Shown here in pieces: positions 1-64,000 of a stretch of 64,000 nucleotides of DNA (its first letter is position 1; every line of letters starts with the position of its first letter). Where the stretch lies: positions 62,001-126,000 of the forward strand of contig NZ_CP082922.1 of the NCBI RefSeq assembly GCF_019931675.1, written 5' to 3'. This DNA comes from Nocardioides rotundus. Lineage in GTDB: Bacteria; Actinomycetota; Actinomycetes; Propionibacteriales; Nocardioidaceae. The translations under genes were made by a program, and so were the position numbers. Below the pieces are notes generated by a model. The model did no database searches. It saw nothing but the letters and a program-made list of their open reading frames with translations, and was not told the origin of the DNA.

Positions 1-1386
1 GGCCTGATGTTCTGGGGCGTCGCCGAGCCGCTGACCCACCTCAACACGCCGCCGATGGGGATGGCCCAGCCGGGCAGCCGCGAGGCCGCGCAGCTGGCGA
101 TGGAGTACTCCTTCTTCCACTGGGGCTTCCACCCCTGGTCGATGTATGCCGTGATCGGCCTGGCGATCGGCTACTTCGCCTACCGCAAGGGCTACGGCAA
201 CCTGGTGTCGGCGACCTTCCGGCCGCTGTTGGGCGACCGGGTCTCCGAGGGACCCGGCAAGGCGATCGACATCATCGCCATCTTCGCCACCCTGTTCGGC
301 TCCGCCACCTCGCTCGGCCTCGGCGCCCTGCAGATCACCGGCGGCATCGACAACGTCTTCGGTGGCACCTCCGGCGCGGTGATGGCGGTCATCGTCATCT
401 GGATCCTGGTCGCCTGCTTCGTGGTCTCCGCGGTCACCGGCATCGAGCGCGGCATCCAGTTCCTCTCCAACGCCAACGCGATCGCCGCGGCCCTGCTCGC
501 GTTCTTCCTCTTCGTGGTCGGCCCGACCGTGTTCATCCTCGGCACCTTCACCGAGTCGCTGGGCGGCTACCTCACCCAGCTGCCGACGATGAGCTTCCGC
601 GCGGGCATCTTCGAGGACGCGAGTTGGATCAACGGCTGGACCGTCTTCTACTGGGCCTGGTGGATCAGCTGGACCCCCTTCGTCGGCATGTTCATCGCCC
701 GGATCTCCAAGGGCCGCAGCATCCGGCAGTTCGTGGTCTACGTGATCTTGATGCCGAGCCTGGTCTCGTTCATCTGGTTCTCGATCATGGCCGGGTCCGC
801 CTTCGACCTGCAGCTGAACAAGGGCATGAACCTGGGCAAGGTCCTCACCGACGCCGGCACCGAGGGCGTCTTCTTCGAGGTGCTCCGGGAGTATCCGCTC
901 GCCTCGGTCACGGTGGTGCTCGCGGTCTTCCTGGTGGCGATCTTCTTCATCACCGGAGCCGACTCCGCGTCGATCGTGATGGGCATGCTCTCCCAGAACG
1001 GTCAGGAGGAGCCCAAGCGCTGGCTGATCATCTTCTGGGGCGCCGCGCAGGGCGCGGTCGCCTCGGTGCTGCTGTGGTCGGGTGGTGACGACCTTCAGGT
1101 CGGCCTGCTCGCGCTGCAGACCCTGGTGATCATCGTCGCCGGCCCGTTCATGCTGGTGATCATCGCGATGTGCGTCTCGCTGATGAAGGCGCTGCGCCAG
1201 GAGCCCTACGAGTCGACGCTCCCCGCGCGGGTACGCCGAGCCGTGGTGCACGCGCAGGAGCAGGACCTCATCGCCCAGCAGTCGGTCGCGCTGGCCGCGC
1301 TGGGGCATGAGTACGACGAGGACGAGCTCAACGGCACCGGCTCCACCGACGACGAGGAGTCCACCGACACCACACGTCGGAGCTGA
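1..1386 (+). CDS. BCCT family (glycine betaine/carnitine/choline) transporter, 5' end cut by the window
   Basis: This is a secondary transporter of the inner membrane that takes up quaternary amines with sodium or proton coupling. The reading frame is open from base 1, so the N terminus lies outside the window and 461 residues are seen. The first residues (FWGVAEPL) and the tryptophan-rich stretch WAWWISWTPFVG followed by GMFIARISKGRSIRQF are hallmarks of the family. About ten hydrophobic segments remain, and the acidic cytoplasmic tail (about 60 residues) resembles regulatory tails of betaine carriers. A dimethylglycine/sarcosine dehydrogenase and ETF genes follow, which favours glycine betaine or a related methylamine as substrate. 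The exact substrate is inference. Confidence 0.9.
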   Translation, partial: GLMFWGVAEPLTHLNTPPMGMAQPGSREAAQLAMEYSFFHWGFHPWSMYAVIGLAIGYFAYRKGYGNLVSATFRPLLGDRVSEGPGKAIDIIAIFATLFGSATSLGLGALQITGGIDNVFGGTSGAVMAVIVIWILVACFVVSAVTGIERGIQFLSNANAIAAALLAFFLFVVGPTVFILGTFTESLGGYLTQLPTMSFRAGIFEDASWINGWTVFYWAWWISWTPFVGMFIARISKGRSIRQFVVYVILMPSLVSFIWFSIMAGSAFDLQLNKGMNLGKVLTDAGTEGVFFEVLREYPLASVTVVLAVFLVAIFFITGADSASIVMGMLSQNGQEEPKRWLIIFWGAAQGAVASVLLWSGGDDLQVGLLALQTLVIIVAGPFMLVIIAMCVSLMKALRQEPYESTLPARVRRAVVHAQEQDLIAQQSVALAALGHEYDEDELNGTGSTDDEESTDTTRRS

Positions 1387-1403
1387 CGCCCAGCACGATC
1401 CCT

Positions 1404-1442
1404 CGACGGCCGGTCGCACCCCCGTGGTGCGGCCGGCCGTCG
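1404..1442 (+). terminator. Intrinsic terminator after the BCCT gene
   Basis: A 17-bp stem (left arm 1404-1420, right arm 1426-1442) with one G-T wobble closes over the 5-nt loop CCCGT, 17 bases after the transporter stop codon. There is no clear T tract, which is usual in high-GC actinobacteria. Confidence 0.75.
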
Positions 1443-1728
1443 TCGTTGTCGGCGGCCACCCGACTCTTGCGTGAGCGGGCCGGTGAGCCGTTCCTCATGC
1501 ATGGGATCAACCTCGCCGAGGTGCTGGTCGGCGGAGTGGGGGTCGGCCGTGGGCAGGAGCTGCTCGCGGCCGTCGCGCGGTCCCGCCACCTCGAGGTCGT
1601 GCCCGCCTGATCTCGGTCGGGCCGCGGATGGCCGCAACGGACTTGACCACGGAGCGCCGTCCTCGTCCTTCGGCAGGGACGTCATACGAACCGGGGAACC
1701 GCTTCCACAGTTCGGATGACGTTGTGGC
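1443..1728. other. Non-coding stretch upstream of the dehydrogenase operon
   Basis: This part of the 488-bp gap between the transporter and the dehydrogenase gene holds open frames on both strands, but none has a credible ribosome binding site, domain or codon pattern. I see no RNA gene in it. The gap ends in a family A repeat and a promoter/operator region, listed separately. Confidence 0.5.
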
Positions 1729-1772
1729 GGTGGTCTCGACAGGCTCGACCGGCGAAAAGGGCTCGACCGGCG
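1729..1772 (+). repeat. Family A interspersed repeat, copy 1 (intergenic)
   Basis: The sequence GGTGGTCTCGACAGGCTCGA begins a GGCTCGACC element that occurs twice here (CTCGACCGGCG at two positions). The same element recurs inside a reductase gene (8017-8067) and at the start of the carboxylase alpha gene (29271-29319). This copy lies just upstream of the dehydrogenase promoter. Confidence 0.75.
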
Positions 1773-1785
1773 GTGGACTGATCTC

Positions 1786-1852
1786 TTGACAGCGCCCACT
1801 CACCCCGAGGACGATGTTTCGTATCGTGAAGCACGTTGCAAGATACGCAACG
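1786..1852 (+). promoter_or_regulatory. Promoter and inverted-repeat operator of the dehydrogenase-ETF operon
   Basis: A TTGACA -35 box (1786-1791) is followed at 18 bp by GACGAT (1810-1815) as a possible -10. Downstream lies the inverted repeat CGTTGC-N7-GCAACG (1834-1852), interleaved with a second pair, CGTATC and GATACG (1820-1825 and 1842-1847). This looks like a repressor or substrate-responsive operator between promoter and start codon. The regulator is not in the window. Confidence 0.45.
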
Positions 1853-1874
1853 AACGGCCTGAGGGAGACGTGGC

Positions 1875-4409
1875 ATGGCTGAGGTTCCGAGCAGCGCCAA
1901 GTGCGTGGTGATCGGCGCGGGCATCGTCGGCAACAGCCTGGTGTGGCACCTGGCCGACCTGGGCTGGCGCGACATCGTGCAGATCGACAAGGGAGCGCTG
2001 CCCAACCCGGGCGGCTCGACCGGTCACGCGTCGAACTTCATCTTCCCCGTGGACCACTCCCGGGAGATGACCGACCTGACCCAGGACTCGGTCCGGCAGT
2101 ACCAGGAGATGGACGTCTTCACCCGGTCCGGCGGCTTCGAGATCGCCCGGACCGAAGAGCGGATGGAGGAGCTGCGGCGGCGGATGTCCAGCGCGAAGGC
2201 GTGGGGCATCGAGGCCGAGCTGGTCGACCCCGCCTTCGTCCAGGAGAAGGTGCCCTTCATCGAGACCGACCAGTTCATCGGCGGCTTCTGGTGCCCCACG
2301 GTCGGCGTCGTCGACAGCCTGCGCGCCGGCACGATCATGCGCGAGCGGGCGATGGAGCTGGGCGCCCTGACCGTCGTACCCAACGCGGAGGTCACCGGCC
2401 TCGACGTCGAGGGCGAGGGCGAGGATCGGCGGATCACCCGGGTGCGCACCGACAAGGGCGACATCGAGGCGGAGTACGTCGTCATCGCCTCGGGCGTGTG
2501 GAGCCCCAAGCTCGGCGACATGGCCGGCATCAAGATCCCGCTCACCCCCGCGGTGCACCAGATGATCTCCGTCGGCCCCTGCCCGCAGCTGGTCGAGACC
2601 GAGGGTGAGATCACCTTCCCGATCGTGCGCGACATGGACACCTTCTGCTACGAGCGGCAGCACGGCGCCGACATGGAGGTCGGCTCGTATGCCCACCGCC
2701 CGATCCTGATGGAGCCCGAGGACATCCCCTCCATCGAGCAGGCCAAGCTCAGCCCGACCGAGATGCCCTTCACCGAGGAGGACTTCGACCCGCAGCTGGA
2801 GCAGGCCTTCGAGCTGATGCCGGACCTGCTCGGGGCCGAGGGCGCGGAGATCCGCTACGCCATCAACGGGCTGCTCTCGCTCACCGCGGACGGCATGCCG
2901 ATCCTCGGCGAGTCCGACGTGCGCGGCCTCTGGGTCGCCGCGGCGATCTGGATCAAGGAGGGCCCCGGCACCGGTCGCGCGGTCGCGGAGTGGATGGTCC
3001 GCGGCTGGTCCGACATCGACGTCTCGCACTCCGACATCGCCCGCTTCCACGCCCACGAGGGCGACCGGGCGCACGTGAAGGCGCGGGCCGACGAGTCGTT
3101 CAACAAGACCTACGGCATCGTCCACCCCGCCGAGCAGTACGCCTCGGACCGCGGCCTGCGGAAGTCGCCGATGTATGACTCCCAGGAGTCGCTGGGTGCC
3201 GTCTTCTACGAGACCGTCGGCTGGGAGCGGCCGTTCTGGTACGAGTCCAACGCCGGCCTGGTGGAGAAGTACGGCGACGCCGTGATGCCGCGCGAGCACG
3301 AGTGGGACGCCCGCTGGTGGAGCCCGGTGATCAACGCCGAGCACCTCGCGATGCGCGAGAACGCCGGGGTCATCGACCTCTCCGCGTTCTGCATCTTCGA
3401 CATCAGCGGCCCGGGGGCGCTCGCCTCGGTGCAGCAGACCTGCCTGGCGCAGTGCGACGTGCCGGTCGGGAAGGTGATCTACACCCCCGTCCTCGACGAC
3501 CGCGGCGGCTTCAAGTCCGACCTCACCGTGATGCGGCTGGGCGAGGAGGAGTTCCGGGTCGTCACCGGCGGCGCGCACGGGATGGCCGACCGCAAGTGGT
3601 TCCGCGACCACCTGGCGCCCGACGCCACCCTCACCGACCGCACCGACGAGCTCTCCACGATCGGCCTGTGGGGCCCGAAGGCCCGCGACATCCTCGCCTC
3701 GCTGACCGCCGACGACGTGAGCGGCGACGGCTTCGGGATGCTCACCTGCCGGGAGATCACGGTCAAGGGCGTCGACTCGCCGGTCCTCGCGTCGCGGATC
3801 TCCTACGTCGGCGATCTCGGCTGGGAGCTCTACGTGCCGATGGCGCACGCGGCCGCCCTGTGGGAGGCCCTGCTGACCGCGGGCCGCGAGCACGGCGCCG
3901 TACCTGTCGGGATCGGCGTCTATGGCACGACCGGCCGGATCGAGAAGGGCTACCGCGCCTTCGGCGCCGAGCTGGACGCCGAGCGCAGCGTGGTCGAGGC
4001 GGGGATGCAGCGGCCGAAGGTGAAGGCCGCCGACTTCGTCGGCAAGGAGGCCTACGTCGCCGCCCGCGAGGCCCTGGAGAACGGCGGCCCCGCGACGGTG
4101 CTGTGCACGATGACGGTCGACGACCACACGTCCGCCTCGGGCGTGAAGCGCTACATGCTCGGCGGGGAGCCGATCATGACCCGCGACGGGGAGCCCATCA
4201 CCGACGGTCACGGCCACCGGCCCTATGTGACGTCGGCCGGGTCGGCGCCCAGCCTGGGCAAGCACGTGCTGATGGCCTACCTGCCGCCGGAGCACGCCAC
4301 GGTCGGGAACGAGCTGGCCGTCTCCTACATGGAGGAGCTCTACCCGGTGACCGTCGGATCGGTCGACAGCACGGCGCTGTTCGACCCCGAGAACGAGCGG
4401 ATGCGGTGA
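1875..4409 (+). CDS. FAD-dependent dimethylglycine/sarcosine dehydrogenase with GcvT domains
   Basis: The 844-residue protein has the dimethylglycine oxidase/dehydrogenase architecture. An N-terminal Rossmann FAD domain (GAGIVGNSLVWHL, residues about 10-22) is followed by the STGHASNF region, whose histidine corresponds to the flavin-linking residue of the family, then a FAO_M-like middle domain, and then GcvT and GcvT C-terminal barrel domains (from about residue 430) that pass the released methyl group to tetrahydrofolate. The expected reaction is oxidative N-demethylation of dimethylglycine or sarcosine. Genes for both ETF subunits follow directly (1-bp gap), so electrons probably go to ETF rather than oxygen. 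The start has a GGGAG site upstream. Which of the two substrates is used cannot be decided here. Confidence 0.88.
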   Translation: MAEVPSSAKCVVIGAGIVGNSLVWHLADLGWRDIVQIDKGALPNPGGSTGHASNFIFPVDHSREMTDLTQDSVRQYQEMDVFTRSGGFEIARTEERMEELRRRMSSAKAWGIEAELVDPAFVQEKVPFIETDQFIGGFWCPTVGVVDSLRAGTIMRERAMELGALTVVPNAEVTGLDVEGEGEDRRITRVRTDKGDIEAEYVVIASGVWSPKLGDMAGIKIPLTPAVHQMISVGPCPQLVETEGEITFPIVRDMDTFCYERQHGADMEVGSYAHRPILMEPEDIPSIEQAKLSPTEMPFTEEDFDPQLEQAFELMPDLLGAEGAEIRYAINGLLSLTADGMPILGESDVRGLWVAAAIWIKEGPGTGRAVAEWMVRGWSDIDVSHSDIARFHAHEGDRAHVKARADESFNKTYGIVHPAEQYASDRGLRKSPMYDSQESLGAVFYETVGWERPFWYESNAGLVEKYGDAVMPREHEWDARWWSPVINAEHLAMRENAGVIDLSAFCIFDISGPGALASVQQTCLAQCDVPVGKVIYTPVLDDRGGFKSDLTVMRLGEEEFRVVTGGAHGMADRKWFRDHLAPDATLTDRTDELSTIGLWGPKARDILASLTADDVSGDGFGMLTCREITVKGVDSPVLASRISYVGDLGWELYVPMAHAAALWEALLTAGREHGAVPVGIGVYGTTGRIEKGYRAFGAELDAERSVVEAGMQRPKVKAADFVGKEAYVAAREALENGGPATVLCTMTVDDHTSASGVKRYMLGGEPIMTRDGEPITDGHGHRPYVTSAGSAPSLGKHVLMAYLPPEHATVGNELAVSYMEELYPVTVGSVDSTALFDPENERMR

Positions 4410-4410
4410 C

Positions 4411-5181
4411 ATGACCGACGTACTCGTCTGCCTCAAGCGGGTGCCGGACTCCAGCAGCGAGGTGGTGCTCACCCCGGACGCCCAGGCGGTCGACGGCCGC
4501 TTCAGCGGCTGGACGGTGAGCCCGCACGAGAACTGCGCGGTGGAGCTGGCGATCCGGATCGCCCAGGACACCGGCGGGTCGGCGACCGTGCTGACCCTCG
4601 GCCCCGAGGACGCGGTCGACCAGCTGCGCGGGGCGCTCGCGCTCGGCTGCACCGGCGCGGTGCACATCGTGGCCGAGAGCGCGGCCTACGGGCCGGCCGA
4701 CGTGGCGCGGGAGATCGCCGCCGTGGTGGCCTCGCACGAGGACGAGGGCCGGTCCTACGACCTGGTCCTGCTCGGCAACGACGCCTCCGACAGCGGCGAC
4801 TTCCAGGTCGGCGTGCGCCTCTCCTATCTGCTGGAGCGGCCGGTCGTGGGCGGGGTCAACCTGGTCACGGTCGAGGGTTCGGAGGTCACCGCGGTCGGCG
4901 AGGGCGCCGACGGCCGGGAGACCTACCAGGTTCCGCTGCCCGCGGTGGTCGCGGTGATGGAGGGCGGGGTCGACCCGCGCTACCCGACCGTGTCGGGGCG
5001 GATGAAGGCGAAGAAGATCGAGATCGAGACGCGGTCGCCCGTGGCCGAGCCGTCCGGCGCGGTGCGCCAGCGGCTGACTCTGCCGCCGCCCGCGCCGTCG
5101 TCGGTGCAGGTGCTCGGCGAAGGCGTGGAGGCGGTGCCCGCGCTGCGCGAGGTGCTGGTGAACCTGGGGGTGGTGAAGTGA
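4411..5181 (+). CDS. etfB: Electron transfer flavoprotein beta subunit
   Basis: This 256-residue protein begins MTDVLVCLKRVPDS, typical of EtfB, and keeps the adenine-nucleotide-binding layout including the HENCAVELAIRIA helix and a conserved VPLPAVVAVMEGG segment. With EtfA it forms a soluble cytoplasmic FAD carrier that accepts electrons from flavin dehydrogenases. It lies one base after the dehydrogenase stop codon and overlaps etfA by 4 bp, so all three are co-transcribed. The arrangement suggests an ETF pair dedicated to methylamine oxidation rather than the general fatty-acid ETF. An ETF-quinone oxidoreductase is not in the window. Confidence 0.93.
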   Translation: MTDVLVCLKRVPDSSSEVVLTPDAQAVDGRFSGWTVSPHENCAVELAIRIAQDTGGSATVLTLGPEDAVDQLRGALALGCTGAVHIVAESAAYGPADVAREIAAVVASHEDEGRSYDLVLLGNDASDSGDFQVGVRLSYLLERPVVGGVNLVTVEGSEVTAVGEGADGRETYQVPLPAVVAVMEGGVDPRYPTVSGRMKAKKIEIETRSPVAEPSGAVRQRLTLPPPAPSSVQVLGEGVEAVPALREVLVNLGVVK

Positions 5182-6143
5182 TCGTCGTACTGGTCGAGAC
5201 CGAGAACGACAGTGTCGCGGAGGTGTCGCTGGAGACGCTGACCTTCGCCCGCGGCCTGGGCGACGCCGGCGGCGGGATCCCCGTCGACGCGGTGGTCTGC
5301 GGCGCGCTGCCGGACTCCGTGGTGTCCGAGCTGGCGTCGGCCGGCGTGCGGACGGTCTACCACGCCGGCGGGCCGGACTTCGAGGCGTACGGCGGCGGCG
5401 CGTGGGCGTCGGCCGTGCAGGACGCGCGCGAGCAGGCCGGTGCGGTCGTGGTGACCGCGGCCGGGACCAACCGGGGCAACGAGGTGCTCGCGCACCTGGC
5501 GGCGCGGTGGGACGTGCCGATGGCGGCGAACGTGCTGTCCTTCGCCGGGCTCTCGCCGTTCACCGTCACCCGGCAGGTGATGGGCGGCGCGGCGCTGGAG
5601 GAGATGACGCTGAGCAAGCGACCGGCGGTGTTCTCGGTCGCCGGCCACGCCGTCCAGGCCTCGCCGGCCGGTGCGCAGGGCGACGCGTCGGTGGTGGAGC
5701 TGTCCCCCTCGCTCTCGGAGCGGGACCGGGTGGCGCGGGTGGCCTCGGCCTCCGGCGCCGACACCGGGGACGCGGACGGGCTCAAGGACGCCAAGGTCGT
5801 CGTGGGCGCCGGGCGCGGCGCCGGCGGGCCCGGCGGGTTCTCCGGGGTGGACGACTTGGCTTCGGCGCTCGGGGGCAAGGTCGGCGTCTCGCGGGTCGTC
5901 ACCTCCCTGGGTTGGCGGCCGCACCACGAGCAGGTCGGCCAGACCGGCACCCGGATCTCGCCCGACGTCTACGTCGCGTGCGGCATCTCCGGCGCGATCC
6001 AGCACTGGGCCGGCTGCGCTTCCTCCAAGGTGATCATCGCGGTCAACACCGACCCCGAGGCGCCGATGGTGACCAAGGCCGACTATGCGGTGATCGGGGA
6101 CATGCACGAGGTGATCCCCGCCCTCATGGAGTCGCTGCGCTGA
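5178..6143 (+). CDS. etfA: Electron transfer flavoprotein alpha subunit
   Basis: The 321-residue protein carries the EtfA C-terminal FAD-binding region, with GWRPHHEQVGQTG, then SPDVYVACGISGAIQHWAG and VNTDPEAPM, all family signatures. The GTG start overlaps the etfB stop as GTGA, which indicates translational coupling. It pairs with EtfB as the electron acceptor for the upstream dehydrogenase. The N-terminal third is less conserved than in housekeeping EtfA, which fits a specialised ETF. Confidence 0.93.
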   Translation: MIVVLVETENDSVAEVSLETLTFARGLGDAGGGIPVDAVVCGALPDSVVSELASAGVRTVYHAGGPDFEAYGGGAWASAVQDAREQAGAVVVTAAGTNRGNEVLAHLAARWDVPMAANVLSFAGLSPFTVTRQVMGGAALEEMTLSKRPAVFSVAGHAVQASPAGAQGDASVVELSPSLSERDRVARVASASGADTGDADGLKDAKVVVGAGRGAGGPGGFSGVDDLASALGGKVGVSRVVTSLGWRPHHEQVGQTGTRISPDVYVACGISGAIQHWAGCASSKVIIAVNTDPEAPMVTKADYAVIGDMHEVIPALMESLR

Positions 6144-6154
6144 CCCGTTCGCCA

Positions 6155-6488
6155 CCGGGCACTTGATGCACTCATATCTGGCCCGCCGGGCACTCGATGC
6201 ACCTAAGACTGGCCGACCGGGCACTTGATGCACCTAAGAACGCGCGACCGGGCAGTTGATGTCACTACAGGAGTCGGCGCGCCGCCGTACCCCTCCCGGC
6301 GGTGGGTCGCGATAACGACATCAAGTGCCCGGTCGACGGGCTTTTGCGTGCATGGAATGCCCGGTCGGCGGATTTTGGGTGCATCTGGTGCCTGGTGGAC
6401 CGGTGTTGAGTGCATGGATTGCCTGGTGGGCTGGTCTTGGGTGCATGGATTGCCTGGTGGGCTGGTCTTGAGTGCATGGATTGCCTGC
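6155..6488. repeat. Family C: two-armed array of ten 31-bp repeats in opposite orientations
   Basis: Four direct units (starting 6155, 6186, 6217, 6248), each 31 bp and beginning CCGGGCA with TTGATGCAC inside, run toward the centre. Six inverted units (6302-6332, 6333-6364, 6365-6395, 6396-6426, 6427-6457, 6458-6488) carry GTGCATGGATTGCC and run away from it. All units are 31 bp except one of 32. The central pair forms a 16-bp stem (6248-6263 with 6317-6332, one mismatch) around an inner CCGCCG/CGGCGG hairpin, which could terminate etfA transcription. The units touch each other without spacers, so this is not a CRISPR array. Right-hand units are more alike than left-hand ones. Confidence 0.85.
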
Positions 6489-6557
6489 TCGCCTACAGTT
6501 GAGCGCACATCGGCAGGGCGAGCCGCCCACGGAGTCCACGGGAGGGGGAGCCGGATC

Positions 6558-7793
6558 GTGCGTACCCGCGCCAGCGCCGCCGCGGCCGGCGCTCTGGTCG
6601 TGGCCCTGGTGGCGGCCGGGTGCGGGACCGACCCGCGTGAGACGGCGGCCGACCCCACCAGCAGCGGCGAGAGCAGCGCGGGCTCCGGCGAGTCGACCCC
6701 GGGAGACAGCGCACCGGACCGGCAGGGGAGCAGTGCGACCGCGGCGGCCGACCCCGAGCACGCGGTGAGCCCGCCGGGGCCGCGGACGGGCCGGCTCTAC
6801 CCCGACGACATGCTCGTCTTCAGTCGCAAGGCGCTCAGCGACGACATGGTCCAGCAGATCAAGGACCTCAAGGGCGTCGACGCGACGATGCGCTTCTCCA
6901 TGTCCCAGGTGCCGCTGGAGGACAAGGTCTACAACATCGCGGCGATCGACCCCGGGCGCTACCGCAACTGGACCGAGCAGGCCTCCGCCGACACCCAGGA
7001 GGTGTGGGACCGGGTGGCCGGCGGCGAGCTCGCGATCGACCCGGCGATCGGCCGCAAGCTCGCGGACAAGCAGGGATACCTGCGGCTGGGCAACGAGAAG
7101 GAGGCGCCGCAGATCCACATCGGCGCCTTCGCTCCCCAGGTCGACCAGATCACCGCGGTGGTCAACCCGACCTGGGCCGACTCGCTCGGGATGATCGAGA
7201 ACAACGCCATGCTCATCACCACCGGCAACACCGCGCCGGAGACGATCCGCCCGAAGATCCGCAAGATCGTCGGCGACACCGCCTCGGTCCTCTTCCTCGC
7301 GCCCGAGCTGGACATCACCGCGCAGCAGACCGCGTTCCTCACCGGCGGCTCGGTCGCGCAGGCGGTCGGCACGTTCAACTACACCGTCCTCGGCGGCGGT
7401 CGGATCCAGCCCGACCAGGCGTGGGTGGAGGCGAACATCCGCACCGAGGACGTGCCGATCCTCGGGCAGGTCACCTGCCACAAGGCGGTGCTCCCGCAGC
7501 TGCGCGCGGCCCTGCAGGAGATCCAGATGACCGGGCTGAGCGACGAGATCCGGCCCGAGGAGTACGCCGGCTGCTACTATCCGCGCTTCATCGCCGGCAG
7601 CACCTCGCTCTCGCTGCACTCCTTCGGGATCGCCCTCGACCTCAACACCTCCACCAACCAGCGCGGGGTCGCCGGCGACATGGACCGCCAGGTCGTCGCG
7701 ATCTTCAAGAAGTGGGGCTTCGCCTGGGGCGGCGACTGGAACTACACCGACCCCATGCACTTCGAGATGAACGCGGTCGTCGAGGCGCGCTGA
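6558..7793 (+). CDS. Lipoprotein D-alanyl-D-alanine carboxypeptidase-like, M15 family
   Basis: The 411-residue protein starts at a GTG preceded by a GGGAGGGGGAG ribosome site. It has a lipoprotein signal (hydrophobic AAAAGALVVALVAAGCG with the lipobox cysteine near residue 22), then a low-complexity Ser/Gly/Glu linker of about 60 residues. The C-terminal 80 residues hold the zinc-binding M15 (VanY-like) motifs SLHSFGIALDLN and DPMHFEMN. It is probably anchored outside the membrane and trims peptidoglycan stem peptides. The region between the linker and the catalytic domain (about 200 residues) matches nothing I can name. The frame is also open upstream through the 31-bp repeats, but those codons are not credible. 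Confidence 0.8.
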   Translation: MRTRASAAAAGALVVALVAAGCGTDPRETAADPTSSGESSAGSGESTPGDSAPDRQGSSATAAADPEHAVSPPGPRTGRLYPDDMLVFSRKALSDDMVQQIKDLKGVDATMRFSMSQVPLEDKVYNIAAIDPGRYRNWTEQASADTQEVWDRVAGGELAIDPAIGRKLADKQGYLRLGNEKEAPQIHIGAFAPQVDQITAVVNPTWADSLGMIENNAMLITTGNTAPETIRPKIRKIVGDTASVLFLAPELDITAQQTAFLTGGSVAQAVGTFNYTVLGGGRIQPDQAWVEANIRTEDVPILGQVTCHKAVLPQLRAALQEIQMTGLSDEIRPEEYAGCYYPRFIAGSTSLSLHSFGIALDLNTSTNQRGVAGDMDRQVVAIFKKWGFAWGGDWNYTDPMHFEMNAVVEAR

Positions 7794-7801
7794 CCCGCGG
7801 C

Positions 7802-7807
7802 TAGCGT
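7802..7807 (+). promoter_or_regulatory. -10 element (TAGCGT) of a leaderless start
   Basis: TAGCGT lies 6 bases before the ATG at 7814, and no Shine-Dalgarno sequence is present. Transcription should start at or next to the start codon. Confidence 0.5.
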
Positions 7808-7813
7808 GGGCCC

Positions 7814-8794
7814 ATGCGCGCCATCCAGGTCATCGACACCACCGGCCCCGAGCACCTCGAGGTGCGGGAGGTCGACGAGCCCACGGCCGGTCCGGACGAG
7901 GTCGTCGTGGAGGTGGAGTCCGTTGGCGTGGCCTTCCCCGACCTGCTCCTCTCGCGGGGGGAGTACCAGCTCAAGCCGGAGCCGCCGTTCACCCTCGGCG
8001 TCGACTTCGCGGGGCGGGTGGTCTCGACAGGCTCGACCACCGAAGGGACAGGCTCGACCAGCGAACAGCGGGTCGCGGGGGTGCTGCCGCACGGCGGCGC
8101 GGCCGAGCGGGTCGCCGTACCGGCCTCGTTCGTCTTCCCGCTGCCGGACGGGACCTCCTACGACGAGGGCGCGGCGCTGCCGATGAACTACCTCACCGCC
8201 CACTTCGCGCTCGCGGTGCGCGGCCAGGTGGGCGCGGGCGACACGGTGCTCGTGCACGGCGCCGCCGGGGGCGTCGGTACGGCGTCCCTGCAGGTCGCCA
8301 AGGGCCTCGGCGCCCGCACCATCGCGGTCACCAGCACCGAGGAGAAGGCGGACTTCGCCCGGGCCGCCGGCGCCGACGACGCGGTGCTGCTCGACGGCTT
8401 CAAGGACGCCGTCGGCGAGCTGACCCGGGGCCGCGGCGTGGACGCCGTGGTCGACGTCGTGGGCGGCGACGCCTTCACCGACTCGCTGCGCGTGCTCGCG
8501 CCGCTGGGCCGGCTGCTGGTCATCGGGTTCGCCGCCGGCCAGGGCATCCCCGAGGTGAAGGTGAACCGGCTGCTGCTCAACAACATCGACGTCCGCGGCG
8601 TCGGGTGGGGCGCCTACGCGATGGTGCGGCCGGGGTACATGCAGGAGCAGTGGGCCGAGCTGCTGCCGATGATCGAGGCGGGCGTGGTGCGGCCGCCGAT
8701 CGGGTCGACGTACTCCTTCGAGGACTTCGGCACGGCGCTCCTGGACCTCGACCAAAGGCGGATGCTGGGCAAGGGAGTCGTCCGCGTCCGGTGA
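7814..8794 (+). CDS. Zinc-free MDR superfamily NADPH:quinone oxidoreductase-like protein
   Basis: This 326-residue medium-chain dehydrogenase/reductase has a GroES-like N-terminal half and a Rossmann half with the NADP motif HGAAGGVGTASLQVAKGLGA (residues about 140-159). It lacks the zinc-ligand pattern of alcohol dehydrogenases and resembles quinone oxidoreductase (Qor) proteins. The physiological substrate is unknown. Residues about 69-86 (VVSTGSTTEGTGSTSEQR) are encoded by a family A repeat sitting in frame between FAG and RVAG, where relatives have a short turn. The gene therefore appears to have tolerated an insertion in a surface loop. Its start is leaderless. Confidence 0.85.
   Translation: MRAIQVIDTTGPEHLEVREVDEPTAGPDEVVVEVESVGVAFPDLLLSRGEYQLKPEPPFTLGVDFAGRVVSTGSTTEGTGSTSEQRVAGVLPHGGAAERVAVPASFVFPLPDGTSYDEGAALPMNYLTAHFALAVRGQVGAGDTVLVHGAAGGVGTASLQVAKGLGARTIAVTSTEEKADFARAAGADDAVLLDGFKDAVGELTRGRGVDAVVDVVGGDAFTDSLRVLAPLGRLLVIGFAAGQGIPEVKVNRLLLNNIDVRGVGWGAYAMVRPGYMQEQWAELLPMIEAGVVRPPIGSTYSFEDFGTALLDLDQRRMLGKGVVRVR
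8017..8067 (+). repeat. Family A interspersed repeat, copy 2 (inside a reductase gene)
   Basis: The copy begins GGTGGTCTCGACAGGCTCGA, exactly as copy 1 does, and has a second GGCTCGACC 21 bases on. It is read in frame within the MDR reductase gene and encodes a Ser/Thr/Gly-rich stretch. The reading frame of its core (GTC TCG ACA GGC TCG ACC) is the same as in copy 3. Confidence 0.8.
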
Positions 8795-8800
8795 CCGGGC

Positions 8801-8806
8801 TAGGCT
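8801..8806 (+). promoter_or_regulatory. -10 element (TAGGCT) of a leaderless start
   Basis: TAGGCT lies 7 bases before the GTG at 8814, with no ribosome binding site between. The following CGACCGG makes it resemble a fragment of a family A repeat, which may be chance. Confidence 0.45.
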
Positions 8807-8813
8807 CGACCGG

Positions 8814-10763
8814 GTGACGATCCTCGATGACGCCCGCGCGGGCATGGACCCCGACATCCGCCCCCAGGACGACCTCTTCGGCCACATGAACGGCCAGTGG
8901 CTGGCCACGGAGGAGATCCCCTCCGACCGGTCCAGCTGGGGCCCGTTCGTCCAGCTCGCCGACGTCGCTGAGGACCAGGTCCGCCAGATCATCGAGGACC
9001 TCTCCACCGGCGCGCTGGAGGAGATCCCCGACCCGGCCGAGGCGGAGAAGCTGGCTGCGCTGCACGCCTCCTTCATGGACACCGCCGAGGTCGAGCGCCG
9101 CGGCACCGAGCCGCTGAGGCCGCTGCTGGCCGAGGTCGCCGGACTGCAGAGCACCGCCGACCTGGCCGCCTTCCTCGGGGCGTTCGAGCGCACCGGCGGC
9201 AGCGGCCTGTTCGGGATGTACATCGACACCGACCGCAAGGACTCCGACCGCTACCTGGTCTATGCGATGCAGGGCGGCCTCGGGCTGCCGGACGAGTCCT
9301 ACTACCGCGAGGAGAAGTTCGCGGAGATCCGGGAGAGGTACGCCGCCTACCTGGAGCGGATGTTCACCCTCGCGGGGTACGACGACCCCGCCGGCGCCGC
9401 GGCGAACGTGCTCGCCCTGGAGACCCGGATCGCCGAGGGGCACTGGGAGCGCGCGGAGACCCGCGAGGTGCAGAAGACCTACAACCTGCACACCTTCGAC
9501 GGACTGGTCGCGCTCACGCCCGGCTTCGACTGGCGCACCTACATCGAGCGGCTCGGCGGCTCGGAGCAGACCCTGGCCGAGGTGGTCGTCAAGGAGCCCT
9601 CGTTCTTCACCCACCTGGAGCAGGTGCTCGCCGAGACGCCGATCGAGGAGTGGCGCGACTGGGTCGCGGCGCGGGTGATCCGCGCGAGCTCGCCGTACCT
9701 CACCGACGACTTCGTCGAGACCAACTTCGACTTCTACGGCCGCACGCTCAACGGCACCCCGGAGCTGCGGGCGCGGTGGAAGCGCGGGGTCTCCTTCGTC
9801 GAGGGCGCGATGGGCGAGGCGGTCGGCAAGCTCTACGTCGCGCGGCATTTCCCGCCGACGTCCAAGGCGCTGATGGACGAGCTGGTCGCGAACCTGCTCG
9901 AGGCCTACCGGCAGTCGATCTCCAAGCTGGACTGGATGACCGAAGAGACCAAGGCGCGCGCCTACGACAAGCTCGCGACCTTCCGGCCCAAGATCGGCTA
10001 CCCCGACGAGTTCCGCGACTACTCCGCCCTCGAGGTGCGCGCCGACGACCTGCTCGGCAACGTGGCGCGCGCGGCGGCGTTCGAGACCGACCGGGAGCTG
10101 GCCAAGATCGGCTCGCCGGTCGACCGCGACGAGTGGTTCATGCTGCCGCAGACGGTCAACGCCTACTACAACCCCGGCACCAACGAGATCTGCTTCCCCG
10201 CGGGGATCCTGCAGCGGCCGTTCTTCGCACCCGACGCCGAGGAGGCGGAGAACTACGGCGGCATCGGCGCGGTCATCGGCCACGAGATCGGCCACGGCTT
10301 CGACGACCAGGGCGCGCAGTACGACGGCCAGGGCAACCTCAACGACTGGTGGACCCCCGCCGACAAGGAGGCCTTCCAGGTCAAGTCCCGCGCGCTGGTC
10401 GAGCAGTACGACGGGTTCTCCCCGCGCAACCTGCCCGGCGAGCACGTCAACGGCTCGCTCACCGTCGGCGAGAACATCGGCGACCTCGGCGGCCTCACCA
10501 TCGGGCACACGGCCTACCTCATCGCCCGCGGCGGCTCGGCCGAGCCCGAGGACCGCAAGAAGGTCTTCCTCAACTGGGCCTACGTCTGGCGCACCAAGCG
10601 GCGTCGCGAGCAGGAGCAGCAGTTCCTCACCATCGACCCGCACTCGCCGCCGGAGTTCCGGGCGAACATCGTGCGCAACCTCGACGAGTTCCACGAGGTC
10701 TTCGGCACCGCCCCGGGCGACGGGCTCTGGCTCGACCCGGACCTGCGGGTCCGGATCTGGTGA
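8814..10763 (+). CDS. M13 family metalloendopeptidase (neprilysin/PepO-like)
   Basis: The protein has 649 residues, the usual size of bacterial PepO. It carries the zinc motif HEIGH within GHEIGHGFDDQG (about residue 487), the third-ligand motif ENIGDLGG (about residue 550), the NAYYNP substrate-binding segment and an N-terminal Peptidase_M13_N domain. No signal peptide or membrane anchor is visible, so it is probably cytoplasmic and cleaves oligopeptides. It starts at a leaderless GTG and ends with the usual family C terminus, DPDLRVRIW. It is not clearly co-transcribed with its neighbours. Confidence 0.93.
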   Translation: MTILDDARAGMDPDIRPQDDLFGHMNGQWLATEEIPSDRSSWGPFVQLADVAEDQVRQIIEDLSTGALEEIPDPAEAEKLAALHASFMDTAEVERRGTEPLRPLLAEVAGLQSTADLAAFLGAFERTGGSGLFGMYIDTDRKDSDRYLVYAMQGGLGLPDESYYREEKFAEIRERYAAYLERMFTLAGYDDPAGAAANVLALETRIAEGHWERAETREVQKTYNLHTFDGLVALTPGFDWRTYIERLGGSEQTLAEVVVKEPSFFTHLEQVLAETPIEEWRDWVAARVIRASSPYLTDDFVETNFDFYGRTLNGTPELRARWKRGVSFVEGAMGEAVGKLYVARHFPPTSKALMDELVANLLEAYRQSISKLDWMTEETKARAYDKLATFRPKIGYPDEFRDYSALEVRADDLLGNVARAAAFETDRELAKIGSPVDRDEWFMLPQTVNAYYNPGTNEICFPAGILQRPFFAPDAEEAENYGGIGAVIGHEIGHGFDDQGAQYDGQGNLNDWWTPADKEAFQVKSRALVEQYDGFSPRNLPGEHVNGSLTVGENIGDLGGLTIGHTAYLIARGGSAEPEDRKKVFLNWAYVWRTKRRREQEQQFLTIDPHSPPEFRANIVRNLDEFHEVFGTAPGDGLWLDPDLRVRIW

Positions 10764-10951
10764 GAGGCTGACCGGCCCGGGTCCGGGGGTCGGGCGTGCA
10801 CGAAGCACGGAGTATCCGGTGCGGAGACTCGCTCCGGGCCCGATGAGACCAGAGGGTGCGGCGGAGCCCGCTCGCCTTCCTGGGTGGTTCGTGCACGGGT
10901 CGTCGTCCAGCGCGGCCGGGAGCCGGTCGTCTGCGAGTCAGGAGGGTGAGG

Positions 10952-11710
10952 ATGGAGACCAGCGAGGCCCACGCCCAGCGGCGCTTCGGGGTGCGTCTGG
11001 AGTGGGGACCGGTCGGGGCCGCCGCGGTGCCGGCGGACGTGGCGGTGGTGGTCGACGTCCTCTCCTTCACCACCACGCTCACGGTCGCGGCCGAGCGCGG
11101 GATCGAGGTCTTCCCCTACCCCTGGAACGACGCCCGGGCCGCGGAGCACGCGATGCGGTACGCCGCCACACTGGCCGTCGGGCGCTTCGAGGCCCGGGCC
11201 CGGAGCGACCGGCGGCACGTCTCGCTCTCCCCGGCGAGCCTCGAGCAGGTCGAGGACGTCGAGCGCCTGGTCCTGCCCAGCCCCAACGGCTCGACCATCG
11301 CCTTCGCGCTGCGCGACACCGGCGCGACCGTGGTGGGCGCGAGCCTGCGCAACGCCGCCGCGGTCGCCGCCTTCCTCCGGCCGTGGGCCGCCCAGGGCCG
11401 CTCGATCCTGCTCGTCCCGGCCGGCGAGCGGTGGCCCGACGACACGCTGCGTCCCGCGGTGGAGGACCTCTGGGGCGCCGGCGCGGTCCTGGCCGCGCTC
11501 GCCGACGCCGGGGTCGGCGGGTTCTCGCCCGAGGCGGCCACCGCCGCGGCGGCCTACCGTTCCCTGTCGTCGGTCCCCGACGCCCTGCGCGACTGCGCGT
11601 CCGGGCGCGAGCTGGTGGACGCGGGCTTCGGCGAGGACGTGGAGGTCGCGGCCCGGGTGGACGCCGCCGACGTGGTCCCTGTCCTGGAGGGCGAGCGGTT
11701 CCGGGCCTGA
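10952..11710 (+). CDS. ComB-like 2-phosphosulfolactate phosphatase family protein
   Basis: The 252-residue protein contains the ComB signatures VVVDVLSFTTTLT near the N terminus and LPSPNGSTIAF in the middle. ComB hydrolyses 2-phospho-3-sulfolactate in archaeal coenzyme M synthesis. Actinobacteria make no coenzyme M, so the substrate here is unknown. I chose the ATG at 10952 because GGAGGGTGAG sits just before it. The frame extends 32 codons further upstream through arginine-rich residues of no recognisable family. The gene lies alone between the M13 peptidase and RecQ. Confidence 0.82.
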   Translation: METSEAHAQRRFGVRLEWGPVGAAAVPADVAVVVDVLSFTTTLTVAAERGIEVFPYPWNDARAAEHAMRYAATLAVGRFEARARSDRRHVSLSPASLEQVEDVERLVLPSPNGSTIAFALRDTGATVVGASLRNAAAVAAFLRPWAAQGRSILLVPAGERWPDDTLRPAVEDLWGAGAVLAALADAGVGGFSPEAATAAAAYRSLSSVPDALRDCASGRELVDAGFGEDVEVAARVDAADVVPVLEGERFRA

Positions 11711-11759
11711 CCGGCCGGGCCGGGGGAGGCCTGTCGGAGCGCCCTGGTAGGCAGGGCCC

Positions 11760-13850
11760 ATGACCTCCGACGTACGGCGACACGCCGCCGAGCACCTCCG
11801 GGCGCTCGTCGGCCGCGACGACGCCGAGCTGCGCGACGACCAGTGGACCGCGATCGAGGCGCTGCTGGGGCACCGGCGGGCCCTGGTCGTGCAGCGCACC
11901 GGCTGGGGCAAGTCGGCGGTCTACTTCATCGCCACCCTGCTGCTGCGCGAGCAGGGTGCCGGTCCCACCGTGATCATCAGCCCGCTGCTCGCCCTCATGC
12001 GCAACCAGATCGCCGCGGCCGAGCGGGCGGGCATCCGCGCGGTCACCATCAACTCCACCAACGCCGAGCAGTGGGAGGAGGTGCAGATGCGGATCGCCGC
12101 GGGCGAGGTCGACGTCCTGCTGGTCAGCCCCGAGCGGCTCAACAACCCCGGCTTCCGCGACGAGGTCCTGCCCCGGCTGGCCGCCACCACCGGCCTGCTC
12201 GTCGTCGACGAGGCGCACTGCATCTCCGACTGGGGCCACGACTTCCGTCCCGACTATCGCCGGATCCGCACCCTGCTGGGCGAGCTGCCCGACGGCATCC
12301 CGGTGCTCGCCACCACCGCGACGGCCAACGCGCGGGTGACCCGCGACGTGGCCGAGCAGCTCGGCGCGGACACCTTGGTGCTGCGGGGCAGCCTGGACCG
12401 CGAGTCCCTGCGGCTCGGCGTCCTGGACCTGCCCGGCGCCGGCCAGCGGCTGGGCTGGCTGGCCGAGCACCTGGGCGAGCTGCCCGGCTCGGGCATCGTC
12501 TACTGCCTCACCGTCGCCGCCACGCAGGAGGTGGCCCAGCACCTGGCCGCCCACGGTCACGCGGTGGCGGCCTACTCCGGCCAGACCGAGGCGGGCGAGC
12601 GGCTCGGGCTGGAGCAGGCGCTGCTCGACGGCGACCTCAAGGCGCTGGTGGCGACCAGTGCGCTTGGGATGGGCTTCGACGCCCGGCTCGGGTTCGTGGT
12701 GAACCTCGGGGCGCCGCAGTCGCCGGTCTCCTACTACCAGCAGGTCGGCCGTGCCGGTCGCGGGCTGCGGGAGGGCGACCAGGCGACGGTGGTGCTGATG
12801 CCGCAGCGCGAGGACAAGGACATCTGGGCCTACTTCGCCTCCCTCGCCTTCCCCTCCGAGGCGCTGGTCCGCCGTACCCTCGGCGTGCTCGCCGACAACG
12901 GGGCCCCGATGAGCACCGCAGCGCTGGAGACCGAGGTCGACCTGTCGCGCACGCGGCTGGAGACGATGCTCAAGGTGCTCGACGTCGACGGTGCCGTCCG
13001 CCGCGTCAAGGGCGGCTGGGAGTCGACCGGCCAGGAGTGGGACTACGACGCCGACCGCTATGCCCGGGTCGCGGCGGCGCGGGAGCGCGAGCAGGCCGCG
13101 ATGCTCGACTACCTGCGCACCGACGTGTGCCGGATGCGGTTCCTGCGCGACCAGCTCGACGACCCCGCGCTCGAGGGCGCGCCCGATTGCGGGCGCTGCG
13201 ACAACTGCGGCGGGCTCGAGCTGCCCGCGGCCGTGTCGGAGGACTCGACCGCCCAGGCCGAGGAGGCGCTGGCCCGGCCGGGGGTCGTCATCGAGCCGCG
13301 GAAGATGTGGCCGACCGGGCTGGACCGGCTCGGGCTCGACCTCAAGGGGAAGATCGCCGAGGGTGCCTCGCCCGGCCGCGCCGTGGCCCGACTCACCGAC
13401 CTCGGTCACGGGCAGGCGCTGCGCGAGCTGTTCCGCGAGGGCGCGGGCGACCAGCAGGTGCCGGTGCCGCTGGTGCGCGCGGTGACCGAGGTGCTCGGCG
13501 ACTGGCGTCCCCGGGTGGACGGGATCGTCGCGGTCGAGTCCGCGACCCGGCCGACCCTGACCCGGGATCTGGCCGAGGGGCTCTCCCGCTACCTCGGCGT
13601 TCCGGTCCTGGGGCGGTTCGCGATCGTCGACCCCGACGTGCTCCCCGGCCAGGGCGCGGCCAACAGCGCCCGCCGGGTCGCCGCCGTGCGTCGCCGGTTC
13701 GCGCTCGAGGCCGACGTGCCGCCCGGCGCGAGCGTGCTCCTGGTCGACGACCTGGTCGGCACCGGCTGGACCCTGACCGTGGCCGCGGCGCAGCTGCGGG
13801 CGGCCGGCGCGGGGGAGGTGCTGCCGCTGACCCTGGGCGCCGCGGGCTGA
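11760..13850 (+). CDS. RecQ-type ATP-dependent DNA helicase with C-terminal phosphoribosyltransferase domain
   Basis: The 696-residue protein has RecQ motifs in order: TGWGKSAVY (Walker A, about residue 48), VVDEAHCISDWGHDFRPDY (DEAH box), the QQVGRAGR helicase motif VI and the zinc-binding cysteines CGRCDNC (about residue 480). It should unwind DNA 3' to 5' in recombination and repair. The last 130 residues end in VLLVDDLVGTGWT, a type I phosphoribosyltransferase PRPP-binding motif, and no HRDC domain is seen. ComF-like PRT domains of this kind occur in competence and DNA-uptake proteins. Their role on a helicase is not established. The start appears leaderless (TAGGCA 6 bases upstream). Confidence 0.9.
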   Translation: MTSDVRRHAAEHLRALVGRDDAELRDDQWTAIEALLGHRRALVVQRTGWGKSAVYFIATLLLREQGAGPTVIISPLLALMRNQIAAAERAGIRAVTINSTNAEQWEEVQMRIAAGEVDVLLVSPERLNNPGFRDEVLPRLAATTGLLVVDEAHCISDWGHDFRPDYRRIRTLLGELPDGIPVLATTATANARVTRDVAEQLGADTLVLRGSLDRESLRLGVLDLPGAGQRLGWLAEHLGELPGSGIVYCLTVAATQEVAQHLAAHGHAVAAYSGQTEAGERLGLEQALLDGDLKALVATSALGMGFDARLGFVVNLGAPQSPVSYYQQVGRAGRGLREGDQATVVLMPQREDKDIWAYFASLAFPSEALVRRTLGVLADNGAPMSTAALETEVDLSRTRLETMLKVLDVDGAVRRVKGGWESTGQEWDYDADRYARVAAAREREQAAMLDYLRTDVCRMRFLRDQLDDPALEGAPDCGRCDNCGGLELPAAVSEDSTAQAEEALARPGVVIEPRKMWPTGLDRLGLDLKGKIAEGASPGRAVARLTDLGHGQALRELFREGAGDQQVPVPLVRAVTEVLGDWRPRVDGIVAVESATRPTLTRDLAEGLSRYLGVPVLGRFAIVDPDVLPGQGAANSARRVAAVRRRFALEADVPPGASVLLVDDLVGTGWTLTVAAAQLRAAGAGEVLPLTLGAAG

Positions 13851-13894
13851 GCCGCGGACAGGCGCGCCGTCGCCGACTGGCAGACTGCGACGCC

Positions 13895-14818
13895 GTGGAG
13901 ACCGGAGCGAGTCGCGTGCCGGCGGCGGGCACCCACGGCGGCGACGGGCCGGCCGTCGCGCGGGCGCTGGGGCTGGACCCCGCCGACCTGCTCGACCTGT
14001 CCCAGAACCTCAACCCCTTCGCCCCCGACCCCGCCGAGGTCGTACGGCGCAACCTGGGCGCGCTCGGGCACTACCCCGACGACCGCGCCGCCACCGGGCT
14101 GCTCGCGGAGCGGCTCGGCGTGGACCCGGGACGGCTGCTGCTCACCAACGGCGGCAGCGAGGCGATCACCCTGGTCGCGGCCGAGCTCGCCGGCGGCGTG
14201 CGCAGCGAGCCCGAGTTCGCCCTCCACCCCCGCGACCCGGACCCCGCACGGCCGCACGGCCCCCGCTGGCGCAGCAACCCGCACTCGCCCACCGGCCGGC
14301 TCGCCGGACCCGAGGAGACCGCCGACGTCTGGGACGAGGCCTTCCACGCCCTGGCCACCGGTGCCTGGACCGCCGGCCGGGAGGACGGGGCGGTCGTCGT
14401 CGGCTCCCTCACCAAGACCTTCGCCTGCCCCGGGCTGCGGCTCGGCTACGTCGTCGCCCGGGACGAGGCCGAGCGGGAGCGCCTGGCCGCCCGACAGCCG
14501 CACTGGTCGGTGGGCGCGCTCGCCCTGGCCTGCCTCCCCGACCTGCTCGGGGCCGCCGACCTGCCGGGTTGGTCCCGCCGGGTCGCCGACGCCCGGCGCG
14601 AGCTGGTGGACCTGCTCAGTGCCCACGGCCTGACCGTGCAGGCGGCCGACGCCCCCTGGGTGCTCGTCGACGCCCCGGGCCTGCGCGACCGGCTGGCCCC
14701 GCGGGGCGTGCTGGTCCGCGACTGCGCGAGCTTCGGCCTGCCGGGGGTCGCGCGGGTCGCCGTACCCGACGCGGACGGGCTGTCCTGCCTCGAGCGCGCA
14801 TTGCTCCGGTCGGGCTGA
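13895..14818 (+). CDS. cobC: Threonine-phosphate decarboxylase-like PLP aminotransferase (CobC/CobD family)
   Basis: This 307-residue fold-type I PLP enzyme has DLSQNLNPFAP at the N terminus, NGGSEAITLV for cofactor phosphate contacts, SNPHSPTG and the PLP lysine in SLTKTFACPGLRLGY. It resembles histidinol-phosphate aminotransferases and the CobC group that makes aminopropanol phosphate for the nucleotide loop of cobalamin. At 307 residues it is shorter than the usual 330-370 because the segment between the small and large domains is compact. Its position directly before the cobalamin riboswitch and cob genes supports the cobalamin role. A second GTG at 13916 is an alternative start. Confidence 0.8.
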   Translation: METGASRVPAAGTHGGDGPAVARALGLDPADLLDLSQNLNPFAPDPAEVVRRNLGALGHYPDDRAATGLLAERLGVDPGRLLLTNGGSEAITLVAAELAGGVRSEPEFALHPRDPDPARPHGPRWRSNPHSPTGRLAGPEETADVWDEAFHALATGAWTAGREDGAVVVGSLTKTFACPGLRLGYVVARDEAERERLAARQPHWSVGALALACLPDLLGAADLPGWSRRVADARRELVDLLSAHGLTVQAADAPWVLVDAPGLRDRLAPRGVLVRDCASFGLPGVARVAVPDADGLSCLERALLRSG

Positions 14819-14825
14819 GCGGGCG

Positions 14826-15027
14826 TACACTCGCTCCGGCGCCAGGAGCCGAAGTCCGGTGAGAAACCGGCACTGACCCGCAACGGTGAAGCCACCTGAG
14901 GAGTGGATGAGTCCGGTCGAACTCCCGGTCGCCGGAGAGAACCCGTCAACAGCCCTCGAGGACAGGGGCCGGTTCGCCACAGCCGCCGGGCTGTCAGGGA
15001 AGCGAATCCTCCTCGATGGACGAGGAG
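14826..15027 (+). ncRNA. Cobalamin riboswitch with start-site sequestering hairpin
   Basis: The conserved core reads AAGTCCGGTGAGAAACCGGC followed by ACTGACCCGCAACGGT (about 14851-14887), the classic B12-element sequence. Further hairpins follow, such as ACAGCC/GGCTGT near 14979-14996. At the 3' end CTCCTCG (15009-15015) can pair with CGAGGAG (15021-15027), which contains the Shine-Dalgarno sequence of the btuF-like gene at 15034. Control is therefore likely translational: adenosylcobalamin binding would favour the closed hairpin and shut off the import and salvage operon. Confidence 0.92.
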
Positions 15028-15033
15028 TTGGAC

Positions 15034-15978
15034 ATGAACCGCACCCGCCCCCTGGCCGCGCTCGCCGCGCTGGCCCTCGCCCTCACCGCCTGCGGCTCGG
15101 AGAGCTCGAGCGACGCCGGCTCCGAGCCGCCCCGCGAGTCGAGCAGCGCGTCGGCCGACTTCCCGGTCACCGTCGACACCCCCGGCGGGGAGATCACCAT
15201 CGACGAGCAGCCGCAGAAGATCGTCTCGCTCTCGCCGTCGGCGACCGAGACCCTCTTCGCCATCGGCGCCGGCGACCAGGTGGTCGCCGCCGACGAGTTC
15301 TCCACCTACCCCAAGGAGGCGCCGACCACGAAGCTGTCCGGCTTCGAGCCGAACGTGGAGGCGATCGCGGAGTACTCCCCCGACCTGGTGGTCGCCGCGA
15401 ACGACGCCAACGGAATGGTCGCCGGCCTGAAGAAGCTCGGCGTCCCGGTGCTCATCAACGCCGCCCCCGCCACGATCGAGCAGGGCTACGACTCGATGGC
15501 CGCGCTGGGCCAGGCGACCGGCCACGTCGACGAGACCGCCGACCTGGTCAAGCAGCTGCGCAGCGACATCGACGCCGCCCTGGCGCAGGCGCCGGACAGG
15601 CCGATCCGGATCTACCACGAGCTCGACGACAGCTACTACTCCGCCAGCTCCTACGGCTTCATCGGCTCGGTCTATGAGCAGATGGGCGCGAAGAACATCG
15701 CCGACGCCGCCGACAAGGACAAGACCGGCTTCCCGCAGCTGACCGAGGAGGCCATCATCAAGGCCGACCCGCAGCTCATCGTGATCACCGACCAGGTGGG
15801 GTACGACGCCCAGGACGTCGCGAACCGCCCGGGCTGGCAGGCCGTCTCGGCCGTGCGCGAGGACAACATCGTCACCGTGAACGCCGACATCGCCTCCCGG
15901 TGGGGGCCCCGGCTGCCGCAGCTGATCGAGCAGGTCGCCGACGCGATGAGCTCGGTGAAGGTCCCCGCCGCCGGCTGA
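15034..15978 (+). CDS. BtuF-like cobalamin/cobinamide ABC transporter substrate-binding lipoprotein
   Basis: The 314-residue precursor has a lipoprotein signal (hydrophobic AALAALALALTACG with the lipobox cysteine near residue 20), a short Ser/Glu linker and a type III periplasmic-binding fold. KIVSLSPSATETLFAIGAGDQVVAADEF-type N-lobe features are present, here seen as IVSLSPSATETLFAIGAG. It would capture corrinoid outside the membrane and deliver it to the permease encoded next. The ATG at 15034 is chosen over an upstream ATG because it has GAGGAG at the right distance. The B12 riboswitch directly upstream strongly favours corrinoid over siderophore. Confidence 0.88.
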   Translation: MNRTRPLAALAALALALTACGSESSSDAGSEPPRESSSASADFPVTVDTPGGEITIDEQPQKIVSLSPSATETLFAIGAGDQVVAADEFSTYPKEAPTTKLSGFEPNVEAIAEYSPDLVVAANDANGMVAGLKKLGVPVLINAAPATIEQGYDSMAALGQATGHVDETADLVKQLRSDIDAALAQAPDRPIRIYHELDDSYYSASSYGFIGSVYEQMGAKNIADAADKDKTGFPQLTEEAIIKADPQLIVITDQVGYDAQDVANRPGWQAVSAVREDNIVTVNADIASRWGPRLPQLIEQVADAMSSVKVPAAG

Positions 15979-15982
15979 GTCG

Positions 15983-17098
15983 ATGCGCACCCCCAGCACG
16001 GCACCGCCGCTTCCCGACGACCCGGTCGGGGAGCCCGGTGACGACGCCCTCGAGGCGGCCGTCGCCCGGTCCTTCCGGCTGCCGGTGCTGGCGCTCGTCG
16101 TCTCGGTGGGGGTGCTGCTGGTGGCCTTCGTGGCCAGCGCCGTCCAGGGGGCGGCGAGTCTCCCGGTCGAGGGCGTGCTCCGGTCCCTGCTCGACCACGT
16201 GCCGGGGGTGGCGCTCACCCCGACCCTCACCGAGGTCGAGGACGCGGTGCTCTGGCAGATCCGGCTGCCCCGCACGGTGCTCGGCATGCTGGTCGGAGCC
16301 GCGCTGGCGATGGCCGGCGCGGGATACCAGGGCGTTTTCCGGAACCCGCTCGCCGACCCCTACCTGCTCGGCGTCTCCGCCGGCGCCGGCCTGGGGGCGG
16401 TGCTGGCGATCGGCTTCGGGCTCGACCTGGCCTGGGGTCCGTTCAGCACCGTCGCTGCCGCCGCGTTCCTCGGGGCGCTGCTCGCGGTGGCGGGCTCCGC
16501 GCTGGTCGCGCGGGGCACCTTCGACGACCCCGCCACCCTGCTGCTCAGCGGCGTCGCGATCGCCGCGCTCTTCTCCGCCGGGCAGACCTTCCTGCTGCAG
16601 CGGCTGGACTACACCCGCGCCCGCGAGGTGCTGAGCTGGCTGTTCGGCAAGCTCGCGACCGACGGCTGGGAGCCGGTGACCCTGCTGGCGCCGTACGTCG
16701 TCCTGTGCGGCCTGGTCCTCACCGCGCACGCCCGCCACCTCGACGTGCTGCGGGTGGGCGACGACGAGGCCCGCAGCCTCGGCCTCTCGCCCGCGCGGTC
16801 GCGGCTGGTGGTCATCACCACCTCGACCCTGGTGATCGCCGCCGCCGTCAGCGTGAGCGGGTCCATCGCCTTCGTCGGCCTCGTCGTGCCGCACATCGTC
16901 CGGCTGCTGGTCTCCCACAGCTACCGCGTCATCGTGCCCATCTCCGCGATCGTCGGCGGGGCGTTCCTTTCCTTCGTCGACATCGGGGCGCGCACCCTGG
17001 TCGCCCCCGCCGAGCTGCCGGTGGGCGTCATCACCGCGTTCGTCGGTGCGCCGTTCTTCGCCTGGGTGCTCTGGCGCGGCCGGAAGGGGCTGATGTGA
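15983..17098 (+). CDS. FecCD/BtuC-type ABC transporter permease
   Basis: The 371-residue integral membrane protein has about ten hydrophobic segments. Family motifs include RLPRTVLGMLVGAALAMAGA with GYQGVFRNPLADPYLLGVSAGAGLGA near residues 90-140, and the cytoplasmic ATPase-contacting region GLVVPHIVRLLV. It is the channel subunit of the importer formed with the flanking lipoprotein and ATPase. It starts 4 bases after the lipoprotein stop codon and overlaps the ATPase gene by 4 bp (GTGA), so the three subunits are translated together. Confidence 0.9.
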   Translation: MRTPSTAPPLPDDPVGEPGDDALEAAVARSFRLPVLALVVSVGVLLVAFVASAVQGAASLPVEGVLRSLLDHVPGVALTPTLTEVEDAVLWQIRLPRTVLGMLVGAALAMAGAGYQGVFRNPLADPYLLGVSAGAGLGAVLAIGFGLDLAWGPFSTVAAAAFLGALLAVAGSALVARGTFDDPATLLLSGVAIAALFSAGQTFLLQRLDYTRAREVLSWLFGKLATDGWEPVTLLAPYVVLCGLVLTAHARHLDVLRVGDDEARSLGLSPARSRLVVITTSTLVIAAAVSVSGSIAFVGLVVPHIVRLLVSHSYRVIVPISAIVGGAFLSFVDIGARTLVAPAELPVGVITAFVGAPFFAWVLWRGRKGLM

Positions 17099-17886
17099 AC
17101 CCCGCGCTCGCGACCGGCACCCTCACCGCCCGCGGCCTCGGCGTGCGGCTGGACGGCGTCCCCGTGCTGCACGACGTCGACCTCGACCTGCACGCCGGCG
17201 AGTGGCTCGGTGTGATCGGGCCCAACGGCGCGGGCAAGTCGACGCTGCTCAAGGCGCTGGCGGGCCTGGTGCGCAGCAGTGGGGAGATCCGGCTCGGCGA
17301 CGGGCGTGCCCCGCGGGCCACCGACCTCTCCCTGATGCCGCAGGTGCCCGAGCTGCCGCCGGGCATGACGGTCGCGGAGTACGTCCTCATCGGCCGCACC
17401 CCGCACCTGCGCTGGCTGCAGGGGGAGTCCCGGCAGGACCGCGCCGTCGTGGTCGACGTGCTCCGCCGGCTGGACCTGGCGTCCTTCGCCGGCCGCCCGG
17501 TGCGCAGCCTGTCGGGCGGCGAGGCGCAGCGGGTCAGCGTGGCGCGTGCCCTGGCCCAGCAGGCGCCGGTGCTGCTGCTGGACGAGCCGACGAGCGCGCT
17601 GGACGTCGGCCACCAGGTCGAGGTGCTGGAGCTGGTCGACCAGCTGCGCCTGTCCGACGGGCTCACCGTGGTCGCGGCCATGCACGACCTCGGCACCGCC
17701 GCCCGCTTCTCCGACCGGCTGCTGCTCCTCGACGGGGGCCGGGTGGTCACCACCGACCTGCCCGAGCGGGTGCTCGATGCCACGGTGCTGAGTGGGGTCT
17801 ACGGCACCCCGCTGGAGGTGCACCGGGTCCGCGGCGAGCTGGTCGTGCTCCCCGCGCCGCGCGGCTCCCGACAGGTGGCCGAGTGA
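17095..17886 (+). CDS. ABC transporter ATP-binding protein (BtuD-like)
   Basis: This 263-residue ATPase has Walker A GPNGAGKST, the signature LSGGEAQRVSVA, Walker B VLLLDEPTSALD and the H-loop histidine in MHDLG. It belongs to the FecE/BtuD branch that powers metal-chelate and B12 import. The GTG start overlaps the permease stop codon and its own stop overlaps the cobQ start (GTGA), which places importer and biosynthesis genes in one translationally coupled operon under the riboswitch. Confidence 0.92.
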   Translation: MNPALATGTLTARGLGVRLDGVPVLHDVDLDLHAGEWLGVIGPNGAGKSTLLKALAGLVRSSGEIRLGDGRAPRATDLSLMPQVPELPPGMTVAEYVLIGRTPHLRWLQGESRQDRAVVVDVLRRLDLASFAGRPVRSLSGGEAQRVSVARALAQQAPVLLLDEPTSALDVGHQVEVLELVDQLRLSDGLTVVAAMHDLGTAARFSDRLLLLDGGRVVTTDLPERVLDATVLSGVYGTPLEVHRVRGELVVLPAPRGSRQVAE

Positions 17887-19391
17887 GTGCCCGGGGCGCG
17901 CTGCTCGTGGTCGGGGCCACCAGCGGCGCGGGCAAGTCGACGGTCGTCTCCGCGCTGTGCCGGGCCTGGGCGCGGGACGGGGCCCGGGTGGCGCCGTACA
18001 AGGCCCAGAACATGTCCAACCACTCCGCCGTCACCGCCGACGGCGGCGAGATCGGCCGCGCGCAGGCGATGCAGGCGCTGGCCGCGCGGGTCCAGCCGGA
18101 CCGGCGGATGAACCCGGTGCTGCTCAAGCCGGCCGGCGACCGGACCAGCCACCTGGTCGTCCTGGGGGAGGAGGACCCGGCCCGGCGCGCCGACGCGAAG
18201 GGGTACGGCGACACCGCGCGATCGCTGCGCCCGCTCGTGCTGGACGCGCTCACCGCGCTGCGGCGCGAGCACGACCTGGTCGTCGCTGAGGGGGCCGGGG
18301 GCGCCGCCGAGATCAACCTGCTCGACCGGGACCTGGTGAACCTGCCACTGGCCGCGGCCGCCGGGATGCCGGCGGTGCTGGTGGTCGACATCGACCGCGG
18401 GGGCGCCTTCGCGTCGGCGTACGGCACGCTCGCGCTGCTGCCCGAGCACCTGCGCGCGTGCGTGCGGGGCGTGGTCCTCAACCGGTTCCGCGGGGACGTG
18501 TCGCTGCTCGACGACGGGCTGCGGGACCTCGAGGCGCGGACCGGGGTGCCCGTCCTCGGGGTGCTGCCGCACCTGGGCGCCGAGCCGATGCTCGGCGTGG
18601 AGGACTCCTTGGACCTGGAGTGGGGACTCCAGTGGGGTGGGGACGCCCCCGGACCGGCCGCTGAGCGGCCGGTCCGGGTGGCGGTAGTGCGGCTGCCGCA
18701 CCTGGCCAATCCGAGCGACCTCGACCCGCTGGTGCTAGAGCCGTCGGTGGCGCTGCGCTGGGCGCACAACCCCGGCGACCTCGCCGACGCCGACCTGGTG
18801 ATCGTCCCCGGCAGCCGGGCGACGGTGGCCGACCTGGCGTGGGTGCGCTCGCGCGGGCTGGATCGGGCGCTGGCCGACCTCGATCCGTCGGTGCTCGTGG
18901 TGGGGCTGTGTGCGGGCTACCAGATGCTGGGGCGCTCGATCGAGGACACCGTGGAGTCGGGGGCCGGCCTGGTGGACGGGATCGGGCTGCTGCCGTCGAC
19001 GACCCGCTTCGAGACGCCGAAGGTGGTCCGGCAGTCCTCGGGGCCCTCGGTGACCGGCTACCAGATCCGCTTCGGTCGCCCGGTCGCTCCCGACGGGACC
19101 GCCTGGCTGACGCTGGACGGCGAGCCCGAGGGCTGCGTCTCCGCCGACGGGCGGGTACGCGGGACCAGCCTGCACGGGCTGCTCGACGCCGACGGGTTCC
19201 GCTGCTCGCTGCTCGCGGAGGCGGCCGAGCGCCGGGGTCGGTCTTATGCCCCCATGCCGGTCGGGTTCGCCGCGGCGCGCGAGGCGCACCTGGACCGGCT
19301 GGCCGACTGGGTCTCCGCCGCGCTGCCCCTGGACCGGCTGGCCACCCTCGCGGCCTCCGCCGCCCTTCCGGGCGAGGAGCCGGGCTGGTGA
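17883..19391 (+). CDS. cobQ: Cobyric acid synthase
   Basis: The 502-residue CobQ amidates the peripheral carboxylates b, d, e and g of adenosylcobyrinic acid diamide. It has a dethiobiotin-synthetase-like ATP domain (GATSGAGKSTVV, then APYKAQNMSNHS) and a class I glutamine amidotransferase domain with nucleophile cysteine in GLCAGYQMLG (about residue 345) and the histidine in TSLHGLLD. No corrin-ring genes are present in the window, so the enzyme may act on imported or elsewhere-made intermediates. The GTG overlaps the ATPase stop codon by 4 bp. Confidence 0.95.
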   Translation: MSARGALLVVGATSGAGKSTVVSALCRAWARDGARVAPYKAQNMSNHSAVTADGGEIGRAQAMQALAARVQPDRRMNPVLLKPAGDRTSHLVVLGEEDPARRADAKGYGDTARSLRPLVLDALTALRREHDLVVAEGAGGAAEINLLDRDLVNLPLAAAAGMPAVLVVDIDRGGAFASAYGTLALLPEHLRACVRGVVLNRFRGDVSLLDDGLRDLEARTGVPVLGVLPHLGAEPMLGVEDSLDLEWGLQWGGDAPGPAAERPVRVAVVRLPHLANPSDLDPLVLEPSVALRWAHNPGDLADADLVIVPGSRATVADLAWVRSRGLDRALADLDPSVLVVGLCAGYQMLGRSIEDTVESGAGLVDGIGLLPSTTRFETPKVVRQSSGPSVTGYQIRFGRPVAPDGTAWLTLDGEPEGCVSADGRVRGTSLHGLLDADGFRCSLLAEAAERRGRSYAPMPVGFAAAREAHLDRLADWVSAALPLDRLATLAASAALPGEEPGW

Positions 19392-20083
19392 CCCGCCGAG
19401 TCGGCGCTAGTTCACCCCGAGTCGGCGCTACTTCACCGCGGCTCCAGGTCCTGCCGGCCGAATCCGGCACCCGCGGGGCGCTCGCCTGGCAGCTGGCCGA
19501 CGAGCAGGCCGAGCCCTGGCCGTGCCTGTCCTCCGCCTCCGTCGGCGGCGGCCTCGGGGCCGCGAGCTGGGTGCTCAACGTGGGCGTGGTGCGGGACTAT
19601 CGCCGTACCGACCTGGAGGCGCACGCCGCCGAAGTCGCGGCCAGCGCCGGCCTGCGTGGTGAGGGTACGGCGCTCCTCACCGCCGCCGACGTGCACCGCG
19701 TCGAGGCCTCCGAGTGCTCCGGCGTCCGCGCCTGGTCGACCGTCGGGGTCAGCCGCCCCACGTGGCCGGCCGACCCCGAGGCCCTTGCCCGCGCCGGCCG
19801 GCGGCTGCCCCCGGGGACGATCAACACCGTCGTGCTGCTGCCGGTGCGGCTCACCCCGAGCGCCCTGATCCAGGCCGCGCTGGTCGTCGCGGAGGCGAAG
19901 GCGCAGGCGTGCGTGGAGTCGGGCCTGCCCGGGACGGGTACGGCGAGCGACGCGGTCGTCCTCGCCTGCGACCCCGCCGGGCCGGTCGAGGACTTCGGCG
20001 GCCCCCGCTCCACCTGGGGCGCTCGGGTCGCGCTATCCGTCCACACCGGTGTCGCCGCCGGGCTGGCGGGCTGGTCGCCATGA
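19388..20083 (+). CDS. cbiZ: Adenosylcobinamide amidohydrolase (CbiZ family)
   Basis: The 231-residue protein matches the CbiZ family, with SSASVGGGLGAASWVLNVGV near residue 40 and the central TAADVHRVEASECSGVRAWSTVG region. CbiZ removes the nucleotide-loop precursor from adenosylcobinamide or pseudocobalamin to give adenosylcobyric acid, so scavenged corrinoids can be rebuilt with another lower ligand. The GTG overlaps the cobQ stop codon. The first 18 codons contain two 21-bp family B repeat units (19398-19439, encoding VGASSPR VGATSPR), so the N terminus appears to have been replaced or extended by a repeat. Confidence 0.85.
   Translation: MTRRVGASSPRVGATSPRLQVLPAESGTRGALAWQLADEQAEPWPCLSSASVGGGLGAASWVLNVGVVRDYRRTDLEAHAAEVAASAGLRGEGTALLTAADVHRVEASECSGVRAWSTVGVSRPTWPADPEALARAGRRLPPGTINTVVLLPVRLTPSALIQAALVVAEAKAQACVESGLPGTGTASDAVVLACDPAGPVEDFGGPRSTWGARVALSVHTGVAAGLAGWSP
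19398..19439 (+). repeat. Family B 21-bp repeat, two units in the cbiZ 5' coding region
   Basis: Two adjacent 21-bp units (19398-19418 and 19419-19439) each begin GAGTCGGCGC and continue TASTTCACCSC. Because 21 is a multiple of three, the units add seven codons each without shifting the frame. Confidence 0.85.
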
Positions 20084-21012
20084 CGACCGTCCTCCGCGAC
20101 CGGGCCGCGCTGGTCGCCGCCGGCCTGCTCCTCGACCGGGCGCTCGGCGAGCCTCCGGCGCGCCTCCACCCCGTTGCCCTCTTCGGCCGCGGGATGACCG
20201 CGGTGGAGGCACGGTTGTGGGCCGACGACCGAGCCCGGGGGGTCGGGTACGCCGCCCTCGGCGTCGCGGCCGGCGCTCTGGCCGGTCGGGTGCTGGGCCG
20301 CGTCCCGGGCGGCCTCGCCCTCGCCGTGGCCGTGGCGGTCGCCGGGCGGATGCTGCGGGAGACCGCCTCCGAGGTGGAGCGCCCCCTCCTGACCGGCGAC
20401 CTGGCCGGTGCCCGGGCCGCGCTCCCGGCGCTCGTCGGCCGCGACCCGAGCGAGCTGGACGAGTCCGGGATCAGCGCGGCGGTCGTCGAGTCGCTGGCGG
20501 AGAACAGCGTGGACGCGGTGATCGCTCCGGCCTGCTGGGCCCTGGTCGCGGGCGCGCCCGGGGACCTTGCGCATCGGGCGGTGAACACGATGGACGCGAT
20601 GGTCGGCCACCGCTCCGCCCGCTACGAGCGCTTCGGCTGGGCGGCCGCGCGCCTCGACGACGTCGCCAACTGGGTGCCCGCCCGAGTCTTCGCCGCCCTG
20701 GTCGCCCTGGTGCGCCCCGGCCGCGCGGCCCGGGTGCGCGCCCTGGTTCACCGCGACGCGAAGGCCCATCCGTCCCCCAACGCCGGGGTCGCCGAGACCG
20801 CGGTGGCCGCGGCCCTCGGTCGCCAGCTCGGCGGCACGCTGCGCTACGGCGACCGGGTCGAGGAGCGCCCACTGCTGGGGGAGGGTCCGCGCCCGACCCC
20901 GGCCGACGTGGCCCGCGCGCGGAGGCTGGTCGACGACGTCGAGCGCGCCGCGGTGGCGCTGCTGTTGCTCGCGGCCCTCGCGGGTCGCCGTACCCCTTGG
21001 AGGAGCCGATGA
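20080..21012 (+). CDS. cobD: Adenosylcobinamide-phosphate synthase
   Basis: The 310-residue membrane protein belongs to the CbiB/CobD family, which attaches aminopropanol (phosphate) to adenosylcobyric acid. Visible signatures are LDRALGEPPARLHPVALFGR at the N terminus, AVVESLAENSVDAVIAPACW and NTMDAMVGHRSARYERFGWAAARLDD. Several hydrophobic helices fit an inner-membrane location. The ATG overlaps the cbiZ stop codon (ATGA), and the cobU start overlaps its own stop codon. The CobC-like decarboxylase at 13895 would supply the aminopropanol phosphate. Confidence 0.93.
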   Translation: MTTVLRDRAALVAAGLLLDRALGEPPARLHPVALFGRGMTAVEARLWADDRARGVGYAALGVAAGALAGRVLGRVPGGLALAVAVAVAGRMLRETASEVERPLLTGDLAGARAALPALVGRDPSELDESGISAAVVESLAENSVDAVIAPACWALVAGAPGDLAHRAVNTMDAMVGHRSARYERFGWAAARLDDVANWVPARVFAALVALVRPGRAARVRALVHRDAKAHPSPNAGVAETAVAAALGRQLGGTLRYGDRVEERPLLGEGPRPTPADVARARRLVDDVERAAVALLLLAALAGRRTPWRSR

Positions 21013-21548
21013 CCCTCACCTTCCTGACCGGCGGCGCGCGCAGCGGCAAGTCGGCGCTGGCGGTGCGCCGGGCGGAGAGGTACGACGGCCCGGTGGTGTT
21101 CGTCGCCACCGCGCACGCGGGTGACGGCGAGATGGCCGACCGGATCGCCCGCCACCGCGCCGAGCGGCCCGCCGGCTGGGGCACCGTCGAGGCGCCGGTC
21201 GACCTGGCCGGAGCGGTCGCGGCCCAGACCGGCGATGCGCTGCTCCTCATCGACTGCCTCTCGCTGTGGGTGGCCAACCTCGGCGGGTTGGAGGAGACCG
21301 AGGAACAGGTGCTCGCGCGCGCCGATGCCGCGCTCGAGGCGATCGCGCGCCGGACCGCCCCGGTGCTGGTGGTGACCAACGAGGTCGGACTCGGCCTGGT
21401 GCCGATGCACCCGGTGGGGCGGGCCTACCGGGACACGCTGGGCCGGGTGAACGCGCGGTTCTCCCGCGCCGCAGACGAGGCGCTGCTGGTGGTCGCGGGC
21501 CGCACCCTGCGACTGGACGACCCCAAGGGGGAGACGAGTGATGAGTGA
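21009..21548 (+). CDS. cobU: Bifunctional adenosylcobinamide kinase/adenosylcobinamide-phosphate guanylyltransferase
   Basis: At 179 residues this is full length for CobU. It has the P-loop GGARSGKS at the N terminus, the RIARHRAERPAGWGTVEAP segment with the guanylylated histidine region, and VTNEVGLGLVP. It phosphorylates adenosylcobinamide and then transfers GMP to give AdoCbi-GDP, the substrate of CobS. It overlaps cobD by 4 bp (ATGA) and cobT by 8 bp. Confidence 0.95.
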   Translation: MTLTFLTGGARSGKSALAVRRAERYDGPVVFVATAHAGDGEMADRIARHRAERPAGWGTVEAPVDLAGAVAAQTGDALLLIDCLSLWVANLGGLEETEEQVLARADAALEAIARRTAPVLVVTNEVGLGLVPMHPVGRAYRDTLGRVNARFSRAADEALLVVAGRTLRLDDPKGETSDE

Positions 21549-22584
21549 CCTGATCGCCGAGACCGTGGCCGCGATCCGCCCCGCCGACGCCGCCGCCCGC
21601 GACGCCGCCGCGGCCGAGATGGGGCAGAAGCTCAAGCCGCCGGGCAGCCTGGGCCGGCTGGAGATGCTGGCGGCGAGGCTGGCCGGCATCCGCGGGGCGG
21701 CCGACCCGGGTACGCCGACCCCGGCCGTCGTCGTCTGCGCCGCCGACCACGGGGTCGCGGCCGACGGGGTGAGCGCCTTCCCCCAGCAGGTGACCGGCCT
21801 GATGGTGGACAGCTTCGCCGCCGGTGGGGCGGCGGTGTGCGTCCTGGCCCGCGAGCAGGGCGCGCGCCTGGTCGTGGCCGACCTAGGCGTGCTGGAGCCG
21901 CGCGACCACCCCGCCGTCCTGGATCGGCGGGTCCGCGCGGGCACCGCCTCGTCCCTCACCGGCCCGGCGATGAGCCGCGAGGAGGCCGAGACGGCTGTCG
22001 GCCACGGCATCGGGATCGTCGAGGAGCTCGTGGCCGACGGGGTCGACCTCGTCGCCTTGGGGGAGATGGGGATCGGGAACACCACTGCGGCGAGCGCGCT
22101 CACCGCGCTGCTGCTGGGGCTGCCGGCGGCCGAGGCGGTCGGGCGCGGGACCGGCCTGGACGACGAGCAGCTGGCGCACAAGGTCGACGTCGTGGACCGG
22201 ATCGTCCGGCTGCACAGCGGGGTGCCGTCCGACCCGCTGGACGCCCTGGCGGCGGTCGGCGGCCTGGAGATCGCCGCCCTCGTCGGGGTGGTCCTCGGCT
22301 GCGCCGCCCACCGCGTGCCCGTGGTCGTCGACGGCTTCATCACCGGCTCGGCCGCGCTCGTGGCCGCCCAGCTCGCCCCCGAGAGCGTCGACGCGATGAT
22401 CGCCGGCCACCGCTCGGTCGAGCCCGGCCACACCGTCCAGCTCAAGGCGCTCGGCCTGGATCCGGTCCTCGACCTGGAGCTGCGGCTGGGCGAGGGCAGC
22501 GGCGCGACGCTCGCCCTGGGGGTGCTCCGCTCCTCGCTGGCGATCCTGTCCGACATGGCGACCTTCGAGAGCATCGGCCTGTGA
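21541..22584 (+). CDS. cobT: Nicotinate-nucleotide--dimethylbenzimidazole phosphoribosyltransferase
   Basis: This 347-residue CobT activates the lower ligand base by making alpha-ribazole phosphate. Family motifs are KPPGSLGRLE near residue 30, VCAADHGVAADGVSAFPQQV, GEMGIGNTTAASAL and the catalytic glutamate region HRSVEPGH. The ATG at 21541 is favoured over a GTG three bases earlier, with GGGGGAGACGAG upstream. It overlaps the end of cobU by 8 bp, and cobS starts in its stop codon. Confidence 0.95.
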   Translation: MSDLIAETVAAIRPADAAARDAAAAEMGQKLKPPGSLGRLEMLAARLAGIRGAADPGTPTPAVVVCAADHGVAADGVSAFPQQVTGLMVDSFAAGGAAVCVLAREQGARLVVADLGVLEPRDHPAVLDRRVRAGTASSLTGPAMSREEAETAVGHGIGIVEELVADGVDLVALGEMGIGNTTAASALTALLLGLPAAEAVGRGTGLDDEQLAHKVDVVDRIVRLHSGVPSDPLDALAAVGGLEIAALVGVVLGCAAHRVPVVVDGFITGSAALVAAQLAPESVDAMIAGHRSVEPGHTVQLKALGLDPVLDLELRLGEGSGATLALGVLRSSLAILSDMATFESIGL

Positions 22585-23351
22585 GGTCGCTGCTGCGGGG
22601 GCCGCTGGACGCGCTAGGCGTGCTCACCCGGGTGCCCGTTCCGCCCGGCCGCGGTGCCCCGAATCTCGCGGCCGCCGCCCCGTGGTTCCCGGCCGTCGGG
22701 GCCCTGGTCGGGGTGGTCGCCGGGCTGGTCGGCGTCGTGGCTGCCGGTGTCTGGGGGCCGTTCGTCGCCGCGATCGTGCTCGTGCTGGCCGACGTGCTCC
22801 TCACCGGCGCGCTCCACCTCGACGGCCTCGCCGACCTCGCCGACGCGACCGGCGGGCACACCCGCGAGCGGCGTCTGGCGATCATGAAGGACCACGCCGT
22901 GGGGGTGTATGGCGCCTCCGCGCTGGTCCTCGACCTGCTGCTCCGGGTCGCCCTGCTCGCGGTCGTCCTGACCCTGCCGGGTGCGTGGGCGGTGGCCTGC
23001 GTCGCGGCCGTGTGGGCGCTCTCCCGGGCGGCGATGCTGCCGCCGGCGCTGCTCCTGCCCTACGCCCGCCCTGAGGGGACCGGCCGGTCGGTCATCGAGG
23101 GGATCACCCCGCTGCGCTGCCTCGCCGGCCTCGTCGTCGCCCTGCTGCTCGCGGTCGTGCTGCTCGGGGTGGTACCGGTCGGGCAGGCCGCCGCGGTCGT
23201 CGGGGCCGTCCTCGGGGCGGCCGTGGGCGGGCTCCTCCCCGCCGCCTGGGCGGCCGCCCGGCTGGGCGGAGCCACCGGCGACGTCCTCGGCGCCGTGGCC
23301 GAGTGCGCCCTGGTCGGGGCGCTCCTCGGGCTGACCGCCACTCTGGGCTGA
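22581..23351 (+). CDS. cobS: Adenosylcobinamide-GDP ribazoletransferase (cobalamin synthase)
   Basis: The 256-residue integral membrane enzyme joins AdoCbi-GDP to alpha-ribazole in the last assembly step. Signatures include FLTRVPVP-like GVLTRVPVPPG at the N terminus, GALHLDGLADLADATGG and RERRLAIMKDHAVGVYGA, plus about six transmembrane segments. The GTG overlaps the cobT stop codon by 4 bp. It is the last gene of the riboswitch-controlled operon. Confidence 0.95.
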   Translation: MRSLLRGPLDALGVLTRVPVPPGRGAPNLAAAAPWFPAVGALVGVVAGLVGVVAAGVWGPFVAAIVLVLADVLLTGALHLDGLADLADATGGHTRERRLAIMKDHAVGVYGASALVLDLLLRVALLAVVLTLPGAWAVACVAAVWALSRAAMLPPALLLPYARPEGTGRSVIEGITPLRCLAGLVVALLLAVVLLGVVPVGQAAAVVGAVLGAAVGGLLPAAWAAARLGGATGDVLGAVAECALVGALLGLTATLG

Positions 23352-23356
23352 ACCGG

Positions 23357-23388
23357 CGGCGCCGCGAGGGAACTCCCCGTCGGCGCCG
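23357..23388 (+). terminator. Possible weak terminator after cobS
   Basis: CGGCGCCG (23357-23364) repeats as CGGCGCCG (23381-23388). The sequence is self-complementary and could form an 8-bp stem with a 16-nt loop just after the cobS stop codon. The evidence is thin. Confidence 0.3.
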
Positions 23389-23445
23389 TCCGTTACCGTC
23401 GCTGTGCCCGCTCCCGTCGGGCCGCGCGAACCGGAGGTGCCCTGC

Positions 23446-26130
23446 GTGAGCTTCGTCCCCCTGACCGGCCCGGCCACGCTGCACACGGCCGAGCCACCGC
23501 GGGACGGGGTCGTGGAGTTCACCGACCACCGGCGCACCGTCGACCTGCCGATCCGGGCCGCGCTGCCGGTCCTGGCCAAGGCCCACGGGCACGACGACCT
23601 GCACCCCAGCGTCCGGCTGCTCGCCGGCGCCGCCCACCTCGGCCTGCGCCTGGTCGCCTCCGGCAGGTTCGGCCCCGACGCCGAGCACACCTCCTGGCAG
23701 GTGGAGGGGATGTCCCCGGACGACGAGGAGCGGGTGGTCCTGCTCGCTCGAGCCCGCGCGCACGACGATCTCGACGTGGCCACCGCCGAGGGGCTGGTGC
23801 GGGCGATGCTCGCCGCGGCGATCGACTCGATGCCGCGGACGCCGCCCACGACTCGGAAGGCGCCGCGCGGAGCGGGCCGCGATGCTCCGGAGCGGGCGTC
23901 CGGCGACTTCCACGACCGCCTCCAGCGCCGGCTCGAGCAGGCGGAGGCGTCCCGCCGCCGGGAGGAGCTGCCCCAGCTGGTGCGGATCAGCCTGCGGGTC
24001 GAGGCCGACGAGGAGGAGCTGGTGGCGGGCGCCGTACGCCTCGTCCTGCAGGTCCACGACGAGAGCGACCCGCTGCACGTCGCCGACGCGGCGCTGCTGT
24101 GGACCGAGGACGACGGGCACGGCTTCGGGCCGCGGGCGCGCACGCACGCGCTGCTCGGGCTGCGCGCCGCGGCGGAGGCCTGGCCGGTGCTCGACCGCTT
24201 CCTCGAGCTGCGCGTGCCCGACCAGCTGACCCTCGACACCGACGAGCTCGTCTCCCTGCTCGACGAGGGCGCCGCCGCGCTGCAGGCCCGCGGGGTCGAG
24301 CTGCTGTGGCCGCGCAGCCTCGGGCGGGACCTGACGACCCGCACCGTGCTGGAGTACCGCCCTCCCGGCGGTCGCGAGGAGCCCCTGCAGGAGCCGATGT
24401 TCGGCACCGACGCGCTCTTCTCCTTCGACTGGCAGGTCGCCCTGCACGGCGACCCGCTGACCCCCGACGAGATGGACCGTCTCGCCGCGTCGGCCTCGCC
24501 GGTGATCCGGCTGCGCGACCAGTGGATGGTGGTCGACCCGTCGGTCGTACGCCGGGCCAAGAAGCGCCTGGTCCGCACGATCAAGCCCGCGCAGGCGCTG
24601 GCGGCGACGCTCACCGGGGTCGTCGAGGTCGACGAGACCGACACCGAGGTCGTGGTCGGCGCGACCCTGGAGAAGGTCCGCGAGCAGATCCGGACCGCGG
24701 CCGAGCGCGAGCCCGTGCCGCCGCCCGCGGGCCTGCGGGCGACGCTGCGCGACTACCAGGCGCACGGGCTCACCTGGCTCGCCACGCTGACCGACCTCGG
24801 CCTCGGGCCGTGCCTGGCCGACGACATGGGGCTGGGCAAGACGATCACCCTGATCGCGCTGCACCTGCATCGCCGCGAGCGCGGTCACACCGGGCCGACG
24901 CTGGTTGTGTGCCCGGCCTCGCTGCTGGGCAACTGGGAGGCGGAGTTCGCGCGGTTCGCCCCGTCGGTTCCGGTACGCCGCTTCCACGGCACCTCGCGGT
25001 CGCTGGACTCGCTGGGCGACGGGGTCGTGCTGACGACGTACGGCACGATGCGCCGCTCCGCCGCCGAGCTGGCCGGCGTCCCGTGGGACCTGGTCGTCGC
25101 CGACGAGGCGCAGCACGTGAAGAATCCGCAGTCCTCGACAGCGCGGGCGCTGCGCACCATCGGGTCGGCCGCCCGGGTCGCGCTGACCGGCACGCCGGTG
25201 GAGAACAACCTGACCGAGCTGTGGGCGATCCTGGACTGGCTGACCCCGGGGCTGCTCGGCTCGCGCAACGCCTTCCGCAAGGCGTGGGCGGCGCCGATCG
25301 AGGCCGGCGTCGACGCGGCGAAGGCGCGCCAGTTCGCCGACCTGATCGGCCCGTTCCTGCTGCGCCGCCGCAAGAGCGACCCCGGGGTGGCGCCGGAGCT
25401 CCCGGAGAAGACCGAGACCGACCACCTGCTCTCGCTGACCCGCGAGCAGGTGGTGCTCTACGAGTCGTTCGTGCGCGACCTGATGGACCGGATCGAGCGC
25501 TCCGACCCCGACGCGCGCCGCGGCCTGGTGCTCAAGCTGCTCACCGGCCTCAAGCAGATCTGCAACCACCCCGCGCACTTCCTCAAGCAGTCCACGCCCC
25601 GGGTCACCGGCCGCTCGGAGAAGGTCGACCTGCTCGACGAGCTGATCGGGACGGTGCTGGCCGAGGACGGCGCGGTGCTGGTGTTCACCCAGTACGTCGA
25701 GATGGCGCGGCTGATCGAGCAGCACCTCGCCGCCACCGGCGTGCCGCACCAGCTGCTCCACGGCTCCACCCCCGTGCGGCAGCGCGAGCAGATGGTGGCC
25801 CGCTTCCAGGCAGGCGAGGTGCCGGTCTTCCTGCTCTCGCTCAAGGCCGGCGGCACCGGGCTCAACCTGACCCGCGCCGACCACGTCGTGCACGTGGACC
25901 GCTGGTGGAACCCGGCCGTGGAGGACCAGGCCACCGATCGTGCGCACCGGATCGGCCAGACCCGCCCGGTGCAGGTGCACCGGCTGGTCACCGTCGGCAC
26001 GATCGAGCAGCGGATCGGGGAGATGCTGACCCGCAAGCGGTCGCTGGCCGACGCGGTGCTCGGGCGGGGCGAGGCGGCGCTGACCGAGCTCTCCGACGCC
26101 GAGCTGCGCGACCTGGTGACGCTGCGATGA
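23446..26130 (+). CDS. SNF2-family DEAD/DEAH box helicase
   Basis: This 894-residue protein has an N-terminal SNF2-associated region (about 1-450) and a C-terminal Swi2/Snf2 motor. Motifs seen are DDMGLGKT (Walker A), VVADEAQHVKNP (motif II), LTGTPVENN (motif III), LSLKAGGTGLNL (motif V) and DRAHRIGQ (motif VI). Such proteins translocate on double-stranded DNA. The role of the bacterial HelZ-like group is poorly known. I prefer the GTG at 23446, which has GGAGGT 7 bases upstream, to the GTG at 23404. It overlaps the SWIM gene by 4 bp, and this pairing is common in actinobacteria. Confidence 0.92.
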   Translation: MSFVPLTGPATLHTAEPPRDGVVEFTDHRRTVDLPIRAALPVLAKAHGHDDLHPSVRLLAGAAHLGLRLVASGRFGPDAEHTSWQVEGMSPDDEERVVLLARARAHDDLDVATAEGLVRAMLAAAIDSMPRTPPTTRKAPRGAGRDAPERASGDFHDRLQRRLEQAEASRRREELPQLVRISLRVEADEEELVAGAVRLVLQVHDESDPLHVADAALLWTEDDGHGFGPRARTHALLGLRAAAEAWPVLDRFLELRVPDQLTLDTDELVSLLDEGAAALQARGVELLWPRSLGRDLTTRTVLEYRPPGGREEPLQEPMFGTDALFSFDWQVALHGDPLTPDEMDRLAASASPVIRLRDQWMVVDPSVVRRAKKRLVRTIKPAQALAATLTGVVEVDETDTEVVVGATLEKVREQIRTAAEREPVPPPAGLRATLRDYQAHGLTWLATLTDLGLGPCLADDMGLGKTITLIALHLHRRERGHTGPTLVVCPASLLGNWEAEFARFAPSVPVRRFHGTSRSLDSLGDGVVLTTYGTMRRSAAELAGVPWDLVVADEAQHVKNPQSSTARALRTIGSAARVALTGTPVENNLTELWAILDWLTPGLLGSRNAFRKAWAAPIEAGVDAAKARQFADLIGPFLLRRRKSDPGVAPELPEKTETDHLLSLTREQVVLYESFVRDLMDRIERSDPDARRGLVLKLLTGLKQICNHPAHFLKQSTPRVTGRSEKVDLLDELIGTVLAEDGAVLVFTQYVEMARLIEQHLAATGVPHQLLHGSTPVRQREQMVARFQAGEVPVFLLSLKAGGTGLNLTRADHVVHVDRWWNPAVEDQATDRAHRIGQTRPVQVHRLVTVGTIEQRIGEMLTRKRSLADAVLGRGEAALTELSDAELRDLVTLR

Positions 26131-26876
26131 CCGCGGTCACCCATCCCCGGCAGAAGCCGCGCCGCGGCCAGGTGCGCCCGACGTCGTGGTGGGGACGCGC
26201 GTGGGCGCGGGCGGTCGAGGAGACGGCGTACTCCGAGGGCGACCTGCGCTCGGCCCGCAGTCTCGCCCGCAAGGGGGCCGTCGGCCAGGTGACCGTCGAC
26301 GCCGGTGCCTTCGTGGCGGCCGTCGACGAGGGCGACGACGCGTGGACCGTGCAGGGGCGGTGCGAGCAGGTCTCGGGGGAGGACCGTGTGCTCTTCACCG
26401 AGCTGGTCGCCGCCGAGTCCGGCCGGGTCGCCGCGCTGCTCGGCGGGGACCTCCCGCACACGCTGGTCGAGGACGGGGAGCAGGCAGGGCTGGAGCTGCT
26501 GCCCTACTCCGGCGACCTCACCGCGGCGTGCGGGTGCGACGCGTGGATGGACCCGTGCCGGCACGCCCTGGCCGTGGGGTACCAGCTCGGCTGGCTGCTC
26601 GATCGCGACCCGTTCGTGCTGCTGCACCTGCGCGGGATCCCGCGCGAGGCGCTGCTCGCGGACCTGCACGCGCTGCGCTCCTCGGACGCTGCCTCCCCGG
26701 GCGACGCCACCGCTTCCTCCCCGGACGTGGGGGGAAGTGGTCGTCACGACGACCCGTCCTCCACCCGTCCCGAGGAGGAGGACCCCGATCTGGACGCCGG
26801 GGCCGAGGCCGCCGACCGGGCGCGCCGGGCGCTGGCGCTGATGGAGGCCGGCCAGCCCTTCGAGCACCTCTTCTGA
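26127..26876 (+). CDS. SWIM zinc finger protein
   Basis: The 249-residue protein carries a SWIM-type zinc finger, seen as CGCDAWMDPCRHALAVGY (CxC then CxH) near residues 133-150. The N terminus is basic and rich in Trp and Arg (TSWWGRAWARAVEE). SWIM domains bind DNA or protein and accompany SNF2 helicases in bacteria. The ATG overlaps the helicase stop codon (ATGA), so the two probably act as a complex. The C-terminal 70 residues are acidic and low-complexity before a short conserved helix ending FEHLF. Confidence 0.88.
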   Translation: MTAVTHPRQKPRRGQVRPTSWWGRAWARAVEETAYSEGDLRSARSLARKGAVGQVTVDAGAFVAAVDEGDDAWTVQGRCEQVSGEDRVLFTELVAAESGRVAALLGGDLPHTLVEDGEQAGLELLPYSGDLTAACGCDAWMDPCRHALAVGYQLGWLLDRDPFVLLHLRGIPREALLADLHALRSSDAASPGDATASSPDVGGSGRHDDPSSTRPEEEDPDLDAGAEAADRARRALALMEAGQPFEHLF

Positions 26877-26882
26877 GGCTGT

Positions 26883-27461
26883 CTACTTCTCGGTACGGCG
26901 TCCGTCCGCCGCGTCCGGCAGCCCGAGGGCGGCCAGCGCCATGCCTCGTAGCAACCCGCGCATCTCGGCGTCGGAGAGCAGCCCGGAGTGCGGGGTGGAG
27001 TTGATCAGCCCGAACGCCGCGTGCGCCATCGCGCGCGCCGCGTCCCGGGTGAGGCTCGGCCGCAGGTCGCGAAGGAGCCCGGCCCACAGGTCGACGTACT
27101 CCCGCTGCGTCGCCCGGACGTGCTCGCGCGCGTCCGGCGGCAGCGACTCCCAGTCCCGGTCCTGGACCACGATCAGCGAGCGGTCGGTGAGGGCGAACTC
27201 GACGTGCCAGTCGACCAGCGCCGCCAGCGCCGCGGCCGGCTCGGGCGCCGCGGCGACCCGCTCGCGCCCGACGCTGAGCAGCCGGTCGCTGATCCCGACC
27301 ATCATCTCCGCGAGCATCGCGTCCTTGGACGGGAAGTGCTTGTAGAGCGCCGGCCCGGAGATGCCCACGGCCGCCCCGAGGTCCGCGACGGAGACGCCGT
27401 GGAAGCCCCGGGCGGCGAACAGCTCGGCCGCCCGGGTGAGGATCTCCTCGCGCCGGCTCAC
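26883..27461 (-). CDS. TetR family transcriptional regulator of the adjacent leucine-degradation operon
   Basis: The 192-residue protein has a TetR helix-turn-helix (VADLGAAVGISGPALYKHFPSK, here cited as VGISGPALYKHFPSK, about residues 30-45) and a ligand-binding C-terminal domain. It is transcribed away from the carboxylase operon at 27647. Two matching 18-bp inverted repeats lie between the genes, one next to each start. The layout parallels mycobacterial Rv2506, which controls the accA1-accD1 region, so repression relieved by a branched-chain acyl-CoA is likely. Effector identity is inference. The start is GTG. Confidence 0.9.
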   Translation of the reverse strand: MSRREEILTRAAELFAARGFHGVSVADLGAAVGISGPALYKHFPSKDAMLAEMMVGISDRLLSVGRERVAAAPEPAAALAALVDWHVEFALTDRSLIVVQDRDWESLPPDAREHVRATQREYVDLWAGLLRDLRPSLTRDAARAMAHAAFGLINSTPHSGLLSDAEMRGLLRGMALAALGLPDAADGRRTEK

Positions 27462-27468
27462 CCGCCAA

Positions 27469-27486
27469 GGTTAGCGACGACTAACC
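27469..27486. promoter_or_regulatory. TetR operator 1
   Basis: GGTTAGCGACGACTAACC is an inverted repeat with 6-bp arms that sits 8 bases before the TetR start codon. It matches operator 2 at 27600 in 14 of 18 positions, so the regulator probably represses itself here. Confidence 0.75.
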
Positions 27487-27499
27487 CCTCCCTCCCGCC

Positions 27500-27583
27500 G
27501 AGTCGGCGCCAATTCACCGCGAGTCGGCGCTTGTTGACGCCCAGTCGGCGCCAATTGACCCCGAGTCGGCGCTTGTCGACGCC
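27500..27583 (+). repeat. Family B 21-bp repeat, four units between the two TetR operators
   Basis: Units at 27500-27520, 27521-27541, 27542-27562 and 27563-27583 each begin SAGTCGGCGC. Units alternate between a CCAATTSACCSC form and a CTTGTYGACGCC form, giving a 42-bp higher-order period. The array fills most of the space between the operators. Confidence 0.9.
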
Positions 27584-27599
27584 GCCCACTTCCCGATCA

Positions 27600-27617
27600 G
27601 GTTAATGATCGCTAACC
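27600..27617. promoter_or_regulatory. TetR operator 2, overlapping the accD promoter
   Basis: GGTTAATGATCGCTAACC is an 18-bp inverted repeat of the same form as operator 1. Its right arm TAACC continues into TAACCT, a plausible -10 for the carboxylase operon, so bound repressor would block RNA polymerase directly. Confidence 0.75.
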
Positions 27618-27646
27618 TAGAGGCGCACCGACGAGCAGGAGGACCC

Positions 27647-29263
27647 GTGAGCGAGACACCCCTGGACCTGCGCAGCCTGGCCGACCAGTTGCGCGAGCGG
27701 ATGGACCGGGTCCGCCAGGGCGGCTCGGAGAGCGCCCGCGCCAAGCACACCGGCCGCGGCAAGCTCCTGGCCCGCGACCGGGTCGACCGGTTGCTGGACC
27801 CCGGCAGCCCGTTCCTCGAGCTCGCGCCGCTGGCGGCGTACGGGATGTACGGCAAGGACGCCGAGGATGTGTACGCCGTCCCGTCGGCGGGCGTCGTCGC
27901 CGGCATCGGGCTGGTCTCGGGGCGGCCGGTGATGGTGGTCGCCAACGACGCGACGGTCAAGGGCGGCACCTACTACCCGATGACGGTCAAGAAGCACCTG
28001 CGCGCTCAGACGGTGGCTGCGGAGAACCGGCTGCCGTGCGTCTACCTCGTCGACTCCGGCGGTGCCTTCCTGCCGCTGCAGGACGAGGTCTTCCCCGACA
28101 GGGAGCACTTCGGCCGGATCTTCTTCAACCAGGCGAACATGTCTGCCGCGGGGATCCCGCAGATCGCCAGCGTGATGGGCTCGTGCACCGCGGGTGGCGC
28201 GTATGTCCCCGCGATGAGCGACGAGACCGTGATCGTGCGCAACCAGGGGACGATCTTCCTCGGTGGCCCGCCGCTGGTGAAGGCGGCGACCGGCGAGGTC
28301 GTCACGGCCGAGGAGCTCGGCGGGGGCGACGTACACGCACGGGTCTCCGGCGTGGTGGACCACCTCGCCGACGACGACGCCCACGCCCTGCGGATCGTCC
28401 GCTCGGTCCTGGACACCCTCCCGGCGCGAACAAGCGCCGACTCGGCGTCAACTGGCGCCGACTGGGGGTCAACAAGCGCCGACTCGGCGGTGGAGGAGCC
28501 GCACGAGCCGCCGGAGACCCTCTACGACGTGGTGCCGGCCGACACCCGGACGCCGTACGACGTCCGCGAGGTGATCCGCCGGGTCGTCGACGGCAGCCGG
28601 TTCCACGAGTTCAAGAAGCTGTACGGCGAGACCCTGGTCTGCGGCTTCGCCCGGATCTGGGGGCACGAGGTCGGGATCGTCGCCAACAACGGCATCCTGT
28701 TCAGCGAGTCCGCGCTCAAGGGGGCGCACTTCGTCGAGCTGTGCAACCAGCGCAAGATCCCGCTGGTCTTCCTGCAGAACATCACCGGCTTCATGGTCGG
28801 CAAGGAGTACGAGAACAAGGGGATCGCCCGGGACGGGGCCAAGCTGGTCACCGCGGTCGCCTGCAGCGTGGTCCCGAAGTACACCGTCGTCATCGGCGGC
28901 TCCTTCGGCGCCGGCAACTACGGGATGAACGGGCGCGCCTACGACCCCCGCTTCCTGTGGATGTGGCCGAACGCGCGGATCTCGGTGATGGGCGGCGAGC
29001 AGGCCGCCGGGGTGCTCGCCACAGTCCGCCGCGACGGCCTCGAGGCCGCCGGCGAGGAGTGGTCCGCCGAGGACGAGGAGGCCTTCAAGGCGCCGATCCG
29101 CGAGCAGTACGAGACCCAGGGCAACCCCTACTACGCCTCCGCCCGGCTCTGGGACGACGGCATCATCGACCCCGCCGACACCCGGCGGGTCCTCGGCATG
29201 GCGCTCTCGGTGGCCGCACCGCTGCCGATCCCCGATCCCTCCTACGGCATCTTCCGGATGTGA
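27647..29263 (+). CDS. Acyl-CoA carboxylase beta (carboxyltransferase) subunit, probably methylcrotonyl-CoA carboxylase
   Basis: The 538-residue carboxyltransferase transfers CO2 from biotin to an acyl-CoA. The N half ([28 protein letters not shown]) and C half ([37 protein letters not shown]) are typical of methylcrotonyl-CoA or branched acyl-CoA carboxylases. The order TetR, beta, alpha, HMG-CoA lyase points to leucine degradation. A GTG start follows an AGGAGG site. Residues about 260-280 ([20 protein letters not shown]) are encoded by three inverted family B units inserted in the linker between the two crotonase-like halves. Confidence 0.92.
28423..28485 (-). repeat. Family B 21-bp repeat, three inverted units inside the carboxylase beta gene
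   Basis: Units at 28423-28443, 28444-28464 and 28465-28485 read GAGTCGGCGC or CAGTCGGCGC on the minus strand. They keep the carboxylase frame and encode 21 Ser/Thr/Ala/Asp-rich residues in an interdomain linker. Confidence 0.9.
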
Positions 29264-31254
29264 TGACGATGGTCTCGACAGGCTCGACCAGCGACAACGA
29301 TGGCTCGACCAACGAGCGGACGCTGCTCGTCGCGAACCGCGGCGAGATCGCCCGCCGGGTGATCCGCACCGCCCGCGACCTGGGCTGGCGCACCGTCGTC
29401 CTGCACACCGACCTGGACGCCTACGCCCCGCACGTGGAGGAGGCCGACGCCGCGGTGCGGGTCGAGTCCTACCTCGATGTCGACGAGGTGGTCGCCGCCG
29501 CGCGGGACGCGGGCGCGGGCTACGTGCACCCGGGATACGGCTTCCTCTCCGAGCGGGCGCCCTTCGCCCGCGCGCTCGCCGAGGCCGGGATCAGCCTGGT
29601 CGGGCCGAGCGCGCAGGTGATGGACGCGATGGGCCGCAAGGACGCGGCCCGGGAGATCGCGGTCGCCGCCGAGGTGCCCGTCGTGCCGGCGTACAGCCTG
29701 GACGACGACCCCGAGACCTTCGCCTACCCCGTCCTGGTCAAGGCCGCCGCGGGCGGTGGGGGCAAGGGCATGCGCGTGGTGCGCAGCGCCGCCGACTTCG
29801 CCGCGGCCGCGGACGCCGCCCGCCGCGAGGCCGCGAGCTCGTTCGGCGACGACACCCTGCTGGTGGAGAAGTACGTCGAGTCCGGGCGCCACATCGAGGT
29901 GCAGGTCATCGCCGACGCCCACGGCCACGTGGTGCACCTCTTCGAGCGCGACTGCTCCACCCAGCGGCGCCACCAGAAGGTGTTGGAGGAGGCGCCCGCC
30001 CCCACGATCAGCGCCGAGCAGCGGCAGCGGGTCACCGAGGCCGCCGTGGCGCTGGCCGCCGAGGTGGGCTACACCAACGCGGGCACCGTGGAGTTCCTGC
30101 TCGACGACGCGACCGGGGAGGCGTACTTCCTGGAGATGAACACCCGCCTGCAGGTCGAGCACCCGGTCACCGAGGAGGTCGTGCGGATCCGCGGCGAGGG
30201 GGTCGACCTGGTCGCCCTGCAGTTGGCGGTCGCCGAGGGCGCCGAGCTGGGCTTCGCCCAGGACGACGTGACCCTGGAGGGGCACGCGATCGAGGCGCGT
30301 GTCTATGCCGAGGACAGCTTCGGCGGCTTCCTGCCGCAGGCGGGCCTGGCGTCCTACGTCGCCTGGCCGACCGACCTGCCCGGCGTGCGCGTCGACCACG
30401 CGCTGCGCACCGGCCAGGAGGTGAGCACGGCCTACGACCCGATGCTCGGCAAGGTCATCGCCTGGGGCGCCGACCGCGAGCAGGCGCGCCACCGGCTGGT
30501 GGACGCGCTCGATGCGACCGTGGTCACCGGCCTCACCACCAACACCGGCTTCCTGCGCACCCTGCTGGCGGGTGCGGAGTTCCGTGACGCGACCATCGAC
30601 ACCGCCTGGCTGGACCGCAACGAGGTGCCCGCCCCCGAGCCCGACACGGCGCGGGTGCTGGCCGCGGCCGCCCTGGACGACACGGTGGCGAGCGCGACCG
30701 ACGGCGGCGCCCTGCTCCCCGGGAGCGCGCGGGGGCCCTGGCAGCGCGACGGGTGGCGGATGTCCGCCGACCCGGCGCCCGCGCTGATCGAGCTGGACCG
30801 GCTCGTCGAGGTGGCCGCCAGCCGCGGGACGGTCGACGGCCGCTCGTGCCGCGTGCTGAGCAGCGCCCGCGAGCCGGGGCGGCCGCTGCGGCTCGAGGTC
30901 GAGCTCGACGGCGAGCGACACAGGGGCGCCGTACGTCGCGACGGTGCGGTCGTCGAGGTCGTGCACCAGGGCCAGCGGTTCACCTTCGAGCGACCCGACG
31001 CCTTCGCCGACTCCGCCGCGGATGTCGGCGACGGCACCCTGACCGCGCCGATGCCCGGCACCGTGCTGTCGGTCGGCGCCGAGGACGGACAGCGGGTCGC
31101 CGAGGGCGACGCCCTGGTCACCATGGAGGCGATGAAGATGGAGCTCTCGCTCAAGGCGCCCTTCGACGGCACCGTGACCGCGGTCGACGTGGTGGCGGGC
31201 GCACAGGTCAAGCTCGGCGACCGGCTGGTCGTCGTGGAGCCGGAGGAGGCGTGA
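29263..31254 (+). CDS. Acyl-CoA carboxylase alpha subunit (biotin carboxylase plus biotin carrier), probably methylcrotonyl-CoA type
   Basis: The 663-residue protein has a biotin carboxylase domain (LLVANRGEIARRVIRTARDL at its start, GGGGKGMRVV ATP-grasp loop, FLEMNTRLQVEHPVTEE) and ends in a biotinyl domain with TMEAMKMELSLKAPF, where the lysine carries biotin. It carboxylates biotin with ATP and bicarbonate for the upstream beta subunit. Its ATG shares one base with the beta-subunit stop codon. The first 19 codons ([19 protein letters not shown]) come from a family A repeat, so the natural N terminus has been replaced by repeat sequence. Confidence 0.93.
   Translation: MTMVSTGSTSDNDGSTNERTLLVANRGEIARRVIRTARDLGWRTVVLHTDLDAYAPHVEEADAAVRVESYLDVDEVVAAARDAGAGYVHPGYGFLSERAPFARALAEAGISLVGPSAQVMDAMGRKDAAREIAVAAEVPVVPAYSLDDDPETFAYPVLVKAAAGGGGKGMRVVRSAADFAAAADAARREAASSFGDDTLLVEKYVESGRHIEVQVIADAHGHVVHLFERDCSTQRRHQKVLEEAPAPTISAEQRQRVTEAAVALAAEVGYTNAGTVEFLLDDATGEAYFLEMNTRLQVEHPVTEEVVRIRGEGVDLVALQLAVAEGAELGFAQDDVTLEGHAIEARVYAEDSFGGFLPQAGLASYVAWPTDLPGVRVDHALRTGQEVSTAYDPMLGKVIAWGADREQARHRLVDALDATVVTGLTTNTGFLRTLLAGAEFRDATIDTAWLDRNEVPAPEPDTARVLAAAALDDTVASATDGGALLPGSARGPWQRDGWRMSADPAPALIELDRLVEVAASRGTVDGRSCRVLSSAREPGRPLRLEVELDGERHRGAVRRDGAVVEVVHQGQRFTFERPDAFADSAADVGDGTLTAPMPGTVLSVGAEDGQRVAEGDALVTMEAMKMELSLKAPFDGTVTAVDVVAGAQVKLGDRLVVVEPEEA
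29271..29319 (+). repeat. Family A interspersed repeat, copy 3 (N-terminal codons of the carboxylase alpha gene)
   Basis: GGTCTCGACAGGCTCGACCA is followed 18 bases later by a second GGCTCGACCAACGA element. It lies directly after the two candidate ATG codons and is translated in the same frame as copy 2, giving VSTGSTS. Confidence 0.8.
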
Positions 31255-32189
31255 TGGACGGGCTGCCGATGCAGGTGCCCCGCGAGGGGCTCCCCGAGCG
31301 GGTGACGATCTACGAGGTGGGGCCGCGCGACGGCCTGCAGAACGAGAAGGCGATCGTCCCGGTCGGGGTGAAGGCGGAGTTCGTGCACCGACTGCTCGAC
31401 GCCGGCGCGCCGATCGTGGAGGCGACCAGCTTCGTCCACCCGAAGTGGGTGCCCCAGCTGGCCGATGCCGAGGACCTGATGACCGCGCTCGGCGACGAGG
31501 GCCGCGAGCTGCCCGTGCTCGTGCCGAACGAGCGCGGTCTGGACCGCGCGCTGGAGCTCGGGAGCAGGCATGTGGCGATCTTCGGCTCCGCCACCGACAC
31601 TTTCGCCCAGCGCAACCTCAACCGCTCCCTGGACGAGCAGTACGCCATGTTCGAGCCGGTCGTCCGCCGCGCCCGCGACGCCGGGCTGGACGTGCGCGCC
31701 TACGTCTCGATGTGCTTCGGCGACCCGTGGGAGGGCGCCGTCCCGATCGAGCAGGTCGTCGCGGCCGGCCGGCGCCTCCTCGACCTCGGCGCCAGACAGC
31801 TCTCCCTGGGCGACACCATCGGCGTCGGTACGGCGGGCCACGTGCGCGCCCTGGTCGCCGCCTTCGAGGAGGCCGGCACCCCGCGCGACCGGCTGGCGAT
31901 GCACTTCCACGACACCTACGGCCAGGCGCTGGCGAACACCTACGCCGCCCTGGAGTCGGGCATCACCACCTTCGACGCGAGCGCCGGCGGGCTGGGCGGC
32001 TGCCCCTACGCGAAGTCGGCCACCGGCAACCTGGCGACCGAGGACCTGGTGTGGATGCTCACCGGCCTGGGCATCGAGCACGGGCTCGACCTGGACCGGC
32101 TGGTCGCCACCAGCAGTTGGATGGCCGGCGAGCTCGGCCGACCGAGCCCCAGTGCCGTCGTACGCGCCCTGGCGGGTGCCGCCGGCTGA
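31254..32189 (+). CDS. Hydroxymethylglutaryl-CoA lyase
   Basis: The 311-residue TIM-barrel enzyme cleaves HMG-CoA to acetyl-CoA and acetoacetate, the last step of leucine degradation. It starts with the metal and substrate motif YEVGPRDGLQNEK. It carries SFVHPKWVPQLADAE and the lyase signature GLGGCPYAKSATGNLATED with the catalytic cysteine. The ATG overlaps the carboxylase alpha stop codon, so the gene belongs to the TetR-controlled operon. Confidence 0.93.
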   Translation: MDGLPMQVPREGLPERVTIYEVGPRDGLQNEKAIVPVGVKAEFVHRLLDAGAPIVEATSFVHPKWVPQLADAEDLMTALGDEGRELPVLVPNERGLDRALELGSRHVAIFGSATDTFAQRNLNRSLDEQYAMFEPVVRRARDAGLDVRAYVSMCFGDPWEGAVPIEQVVAAGRRLLDLGARQLSLGDTIGVGTAGHVRALVAAFEEAGTPRDRLAMHFHDTYGQALANTYAALESGITTFDASAGGLGGCPYAKSATGNLATEDLVWMLTGLGIEHGLDLDRLVATSSWMAGELGRPSPSAVVRALAGAAG

Positions 32190-32201
32190 CCGGTCGTGGG
32201 G

Positions 32202-32207
32202 CACAAT
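32202..32207 (+). promoter_or_regulatory. -10 element (CACAAT) of a leaderless start
   Basis: CACAAT lies 7 bases before the ATG at 32215 and only 13 bases after the lyase stop codon. No ribosome binding site intervenes. Confidence 0.45.
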
Positions 32208-32214
32208 CGCCCCC

Positions 32215-33306
32215 ATGTCCGACCCCCGTCGTCGCGTCTACCTGCACATCGGTGCGCCGAAGACCGGTACGACGTACCTCCAGGACCGGCTCACCGCCAA
32301 CGCCCGCTCCCTCGCCCGGCACGGCGTGCACATCCCCCGCGCGTCGCTGCGCCTGCGCCCCGATCAGAGCCACTTCAAGGCCGCGCTCGACCTGCTCGAC
32401 CAGGACTGGGGCGGCCCTCCCGGGCACGCCAAGGGCATGTGGCCGAAGCTGGTCCGCGCGATGCGCGGCGAGGGCACCTACGTGGTCAGCCACGAGGTGC
32501 TCGCCCCGGCGCGGCCGGAGGTGGTCGACCGGGTGATGAGCGACCTGTCCGACCACGAGGTGCACATCGTCTACTCCGCCCGCGACCTCGGCCGCCAGCT
32601 GCCCGCGGCGTGGCAGGAGAGCGTCAAGCAGGGACGCGCGTGGGGGCTGAAGAAGTTCCTGGAGCGGAGCCTGGCCGGCAAGACCTTCTTCGCCCGCTCC
32701 TTCGACATCCCCGAGGTGCTCGGCACGTGGGGCGCGGGACTGCCCGCCGACCGGCTGCACGTCGTCACCGTCCCGCACACCCGCGGCGACGCCCTGTGGC
32801 TGCGCTACTGCGAGGCGTTCGGGATCGACCCGGCCTGGGCGCCCAAGGACAGCGTCCGCGCCAACGAGTCGCTCGGGCCAGCGGAGATCCGGGTGCTGCG
32901 CGAGCTGAACCGCCGCCTCGGCTTCGCCACCCGTCGCAGCGAGCCCTACGACCGGCTGGTGCTCGGGATGCTCGGCAACGATGTGCTCGCCGGCCGGGGC
33001 AACGGCAAGGTCACGGTCCCCCCGAAGAGGTACGACGACGTCGACGCGCGCAGCGAGGAGATGATCGCGTGGCTGGAGCAGCGCGGCGTCGACGTGATCG
33101 GCGACCTCGACGACCTGCGCCCGCGCCGGCCCGACCCCGGCACGCCGTGGCGCAGCCCCGCGAGCGTGAGCGACCGGGCCGTCCTCGACGCCGCGATCGT
33201 GGCGCTGGAGGAGATGACCCACGAGGCCGCCCGCCGCGAGCCGCCCCGCCACACGCTCACCGAGTTCGCCCGCAAGGGGATGGACCGGGTGCGCGGGAAG
33301 GGCTGA
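32215..33306 (+). CDS. Sulfotransferase family protein
   Basis: The 363-residue protein opens with YLHIGAPKTGTTYLQDRL, the 5'-phosphosulfate-binding loop of PAPS-dependent sulfotransferases, and has a plausible 3'-phosphate contact region at VHIVYSARDLGRQLPAAWQE. It probably sulfates a cell-surface glycan or lipid, but the acceptor is unknown. The C-terminal 60 residues are basic. A second member of this family lies at 45928. No sulfate-activation genes are nearby. Confidence 0.82.
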   Translation: MSDPRRRVYLHIGAPKTGTTYLQDRLTANARSLARHGVHIPRASLRLRPDQSHFKAALDLLDQDWGGPPGHAKGMWPKLVRAMRGEGTYVVSHEVLAPARPEVVDRVMSDLSDHEVHIVYSARDLGRQLPAAWQESVKQGRAWGLKKFLERSLAGKTFFARSFDIPEVLGTWGAGLPADRLHVVTVPHTRGDALWLRYCEAFGIDPAWAPKDSVRANESLGPAEIRVLRELNRRLGFATRRSEPYDRLVLGMLGNDVLAGRGNGKVTVPPKRYDDVDARSEEMIAWLEQRGVDVIGDLDDLRPRRPDPGTPWRSPASVSDRAVLDAAIVALEEMTHEAARREPPRHTLTEFARKGMDRVRGKG

Positions 33307-33315
33307 CGCCGCTCC

Positions 33316-33996
33316 CTACGAGGTACGGCGGCGCAGGAACTCCCGGTCGGCATAGCGGCCGACCTTCCAGGTGACGAACCCGTCCGTGCCGGCGCCCACG
33401 ACCCCGCCAACGACGGGGACCCGGCGGCTGACCGTGGCGGCCAGCCGCTTGCCGGCGACCCGGGCGATCAGCTCGGAGGCGACCTCGGAGGAGACCCGCT
33501 CGTCCAGTCCTGGGTCGTGTGCCGGCGCGGTGGCGATCGCCATCGGCGGCGCGGGGAGGGTGCGCTTCTTCAGCTTCGCCTCGATCGTCTCCTCGCCGAG
33601 CAGCGTCACCAGGACGGCGTTGCGCACGCGCGGGTCGGCCAGGTCGTAGCCGCGCAGGTGGGCGATCCCGGCGACCATCCGGGCCTGGATGATCGCCAGG
33701 CCGCTGATGTTGGCGGGGATGGTCACGGTCGCGGTGGCGATGCCGCCGATGTTGGTGATGAAGCCCTGTGCGCCGGCGTAGCGGACGTGGTTCTCGATCA
33801 CCTCGTGCACGGCGCGGTCAACGTCACCGCGCTGCTCGCGCAGCTGCGCCTCGGCCGCGGCGACGGCGCCCGGCAGCGGACCGACCCCGTGGATCGCCCG
33901 CTGCAGCGCCTCGCGGACGAAGCTCGACGTCACCCCGGGAGCGCGCTCGGCGACCATCGGCGCGAGCCGACGACCGATGCTCTGGCGGACACCCAT
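33316..33996 (-). CDS. EcsC family protein
   Basis: The 226-residue protein matches the EcsC family, with a glycine-rich amphipathic centre (AQGFITNIGGIATATVTIPANISGLAIIQAR, seen here as GGIATATVTIPANISGLAII) and the later GYDLADPRVRNAVLVTLLG. EcsC proteins are associated with membranes, and their function is not established. The C-terminal RRVPVVGGVVGAGTDGF segment is typical. It converges on the sulfotransferase gene and diverges from aat. Confidence 0.75.
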   Translation of the reverse strand: MGVRQSIGRRLAPMVAERAPGVTSSFVREALQRAIHGVGPLPGAVAAAEAQLREQRGDVDRAVHEVIENHVRYAGAQGFITNIGGIATATVTIPANISGLAIIQARMVAGIAHLRGYDLADPRVRNAVLVTLLGEETIEAKLKKRTLPAPPMAIATAPAHDPGLDERVSSEVASELIARVAGKRLAATVSRRVPVVGGVVGAGTDGFVTWKVGRYADREFLRRRTS

Positions 33997-34061
33997 GCCT
34001 GCATCCTACGGAAGACGTCCGCACGCCCCGCAGGCGTCATCGGGCGGTCACCCCCGCGGGC

Positions 34062-34067
34062 TAGGGT
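34062..34067 (+). promoter_or_regulatory. -10 element (TAGGGT) of a leaderless start
   Basis: TAGGGT is followed by 6 bases and then the aat GTG at 34074, with no ribosome binding site. Confidence 0.5.
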
Positions 34068-34073
34068 GCCCCC

Positions 34074-34736
34074 GTGCCTGTCGAGCCCGAGCCCACCGGT
34101 TGGGTCTTCCCCGAGGAGCTCGACCCGCACGACGACCTGGTGGCGGTCGGCGCGGACCTGGAGCCGGGCACGCTGCTGGGGGCCTACCGGCGCGGCCTGT
34201 TCCCGATGCCGGGCCCGGATGCGGGGGACCCGCCGTACTGGTTCAGCCCGCTGCGTCGCGGCATCCTGCCGCTCGACGGCCTGCGCGTCTCCCGCTCGCT
34301 GCGCCGGTCGCTGAAGCACTTCGAGATCCGGGTGGACACCGCGTTCGACGAGGTGGTGGCCGCGTGCGCCGACCCGCAGCGACCGCTGGGCTGGATCGAC
34401 GGCCCGGTCCGCGAGGCCTACGGCCGGCTGCACCGGCTCGGCTGGGCGCACTCGGTGGAGGCATGGGCCGACGGCGAGCTCGCCGGAGGGTTGTACGGCG
34501 TCGCCGTCGGCGGCCTCTTCGCCGGGGAGTCGATGTTCCATCGCCGCACCGACGCCTCCAAGGCGGCGCTGGTCGGCCTCGTCGAGCGGCTGCGCGACGA
34601 GCACGCGGAGGACCGGCTGCTGGACGTGCAGTGGTCCACGCCGCACCTGGCCTCCCTCGGCGTGGTCGAGGTCGATCGCGACGACTACCTGCGCCGGCTC
34701 CAGGCGGCGCTGGCTCTGCCGGAGCCGGACCTGTGA
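34074..34736 (+). CDS. aat: Leucyl/phenylalanyl-tRNA--protein transferase
   Basis: At 220 residues this is a full-length Aat. It shows DDLVAVGADLEPGTLLGAYRRGLFPM, seen here as LVAVGADLEPGTLLGAYRRG, then YWFSPLRRGILPLD and GGLYGVAVGGLFAGESMFHR. The enzyme adds Leu or Phe to N-terminal Lys or Arg of proteins and so feeds the N-end rule (ClpS/ClpAP) degradation route. It is leaderless and converges on the VKOR gene with an 8-to-10-bp gap. Confidence 0.95.
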   Translation: MPVEPEPTGWVFPEELDPHDDLVAVGADLEPGTLLGAYRRGLFPMPGPDAGDPPYWFSPLRRGILPLDGLRVSRSLRRSLKHFEIRVDTAFDEVVAACADPQRPLGWIDGPVREAYGRLHRLGWAHSVEAWADGELAGGLYGVAVGGLFAGESMFHRRTDASKAALVGLVERLRDEHAEDRLLDVQWSTPHLASLGVVEVDRDDYLRRLQAALALPEPDL

Positions 34737-34738
34737 CG

Positions 34739-34756
34739 GGTCGGCGTCACCCGACC
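34739..34756. terminator. Short hairpin between aat and VKOR
   Basis: GGTCGG (34739-34744) pairs with CCGACC (34751-34756) over a 6-nt loop that contains the VKOR stop codon (TCA on the plus strand). It may serve both convergent genes. Confidence 0.4.
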
Positions 34757-35346
34757 AGGCTGCTCCAGTAGTCCCAGAACCGCTGGGTGATGAGCGAGAG
34801 CAGCAGCACGACCACCGCGGTGAGCACGACCGCGTGGTTCCGCGCCAGCCAGGCGACGAACCGGCTGCTGGCCACCCGGTCGCCGAGGCGGCCCTCCCGC
34901 AGGTTGGCGAGGGTGACGTACCAGAAGACCGGGATGACCACGGCCCACACGACCATGCAGTAGGGGCAGAGCGCCCCGATCCGGTAGAGGCTCTGGAAGA
35001 CGAGCCAGCCGACGAACAGCACGCCGAGGGTGACGCCGGTCTGCAGGCCGAGCCAGTACCACCGCCGCATCCGGGCGCCGGCCAGGAGCGCGGCTCCCGT
35101 GGCGGCCACGACCGGGAAGGCGGCGAGACCGATGAGCGGGTTCGGGAACCCGAGGACCGCGGCCTGCTCGGTGCTCATGATCGAGCCGCAGTTGAGCACC
35201 GGGTTCACGCTGCAAGAGGGCACATAGGTGCTGTCGGCCAGCAGTGCGAGCTTCTCCACCGTGAGGACGAGCGCGGCGACGGTGCCGACGACGCCCCCGA
35301 GAAGAAGGAGCCAGGCCAGTGCCGGGCTACTTCGCGAGGGCTGCAT
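34747..35346 (-). CDS. Vitamin K epoxide reductase family membrane protein
   Basis: The 199-residue four- or five-helix membrane protein has the VKOR loop cysteines (VPSCSVNPVLNCGSIM) and the active-site pair CPYC within LCPYCMVVW. In actinobacteria VKOR takes the role of DsbB, re-oxidising a DsbA-like partner and passing electrons to quinone. The DsbA-like gene is directly upstream on the same strand and overlaps it by 20 bp. The two should form the extracytoplasmic disulfide-forming system. Confidence 0.92.
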   Translation of the reverse strand: MQPSRSSPALAWLLLLGGVVGTVAALVLTVEKLALLADSTYVPSCSVNPVLNCGSIMSTEQAAVLGFPNPLIGLAAFPVVAATGAALLAGARMRRWYWLGLQTGVTLGVLFVGWLVFQSLYRIGALCPYCMVVWAVVIPVFWYVTLANLREGRLGDRVASSRFVAWLARNHAVVLTAVVVLLLSLITQRFWDYWSSLVG

Positions 35347-35980
35347 CGAGGGCGTCGGTGAGGTCGCCGTACGTCTGGGGCTGCAACTGCTTGCCGTCGA
35401 CGAAGAAGGTCGGTGTGCCCTGCACGCCCAGGGCCTCGCCGTCGGCGACGTCCTTCTGGATCCGCTTCGCGGTGGCCGGGTCCGCGTAGTCCGCCTTGAA
35501 CTGCTTCATGTCCAGGCCGAGGTCCTCGGCGTAGGACGCGAACAGGTCGTCGAGGGGCTTGCGCTGCTCACCCCACTTCGCCTGGGTCTCGAACATCTTG
35601 CTGTACATCTCCTCGAACTTCCCCTGCTGCGCCGCCGCCTCGACCGCGCGCGCCGCCCGCTCGCCGTTGAAGTGGCCGCCGAGAGGGAAGTAGCGGGCGA
35701 CGAAGGTGACCCGGCCCGCGTAGTCCTTGCGCAGCTGCTCGATCGCTGGATAGGCCGCGCGGCACCCCTCGCACTCGAAGTCGAGGAACTCCACGAACGT
35801 CACGCCGGTGTCGGCCCGCTCGCCGAGGATCCGGCTGTCGTCGCGCACCAGCCGGGACTCGCCGGAGGAGACCGGCTCGGGCTCGGGGTCCTCGCTCATG
35901 CCGGTCAGGGCCAGCATGGACGTCAGGACCAGGGCGAACACCCAGACGATCGCGAGGGAGATCTTGGCTTGTCTGCTCAT
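35327..35980 (-). CDS. Membrane-anchored DsbA-like thioredoxin-fold oxidoreductase
   Basis: The 217-residue protein has one N-terminal transmembrane helix (ISLAIVWVFALVLTSMLAL) and then a DsbA/Thioredoxin_4 domain with active site CEGC in FLDFECEGCRAAYP and the cis-proline region GTPTFFVDGKQL. It would introduce disulfides into exported proteins and be re-oxidised by the VKOR protein encoded next. The ATG follows GGAAG at good distance. Confidence 0.92.
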   Translation of the reverse strand: MSRQAKISLAIVWVFALVLTSMLALTGMSEDPEPEPVSSGESRLVRDDSRILGERADTGVTFVEFLDFECEGCRAAYPAIEQLRKDYAGRVTFVARYFPLGGHFNGERAARAVEAAAQQGKFEEMYSKMFETQAKWGEQRKPLDDLFASYAEDLGLDMKQFKADYADPATAKRIQKDVADGEALGVQGTPTFFVDGKQLQPQTYGDLTDALDAALAK

Positions 35981-36005
35981 GGGGCTTCCTTCGTGGGGGG
36001 AGGTC

Positions 36006-36872
36006 TCACTTGAGGAGCTTGCTCATGCGTCGGTCGGCCAACGGCTTGCCGCCGGTCTGGCAGGTGGGGCAGTACTGCAGGCTGGAGTCGGCGAAGCTGA
36101 CCTCGCGGATGGTGTCGCCGCACACCGGGCACGCCTCGCCGGCGCGACCGTGCACCGCGAGGTTCGACTTCTTCTCGCCCTTGAGCTCGCTGGCCGCCAG
36201 GCCGCGGGAGCGGTCGACGGCCGCGCCGAGGACGCCCCGGATCTCGTCGTACAACTGCTGCCGCTCCTCGGGCGTGAGGCTGTTCGCGGGCTTGAACGGC
36301 GACATCCTCGCCGCGTGCAGGATCTCGTCGCTGTAGGCGTTGCCGATGCCCGCGATGGTGCCCTGGTGCCGCAGCACGCCCTTGAGCTGACTGCGGCCGT
36401 TCTCCTCCAGGATCCGGTCCAGCACATCGGGGGTGAAGGCGTCGTCGAGCGGGTCCGGGCCGAGGGAGGCGATGCCGGGTACGGCGGCCGGGTCGGTGAC
36501 GACGTAGATCGCCAGGCTCTTCTTGGTCCCGGCCTCGGTGACGTCGAGCCCCGCCTCGTCGTCGATCACCACCCGGGCGGCGAGCGGGTTCTTCCCGCCC
36601 GGGCGGCCGGTCGTCGCCGGCACCTCCTCGCGCCAGCGCACCCAGCCCGCGCGGGCCAGGTGCATCACCAGGTGCAGGCCGCTGGCGGTGATGTCGAGGA
36701 ACTTGCCGTGCCGGGTGACGTCCTCGACCAGCGTGCCCTGCAGGGCGGTGACCGGCGGGTCGTAGGTCTTCAGCGCGCTGAACGCGACCAGGTCGACGCG
36801 GGTGATGGCACGCTCGCGCAGCCGCTCGCGCAGGTCCTGGGCGAGCGCCTCCACCTCGGGCAGCTCCGGCAC
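36006..36872 (-). CDS. Fpg/Nei family DNA glycosylase
   Basis: The 288-residue enzyme begins PELPEVEALAQDL after the initiator, giving the catalytic N-terminal proline and glutamate. It has an H2TH region (GIGNAYSDEILHAARMSP) and a C-terminal zinc finger with CPVCGDTI and YCPTCQTGGKPL. It excises oxidised bases and nicks the strand. The GTG at 36872 is the start because it exposes the catalytic proline. A CATACT element 6 bases upstream makes it leaderless. Whether it acts as Fpg (8-oxoguanine) or Nei (oxidised pyrimidines) cannot be told by eye. Confidence 0.92.
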   Translation of the reverse strand: MPELPEVEALAQDLRERLRERAITRVDLVAFSALKTYDPPVTALQGTLVEDVTRHGKFLDITASGLHLVMHLARAGWVRWREEVPATTGRPGGKNPLAARVVIDDEAGLDVTEAGTKKSLAIYVVTDPAAVPGIASLGPDPLDDAFTPDVLDRILEENGRSQLKGVLRHQGTIAGIGNAYSDEILHAARMSPFKPANSLTPEERQQLYDEIRGVLGAAVDRSRGLAASELKGEKKSNLAVHGRAGEACPVCGDTIREVSFADSSLQYCPTCQTGGKPLADRRMSKLLK

Positions 36873-36878
36873 GCGCCC

Positions 36879-36884
36879 AGTATG
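36879..36884 (-). promoter_or_regulatory. -10 element (CATACT) of a leaderless start
   Basis: On the minus strand CATACT lies 6 bases before the glycosylase GTG. Confidence 0.45.
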
Positions 36885-36920
36885 CCGGGCCGACCGAAGC
36901 CGGGGCCTTGACCGGCGCGC

Positions 36921-36926
36921 CAGAAT
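36921..36926 (+). promoter_or_regulatory. -10 element (CAGAAT) of a leaderless start
   Basis: CAGAAT lies 5 bases before the ATG at 36932. It is back to back with the glycosylase promoter. Confidence 0.4.
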
Positions 36927-36931
36927 TGACC

Positions 36932-37195
36932 ATGGCCGACGTCCACCCGCTCTCACCGACGGGGTCCGTGTTCCTGGACTCCCGCGGCTCGGACCGGGCC
37001 CTGCGGGTGACCTGGCACAGCGAGGCCGGCGTCGTCGTGCTGTCGCTGTGGCGCGGCAACGTGTGCGCCGGGTCGTTCCGGCTCCCCGCCGATGAGGTGC
37101 CGGACCTCATCGACCTGCTCCGCGCCGGGCTGGACTCCACCTACCGGCACGCGCCGACCCGGGGGCCGGGTCAGGCCCGACCCGAGTCCGCCTGA
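36932..37195 (+). CDS. Conserved hypothetical protein (87 residues)
   Basis: This small soluble protein contains LRVTWHSEAGVVVLSLWRGN followed by VCAGSFRLPADEVPDLIDLL. I have seen this pattern in many actinobacterial hypothetical proteins but know no function. The predicted structure is a short beta-rich domain plus helix. The ATG at 36932 is chosen because it follows a -10-like element. An upstream in-frame ATG at 36908 would overlap that promoter. Its 3' end is one base from the convergent LysE gene. Confidence 0.7.
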   Translation: MADVHPLSPTGSVFLDSRGSDRALRVTWHSEAGVVVLSLWRGNVCAGSFRLPADEVPDLIDLLRAGLDSTYRHAPTRGPGQARPESA

Positions 37196-37196
37196 G

Positions 37197-37820
37197 TCAC
37201 TCGCGGACCAGCATGGTCGCGCCGAGGCCGAGCATCATCGTGCCGCCGGTGGCGCCGAGCGCGTCCAGTCGGGCCGGCCGTCGAGCGAACCAGTCGCGTG
37301 CCTGCCCGGCCAGCAGCGCCCACACGCTGTCGGAGGCGACCGCCATCACCGCGAAGGCCAGCCCGAGGAGCGCGGTCTGCGCCCCGACCGGGCCCGCGGG
37401 GTCGGTGAACTGCGGCAGGAACGCGACGAAGAAGACGACCGTCTTGGGGTTGGTGACGCCCACGGTGAAGCCGATCCGGATCGGGTGACCGCGTCGCACC
37501 GGCACCCCGCCCTCCATGGACAGGCGCGCGTCGGCGCGGTGCCGGATCGCCTGGACGCCCAGCCATACGACGTACAACGCGCCGCAGACCTTCACAGCGG
37601 TGTACGCCGTCGCGCTCGCGGCCACGATCGTGCCGAGGCCGACCGCCACCAGGAGCGCCTGCACGACCAGGCCGAGCGCGTTCCCGACGACGGAGAGGAT
37701 GGCCTCGTCGCGGCCCACCGTCAGGGCACGGCCGATGGTGAACAGCAGGCTCGGGCCGGGCACCTGGATGAACAGGATCGAGGCGACGGCGAACGCGAGC
37801 CACTGGTTCGTGCTGGGCAT
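37197..37820 (-). CDS. LysE/RhtB family amino-acid exporter
   Basis: The 207-residue six-helix membrane protein has the family N terminus (FIQVPGPSLLFTIGRAL), the motif VGNALGLVVQALLVAVGLG and GVTNPKTVVFFVAFLPQFTD. It exports amino acids or homoserine lactone-like compounds with proton exchange. The substrate is unknown. No LysG-type regulator is adjacent. Confidence 0.9.
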   Translation of the reverse strand: MPSTNQWLAFAVASILFIQVPGPSLLFTIGRALTVGRDEAILSVVGNALGLVVQALLVAVGLGTIVAASATAYTAVKVCGALYVVWLGVQAIRHRADARLSMEGGVPVRRGHPIRIGFTVGVTNPKTVVFFVAFLPQFTDPAGPVGAQTALLGLAFAVMAVASDSVWALLAGQARDWFARRPARLDALGATGGTMMLGLGATMLVRE

Positions 37821-37911
37821 GGGGCCAGTGTGCGACCGGGCGGGGTCGGTCCGCCAATCCGGGCGAATCGCCGGATATCGGCGAATCTAAGGGAATCCCT
37901 AGAGTGCCGGA

Positions 37912-37917
37912 TAGCCT
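37912..37917 (+). promoter_or_regulatory. -10 element (TAGCCT) of a leaderless start
   Basis: TAGCCT lies 7 bases before the ATG at 37925. The preceding 60 bases are locally AT-rich (ATATCGGCGAATCTAAGG). Confidence 0.5.
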
Positions 37918-37924
37918 GCGATCC

Positions 37925-39130
37925 ATGGATCCGATCCGCAATCCCTACGCACCCGGCGCCGGCCAGCGCCCGCCCGAGCTCGCCGGCCGCGCCGAGCAGT
38001 TGGGCGCCTTCTCCGTGGTGCTGGAGCGGGTCAGCCGCGGCCGGCCGGAGCGCTCGCTGGTGCTGACCGGCCTGCGCGGGGTGGGCAAGACGGTGCTGCT
38101 CAACACTCTGCGCTCGTCGGCGGTACGACGCCAGTGGGGGACCGGCAAGCTCGAGGCGCGCCCCGACCAGGAGCTGCGGCGGCCGCTGGCCAGCGCCGCC
38201 CACCAGGCGGTGCGCGAGCTCGGCCACCGCGACGAGGAGTCGGTCGCGCACGTCCTCGGCGTCGTCCGCTCCTTCGCCCAGCGCGCGGCCGGGCCGAACG
38301 CCAAGCTGCGCGAGCAGTGGAACCCCGGCATCGACGCCCCGCCGGTGCGCGGGCGTGCCGACTCCGGCGACATCGAGATCGACCTGGTCGAGCTCTTCAC
38401 CGACCTCGGCGGGCTGGCCGCCGACCTCGGCAAGGGGATCGGCATCTTCATGGACGAGATGCAGGACCTCGGGCCGGACGACGTCTCCGCGCTCTGCGCC
38501 GCGTGCCACGAGATGAGCCAGGCGGGGCTGCCGGTGATCGTCGTGGGTGCCGGCCTGCCGCACCTGCCCGCGGTGCTGAGCGCGAGCAAGTCCTACTCCG
38601 AGCGGCTGTTCTCCTACCAGCGCATCGATCGGCTCTCCCGCGACGCCGCCGACCACGCGCTCAGCCTGCCGGCCGAGGAGGAGGACGCGGCCTTCGACGA
38701 GGACGCGCTGGCCACGATGTACGACGTCACCGGCGGCTACCCCTACTTCATCCAGGCCTACGGGAAGGCGGTCTGGGACCGCGCCCCGCGCTCGCCGATC
38801 ACCGGCGAGGACGTGGCCGTCGCGGCCCCCGAGGCCGAGAACGAGCTGGCGGTCGGCTTCTTCGGCTCCCGCTACGACCGGGCCACGCCGGGGGAGCGGG
38901 AGTACCTCCGGGCGATGGCCGACGCCGCGCTCGAGCTGGCCGACGACGACAAGGACGCCGTGGAGTCGGTGCCCACGTCCGCCGTGGCCGCCGTACTCGG
39001 GAAGAAGCCGCAGTCGCTCTCGCCCGCGCGCGACGCGCTGCTGAAGAAGGGCTTGATCTACGCCTCCGAGCGCGGCCGGATCGCCTTCACCGTCCCGCAC
39101 TTCGGGAAGTACCTGCGCTCGCGGGGGTGA
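37925..39130 (+). CDS. AAA ATP-binding protein with C-terminal winged helix
   Basis: The 401-residue P-loop protein has GLRGVGKTVLLN (Walker A, about residue 45) and IFMDEMQDLG (Walker B, about residue 175), then VIVVGAGLPHLP and GGYPYFIQAYGKAVW. The C terminus looks like a winged-helix DNA-binding domain (GKKPQSLSPARDALLKKGLI). It resembles archaeal-type AAA ATPases and STAND-like ATPases common in actinobacteria. The function is unknown. It is leaderless and sits at the border of the lower-GC patch that follows. Confidence 0.82.
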   Translation: MDPIRNPYAPGAGQRPPELAGRAEQLGAFSVVLERVSRGRPERSLVLTGLRGVGKTVLLNTLRSSAVRRQWGTGKLEARPDQELRRPLASAAHQAVRELGHRDEESVAHVLGVVRSFAQRAAGPNAKLREQWNPGIDAPPVRGRADSGDIEIDLVELFTDLGGLAADLGKGIGIFMDEMQDLGPDDVSALCAACHEMSQAGLPVIVVGAGLPHLPAVLSASKSYSERLFSYQRIDRLSRDAADHALSLPAEEEDAAFDEDALATMYDVTGGYPYFIQAYGKAVWDRAPRSPITGEDVAVAAPEAENELAVGFFGSRYDRATPGEREYLRAMADAALELADDDKDAVESVPTSAVAAVLGKKPQSLSPARDALLKKGLIYASERGRIAFTVPHFGKYLRSRG

Positions 39131-39313
39131 ACTGGCTGCCCGCGAAGCGGGTGACTGCGACATGGGTGCGCAAACTGCGACTGCGTGAGGAGACTCGTCG
39201 GGTCGGACTGAGCTGTGAGACCCGTTGTCGCCATCGAGCTGTGACGGGTAAAGCCGGCGCCGTAGATCTTCCGCAGGGCAGCCGGGGCAGCCGCCGTTGC
39301 ACGATTCGGCGCG

Positions 39314-39478
39314 CTACTTCTCCTTGCGGACGCCTTTGAAGCTGCCGCCGCTCTTCTTCGCCTCGATGAACTGCCCGGTCGAGGAACTCCGCTTCATCCA
39401 GGTCCCTGATGTCGTCCTGGTCTGGGTGCGGCCTGTGACCGCGCCGCGTCTTGATCCGTGACCGGTGTTCTTGGCCAT
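39314..39478 (-). CDS. Small basic conserved protein (54 residues)
   Basis: The product starts MAKNTGHGSRRGAVTGRTQT and ends GGSFKGVRKEK. It is strongly basic, with many Thr, Ser and Gly. A textbook GGAGG lies 5 bases before the ATG, and the stop codon is TAG. I have met this pattern in short actinobacterial hypothetical proteins near mobile or accessory regions. No function is known. It is the first gene of the lower-GC patch and precedes no other gene on its strand closely. Confidence 0.75.
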   Translation of the reverse strand: MAKNTGHGSRRGAVTGRTQTRTTSGTWMKRSSSTGQFIEAKKSGGSFKGVRKEK

Positions 39479-39499
39479 GTGTGCCTCCTTGTCTCGATC

Positions 39500-40891
39500 T
39501 TACGGCGTGCTGGGTGCATCTGGTCGGCCTCGGCCGGTGTCCTTGGGCGTGTCGAACTCACCTCGGATGAACAGACCTGAGGAGATCACGATCAACACGA
39601 CGAGTGCGGTTGTGAGGCAGACAGTACTAATGAGCCGCAGGCGAGAACCGAGGGTCGAGGGCTCGCGGACGAGGAGGACTGATGCCGCAAGAGCGGCCGG
39701 GCCACCGACGATGGCCAGCGTTTGCAGGTCGGTCGGACCCTCTATCAGCAAGGCCACCGACAGGAGTGTGAGGAGAGCTGCGACAAGGTAGGGAACTATC
39801 TGGAGGCGGCGCAGTAGCCGCAGATCAAACGACAACCGGATCCGGTAGTCCCGGTCCGGGTCGTGGGCGTAGAAGGCGCGACTCTGAGCGTCCTGCCGAG
39901 ACTGGAACGCGCCGTACGCGAACTCGTCGCTTCCGGGTCTCAGGGCCTTGAAGGTGCCGATCCGAAGACTAGCGTCCGCCACTTTCAACGTTACGTGATT
40001 GGTGCGTGCGTCCGCGACTACGAGTTCCAATGTCGCTGTGTTGCGCCACCATGACAAGGGCAAGCTCTGTCGCTCTGAGTACTTGATGAGGAAGGGCTCG
40101 TCGAGGGGCACCTTCATCGCGACCATCATGTCGTAGGAGTTCCCATAGTCGGCCAACACGACAAGAAACTCCTCCGCCGCGTTCGGCGGGTGCGTCTGTG
40201 CCTGTTCGTCCAGGGTGGCCACGAGTTCCGCGTATTCGTCAAGCGTGGCAGTGGCTTGTTCATCGGTGGTGATGGTTCCGTCCGCGAAGAGCTCCGGCAG
40301 CACAAGGGCGGGATTCTCGGGCGCCGAGTAGCCGCGGAACACGTCAATTCGTCGCCGGAGTACGTCGCGGCAGACGTCGCCTGCGTCCCGCCAACGCGTC
40401 AGCGTCTCCTCGGGTACGGCGCGGCCGAGGCCGGCCTTGAGATACTCCTCAAACGTGATTGCCTTGACGTCGGTCAGCAGCTCCCCGGTGAACCCACAAA
40501 CCGCGGCGAGTAACGCATGCAGATCGTCACTGATCGATTGTCCGCACGCGCGTGCCAATTCTCGGAGAAGCCGAGCCTCTCGGTCGGCGATCTCGATCCG
40601 TGGCAGGAGCCACGCTTGGCCCTCCGGACCCGACACGTCAAAATCGAGCAGGGGCCCACGTCGGATCGGGGCCACGTAGAGCCCGAGCAGCGCGTGGGTC
40701 GTCTCCTCCGGTACCTCAACGCCCAGGTGGGCCCGCAATGGCGCCACCTGCAGAGACCGGCGCCGCAAACAGGAGGTCGCGGTGTCCACGGTGATCTCCT
40801 CGACGGCTCGAACCCTCCAGTCCAAGGGATTCGCGAGCAGCGTGACCGTTACATGCTCATCGTCGACCAGGTTCAACAGTTGCTCTGACAC
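39500..40891 (-). CDS. Unrecognised 463-residue protein with three C-terminal transmembrane helices
   Basis: I do not recognise this protein. The first 330 residues are soluble and acidic, with VTVTLLANPLDWRVRAVEEI near the start and many Glu/Asp/Leu helices. A Trp/Arg motif (LSWWRNTATLELVVADARTN) follows. Residues about 365-440 contain three hydrophobic segments (IVPYLVAALLTLLSVALLI, TLAIVGGPAALAASVLLV, TVCLTTALVVLIVISSGLFI), and a short polar tail ends the protein. The GTG at 40891 has a GGAG site 8 bases upstream, so it is preferred to an upstream start. GC content is visibly lower than in neighbours, which suggests recent transfer. The soluble part probably faces the cytoplasm. Confidence 0.7.
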   Translation of the reverse strand: MSEQLLNLVDDEHVTVTLLANPLDWRVRAVEEITVDTATSCLRRRSLQVAPLRAHLGVEVPEETTHALLGLYVAPIRRGPLLDFDVSGPEGQAWLLPRIEIADREARLLRELARACGQSISDDLHALLAAVCGFTGELLTDVKAITFEEYLKAGLGRAVPEETLTRWRDAGDVCRDVLRRRIDVFRGYSAPENPALVLPELFADGTITTDEQATATLDEYAELVATLDEQAQTHPPNAAEEFLVVLADYGNSYDMMVAMKVPLDEPFLIKYSERQSLPLSWWRNTATLELVVADARTNHVTLKVADASLRIGTFKALRPGSDEFAYGAFQSRQDAQSRAFYAHDPDRDYRIRLSFDLRLLRRLQIVPYLVAALLTLLSVALLIEGPTDLQTLAIVGGPAALAASVLLVREPSTLGSRLRLISTVCLTTALVVLIVISSGLFIRGEFDTPKDTGRGRPDAPSTP

Positions 40892-41158
40892 TGGCTCGTC
40901 TCCTCGTGCGCTTGCGTCGGTCCTGCTTTCGCCTGCGCGCAGCCTAGGAGGTGCCGCCGACGTCGAGCTGGTAAAACGTGGCCGACGGCCTTTCACCCAC
41001 GCCCTTGCGCTCCGACGAGCCGGGTCCTCGATGAGGGGCTTTCGCTTCGGCGCTGATTCAGAACCGGTGTTTCAGGTTCCGTGGTTGAGTCGCGTCTTAG
41101 GTGCCAGCTCCAGCCGTGGCAAAGATCCCAGATCTGTTGTCGCGGACCCGGCTAGGGC

Positions 41159-41563
41159 TCAGACGGGCCGACGTACCAGGGCGGCGAGCCCGACGAGAAC
41201 CAGCAGCCCGAGTCCGCCGAAGACGAGGAGGAGCCCGAGGCCCAGCACCCACAGGCCGGTGTTGTCGGACCCGGCGGCCTCGACGGCCCAGGGGATCGCG
41301 AAGCCGATCGTGGCCGCGACCGGCATCAGCACGATCGCGGCGATCCGGCGGGTGAACAGGTAGCCGGCGACGGCGCCGAGGGCGACGGTCGCGCCACAGC
41401 CGACGACCTGCCAGGGCCGGTAGGGACCCTGCGGCACCCCGTCGACCTCGTAGTACGTGTGGTCCCAGCCCAGCCAGGCGAACCACATCGCGGCGGCCCA
41501 GACCGCCACCGCGAGGGTCACCAGACCGATCCGGCCGAGGCCGTTGTGCTCGTGGGAAGGCAT
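41159..41563 (-). CDS. Four-helix membrane protein, unknown function
   Basis: The 134-residue product has about four hydrophobic segments (IGLVTLAVAVWAAAMWFAWL, VGCGATVALGAVAGYLF, IAAIVLMPVAATIGFAIPWA, GLWVLGLGLLLVFGGLGLLV), with a short extracytoplasmic loop HTYYEVDGVPQGPYRPW after the first helix. I know of similar actinobacterial hypothetical proteins but no function. The ATG at 41563 is used because upstream codons are arginine-rich and non-hydrophobic. Confidence 0.65.
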   Translation of the reverse strand: MPSHEHNGLGRIGLVTLAVAVWAAAMWFAWLGWDHTYYEVDGVPQGPYRPWQVVGCGATVALGAVAGYLFTRRIAAIVLMPVAATIGFAIPWAVEAAGSDNTGLWVLGLGLLLVFGGLGLLVLVGLAALVRRPV

Positions 41564-41623
41564 GCCTCCAGTGTTCCTGCCTCGGCGCCGCCCCGCATGA
41601 GCCCCGGTGCTCAACTCCCCGGG

Positions 41624-41629
41624 CACAAT
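41624..41629 (+). promoter_or_regulatory. -10 element (CACAAT) of a leaderless start
   Basis: CACAAT is followed by 6 bases and the GTG at 41636. The same arrangement precedes the sulfotransferase at 32215. Confidence 0.45.
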
Positions 41630-41635
41630 GGCCCA

Positions 41636-41998
41636 GTGCCCGACCTAATGCAGCAGATCCTGATCGGCCTGGCCCTCCTCTTCGCCCTCGCCGCTCTGGG
41701 CCACCTGATCGCCGACCGGGTGCCGGGCGGACTGATGCTGATCGGCGTCTTCGTGCTGACCATCGCGCTGCTCGTCGGCCTCTTCGTCGGCATCGTCGCG
41801 GTCGCCCAGCCCGGCAACGACGTGAACAAGCTGAGCTACCTCGGGTACCTGGGCATCGCCGTGGTCACGCCGCCGGCCGCCTCGTTGTGGGCGGCCGAGG
41901 AGCGCACCCGTGCCGGTACGGCGGTCTACGTCGCCGCTGGCCTGCTGGTGGCCTTCCTGCTCCTGCGCGCCGGACAGGTGTGGAGTGCCGGTGCCTGA
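41636..41998 (+). CDS. Four-helix membrane protein, unknown function
   Basis: This 120-residue product is almost entirely hydrophobic: LMQQILIGLALLFALAALGH, GLMLIGVFVLTIALLVGLFV, LGYLGIAVVTPPAASLWAAEE and VYVAAGLLVAFLLLRAGQVW. It has no domain I can name. It overlaps the next membrane-protein gene by 8 bp, so the two are co-translated and may form a hetero-oligomer. Confidence 0.65.
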   Translation: MPDLMQQILIGLALLFALAALGHLIADRVPGGLMLIGVFVLTIALLVGLFVGIVAVAQPGNDVNKLSYLGYLGIAVVTPPAASLWAAEERTRAGTAVYVAAGLLVAFLLLRAGQVWSAGA

Positions 41999-42419
41999 GG
42001 CCGCCCGCACCGACCGCGGCTGGGGCCGGCTGCTGGTGCTCGTCTACGCCGTCTTCGCGGTCGCCGCCACCGGCCGGTCGACGGTGCAGCTCGCGCAGAA
42101 CGCGGACGAGGCGCCGCTGGCCTATGCCCTCTCCGCCTTCGCCGCCGTGGTCTACCTGGTCGCCACCTGGACCCTGGCCCGACCCGGCCTCCGCGCCACC
42201 CGGGTCGCGTGGGCGGCGGTCGGGGTCGAGCTGGCCGGCGTACTCCTCATCGGCACGCTCAGCCTGTGGCACCCCGAGGTGCTGGGCGACGACACGGTCT
42301 GGTCGAGGTACGGCGCGAGGTACGGCTACGTGCCGCTGGTGCTGCCGGTCGCCGGGCTGGCCTGGTTGGCGCACACCCGTCGGGGCCTTGCCAGCCGCCC
42401 GGGTCGGCGCGTTGACTGA
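41991..42419 (+). CDS. Membrane protein, unknown function, coupled to the preceding gene
   Basis: The 142-residue product has about four transmembrane segments (LLVLVYAVFAVAATGRS, YALSAFAAVVYLVATWTLA, RVAWAAVGVELAGVLLIGTL, YVPLVLPVAGLAWLAHTR) and a conserved-looking polar loop LWHPEVLGDDTVWSRYGARY before the last helix. The start at 41991 has GGAG 5 bases upstream. A GTG at 41985 is the alternative. No function is known. Confidence 0.65.
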   Translation: MPEAARTDRGWGRLLVLVYAVFAVAATGRSTVQLAQNADEAPLAYALSAFAAVVYLVATWTLARPGLRATRVAWAAVGVELAGVLLIGTLSLWHPEVLGDDTVWSRYGARYGYVPLVLPVAGLAWLAHTRRGLASRPGRRVD

Positions 42420-42424
42420 TCGGC

Positions 42425-42769
42425 ATGACCGACGGCATCGACCCCACGGCAGCCCCCTCCGGGCCCGGCTGCGCCGACTGCGAGCAGACCGGCGGCTGGT
42501 GGGTGCACCTGCGTCGCTGCGCCCAGTGCGGCCACGTCGGGTGCTGCGACTCCAGCCCCTCCCAGCACGCGACCGCGCACTACCACGACGCCGGACACCC
42601 GATCGTGCAGAGCTTCGAGCCGGGGGAGGACTGGTTCTACGACTACGGCACGGAGAAGGGCGTGCTCGGGCCGCGGCTCGCCGACCCGCAGAGCCATCCC
42701 GAGGATCAGCCCGTGCCCGGGCCGGCCGGTCGCGTGCCGGACGACTGGCGCGACCACATCCACATGTGA
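42425..42769 (+). CDS. UBP-type zinc finger domain protein
   Basis: The 114-residue protein is mostly one ZnF-UBP domain, with CADCEQTGGWWVHLRRCAQC followed by GHVGCCDSSPSQHATAHYHDAGHP, the Cys/His pattern that in eukaryotes binds the ubiquitin C terminus. Bacteria of this group lack ubiquitin, although some have Pup or ubiquitin-like proteins, so the ligand is unknown. These stand-alone domains are common in actinobacteria. It begins 5 bases after the previous gene. Confidence 0.9.
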   Translation: MTDGIDPTAAPSGPGCADCEQTGGWWVHLRRCAQCGHVGCCDSSPSQHATAHYHDAGHPIVQSFEPGEDWFYDYGTEKGVLGPRLADPQSHPEDQPVPGPAGRVPDDWRDHIHM

Positions 42770-42773
42770 GCGG

Positions 42774-43205
42774 TCAGTCGCGGTACTTCACGATGCTGTA
42801 GATCAGCAGACCGAGCGCGATGAAGGCCGAGATGATCAGGCTCGACCCGGTCCCCCAGCCGCCGGGGAGCCACCACTTCTCGTGGATCGGCCACCACTCG
42901 GGCGCCGGCGGCTGCAGGCCCCAGACGACGCCTACGCCGATCATGAACAGCACGCCGGACGCCGACATCGCGATCCGCGGGATCGTGGCGACACCCTGAC
43001 GTGCCGCCTCCTTGGCGGCCTTCTCGACCGGGCGCATGTGCCGCTCGGCCCACTCGTACTGCTGGGAGAGGATCGCCAGGCCGGCGAAGAGCATGAGCAG
43101 CCCGGGCCCGGGCAGGATCAGCGCGGCGATGCCCGCGGCGACCAGCGTCCAGCCCGCGACCTCGAGCGCGACCCGCTTGCCGTGTCTGCCGCCAGGGATG
43201 CTCAC
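42774..43205 (-). CDS. PGPGW (TIGR02611) family membrane protein
   Basis: The 143-residue product carries LEVAGWTLVAAGIAALILPGPGLLMLFAGLAILSQQYEWAERH-type family features, seen here as LILPGPGLLMLFAGLAILSQ and YEWAERHMRPVEKA. Two further C-terminal helices follow. These proteins are found across actinobacteria with no known role. The GTG at 43205 is preferred to the ATG at 43238, which would lie against the family B repeat. Confidence 0.8.
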   Translation of the reverse strand: MSIPGGRHGKRVALEVAGWTLVAAGIAALILPGPGLLMLFAGLAILSQQYEWAERHMRPVEKAAKEAARQGVATIPRIAMSASGVLFMIGVGVVWGLQPPAPEWWPIHEKWWLPGGWGTGSSLIISAFIALGLLIYSIVKYRD

Positions 43206-43238
43206 GGGGAAACCGTGCCATATCCCGCCAAGACACAC

Positions 43239-43280
43239 ATGCCCGCAGTGCGCCGACTCGCGGTGAAGTGGCGCCGAGTC
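43239..43280 (-). repeat. Family B 21-bp repeat, two units between convergent or tandem genes
   Basis: On the minus strand the unit at 43260-43280 reads GACTCGGCGC then CACTTCACCGC, and the unit at 43239-43259 reads GAGTCGGCGC then ACTGCGGGCAT, the second half being degenerate. The array fills the entire gap between the NAD-binding gene and the PGPGW gene and touches the stop codon of the former. Confidence 0.8.
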
Positions 43281-43920
43281 AGCTGCGGAGGGCCTCGGCG
43301 ATGGGGGTGTCGCCGTCGTTGAACTCGATCGTGCGGCGCGAGACCGACGGGTCGCCCACCACAGCGGCGATCACCCCGGCGACGTTGGCCCGAGCGACCG
43401 TCGACTTCTCCCCGCCGACCCCGATCGTGCCGGTCTCGGGCCCGTCGGTCAGCCCGCTGGGGCCGAGCACGACCCAGTCGAGCGAGGAGCCGCGCAGGTG
43501 CTCGTCGGCCGCGGCCTTGGCTTCGGCGTACGCGTAGAAGCCTTCGGACTCCGGCACCCCGTGGTCGGGGCCGGCGCCGAAGTAGCTGACCATCACATAG
43601 CGCGGCACCCCCGCCTGCACGGCGGCGTCCATCGACCGGATCGCGGCGTCGCGGTCCACGGCGTAGGTGCGCTCGGGGTTGCCGCCACCGGCGCCCGCGG
43701 ACCACACCACGATGTCGTGGTCGGCGGCGAGGTCGGCGAGCTGGTCGGTGTCGAGCCGCTCGACGTCGGCCACGATCGGGATCGCGCCGGTCTCGGCGAC
43801 CTCCTCGGCATGGTCGGGGTTGCGGATCACCGCGTCCACGGTGTGCCCGTCGCGGGCGAGCATCGGGGCGGCGAGCAGGGCGACCTTGCCGTGGCCGCCG
43901 ATCAGGAGGATGCGTGCCAT
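43279..43920 (-). CDS. NAD(P)-binding Rossmann protein (NmrA/SDR-like)
   Basis: The 213-residue protein has the nucleotide-binding start RILLIGGHGKVALLAAPMLA, a VWSAGAGGG turn and the YAYAEAKAAADEHL segment with Tyr-x3-Lys as in atypical short-chain dehydrogenases. It probably binds NADP and modifies or senses an unknown metabolite. It diverges from the EEP hydrolase gene. The stop codon abuts a family B repeat. Confidence 0.85.
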   Translation of the reverse strand: MARILLIGGHGKVALLAAPMLARDGHTVDAVIRNPDHAEEVAETGAIPIVADVERLDTDQLADLAADHDIVVWSAGAGGGNPERTYAVDRDAAIRSMDAAVQAGVPRYVMVSYFGAGPDHGVPESEGFYAYAEAKAAADEHLRGSSLDWVVLGPSGLTDGPETGTIGVGGEKSTVARANVAGVIAAVVGDPSVSRRTIEFNDGDTPIAEALRS

Positions 43921-43958
43921 GGTTCCGACGCTACGCCGCGGCTGGTTGAGTGGGAACC

Positions 43959-45044
43959 ATGGCCGATCTGGACCGTTTCAGCGTCGCGACCCTCAACCTC
44001 TACAACCTCCAGCTCCCGGGGAAGCGGATGAACCCCGGCCAGAAGCCGTGGACGCAGGAGGAGTACGACGCCAAGCTCCGCTGGACCGCGGACCTGCTCC
44101 GCGACCAGGACGCCGACGTCATCGGGCTGCAGGAGCTCTGGCACGCCGACGCGCTGGCGGACGTGCTGGCCCGGGGCCGGATCAAGAGCCGGTACGACGT
44201 CCTCGCCGAGCCGGCCGACGGCTCGCGGATCGTCTGCGCCGCGCTGGTCCGCAAGGGCCTGTTGACCGGCGACCCGGTCTGGACCGACGAGTTCCCGCCC
44301 GAGCTGCGCCTGGAGTCCTCCGGCGCCGACGATCCGCAGGCCCCGGAGATCTCCGTGGCGATCACGGGCTACTCCCGCCCGGTGCTCTCCTTCGGCATCC
44401 GGCTGCGGTCCGACGCCCCCGAGGTGAGCGTCTTCGTGGTGCACCTGAAGTCCAAGCGCCCGCACCAGATCGACTCCGAGGACTGGTACGACAAGAGCGA
44501 TCACGGCGACCACCGCACCGCGATCGGCGCAGCGCTGGCCACGATCCGGCGTACGGCGGAGGCCGCCGCCCTCCGCGTGCGGCTCACGACCGAGATGAAG
44601 GGCACCGACACCCCGGTCATCGTGCTCGGCGACATCAACGACGACCAGCACTCCAACACCGCGAACATCCTCACCGAGCAGCCGCGCTACCTCGTGGGGG
44701 ACAGCGTCGGGGGCGGCGACATCTCGCTCTACACCGGCCAGACGCTGCAGCAGTATCGCGACACCAGGGACGTCTACTACACCCACATCTTCCAGGACCT
44801 GCGCGAGTCGCTGGACCAGATCCTGGTGAGCGAGCAGTTCTACGACAACTCCCGGCGGCGACTGTGGCTCTTCGAGGGCCTGACCATCGACAACGATCAC
44901 CTCAACCCGCACCCGGGCGCCCAGGACGCCGAGGTCTCGGACAGCGCCGACCACCGGCGCCGCGGCACCGCCGACCACGGTCTGGTCCGGATGGGCTTCC
45001 GCTGGAGCCCGGTTTCCGCTGCGGATGTCGGCGGGGAGGGCTAG
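43959..45044 (+). CDS. Endonuclease/exonuclease/phosphatase family protein
   Basis: This 361-residue protein has the EEP fold motifs FSVATLNLYNLQ, DADVIGLQELWH (metal-binding glutamate), VFVVHLKSKR, VIVLGDINDDQHS and a terminal SDHRR-like DSADHRRRG. It is probably cytoplasmic, since no signal peptide is seen. The substrate may be a nucleic acid or a phosphodiester. The ATG at 43959 follows TTGAGT at leaderless spacing. Confidence 0.85.
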   Translation: MADLDRFSVATLNLYNLQLPGKRMNPGQKPWTQEEYDAKLRWTADLLRDQDADVIGLQELWHADALADVLARGRIKSRYDVLAEPADGSRIVCAALVRKGLLTGDPVWTDEFPPELRLESSGADDPQAPEISVAITGYSRPVLSFGIRLRSDAPEVSVFVVHLKSKRPHQIDSEDWYDKSDHGDHRTAIGAALATIRRTAEAAALRVRLTTEMKGTDTPVIVLGDINDDQHSNTANILTEQPRYLVGDSVGGGDISLYTGQTLQQYRDTRDVYYTHIFQDLRESLDQILVSEQFYDNSRRRLWLFEGLTIDNDHLNPHPGAQDAEVSDSADHRRRGTADHGLVRMGFRWSPVSAADVGGEG

Positions 45045-45096
45045 CGTTCCGGCTGTCCGAACGGACGACCCGACCGACCAGACCCGGAGGTGGCCC

Positions 45097-45525
45097 ATGG
45101 CCAGCAAGCTGAACCCGTACGTGAACGTGCTCGACGGCCGCGCCCGCGAGGCGGTGGAGTTCTATCAGTCCGTGCTCGGCGGCGAGCTGAGCCTGATGAC
45201 CTTCGGCGACATGGGCATGGAGGGCCCGAGCGCGTCGATGGTGATGCACTCGATGCTCGAGACGCCGGCCGGCTTCACCCTGATGGTCGCCGACGCGCCG
45301 CCGGAGATGGTGGAGGTGACGGTGGGCAACAACATCTCGATCAGCCTCAGCGGCGACGACGCCGAGCAGCTGCGCGGGTGGTTCGACGCCCTGGCCGAGG
45401 GCGGGACGGTCGCGATGCCCCTGGAGAAGCAGATGTGGGGCGACGTCTTCGGCGCGCTCACCGACCGGTTCGGGATCAACTGGATGGTCAACATCGCCGG
45501 AGACGCCGCGGGCGCCGAGGGCTGA
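45097..45525 (+). CDS. VOC family (PhnB/glyoxalase-like) protein
   Basis: The 142-residue protein has the PhnB-like layout: LNPYVNVLDGRAREAVEFYQ, VLGGELSLMTFGDMG, then MPLEKQMWGDVFGALTDRFG and INWMVNI. VOC proteins bind a metal between two beta-alpha-beta modules, and the function of this subgroup is unknown. The ATG follows GGAGGTGGCCC. An upstream extension in the same frame has no family similarity. Its stop codon lies in the loop of the terminator that follows. Confidence 0.88.
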   Translation: MASKLNPYVNVLDGRAREAVEFYQSVLGGELSLMTFGDMGMEGPSASMVMHSMLETPAGFTLMVADAPPEMVEVTVGNNISISLSGDDAEQLRGWFDALAEGGTVAMPLEKQMWGDVFGALTDRFGINWMVNIAGDAAGAEG

Positions 45526-45540
45526 GCCCTCGACGCCCGC
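45508..45540. terminator. Bidirectional terminator with the VOC stop codon as its loop
   Basis: The arms GCGGGCGCCGAGGGC (45508-45522) and GCCCTCGACGCCCGC (45526-45540) pair over 15 positions with one C-A mismatch. The three-base loop is the TGA stop codon itself. It lies between convergent genes. Confidence 0.75.
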
Positions 45541-45558
45541 AGTCACGGCCGGTGGCCG

Positions 45559-45831
45559 TCAACGCCTGTTGGTCACCAGCTTGACCACGAACAGCAGGAC
45601 GACCGCGCCCAGCACGGCGGTCAGGAAGCTGAAGATCAGCCCGGCACCGCCGACGTCCACGCCGAACAGGCCGAGCAGCCAGCCACCCAGCAGGGCGCCG
45701 ACGACACCGACGACGATGTTGAGCAGGAGGCCCTGCTGCTCATCGGTGCCCATGAACTTGCTGGCCAGCCAGCCGGCGAGGCCACCGAGCACGATCCACG
45801 CGATGAATCCCCATGAATCCACGGATTCCAC
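45559..45831 (-). CDS. GlsB/YeaQ/YmgE family stress-response membrane protein
   Basis: The 90-residue protein has three hydrophobic helices with the family pattern WIVLGGLAGWLASKFMG, then NIVVGVVGALLGGWLLGLFG and FLTAVLGAVVLLFVVKL. These transglycosylase-associated proteins are induced by general stress and their molecular function is unknown. It starts at ATG 45831 with a GGAG site upstream. Confidence 0.92.
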   Translation of the reverse strand: MESVDSWGFIAWIVLGGLAGWLASKFMGTDEQQGLLLNIVVGVVGALLGGWLLGLFGVDVGGAGLIFSFLTAVLGAVVLLFVVKLVTNRR

Positions 45832-45927
45832 TCTCCTTCGGGTTAGGTGACTGGGTTCACCGTACGACGAAGAGGGGGTGGTCCGGCGACACCCTCACGG
45901 GTGCCGCGCTCATGGAAGGATGGACCC

Positions 45928-47052
45928 GTGCGCGGCTGGCGAAGAGGTACGGCGACCCCGCCGACTCCGACCCCCCCGAGCCCCGAGGCGCCGCGACCCG
46001 ACCTGACGGTGCATGTCGGCACAGGCAAGACCGGGACCACATCGGTCCAGCACTTCTTGAACCGGAACCGTGACCTGCTCGCCGCGACCGGCACGCTCTA
46101 CCCGGCCACGCCAGGGCGGGCCCGGCACGCGCTGTTCACCACCTTTCTCACCCCGGACGCCGAGCTCGACGACTCCGCGGTGTGGCACCGGGTGAAAGAG
46201 CAGGACCCGGCACGCTTCCGGCGCCGGTTCAAGCGCGACCTGCTCGCGGAGGTCGCCGCCAGCGGACTGTCCAGCGTGCTGCTCTCGGAGGAGACGCTCT
46301 TCAAGTCCTCGGAGGGGACCCTGCGGCGGTTGCGCCGGTTCGCGCGGCGCAACGCCAGGAGCCTGCGGATCGTGGTCTATCTCCGGCGCCAGGACGATCA
46401 CCTGGTCAGCAGGTACCAGCAGGGCGTGAAGATCGGCGAGATCCGGCGGCTGAGCGATCCCACCCTGCATCTGGACTACAGCGACGTCTACGACTACCGG
46501 GGCCGACTCGCGAGGATCGAGGAGATCCTGGAGCCCGACGAGCTGGTGGTGCGCCGCTACGAGCGCGACGCCTTCCACCGGGGCTCGCTGTATGCCGACT
46601 TCCTGCGCACCGTGGGCGTCGACCTGCCCGAGGACGGCTGGGAGCTGCCCGAGGATCGCAACGTCAGCCTCGGCGCCGAGACGGTGGAGTTCCTCCGGCT
46701 GCTGAACCTGCGCCGGGTGCACCACGCCGGTGCGCGGGTAGGGATGATCGACAACCGGGAGATCGTGCGGACCCTGGCCGTCGAGCCCCAGGGCCCGACC
46801 CTGACCCTGCCCGACCCGGTCCTGGACGACTTCATGGCGCAATGGGCCGACGGCAACGCCGAGGTCGCCCGGCGCTGGCTGGGAGCCGGCGACGGCGTCC
46901 TGTTCCGTACTCCGCGGCGTACGGCGGGAACGACCCCCCGCCAGTTCCTGGACCCTGATCGAGTGGACCACTTCGCCGGCCTGCTCGGCCTGAGCGAGGC
47001 AGAACGGGTGCCGCTGCGGCTGCTGGCCCGCGACGCCGCGGCCGGCCGCTGA
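45928..47052 (+). CDS. Sulfotransferase family protein (second copy)
   Basis: This 374-residue protein has the 5'-PSB loop VHVGTGKTGTTSVQHFLNRN near residue 30 and a 3'-PB-like region LRIVVYLRRQDDHLVSRYQQ. It is related to the protein at 32215 only in fold-defining motifs. It probably transfers sulfate from PAPS to an unknown acceptor. The GTG at 45928 is chosen. Upstream in-frame codons are low-complexity. Confidence 0.8.
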   Translation: MRGWRRGTATPPTPTPPSPEAPRPDLTVHVGTGKTGTTSVQHFLNRNRDLLAATGTLYPATPGRARHALFTTFLTPDAELDDSAVWHRVKEQDPARFRRRFKRDLLAEVAASGLSSVLLSEETLFKSSEGTLRRLRRFARRNARSLRIVVYLRRQDDHLVSRYQQGVKIGEIRRLSDPTLHLDYSDVYDYRGRLARIEEILEPDELVVRRYERDAFHRGSLYADFLRTVGVDLPEDGWELPEDRNVSLGAETVEFLRLLNLRRVHHAGARVGMIDNREIVRTLAVEPQGPTLTLPDPVLDDFMAQWADGNAEVARRWLGAGDGVLFRTPRRTAGTTPRQFLDPDRVDHFAGLLGLSEAERVPLRLLARDAAAGR

Positions 47053-47087
47053 GCACGCTGCTGGGTGTCACCGCGGTCCCGGACGCA

Positions 47088-47124
47088 CCACGACCCGGGC
47101 TCCGCCGAGGAGCCCGGGTCGTGG
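47088..47124. terminator. Strong bidirectional terminator between sulfotransferase and HU genes
   Basis: CCACGACCCGGGCTCC (47088-47103) pairs perfectly with GGAGCCCGGGTCGTGG (47109-47124): 16 bp with a 5-nt loop, between two convergent genes. Confidence 0.9.
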
Positions 47125-47160
47125 GTCACGTCGACCGGCCGGAGCCGGGGGAGACGTCGA

Positions 47161-47436
47161 TCAGCGAGAGACCGCCGACTTGAAGCCGGTCGCGGCCTTG
47201 AAGCCCGGGACGCGGGTCGCGGCGATCTGCATGGTCTCGCCGGTCTGCGGGTTGCGGCCCTCACGGGCGGCGCGGTCGCGACCCTCGAAGGTGCCCAGGC
47301 CGGGGACCTGGACGCGGTCGCCGCCGGCGACGCCGGACACGATGGAGTCAACGACGGCGTCGAGGGCCTTGCCGGCCGCCGACTTGTCGAGACCCGACTT
47401 CTCGCTGATCGCCTGGACGAGCTCTGCCTTGTTCAT
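47161..47436 (-). CDS. HU family DNA-binding protein
   Basis: At 91 residues this is a short HU without the Lys/Ala-rich tail of mycobacterial HupB. It has MNKAELVQAISEKSGLDKSA, the GDRVQVPGLGTF turn, the DNA-contacting arm GRNPQTGETMQI and a conserved end. It bends and compacts DNA as a homodimer. The ATG at 47436 follows GGAG. Upstream in-frame codons are not conserved. Confidence 0.95.
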   Translation of the reverse strand: MNKAELVQAISEKSGLDKSAAGKALDAVVDSIVSGVAGGDRVQVPGLGTFEGRDRAAREGRNPQTGETMQIAATRVPGFKAATGFKSAVSR

Positions 47437-47532
47437 AAGTCTCCTTCGTGGATTGCGTTGCACGCGCCACATTACGGCCTCCACCGCCCGAATCCAGCAC
47501 CAGACCGGCCTGAAACGCCCGCGTGGCGCGGC

Positions 47533-48507
47533 TCAGTCGTCGACCGTGACCCCGTGCGGACGACCCGGGTCCGCATGCACCGGGTCCGGCAGCCCGGCGC
47601 GGTAGGCCTCCAGCTGGGCGCACAGGGCGGTGCCGTAGAACAGCGCGATGGAGGACAGCAGGGACCACAGCAGGAGCGCGAAGATGCCGGCCAGCGGTCC
47701 GTAGACGTTGCCGAACGACGGGCTCTGGCTCACATAGACCGCCAGCGCCCCGGTCGCCACCAGGTTCGCCACTACCGCGACGCCCGACCCGACGGCCAGC
47801 CAAGTCAGCGAGGGCTGCCGGCGCCGGGGCGAGTGGTCGAGGATGACCGCGATGGTCAGCACGAGCAGGAGCACCCCCGCGGGCCAGCGGGCGATGTTCC
47901 AGGTCTCGATCAGCCCCTCGTCCCACCCGTAGAACCTCCCCATCGCCTCGCTGAAGGCGGAGCCGGCCACGAGCAGGAGGAACCCGATGCCGACCGGCAG
48001 CGCCAGCAGCGCGGTGAGCACCGCGGCGCGGCCGTACTTCCACAGGGCGGGCCGGTCCCGGCGGATGCCGTAGATCCGGTTGGACCCGCGCTCGATCTGC
48101 GCCATCGCGGTCGTCATCGACGCCAGGGCGAAGACCAGGCCCAGCCACAGCGCGATCTCCCCGGCCCGCTCGGTCTGCTCGCTGCGCATCGCCCGCGCGA
48201 GCGCATCGGCCGAGCCGCTCCCCGGGGAGACGGCGGCGATGGTCGCGGCGAGGACCCGCGCGGGCCGGTCGCGGTCCAGGTCCCCGACCAGCCCGGTGAG
48301 GGCGAGCATGAACGGCACCACCGCGAGCGACGCCTGCAGCGCGAGGGCCCGCGAGGAGCTGAAGCCGTCGCCGTAGCGGAAGCGGCGGAAGGCGTCGACC
48401 GCGAGCCGACGTACGCCGACCTTGCGCAGCTCCTCCCAGGCGTCCTCCGCGTCGAGCTCGTCCCCGTCCATCTCCTGGGTGACAGGGACCAGTCGTGCCG
48501 TCGTCAT
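47533..48507 (-). CDS. YihY/BrkB family membrane protein
   Basis: The 324-residue protein has about six transmembrane helices in the YihY (formerly RNase BN) pattern: SRALALQASLAVVPFMLALT, LVFALASMTTAMAQIERGSN with RIYGIRRDRP, then ALLALPVGIGFLLLV and FALLLWSLLSSIALFYGTAL. No function is established. The ATG at 48507 has TACGGT 7 bases upstream and is leaderless. Confidence 0.9.
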   Translation of the reverse strand: MTTARLVPVTQEMDGDELDAEDAWEELRKVGVRRLAVDAFRRFRYGDGFSSSRALALQASLAVVPFMLALTGLVGDLDRDRPARVLAATIAAVSPGSGSADALARAMRSEQTERAGEIALWLGLVFALASMTTAMAQIERGSNRIYGIRRDRPALWKYGRAAVLTALLALPVGIGFLLLVAGSAFSEAMGRFYGWDEGLIETWNIARWPAGVLLLVLTIAVILDHSPRRRQPSLTWLAVGSGVAVVANLVATGALAVYVSQSPSFGNVYGPLAGIFALLLWSLLSSIALFYGTALCAQLEAYRAGLPDPVHADPGRPHGVTVDD

Positions 48508-48514
48508 GACGGTA

Positions 48515-48520
48515 ACCGTA
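48515..48520 (-). promoter_or_regulatory. -10 element (TACGGT) of a leaderless start
   Basis: On the minus strand TACGGT is followed by 7 bases and the YihY ATG at 48507. Confidence 0.45.
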
Positions 48521-48599
48521 AGGCCCGCTACCGGGTCCGGGGCCGAAACCACCCTCCCGGACGTTGTGAGCGCTCGGCGGATCGCGCCATCGTCGTGTC

Positions 48600-49064
48600 A
48601 TGGCAGACGACAAGATCACCGTGGAGCGCACCATCCAGGCCTCCTCCGACCGGGTCTTCGACGTGCTCAGCAACCCCGAGCGCCATCAGGAGATCGACGG
48701 GTCGGGCTTCATCCAGTCCGACGCCGGCACCAACCGCATCCAGGGGACCGGTGAGGTGTTCACCATGAACATGTCCGGCGACCACATGGGCGGTGACTAC
48801 CAGACCGAGAACACCGTGACCGGCTTCGAGCCCAACCGGCTCATCGCCTGGCAGACCGCGCCGGCGGGCAAGGAGCCCCCGGGCTGGCAGTGGGTGTGGG
48901 AGCTGGAGTCGCAGGGCTCGGACGAGACGCTCGTGCGCCACACCTACGACTGGAGCGGTGTGACCGACCAGCAGCTGCGCGACCGGGTGGGCTTCCCCCT
49001 GGTCAGCGAGGCGCAGCTCGAAGACAGCCTGACCCGGCTGGACCAGGCGGTGACTGGTTCCTGA
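48600..49064 (+). CDS. SRPBCC family (polyketide cyclase/AHSA1-like) protein
   Basis: The 154-residue START-like protein begins KITVERTIQASSDRVFDVLS and contains the strand pattern ENTVTGFEPNRLIAWQTAP with LVRHTYDWSGV. Such proteins bind hydrophobic ligands in a deep cavity. The ligand is unknown. It diverges from the YihY gene. Confidence 0.85.
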   Translation: MADDKITVERTIQASSDRVFDVLSNPERHQEIDGSGFIQSDAGTNRIQGTGEVFTMNMSGDHMGGDYQTENTVTGFEPNRLIAWQTAPAGKEPPGWQWVWELESQGSDETLVRHTYDWSGVTDQQLRDRVGFPLVSEAQLEDSLTRLDQAVTGS

Positions 49065-49151
49065 CTCGTCGACCTCGTCGGTGAGACCGAAGCCGACGAT
49101 CTCGGTCGAGCCAGTGAGCCTGGTGACCAGCCGGGTCAGGCGCCCCGCGGC

Positions 49152-50354
<1,203 letters not shown>

Positions 50355-50362
50355 GTCTCTCC

Positions 50363-51400
50363 TCAGCTCCAGTCCATGATGACCTTGCCGCAGTGGCCCG
50401 AGCGCACCGCGGCGAACGCGTCCTGCCACCGCTCGGCCGGCACCCGGTGGGTGATCACCGAGCCCAGCGCGTCGCGCAGCGGCTGCGAGGTCTGCAGCAT
50501 CGAGCTCATCGCATACCAGGTGTCGAACATCTCCCGGCCGTAGATGCCCTTGATCGTGAGCATGTGGGTGATGACCCGGCCCCAGTCGACGTCGTACGAC
50601 GCGTGCGGGAGGCCCAGCAGCGCCACGCGCCCGCCGTGGTTCATCGTGTCCAGCATCGAGGTCACCGCCGCGGGGGCGCCGGACATCTCCAGCCCGATGT
50701 CGAATCCCTCCCTCATCCCCAGCTCGGCCATCGCGTCGCGCAGCGAGGTGCGGGTCGGGTTGATCGCCAGGTCGGCGCCGGCGGCCCGGGCCAGGTCGAG
50801 CCGGAAGTCCTGGACGTCGGTGACCACGACGAAGCGGGCGCCGACGTGCCGGGTGATCGCGGTGGCCATGACGCCGATCGGCCCGGCGCCGGTGATGACC
50901 ACGTCCTCGCCGGCGATGGGGAAGGAGAGCGCGGTGTGGGTGGCGTTGCCGAACGGGTCGAACAGCGCACCCAGGTCGGGGTCGATGTCGTCGGGCTGGA
51001 CCCAGGCGTTCGTCGCCGGGATCACCACGTGGTCGGCGAAGGCACCGTCGCGGTGCACGCCCACCCCGACGGTGTTGATGCACAGGTGCCGGCGCCCGGC
51101 GCGGCAGTTGCGGCACACGCCGCAGACGATGTGGCCCTCACCGGACACCTTCTGGCCGACCTTGAGGTGGGTGACGTCGGAGCCGACGGCCGCGATCTCG
51201 CCGAAGAACTCGTGCCCGAGCGTCATCGGGGTCGTGACGGTCGCCGCCGCCCACTCGTCCCAGTCGTGCAGGTGCAGGTCGGTGCCGCACAGGCCGGCGC
51301 GCAGGACCCGCACCTTCACCTCGTCCGGGCCGGGCTCCGGCTCGGGGATCTCCACCAGCTCCAGGCCCGGTCCGGGCCCGGTCTTCCGCAGCGCGCGCAC
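50363..51400 (-). CDS. tdh: L-threonine 3-dehydrogenase
   Basis: This 345-residue zinc MDR enzyme oxidises threonine to 2-amino-3-ketobutyrate. Visible features are the catalytic zinc site [26 protein letters not shown], the structural zinc cysteines [15 protein letters not shown] and the NAD motif GAGPIGVMA. The C-terminal [14 protein letters not shown] is typical. The start is GTG with GGAGGAGAGAC upstream. It is the first gene of the tdh-kbl pair. Confidence 0.95.
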
Positions 51401-51482
51401 GTCTCTCCTCCCGGGTACGGCGCCGTAGCCGACCCACCGCGGTCACGATAGGCCACGGCCCCCGGGCGATCCGCGCTGCGGC

Positions 51483-52136
51483 TCAGGAGCCCTGGGTCTG
51501 TGGCGGGTCGGGAGCCATGCCGTGCTCCAGGCCCCACAAGATGGCCTGGGAGCGCGAGCTCACGCCCATCACCTGGTAGGCCAGGCGCAGGTACGACTTC
51601 ACCGTGTTGACCGAGAGGTAGGAGCGCTTGGCGATCTCGTCGTTGCTGAGTCCCTGCGTGACCAGGGCGATGATCTCGGCCTGACGCGAGGAGAGGCCGT
51701 GCCGGCGTCCCGGCCAGTCGCCGCCGCGGTCCTGGATCTCGGCGTTGCCGATGTCCACCGACGGCTCGACGATCATCTCGCCGTCCTGGATCCGCTCCAG
51801 GGCGTCGACCAGCTCGGCGGCGGTGAGCGACTTCGACAGATAGCCGCTCACGCCCTTCTCCTTGGCCCGGTCGATCAACACCCGCTGCATGTTCCAGGTG
51901 TAGACCGCCACGGCGCCGACGTTCGGCTGGGCGATGATCTCGTCGATGTCGCCGGAGTCCACCTGCGAGGCGGAGAACGTGTCGTAGAGCGCGATGTCGA
52001 CGTCGTTCATGTCGCGTTGCTGGACCTTCAGCTCGACGACCTGCACCCGGTCGCCGAACGGCTCCAACATCTCTGCCAGACCCCGGACGACCACCTCGTA
52101 GTCGTTGAGGATGGCCAGACGGAGGGGTGTGGTCAC
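51483..52136 (-). CDS. NarL-type response regulator, paralogue 1
   Basis: The 217-residue protein has a receiver-like domain and a LuxR helix-turn-helix (LSSRQAEIIALVTQGLSNDE, then NTVKSYLRLAYQVMG). In the receiver the first acidic pair is Asn-Asp (AILNDYEVV) instead of Asp-Asp, the phospho-acceptor position is kept as the Asp in ALYDTF, and the lysine is kept in YLSKSL. Phosphorylation may be weak or absent. The GTG lies directly after the TAA of paralogue 2, so the two are one operon. No kinase gene is nearby. Confidence 0.88.
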   Translation of the reverse strand: MTTPLRLAILNDYEVVVRGLAEMLEPFGDRVQVVELKVQQRDMNDVDIALYDTFSASQVDSGDIDEIIAQPNVGAVAVYTWNMQRVLIDRAKEKGVSGYLSKSLTAAELVDALERIQDGEMIVEPSVDIGNAEIQDRGGDWPGRRHGLSSRQAEIIALVTQGLSNDEIAKRSYLSVNTVKSYLRLAYQVMGVSSRSQAILWGLEHGMAPDPPQTQGS

Positions 52137-52781
52137 TTAATGCTCCTCGGTGATGCTGAGTGCGTCCGGACCCAGTCCGTGCTCGATCCCCCAGAGGACC
52201 GCCCGGGATCGGCTGGTCACGCCCATCTTCCGGTAGCAGGAGCGGATGTAGGACTTGATGGAGTTGATGGACAGGCAGGTGAGATCGGCGATCTCGGCGT
52301 TGCTGTACCCCTGCGTGATCAGCGTCAGCACCTCGGCCTCGCGCGCGGTGAGCCCTTCGTCCTTGCCGGGCCAGTCGCCGCCCGCGGAGCGAGGCTCGGT
52401 CGTCGGCGCGATGACCTGCTTGCCGTCGTGGATGGCGACCAGCGCGTTGACCAGCTCCTGGGCGGGCAGGCTCTTGGAGAGGTAGCCCGAGGCTCCCTGC
52501 TCGGTGGCCTGGCGGGCCAGCCAGGGCTGGAAGTTCCAGGTGTAGACCGCGACCCGCCGGATCGCCGGGTTCGCGACCAGGTCGGAGATCTCGCGGCCGT
52601 GGCCGCGGCGCTGGCCGAGGGAATCGCACAGGACGACGTCGACGTGCTCGGCGGGGACGGCTGAGTCGGTGGGCAGCTCGGTGACGACCAGCTGCTCCGC
52701 GAAGGGGCGGAGCATGGCGTCGACGCCGCGCACGACGACCTCGTCGTCGGCCAGGGCGATCCGGATCTGCATGTCGCTCAC
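52137..52781 (-). CDS. NarL-type response regulator, paralogue 2
   Basis: This 214-residue protein has the normal acidic pair (IALADDEVVVRG), an Asp in VVLCDSLGQ at the phosphorylation site, YLSKSLPAQEL and the LuxR-type end GLTAREAEVLTLITQGYSNA with NSIKSYIRSCYRKMGV. It is the paralogue most likely to be phosphorylated normally. It shares the unusual VYTWNF strand with the other two. A TAGAGA element 6 bases before the GTG suggests a leaderless start. Confidence 0.88.
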   Translation of the reverse strand: MSDMQIRIALADDEVVVRGVDAMLRPFAEQLVVTELPTDSAVPAEHVDVVLCDSLGQRRGHGREISDLVANPAIRRVAVYTWNFQPWLARQATEQGASGYLSKSLPAQELVNALVAIHDGKQVIAPTTEPRSAGGDWPGKDEGLTAREAEVLTLITQGYSNAEIADLTCLSINSIKSYIRSCYRKMGVTSRSRAVLWGIEHGLGPDALSITEEH

Positions 52782-52943
52782 GCTAGATCTCTACTTTCGG
52801 GTGAACGGATATCGGGGTGGGCAGGCGTGTGCTCCCCGAGCCCCCTCCCCGGGCGAGTGTCACCGCAATGGCGAAGCACACCAGAGGCGACGCGCTCGAT
52901 GCCACACCCCTGCGGGTGCCCGGGTTCCCTGTGGGGAGAGGGG

Positions 52944-53618
52944 TCAGCGCTCGTGCGTCGCGGCCGTGGGCTCGGCCTCCGGGCCGGACATCCGGGCCCG
53001 GTCGGGGCGGAACCCGTGCTCGACCCCCCACAGGATCGCGTTGGACCGGTTCTCCACGCCGATCTTGCGGTAGCAGGAGCGGATGTAGGACTTGATCGAG
53101 TTGATCGAGAGCCGGGTGACCTGGGCGATCTCGTCGTTGCTCAGGCCCTGGGTGATCAGGCCGAGGACCTCGGCCTCCCGCGCGGTGAGCCCCTCCTCGC
53201 GTCCGGGCCAGTCGCCGATGGTGACAGCCGCCCGTCCCGGGTCGTTGCTGATGATGTGCTCGCCGGCCTGGATCCGGCGCAGGTCCTGGACCAGGGCGCT
53301 CGCGGTCAGGGTCTTGGAGAGGTAGCCGGCGGCGCCGTGGACCAGCGCGGCCTGGGCCACCGAGGAGTCGAAGTTCCAGGTGTAGACCACCACGTGCCCG
53401 ATCTGCGGGTTGGCGGCCAGCTCCTGGACCGCCGTACCGTCGCCGCGAGGCTGGGCGAAGGTGTCGTAGAGGGCGATGTCGACCGCGTCGGTCACGCCCG
53501 TGTTGGCGTTGAGCTGCACCACCTCGACGTCGCGGGTGTAGGAGCGCAGCATGTCCGACAGCCCCCGCACCACGACCTCGTAGTCGTTGACGATGGCGAG
53601 CCGCAGGGTGCCGGGCAT
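52944..53618 (-). CDS. NarL-type response regulator, paralogue 3
   Basis: The 224-residue protein closely matches its two downstream neighbours: AIVNDYEVVVRGLSDML, ALYDTFAQPRGDG, VVVYTWNFDSS, YLSKTLTASAL and the HTH segment NDEIAQVTRLSINSIKSYIR. Like paralogue 1 it has Asn-Asp at the first acidic pair. It has its own leaderless promoter (TAGGGT) and is separated from paralogue 2 by 162 bp of non-coding sequence. Confidence 0.88.
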   Translation of the reverse strand: MPGTLRLAIVNDYEVVVRGLSDMLRSYTRDVEVVQLNANTGVTDAVDIALYDTFAQPRGDGTAVQELAANPQIGHVVVYTWNFDSSVAQAALVHGAAGYLSKTLTASALVQDLRRIQAGEHIISNDPGRAAVTIGDWPGREEGLTAREAEVLGLITQGLSNDEIAQVTRLSINSIKSYIRSCYRKIGVENRSNAILWGVEHGFRPDRARMSGPEAEPTAATHER

Positions 53619-53624
53619 GAGCAC

Positions 53625-53630
53625 ACCCTA
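53625..53630 (-). promoter_or_regulatory. -10 element (TAGGGT) of a leaderless start
   Basis: On the minus strand TAGGGT is followed by GTGCTC and the ATG of regulator 3 at 53618. It is back to back with the thioredoxin promoter. Confidence 0.5.
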
Positions 53631-53648
53631 TGCCTGTTGGCGGCGGAG

Positions 53649-53654
53649 TACGGT
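53649..53654 (+). promoter_or_regulatory. -10 element (TACGGT) of a leaderless start
   Basis: TACGGT is followed by 6 bases and the ATG at 53661. Confidence 0.5.
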
Positions 53655-53660
53655 GGTTCC

Positions 53661-54335
53661 ATGGCGACCGTTGACCTGACCACTGCCGGTTTCGAGCAGA
53701 CGATCACCGAGAACGACATCGTCCTGGTGGACTTCTGGGCCGGATGGTGCGGCCCGTGCCGGCAGTTCGCGCCGGTCTACGAGGCCGCCAGCGACCAGCA
53801 TCCGGACATCGTGTTCGGGAAGGTGGACACCGAGGCCGAGCAGGAGCTCGCCGCGATGGCCCAGATCAGCTCCATCCCGACGCTGATGGCCTTCCGCGAG
53901 AAGGTGCTGGTCTTCTCCCAGCCCGGCGCGCTGCCGGCCGAGGCGCTGCAGCAGGTGATCGACGGGGTCAAGGGCCTGGACATGGCCGAGGTGCACCAGG
54001 CGGTCGCCGAGCAGCAGGCCGGCGGCGGTGTGCCGGAGGAGGTCGACGTCGAGACCTTCGCGCAGGCCCACGCCCAGGGCGCACCGGTGCTGGACGTCCG
54101 CGAGGACGACGAGTGGGCCGCGGGCCACGTCGCGGGCGCCACGCACATCCCGATGGGCGACCTGCCCGCCCGCCTGGGCGAGCTGCCCAAGGACGGTCCG
54201 ATCTTCGTGGTCTGCCGCTCCGGCAACCGCTCGGGCCAGATGGCCGACTTCCTGCGCCAGCAGGGCTTCTCCGCGATCAACGTCGCCGGCGGGATGGTCG
54301 ACTGGGAGGCGCGCGGCTACGCCGTCGAGCGCTGA
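53661..54335 (+). CDS. Thioredoxin-rhodanese fusion protein
   Basis: The 224-residue protein joins a thioredoxin domain (residues about 1-105, active site FWAGWCGPCRQF, cis-proline ISSIPTLMAF) to a rhodanese domain (about 120-224, DVREDDEWAAGHVAGATHIP, active-site loop VCRSGNRSGQM). The rhodanese cysteine could carry a persulfide that the adjacent WCGPC reduces, so a role in sulfur transfer or redox repair is likely. It is cytoplasmic. The last 19 bases overlap the convergent GNAT gene. Confidence 0.92.
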   Translation: MATVDLTTAGFEQTITENDIVLVDFWAGWCGPCRQFAPVYEAASDQHPDIVFGKVDTEAEQELAAMAQISSIPTLMAFREKVLVFSQPGALPAEALQQVIDGVKGLDMAEVHQAVAEQQAGGGVPEEVDVETFAQAHAQGAPVLDVREDDEWAAGHVAGATHIPMGDLPARLGELPKDGPIFVVCRSGNRSGQMADFLRQQGFSAINVAGGMVDWEARGYAVER

Positions 54336-55249
54336 GGGGCCTCGGGCCCGTCGTCGAGCCGGATCGCCCGGTGCAGCCAGACGTCGGTGACCTCCATCCC
54401 CACCTTGCGGTACAGGTCGAGCGCGCCGGTGCGGCTGTCGGTGGAGAGACCGTACGCCGTCGCCCCGTGCTCGCGGCCCGCCGCGAACGCGTCCACGAGG
54501 AGCGCCTGCGCCAGGCCCCGATGACGTAGGTCGGCGCGCGTGGCGAGCCGGGAGACGAACGCCTCGCCGTCAGGGGCCAGCTGGACTACCGCGACCGCCC
54601 CGACGTCGCCGTCCGGCCCCGTCGCCACGCGCAGCATCCACGGCGCGAAGCCTGGCCGGCGTACGGTCTGGGCCTCGAAGTCGGCCAGGCTCTCCGGCTC
54701 GCGCGTCGTCCACTCCCCGAAGGCGTCCTCCACGACCCGGTGCGCCTCGGCGAGCCGCTCGGGCGAGGCCGGCCCGACCGCCCAGCCCTGCGGCAGCGGC
54801 CGGCGGGGCACCTGGGCTCCCGGCGGCAGCCGCAGCACCCAGGACGTCCAGCGGACGTGGTAGCCCAGGGCGGTCAGCAGCCGGTCGCCCGGCCCGCCCT
54901 GCGGCACGGGCATGCCCACGACGGCGTAGCCGCGCCGCCGCGCCTCGCGCTGCATCCACTCGGCCAGGAATGCCCCGATCCCGCGGCCCTGCCGGTCGGG
55001 GTGCACGGCCGCGTCGCCGCGCTCGGTGTCGGTGATCTCGGCGTACCCCACCAGGCGGCCGTCCTCGACCACACCGATGGTGCTGGCGCCGACGTCGAAG
55101 CTGGGGCGCTGCCAGTCGGCGACGATGTCGGCCTCCTCGATCTCCACACGGCCGAGGACGGCGAGCTCCTGCGCGGCCATCAGGCCGTGGACGTCGGGGG
55201 CGTCGGTCCGGGTCAGGGGCCGGGAGGTCAGGTACGGCGGCAGGCTCAC
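54317..55249 (-). CDS. Double-GNAT acetyltransferase
   Basis: The 310-residue protein has two acetyltransferase-like halves. The first (about 40-140) holds HPDRQGRGIGAFLAEWMQRE, a full acetyl-CoA loop. The second (about 180-300) holds RADLRHRGLAQALLVDAFAA. Dual-GNAT proteins include mycothiol synthase, but the match is not close enough to name it so. The GTG at 55249 is preferred because the upstream ATG at 55285 lies inside the YceI terminator. Confidence 0.82.
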   Translation of the reverse strand: MSLPPYLTSRPLTRTDAPDVHGLMAAQELAVLGRVEIEEADIVADWQRPSFDVGASTIGVVEDGRLVGYAEITDTERGDAAVHPDRQGRGIGAFLAEWMQREARRRGYAVVGMPVPQGGPGDRLLTALGYHVRWTSWVLRLPPGAQVPRRPLPQGWAVGPASPERLAEAHRVVEDAFGEWTTREPESLADFEAQTVRRPGFAPWMLRVATGPDGDVGAVAVVQLAPDGEAFVSRLATRADLRHRGLAQALLVDAFAAGREHGATAYGLSTDSRTGALDLYRKVGMEVTDVWLHRAIRLDDGPEAPQRSTA

Positions 55250-55262
55250 CCGCACATTGAAG

Positions 55263-55304
55263 CGGGCCGGCGGCCCCTCGCGCATGCGAGTTGCCGCCGG
55301 CCCG
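55263..55304 (-). terminator. Terminator after the YceI gene
   Basis: CGGGCCGGCGGC (55263-55274) pairs with GCCGCCGGCCCG (55293-55304): 12 perfect base pairs with an 18-nt loop, downstream of the YceI gene on the minus strand and just before the GNAT start. Confidence 0.75.
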
Positions 55305-55330
55305 TCGTGCCCGGTGTCACCGGGTGGGGG

Positions 55331-55900
55331 TCACTGCTGGATCGCGGAGATGTCGAACTGCAGCTTGATCTTCTCCGAGACGAGCACGCCGCCGGTCTCG
55401 AGCTTGGCGTTCCACGCCAGGCCCCAGTCCTTGCGGTTGATCGTCGTCTGCCCTTCGAAGCCGATCCGCAGGTTGCCGAACGGGTCGCGCGCGGAGCCGG
55501 TGGGCTCGAAGGGGATCGTCACCGAGTTGGTGACGTCCTTGATGGTCAGGTCGCCGGTGATGACCCAGTCCTCGCCGTCGCGCTCCACCTGGGTGGAGGT
55601 GAAGGTGATCTCGGGGTAGGTCTCCACGTCGAAGAAGTCGCCCGAGCGCAGGTGGCCGTCGCGGTCCGCGCTGCCGGTGTCGATGCTCGTGGTGGCGATC
55701 TTGACGACGACCTGGGAGTTGGCCGGCTGCTCGGCGTCGACCTTGGCGGTGCCCTCGAATTCGCCGAACTGGCCGCGCACGGTGGTCACCATCGCGTGCC
55801 GGGTGGAGAAGCCGAGGCGGCTGTGGCTCGCGTCCAGCACGTAGTCGCCGGTCAGGGTGTCGACCGCGGTGGTCGGGGCGTCGAACTCGGTGTTGCTCAT
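55331..55900 (-). CDS. YceI family protein
   Basis: The 189-residue lipocalin-like protein has the family N terminus LTGDYVLDASHSRLGFSTRH, the central SADRDGHLRSGDFFDVETYP and the ending NAKLETGGVLVSEKIKLQFD. YceI proteins bind polyisoprenoids or other amphiphiles. This one has no signal peptide, so it is cytoplasmic. The ATG at 55900 follows GGAGG. A TTGAACTTTCAA palindrome upstream suggests MarR-type control. Confidence 0.92.
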   Translation of the reverse strand: MSNTEFDAPTTAVDTLTGDYVLDASHSRLGFSTRHAMVTTVRGQFGEFEGTAKVDAEQPANSQVVVKIATTSIDTGSADRDGHLRSGDFFDVETYPEITFTSTQVERDGEDWVITGDLTIKDVTNSVTIPFEPTGSARDPFGNLRIGFEGQTTINRKDWGLAWNAKLETGGVLVSEKIKLQFDISAIQQ

Positions 55901-55935
55901 GGGGCAGGTTCCTCCGGGAAGTAGTGGGGTTCTGG

Positions 55936-55947
55936 TTGAACTTTCAA
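55936..55947. promoter_or_regulatory. Putative MarR-type operator upstream of yceI
   Basis: TTGAACTTTCAA is an inverted repeat with 5-bp arms, flanked on the minus strand by TTAGGGT, a -10-like element. MarR-family regulators commonly bind TTGAA-N2-TTCAA sites next to yceI genes. No MarR gene lies in the window. Confidence 0.5.
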
Positions 55948-56012
55948 GCACCCTAACAGGGAGGGCCCGGTGTCTATTCCACGCTCGGGGAGGAAGTTCT
56001 GCTCGGCAAATG

Positions 56013-56055
56013 CCGAACGCGGCGCCGCCCCGGGTGGGGCGGACGCCGCGTTCGG
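56013..56055 (-). terminator. Long hairpin terminator after the 44-residue gene
   Basis: CCGAACGCGGCG (56013-56024) pairs with CGCCGCGTTCGG (56044-56055), and inside it CCGCCCC pairs with GGGGCGG over the loop GGGT. Only one base (A) is unpaired between the two helices. It lies downstream of the small minus-strand gene. Confidence 0.8.
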
Positions 56056-56078
56056 TGCGTCGTCGGGTGCGTGGGCCG

Positions 56079-56213
56079 TCAGGCGGCGTGCACCACGCTG
56101 GGTGCGGGCGCGGCCGCGGCGTCGAGCCAGCGAGCCTCGAGGTGCTCGCGACCGTTGCGGTCGGTCACCGTCACCCAAGTCATCGTCGGCGTTGCAGTCA
56201 TCTTGTGGTCCAT
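56079..56213 (-). CDS. Small conserved protein (44 residues)
   Basis: The product is MDHKMTATPTMTWVTVTDRN followed by GREHLEARWLDAAA and a short Ala/Pro-rich tail. A strong AGGAGGT site lies at the right distance before the ATG, and a long terminator follows the stop codon. Similar TMTWVTVT-type peptides occur in related genomes, as far as I recall, with no known function. It could be a regulatory or toxin-like peptide, but nothing here shows that. Confidence 0.65.
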   Translation of the reverse strand: MDHKMTATPTMTWVTVTDRNGREHLEARWLDAAAAPAPSVVHAA

Positions 56214-56322
56214 GTCGAGACACCTCCTGTTCACCATCTGTTCACCAATGTACCTCATCCCCCACCGGACCGCCAAGGAGCGGCTGGATTCGCGAGTCTC
56301 CCTCCACCAGAAGCACTCTTAG

Positions 56323-57978
<1,656 letters not shown>

Positions 57979-58016
57979 CCCGGCTCGCCGTACCCCTGCT
58001 GGGGGGCCGCGGCTGG

Positions 58017-58022
58017 TAGGAA
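58017..58022 (+). promoter_or_regulatory. -10 element (TAGGAA) of a leaderless start
   Basis: TAGGAA is followed by 6 bases and the GTG at 58029, with no ribosome binding site. Confidence 0.4.
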
Positions 58023-58028
58023 CGTCTC

Positions 58029-59918
58029 GTGCGACGGGCGACGGCTGGATTCTCGGGGCTCCTGCTCATGGCCGGGCTGACCGGCTGCACCAGCGGGGTG
58101 CCGGAGCCGGACGACGCGGCGGACCGGTTCGCCCGGGCGCTGGCCGCGGGCGAGCTGGCAGGGCTGCGCGGGCAGCCGGACGCCCAGGGGGAGTACGACG
58201 ACCTCCTGGACTCCGCGCTCACCGACCTGCCGCGCACCGTCGAGGTCGTCGACGCGGCCGTGGTCGAGCCCGCGCAGGACGGCGCCGAGCCGCGGGAGGC
58301 CACCGCCACGCTGGAGTGGACCTGGAACCTCGAGGAGTACGGCGGCGCCCGGTGGCGCTACCGCACCGAGACCACGCTGACCCGCAGCGGGGAGCGCTGG
58401 ACGCCGCGGTTCGAGCCCGGCGTCGTGCACCCCGACCTGCAGCCGGGCAACGTGCTCGATCTCGCCCCCGTCGCCCCGAACCGGGGTGACATCGTGGGTG
58501 CCGGCGGCACGCCCCTGGTCACCGAGCGGCCGGTCACCCGCTTCGGGATCGCCAAGGACCAGGTGCCGGCCGGCCGCGCCGTCGCCTCCGCGCGCGAGCT
58601 GGCCGGGCTGCTGGACATCGACCCCGGCGACTTCGCCCAGCGGGTCCGGGCCGCCGGGCCCGATGCGTTCGTCGAGGGGCTCGTGTTGCGGCGCGACGAC
58701 ATCCCGGCCCGGGTGGAGCAGGGACTCTCCGGGATCCGCGGCGGGCTCGCGGTGGCGGACACGCTCCCGCTCGGGCCGACGCCGGACTTCGCCGAGCCGA
58801 TCCTCGGCACCGTCGGCGAGGTCACCGCGGAGATGATCGAGGAGGACGACTCGCTGCAGCCCGGCGAGGAGCGGGGCATCTCGGGACTCCAGGCGAGGTA
58901 CGACGACCGGCTCGCCGGGGAGCCCGGCGTCCGCGTCGCGGTGCTCGGCGCCGACGGGGAGAGCAGCACCGTTCACGACGAGCCCGCCACCGACGGCGAG
59001 GACCTGGCCGTCAGCCTCGACCAGCGACTGCAGCGGCGCGCCGAGGCGCTGCTGGCCGACGTGGGTCCGGCGTCCGCGCTGGTCGCCGTACGCCCCTCCG
59101 ACGGGGCGGTCCTGGCCGCGGCCAACGGGCCCGGCAACGACGGCGTCAACATCGCGACCTACGGCCAGGCGGCGCCGGGCTCGACCTTCAAGGTCGTCTC
59201 CGCGCTCGCACTGCTGCGGGACGGCGCCACGCCCGCCACCCCGATGGAGTGCCCGACCACCACGGTCGTGGACGGCAAGGCGTTCGAGAACTACGACGAC
59301 TACCCGCCGGGCGCGCTCGGCGGGATCACCCTCAGCGGCGCGCTGGCGAACTCCTGCAACACCGCGTTCGTCGACGCGGCGGCCGGGCTGGGCGAGGGGG
59401 CGCTGGCCGATGCGGCGGCCTCCCTCGGCCTGGGGGTGGACCACGACCTCGGGTTCCCGGCCTACTTCGGCCAGGTGCCGCCGCCGGAGTCGGAGACCGA
59501 GGCGGCGGCCGACATGATCGGCCAGGGCGGGATCCTCGCCTCGCCGATGGTCATGGCCGCGGTCGTCGCCTCGGTCCAGGAGCGGTCCACGGTCGTGCCC
59601 TGGCTGGTCGACGACGTCCGCTCCGAGCCGACGGCCGGCGTCGCCCCGCTGCGAGAGCGCGAGGCCGGGCAGCTGCGCGGGATGATGCGCGAGGTGGTGC
59701 GGGGCGGCAGCGGCAGCGCGCTCGCCGACCTGCCCGGGCCGCCGGTCATCGCCAAGACCGGGACGGCGGAGTTCGACCGCGACGGCCGACGGCTGCTGCA
59801 CGCCTGGATGGTGGCGGCCCAGGGCGACCTGGCGGTGGCCGTCTACGTCGACGAGGGCGAGTCGGGGTCGCGGACCGCCGGCCCGATCCTCGAGGAGTTC
59901 CTGCGCAGCGCCCGCTGA
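58029..59918 (+). CDS. Penicillin-binding lipoprotein transpeptidase (MecA-N type class B PBP)
   Basis: The 629-residue protein has a lipoprotein signal (LLLMAGLTGCTSG, cysteine near residue 18), an NTF2-like MecA_N domain (about 30-140), a dimerisation domain with RGDIVGAGG-like NRGDIVG (about 155) and a transpeptidase domain. Catalytic motifs are SxxK in APGSTFKVV, SxN in ANSCNTAF and KTG in IAKTGTAEF. It crosslinks peptidoglycan outside the membrane. Use of a lipid anchor instead of a transmembrane helix resembles low-affinity class B PBPs. A hairpin terminator follows. Confidence 0.93.
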   Translation: MRRATAGFSGLLLMAGLTGCTSGVPEPDDAADRFARALAAGELAGLRGQPDAQGEYDDLLDSALTDLPRTVEVVDAAVVEPAQDGAEPREATATLEWTWNLEEYGGARWRYRTETTLTRSGERWTPRFEPGVVHPDLQPGNVLDLAPVAPNRGDIVGAGGTPLVTERPVTRFGIAKDQVPAGRAVASARELAGLLDIDPGDFAQRVRAAGPDAFVEGLVLRRDDIPARVEQGLSGIRGGLAVADTLPLGPTPDFAEPILGTVGEVTAEMIEEDDSLQPGEERGISGLQARYDDRLAGEPGVRVAVLGADGESSTVHDEPATDGEDLAVSLDQRLQRRAEALLADVGPASALVAVRPSDGAVLAAANGPGNDGVNIATYGQAAPGSTFKVVSALALLRDGATPATPMECPTTTVVDGKAFENYDDYPPGALGGITLSGALANSCNTAFVDAAAGLGEGALADAAASLGLGVDHDLGFPAYFGQVPPPESETEAAADMIGQGGILASPMVMAAVVASVQERSTVVPWLVDDVRSEPTAGVAPLREREAGQLRGMMREVVRGGSGSALADLPGPPVIAKTGTAEFDRDGRRLLHAWMVAAQGDLAVAVYVDEGESGSRTAGPILEEFLRSAR

Positions 59919-59930
59919 GCAGAGCGGGGG

Positions 59931-59975
59931 ACGCCGGGCTCCTCGCTGCATGGGGTCAACCGAGGAACCCGGCGT
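59931..59975. terminator. Terminator after the penicillin-binding protein gene
   Basis: ACGCCGGGCTCCTCG (59931-59945) pairs with CGAGGAACCCGGCGT (59961-59975) over 15 positions with one mismatch and a 15-nt loop. It lies between the convergent PBP and pirin genes. Confidence 0.75.
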
Positions 59976-60019
59976 GGGTCGCACGGCCTCGGTGGGGCGA
60001 GGGCCGTGACAGACCAAGT

Positions 60020-60742
60020 CTAGGTCGCGCCGGCCGTTCCCGTCCCCGGTTCCTTGGTATCGGGAGGGAGGGTCCAGACCAGGAGCAGGGAGGATGCCGT
60101 CGCGTGCAGCGGGCCGCAGCCACCGCTCGCCCGCAGCGCGTCCCCGTCGGCCAGGGCGGCCGACCCGTCGGGGAGGGTCAGCCCGCCGCCCGCGACCAGC
60201 AGGTGGTGACGGTAGCCGTCGGGGAGCTCGAGCGCGGCCCCCTCCGGCAGGGTGCCGGCCCGCAGCTCGGCGCCCCGCACGCCGACGGGGAGGCCGCCCT
60301 GCCCGACGACCCGGACCAGCCCCTCGCCCAGCTCGGGGGCGCGCACGTGCGCCCGTGAGGGAGCCCCGCCCGGGGAGTCGGGCCGCAGCCAGGTCTGGAC
60401 GAACCGGGTCGGGCCGTCGCCGGCCAGCTCGGCGTGCCGGATCCCGTCCCCCGCGGACTGGGCGAGCACGCTGCCGGGTCCCAGGATCGCCGTACCGTCG
60501 GCGTCGGTGTGGTGGAGCGCACCCTGGACCACCCAGGTGACGATCTCGATGTCGCTGTGGCCGTGGTCGGGATATCCGGCGTGCGGTGCGAGGCGGTCGT
60601 CGTTGAGGGCGATCAGCCGACCGAAGCCGAGGTTGGCGGGGTGGTAGTGGCGGCCGAAGGAGAAGGAGTGCCGGGTGTCCCGGCCGTCCTCGCGGGTGCG
60701 GAATCGTTCCGATCCGGGGTACACGACGAGGCTCATCGACAT
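60020..60742 (-). CDS. Pirin family protein
   Basis: The 240-residue bicupin has the pirin N-terminal pattern DTRHSFSFGRHYHPANLGFG, PHAGYPDHGHSDIEIVTWVV and the motif ILGPGSVLAQSAGDGIRHAE, which supplies the metal-binding histidines. The C-terminal cupin is shorter and lacks obvious ligands. Pirins can act as quercetinases or redox-sensing regulators, and the role here is unknown. Its start lies only 11 bases from the oppositely oriented GTG of the GH1 locus. Confidence 0.9.
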   Translation of the reverse strand: MSMSLVVYPGSERFRTREDGRDTRHSFSFGRHYHPANLGFGRLIALNDDRLAPHAGYPDHGHSDIEIVTWVVQGALHHTDADGTAILGPGSVLAQSAGDGIRHAELAGDGPTRFVQTWLRPDSPGGAPSRAHVRAPELGEGLVRVVGQGGLPVGVRGAELRAGTLPEGAALELPDGYRHHLLVAGGGLTLPDGSAALADGDALRASGGCGPLHATASSLLLVWTLPPDTKEPGTGTAGAT

Positions 60743-60757
60743 ATCGTCCCCCTGTGA

Positions 60758-62116
60758 CTGCTCTTTTCCGCTGCCCGGGGGTTCCCCCAGCTGCCTCCGG
60801 GGTTCCTCTTCGGGACGGCCACGGCGGCCTATCCCGTGGAGGGTGCGTGGGACGCCGACGGCAAGGGGCGCTCGATCTGGGACACCTTCACCCACGCCGG
60901 TGGCGGGGTGGTCGACGACGCGACCGGCGACGTGGCGAGCGACCACTACCGGCGGTGGCCCGAGGACGTGGAGATGCTGGCCGACCTCGGCACGAACAGT
61001 CACCGCTTCTCGGTCTCCTGGCCGCGGGTCCAGCCCGCCGGTCGTGGCCCGGCCAACGCCGCGGGGCTGGACCACTACGACCGGCTGGTCGACGGCCTGC
61101 TCGCCGCGGGGCAGCACCTGATGGCCACGCTCTACCACTGGGACCTCCCGCAGGCGCTGGAGGACGACGGGGGCTGGCTGAACCGCGAGACCGCGGCCCG
61201 GTTCGGGGAGTACGCCGCCCTGGTCGGCGAGCGGCTCGGCGACCGGGTCACCCACTGGATCCCCGTCCAGGAGCCCGGCATCGCCACGATGCTCGGCTAC
61301 GGCATCGGCCGGCACGCCCCGGGCAAGCGGCTGTCGCTGAACGCCTTCCCTGCCGCCCACCACCTGCTGATGGCGCACGGCGCCGGTGCCGTGGCGCTGC
61401 GGAGCTCGGGGGCGCGGGGGGCGGTGGGCTGCGCGAACAGCCACGCACCGATGTGGCCGGCCTCCGACGACGACGCGGACGTCGGCGCGTCCAAGCTGCT
61501 GGACGCGATCTGGAACGCGACCTATACCGAGGCGATGCTGCTGGGGCGCTATCCCGAGGACCTGCAGCCGCTGATGGAGCTCGTCGTCCGGCCCGGGGAC
61601 ATGCCGCTGATCCGGCAGCCGTTGGACTTCTACGGCATCAACTACGCGACCCCGGTGCGGGTGGGTGCTCCGTCCGGGGACGCGGACCTGCCCTTCGAGC
61701 TGCTCCCCGTCCTGGGGCGGCCGACGACCGACGGGGGCTGGCCGGTCGTGCCGGAGGCGCTGCAGGAGCTGCTGCTGCTGATGCGCGCCCGCTACCGCGC
61801 CGCCCTCCCGCCGCTGGTGGTCACCCAGGTCGGCTGCGCCTACGGCACCGGGCCGGACGAGGCGGGCGTGGTCGACGACCAGGCCCGGATCGACTTCCAC
61901 CGCGACCACCTGCAGGCGGTCGCGACCGTGGTGCGCCAGGGCGTGGACGTGCGCGGCTACTTCGCCTGGAGCCTGCTCGACGGCTTCGAGTGGGGCGACG
62001 GCTTCAGCCAGCGTTTCGGCCTGGTGTACGTCGACCACGCCACCCTGGCCCGCACGCCGAAGCGCTCCTTCGACTGGTTCCGCGACCTGATCGCCGCGCA
62101 GCCCCGCAACGACTGA
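60758..62116 (+). CDS. Degenerate glycoside hydrolase family 1 protein, N terminus out of frame with its start codon
   Basis: The body is a clear GH1 TIM barrel: GFLFGTATAAYPVEGAWDAD, SVSWPRVQPAGRG, LYHWDLPQALEDDGGW, DFYGINYATPV and WSLLDGFEWGDGFSQRFGLV. Key residues are changed. The nucleophile motif T-E-N-G reads VTQVGCAYG (Glu to Gln), the acid/base motif N-E-P reads VQEP, and the sugar-binding Gln of YQIEGA is Pro. The family N terminus (PPGFLFG) lies upstream of the first normal start in frame (GTG 60836). A GTG at 60754 would supply the start only if one G of the GGGGG run were removed. The annotated start is therefore the CTG at 60758. Hydrolytic activity is unlikely. Confidence 0.75.
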   Translation: MLFSAARGFPQLPPGFLFGTATAAYPVEGAWDADGKGRSIWDTFTHAGGGVVDDATGDVASDHYRRWPEDVEMLADLGTNSHRFSVSWPRVQPAGRGPANAAGLDHYDRLVDGLLAAGQHLMATLYHWDLPQALEDDGGWLNRETAARFGEYAALVGERLGDRVTHWIPVQEPGIATMLGYGIGRHAPGKRLSLNAFPAAHHLLMAHGAGAVALRSSGARGAVGCANSHAPMWPASDDDADVGASKLLDAIWNATYTEAMLLGRYPEDLQPLMELVVRPGDMPLIRQPLDFYGINYATPVRVGAPSGDADLPFELLPVLGRPTTDGGWPVVPEALQELLLLMRARYRAALPPLVVTQVGCAYGTGPDEAGVVDDQARIDFHRDHLQAVATVVRQGVDVRGYFAWSLLDGFEWGDGFSQRFGLVYVDHATLARTPKRSFDWFRDLIAAQPRND

Positions 62117-62125
62117 GCCGCGACG

Positions 62126-63286
62126 TCAGTCGGCGCCGAAGAGGTCGCGCGTCCACACCTTGTCCGCGACCGGCGCGAGCTCGGGGACCATCCGGTTGGC
62201 CAGGATCACCTCGGCGCGCTCACTGAAGTCGCCGAGGTCCCGGCACACGGTCGCGCCGAGGAACTCCTTGCCGGCCAGGCCGGGCTCGTAGACGAGCAGG
62301 TCCACGCCGGCGTCGGAGAGCCGCTCCATGACCCCGATCACCGCCGAGGAGCGGAAGTTGTCCGACCCCGCCTTCATGGTCAGCCGGTGCACACCGACGA
62401 CCCGGGGCCGGCGGGAGAGCACGTCCGCGGCGACCACGTCCATCCGCGTGGTGTTGGCCTCCACGACCGCTCGGATCAGATTCTGCGGGACCCCGGCGTA
62501 GTTCGCGAGCAGCTGCCGGGTGTCCTTGGGCAGGCAGTAGCCGCCGTACCCGAACGACGGGTTGTTGTAGTGCCCGCCGATCCGCGCGTCCAGGCCGACG
62601 CCGTCGATCACCTCGCGGCTGTCCAGGCCGTGCAGCAGGGCGTAGGAGTCGAGCTCGTTGAAGAACGCCACCCGCATCGCGAGGTAGGTGTTGGCGAACA
62701 GCTTGATCGCCTCGGCCTCGGTGGAGCCGGTGACGAGCACGGGGACGGTGTCGGTGTCGGCGCCCTTGACCAGCAGCTGCGCGAACCATCGCGCCCGGTC
62801 GGAGTCCTCGCCGACCACGATCCGCGAGGGGTGCAGGTTGTCGTGCAGCGCCCGGCCCTCGCGGAGGAACTCGGGGGAGAAGAACACGTCGTCGGCGTCC
62901 AGGGAGTCGACGTACCCCACCGGGACGGTGGACTTGATGACCATGGTCGCCTCCGGCGCCAGGCGGCGTACGTCGGCCATCACCGCCTCCACCGAGCGGG
63001 TGTCGAAGCTGTCGGTCGCGGTGTCGTAGTCGGTCGGGGTCGCGATGACCACGAACTCGGCGTCGGCGTAGGCGGACTCGGGGTCGGTGGTGAAGGTGAG
63101 GTCGAGGTCCTCCTCGGCGAGGAACCGGGCCAGGTCCGCGTCCTGGATCGGAGTGCCTCCCGAGCGCAGCTCGGCGACCCGTTCGGCGTCGACGTCGAGC
63201 CCGACCACGGTGCAGCTGCGCGCCAGGACGGCGGCGACGGAGAGCCCGACGTACCCCAGGCCGGCCACGGCGATGCGGGTGCTCAT
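62126..63286 (-). CDS. ugd: UDP-glucose 6-dehydrogenase
   Basis: The 386-residue enzyme oxidises UDP-glucose to UDP-glucuronate with two NAD. It has RIAVAGLGYVGLSVAAVLA, VVIATPTDYD, KSTVPVGYVD, FSPEFLREGRALHDNLHPSR and the catalytic cysteine in GYGGYCLPKDT. The size and motifs match the Klebsiella/E. coli-type Ugd of capsule loci. It stands alone here without glycosyltransferase genes, and its neighbours suggest no specific polymer. Confidence 0.95.
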   Translation of the reverse strand: MSTRIAVAGLGYVGLSVAAVLARSCTVVGLDVDAERVAELRSGGTPIQDADLARFLAEEDLDLTFTTDPESAYADAEFVVIATPTDYDTATDSFDTRSVEAVMADVRRLAPEATMVIKSTVPVGYVDSLDADDVFFSPEFLREGRALHDNLHPSRIVVGEDSDRARWFAQLLVKGADTDTVPVLVTGSTEAEAIKLFANTYLAMRVAFFNELDSYALLHGLDSREVIDGVGLDARIGGHYNNPSFGYGGYCLPKDTRQLLANYAGVPQNLIRAVVEANTTRMDVVAADVLSRRPRVVGVHRLTMKAGSDNFRSSAVIGVMERLSDAGVDLLVYEPGLAGKEFLGATVCRDLGDFSERAEVILANRMVPELAPVADKVWTRDLFGAD

Positions 63287-63361
63287 GGCATCGACGGTCC
63301 GCGCGCCGGATGTCGGGCAGGTGAACGCCGTGCGGGGGTTCGGGTGTCGGGTCGGTGGCGC

Positions 63362-64000
63362 TCAGGCGAGCGCGGCGGCCATCCGGCGGACGATCTCGGT
63401 GAGCCGCTCGGGAGAGGTGGCGATGTTGAGCCGGACATGACCGGGCAGGTCCGGCTGGAACAGCCGGCCGTCCTGCACCCACACCCGCGCGTGCTGCAGC
63501 GCCACGCCTGCCGGGTCGTCGTGGTAGGCGCGCAGGTCCAGCCAGGCGAGGTACGTCGCCTCCAGCGGCCGCATCCGCGCCGCGGGCAGGTGCTCGGCCA
63601 GCAGGCGCGCGAGCAGGTCCCGCTGGGCGGAGAGCCGGGCGCGGAGCGCGGTCAGCCAGGCGTCACCGTCGCGGAACGCCGCGGTCGCTGCGATCACCCC
63701 GAGCGGGGACCAGGAGTCGTTGCGGGCCATCGGCGCCGCCAGCAGCCGCCGCATGGTCGCCTCGTCCCCCGTGACGATCTGGGCGCAGCGCAGCCCCGGG
63801 GTGTTGAACGCCTTGGAGGCGGCGGTGACCGCGACGGCGTGGTCGGCGGTGCCCTCGATGCTGAGGTAGGAGACGTGCTCGTGACCGTCGAGCACGAGCG
63901 GCGCGTGGATCTCGTCGCTGACCACCCGTGCCCCGTGGCGCACGACCACGTCCCGGATCCCCTCGAGCTCGGCCCGGGTGAACACCCGGCCCCACGGGTT
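63362..64000 (-). CDS. MalY/PatB-type cystathionine beta-lyase, 5' end cut by the window
   Basis: The visible 212 residues are the C-terminal part of a fold-type I PLP enzyme. They start in NPWGRVFTRAELEGI and continue through VVSDEIHAPLVLDG and the PLP lysine in TAASKAFNTPGLRCAQIV, then VRLNIATSPERLTEIVRR at the end. MalY/PatB enzymes cleave C-S bonds in cystathionine and related thioethers. The frame stays open to base 64000, so the N terminus is outside the window. Confidence 0.9.
   Translation of the reverse strand, partial: NPWGRVFTRAELEGIRDVVVRHGARVVSDEIHAPLVLDGHEHVSYLSIEGTADHAVAVTAASKAFNTPGLRCAQIVTGDEATMRRLLAAPMARNDSWSPLGVIAATAAFRDGDAWLTALRARLSAQRDLLARLLAEHLPAARMRPLEATYLAWLDLRAYHDDPAGVALQHARVWVQDGRLFQPDLPGHVRLNIATSPERLTEIVRRMAAALA

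Follow-up and report, generated by a model that had tools for sequence, protein, structure and literature searches.

The 21-bp repeats of the soil bacterium Nocardioides rotundus are probably (at roughly 60%) the dispersed, gene-less copies of a two-part system made up of tandem palindromic arms and an orphan AbiEi-type gene. By analogy, the best reading of this system is that it would be REPtron-like, with a non-homologous, nuclease-like partner. The N. rotundus genome is a 4.09-Mb single contig, and the window analyzed here is the 64,000-nucleotide stretch at its positions 62001 to 126000. An initial annotation of the window had described repeats at four loci, with 2, 4, 3, and 2 copies. Units were found at all four loci, and the first three counts stood, whereas the "two" at the fourth was slightly generous (one full unit plus a bare core). 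The arms in the window, the genes at the first two of the sites listed, and the AbiEi-like gene are as follows.

19388-20083, plus strand: cbiZ-like gene (PF01955) with a putative GTG start at 19388 and repeats at its 5' end
19398-19439, plus strand: two-unit arm, 6 nt downstream of the TGA stop (19389-19391) that ends the upstream ORF
27500-27583, plus strand: four-unit arm, in the divergent gap between a putative TetR gene and accD
27605-29263, plus strand: accD-type carboxyltransferase gene (PF01039, E 7e-155), with a start at ATG 27605 or GTG 27647
28423-28485, minus strand: three-unit arm, read in frame within accD, where it falls in the linker joining the carboxyltransferase halves
43250-43280, minus strand: degenerate arm, with a full unit at 43260-43280 and a terminal core at 43250-43259
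Genome positions 1223189-1224395, outside the window: orphan AbiEi-like gene between two inward-facing arms

At the first locus, the proposed identity of cbiZ was retained, and the proposal that the repeats form its N terminus (RVGASSP RVGATSP) holds only if the putative GTG start at 19388 does. A synteny search of the cbiZ region returned matches to the upstream gene only, none of which covered the repeats. The arms at 27500-27583 and 28423-28485 constitute an inward-facing pair, and several relatives carry other repeats at about the same place in the divergent gap before accD. Both the identity of accD and the linker position of its three in-frame units agreed with the initial annotation. 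The accD genes of 17 aligned relatives are without the repeats, with a linker ∼11 residues shorter in most of them. Trees of the N- and C-terminal halves of AccD differed without clear support, and the idea that the N-terminal half is a foreign module was dropped. The arm at 43250-43280 lies at the 3' end of a minus-strand ORF called at 43279-43920. Rfam gave no match in the window.

Genome-wide, a core-12N-core pattern (two or fewer mismatches) had 161 matches, versus 3 for the reversed pattern, and a single-unit pattern (one or no mismatch) had 195 matches, versus 1 reversed; the repeats are thus genome-wide. A profile trained on the units was used to scan the window and 40 stretches fetched around pattern matches (622 kb in total), which yielded 204 unit matches and none in reversed sequence. 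Because 12 palindromic centers of compact clusters were scored on both strands, these represent ∼192 distinct units. The units group into at least 66 clusters with arms of 1 to 6 units, as expected from the earlier suggestion of a dispersed family that occurs in either orientation and at several stages of expansion. The window contains the bare 10-mer about as often as chance predicts (60 matches with one or no mismatch versus 59.3 expected), and a DNA-uptake-sequence reading was dropped on this ground. The nonrandom property is the 21-bp spacing, not the 10-mer itself. Overall, the initial interpretation was partly supported; the arms behind stop codons, the inward-facing pairs, and the bracketed gene elsewhere in the genome are features beyond it.

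The unit reads [GC]AGTCGGCGC followed by approximately NNNTTSACSCC. Its core, GCGCCGAGTCGGCGC, forms a 15-bp palindrome with an odd center base when the preceding bases are included. In the unit profile, positions 11 to 13 and 19 are variable, and a constant GTAG or CGTC is absent. Fifteen of the 66 clusters are compact inverted hairpins, in which plus units are followed, mostly via a palindromic center, by minus units; in most compact clusters this center is close to GAGTCGGCGTYAATTRACGCCGACTC. By eye, the two arms of the compact elements seem to make opposite C/G choices. The remaining 51 clusters are single-direction arms. Among 19 pairs of neighboring clusters less than 5 kb apart, 12 were plus-minus (inward-facing), 3 were minus-minus, 2 were plus-plus, and 2 were minus-plus, an inward-facing excess with a P value of 5e-4 against the one-quarter expectation.

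The AbiEi-like gene was then compared at nine loci, namely that of N. rotundus and those of eight homologs in other genomes of the genus, among the matches listed in the 16 genomes searched. The locus of genome G128 had first been found via its arrays, and the other seven homologs were found via the gene alone. By reading, all nine loci carry repeats on both sides of the gene, in tandem on at least one side. The flanking units are 21 bp in N. rotundus and G128, 22 bp in four genomes (G013, G155, G064, and G096), 26 bp in G109, and 31 bp in G172 and G054; some flanks consist of a single unit (e.g., upstream in G054 and downstream in G172). Since several relatives' equivalent repeats have 22-, 26-, and 31-bp periods, the frame-neutral length emphasized in the initial annotation, although true of the 21-bp unit, looks incidental. 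The upstream repeats recur downstream as their inverse at all nine loci, and shared 9-mers (strings chosen by eye) were inverted and never direct. Inverted sharing was also scored against 300 two-base-block shuffles per locus, with 20 control loci drawn from homologs of other accessory genes (all nine GNAT, all five AraC, and 6 of 10 SMR places). Seven of the eight non-N. rotundus loci scored above every shuffle, versus 0 of the 20 controls (Fisher P = 7e-6), and three of these seven passed only narrowly (13 versus 10, 15 versus 14, and 12 versus 11). The exception, L230, scored below its best shuffle (10 versus 12), although it has tandem arrays on both sides. Seven of these 8 loci had a tandem array with a period of 18 to 34 on one side or both, and 4 had one on both sides, compared with an array in 2 of 20 controls, one of which (L263, in G109) is G109's own 26-bp unit.

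The actinobacterial DnaA-box consensus is YYVTCCACA. A DnaA-box-like site lies upstream of the AbiEi-like gene in all eight non-N. rotundus loci, versus 0 of 20 controls (Fisher P = 3e-7, for a feature that was noticed first and tested afterwards). The N. rotundus gene is also preceded by such a site, and among the 51 single arms of that genome, only the arm before the AbiEi-like gene has one within 150 bp. In N. rotundus, the bracketed gene separates uppS from the next conserved gene. Where the bracketed gene is lacking, these two lie 26 bp apart in G187 and 28 bp apart in G173; the spacing is 54 bp in G088, and elsewhere the gap is larger and differently filled, or the region is rearranged. 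No near-identical empty site was seen in the genomes compared, and no target-site duplication was seen by eye in the flanks or marking an insertion of the AbiEi-like gene. Because the same gene lies upstream of the AbiEi-like gene in G013, G155, G064, and G096, the AbiEi-like gene itself need not move.

The eight homologs are 43 to 50% identical to the N. rotundus protein, with D237, E248, H255, and D263 among the invariant residues. Pfam AbiEi_4 matched 7 of the 9 proteins, and PADLOC AbiEi models matched all 9 (E ≤ 0.01). Pfam REase_MTES_1575, described as having a Vsr-family fold (PMC3710099), matched 8 of 9 at E ≤ 0.01 (best member, E 6e-7); the match is weak, as the single reported score was 19.9 bits against a curated cutoff of 38.2, and the N. 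rotundus protein had no match to this family at E ≤ 1. The layout predicted from these sequences is a winged-helix domain followed by a C-terminal part that weakly resembles a Vsr-like nuclease in most homologs. A search for relatives among solved structures gave none that was convincing. One gene was called between the N. rotundus arms, the downstream repeats start close behind the AbiEi-like gene in all nine loci, and no AbiEii nucleotidyltransferase gene was found between the arms.

To compare the dispersed repeats with the gene-flanking ones, the gene-flanking arrays of the nine genomes were used as k-mer sets in a 9-by-9 table against other loci. The own-genome diagonal of this table was above expectation (permutation P = 0.0002), and for the five genomes with loci that had not been chosen for their arrays, the true pairing was the best of all 120 permutations. 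N. rotundus, G096, and G064 led by a narrow margin only; G155 tied with G013, G013 was better matched to G155, and G172 tied with G128. G054 was an exception, as its 16 kb contained almost no dispersed copies. Single loci were in line with the table, in that the accD and SMR loci of G109 carry G109's 26-bp unit, the unit of G172 is present behind uppS, and that of G064 is present behind miaB. Exceptions aside, the dispersed repeats tend to match the gene-flanking set of their own genome, and the gene-flanking repeats mostly differ by lineage.

The genomic habitat of the arms, for which gene context came from a simple custom gene caller, bears on a first alternative. Here the arms would be RNA elements at gene ends that are useful to the host (two-way hairpin terminators, mRNA stabilizers, or ribosome-stalling structures comparable to REPs near stop codons), and the AbiEi-like gene would simply be sited there or be regulated by them. 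Fifty-two of the 66 clusters are intergenic (28 in tandem, 20 in convergent, and 4 in divergent gaps). Fewer than expected occupy divergent gaps (P = 8e-5), and slightly more than expected occupy convergent ones (P = 0.012). The gene reading into an arm has its stop codon no more than 20 bp from the arm's outer end in 32 of 63 intergenic cases, versus 6.1% for random placement, and in G128, 11 of 15 arms begin within 12 bp behind a sense stop codon. The outer flank is pyrimidine rich (65% versus 50%; C 51%, G 21%), and more weakly so in G128 (57%). Two compact forms that were folded were far more stable than their shuffles (z = −9.3 and −12.1). All of this favors an RNA function. However, six single-direction arms folded weakly in the unit sense (z = −0.5 to −2.1), with values of −2.8 and −3.1 for the opposite strand where it was folded, and 14 of the 66 clusters, that of AccD among them, lie inside called ORFs. 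Such a function also leaves the bracketing of the AbiEi-like gene in nine genomes unexplained, and the exact unit is missing from 143 of 147 and 207 of 215 congeners, where other units are possible. We regard the RNA-element explanation as a serious rival, although a rather unlikely one.

The in-ORF arrays encode ESAPVDG/ESALVDR-like or STSADSG-like stretches. Their hosts include accD (identified by Pfam and alignment) and genes for MiaB, RsmB-like, and TreY-like proteins, the last three named by sequence reading. In an alignment of MiaB, the segment at the repeats is shorter in the relatives that were translated in frame.

A second alternative makes the AbiEi-like gene a passenger, with arrays that tolerate insertion and are spread by other machinery (e.g., replication slippage or gene conversion). 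In its favor, N. rotundus arms also bracket AraC- and ArsR-type regulator genes (assigned by Pfam) and an SMR-like pair (by reading), and an inward-facing orientation is shared by 12 of the 19 neighboring pairs less than 5 kb apart. Nonetheless, AraC, SMR, and GNAT homologs elsewhere were unbracketed (0 of 20 by inverted sharing), whereas the AbiEi-like gene was bracketed in all nine genomes read, and we consider a passenger role improbable. The general claim that inward-facing pairs are always mobile gene cassettes was dropped, as the pair at 146762/149879 is not one block in relatives; a cassette reading fits the AbiEi-like gene and possibly also the AraC gene and the SMR-like pair. Least probable of all is that the repeats are operators of an AbiEi-like regulator of many genes, with sites and protein coevolving as a regulon, since, although an AbiEi protein's own promoter carries inverted repeats that it binds (PMC7319586) and the repeats tend to track the gene, divergent gaps account for just 4 of the 52 intergenic clusters, the arms lie mostly behind stops or in coding sequence rather than at promoters, and they occur on both sides of the AbiEi-like gene.

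Under the preferred reading of a two-part system, we infer that the AbiEi-like protein may bind, cleave, and copy or move the units. The AbiEi domain would bind the repeat units, and the nuclease part would nick or cut at them; DNA opened by a nuclease fold could be available for copying or conversion, and arms might then be copied or homogenized elsewhere via repair or template switching. Survivors would persist at sites of low harm: directly downstream of a stop codon, in the gap of a convergent gene pair, or within a protein linker, where the 21-bp unit preserves the reading frame. Within a lineage, the dispersed copies and those flanking the gene would thereby change together. Since AbiEi antitoxins are described as binding 23-bp inverted repeats, two or four together (PMC7319586), binding of arms with 21- to 31-bp units by the AbiEi-like protein is plausible. 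A stronger version, which we offer tentatively and hold to be somewhat doubtful, is that of a selfish element whose AbiEi/Vsr-type nuclease, expressed from a DnaA-box replication signal, maintains and spreads the tandem palindromic sites that it binds over the chromosome, a REPtron with an origin independent of HUH transposases. If this is true, some orphan AbiEi "antitoxins" would be recast as repeat-mobilizing enzymes.

Among known systems, the closest in layout are REPs, REPINs, and RAYTs, described as more than 100 palindromic copies and inverted pairs that lie mostly behind genes in convergent or same-direction gaps (PMC2817692, PMC3116915, PMC3733652). REPs are also reported to favor sites near stop codons (PMC3733652, PMC12306157), and RAYT genes are described as always lying between two inverted REPs (PMC2817692). 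The present family is similar in its ∼192 dispersed short palindromic units (in 622 kb) and in a gene flanked by inverted family repeats. It differs in its tandem arms of 21- to 31-bp units, the absence of a GTAG/CGTC foot, and, in place of a Y1 transposase, a nuclease-like protein of AbiEi type together with a DnaA-box-like site. Linkage to a RAYT, which the initial annotation had raised, was not borne out, as PF01797 (Y1 transposase) was found in 0 of 10 genomes, with 5 of 14 control genomes positive, and a RAYT mobilizer was rejected. The parallel to RAYT/REP concerns layout, with a different protein and no Y1 transposase in those 10 genomes.

Rickettsia palindromic elements are described as palindromic DNA in frame within unrelated housekeeping genes (PMC10969869, PMC2996958). 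The in-frame arrays in housekeeping ORFs are similar, but those elements measure ∼150 bp and carry a conserved peptide, whereas the units here are 21 bp, mostly extragenic, and gene associated. PARCEL repeats are described as palindromic tandem coding repeats spread through a genome (PMC2996958); they are protein-domain repeats, largely in membrane proteins, in contrast to the mostly noncoding arrays here. An AbiEi-type protein is shared with the AbiE type IV toxin-antitoxin system, whose AbiEi binds inverted 23-bp repeats (PMC7319586); here, however, there is no toxin gene between the arms, the C-terminal part is putatively Vsr-like, and the repeats are also dispersed. With regard to MITEs and classical transposons, the observations here are inverted arms and, by eye, no target-site duplication in the flanks. 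Among the matches listed in the open-license literature, no description of the pairing of an AbiEi-like gene with such repeats was found. Dispersed palindromes outside the RAYT world are usually without a known partner, and the pairing in nine genomes of one genus offers a candidate protein for them, just as orphan AbiEi-like proteins gain a candidate substrate. Repeat-enzyme coevolution becomes testable by swapping cognate and noncognate pairs, and the arrays show a route for short linkers into housekeeping enzymes.

The exact compact center was present in 0 stretches of an 84,980-species collection (from which N. rotundus itself is possibly absent), and a looser two-unit pattern matched there in Nocardioides cremeus only (5 stretches). 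The two-unit pattern had no match in viral contigs; for the AbiEi-like protein, 39 pattern matches in viral contigs included 0 confirmed relatives, phages gave none, and plasmid records gave two weak partial matches. A phage or plasmid origin was dropped, given viral contigs without the two-unit pattern and no confirmed viral or phage relative of the protein. Within the genus, the two-unit pattern (two or fewer mismatches) matched 4 of 147 Nocardioides genomes, including N. rotundus and one noise-like match, and a looser pattern (one or no mismatch) matched 8 of 215, again including N. rotundus. The units of G128, G013, and G155 are related to those of N. rotundus yet distinct. Two of the 20 genes flanking the G128 arrays match genes flanking N. 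rotundus arrays. One of these matches is weak (∼33% identity), and the other is clear (52% over 227 residues) and is the AbiEi-like gene, which is bracketed by arms in both genomes.

Two tandem arms of a 31-bp repeat, facing inward, were found in the window.

Window 6152-6267, plus strand: 31-bp repeat arm
Window 6319-6491, minus strand: 31-bp repeat arm

The arms begin approximately 9 nt downstream of a TGA stop (window 6141-6143), and their layout is that of the inward-facing pairs of the 21-bp family. A regular expression search of 622 kb of the genome (the window and 40 stretches around listed repeat places) revealed no further copy. The 31-bp repeats at 6152-6491 may represent another system of the kind formed by the 21-bp arrays. 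A 21-bp repeat distinct from the main family, GACAGGCTCGACCACCGAAGG, lies at window 8026-8065; a 15-mer from it occurs once in each of five other stretches of the 622 kb.

In two cases, inward-facing arms of the 21-bp family bracketed protein modules.

Genome 50095-50464: arms enclosing the domain that is rubredoxin in a desaturase/hydroxylase-rubredoxin fusion
Genome 3555703-3556335: arms enclosing the C-terminal portion of a LUD-domain/ferredoxin protein

An element designated IS5-like on inspection of its sequence was ∼88% identical to two copies in another Nocardioides genome (G013).

Genome 335597-336568, and near 994863/995870: IS5-like element

Its insertion point appears to be CTAG within an array spacer, suggesting that the arrays act as IS targets.

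In the compact inverted clusters, inspection by eye showed that the two arms often carry opposite choices of TTCAC versus TTGAC.

Genome 2457505, 3708505, and 3740520: examples of compact clusters with opposite arm choices, identified by eye

Variable spacer positions, also judged by eye, were mostly A/T or C/G swaps.
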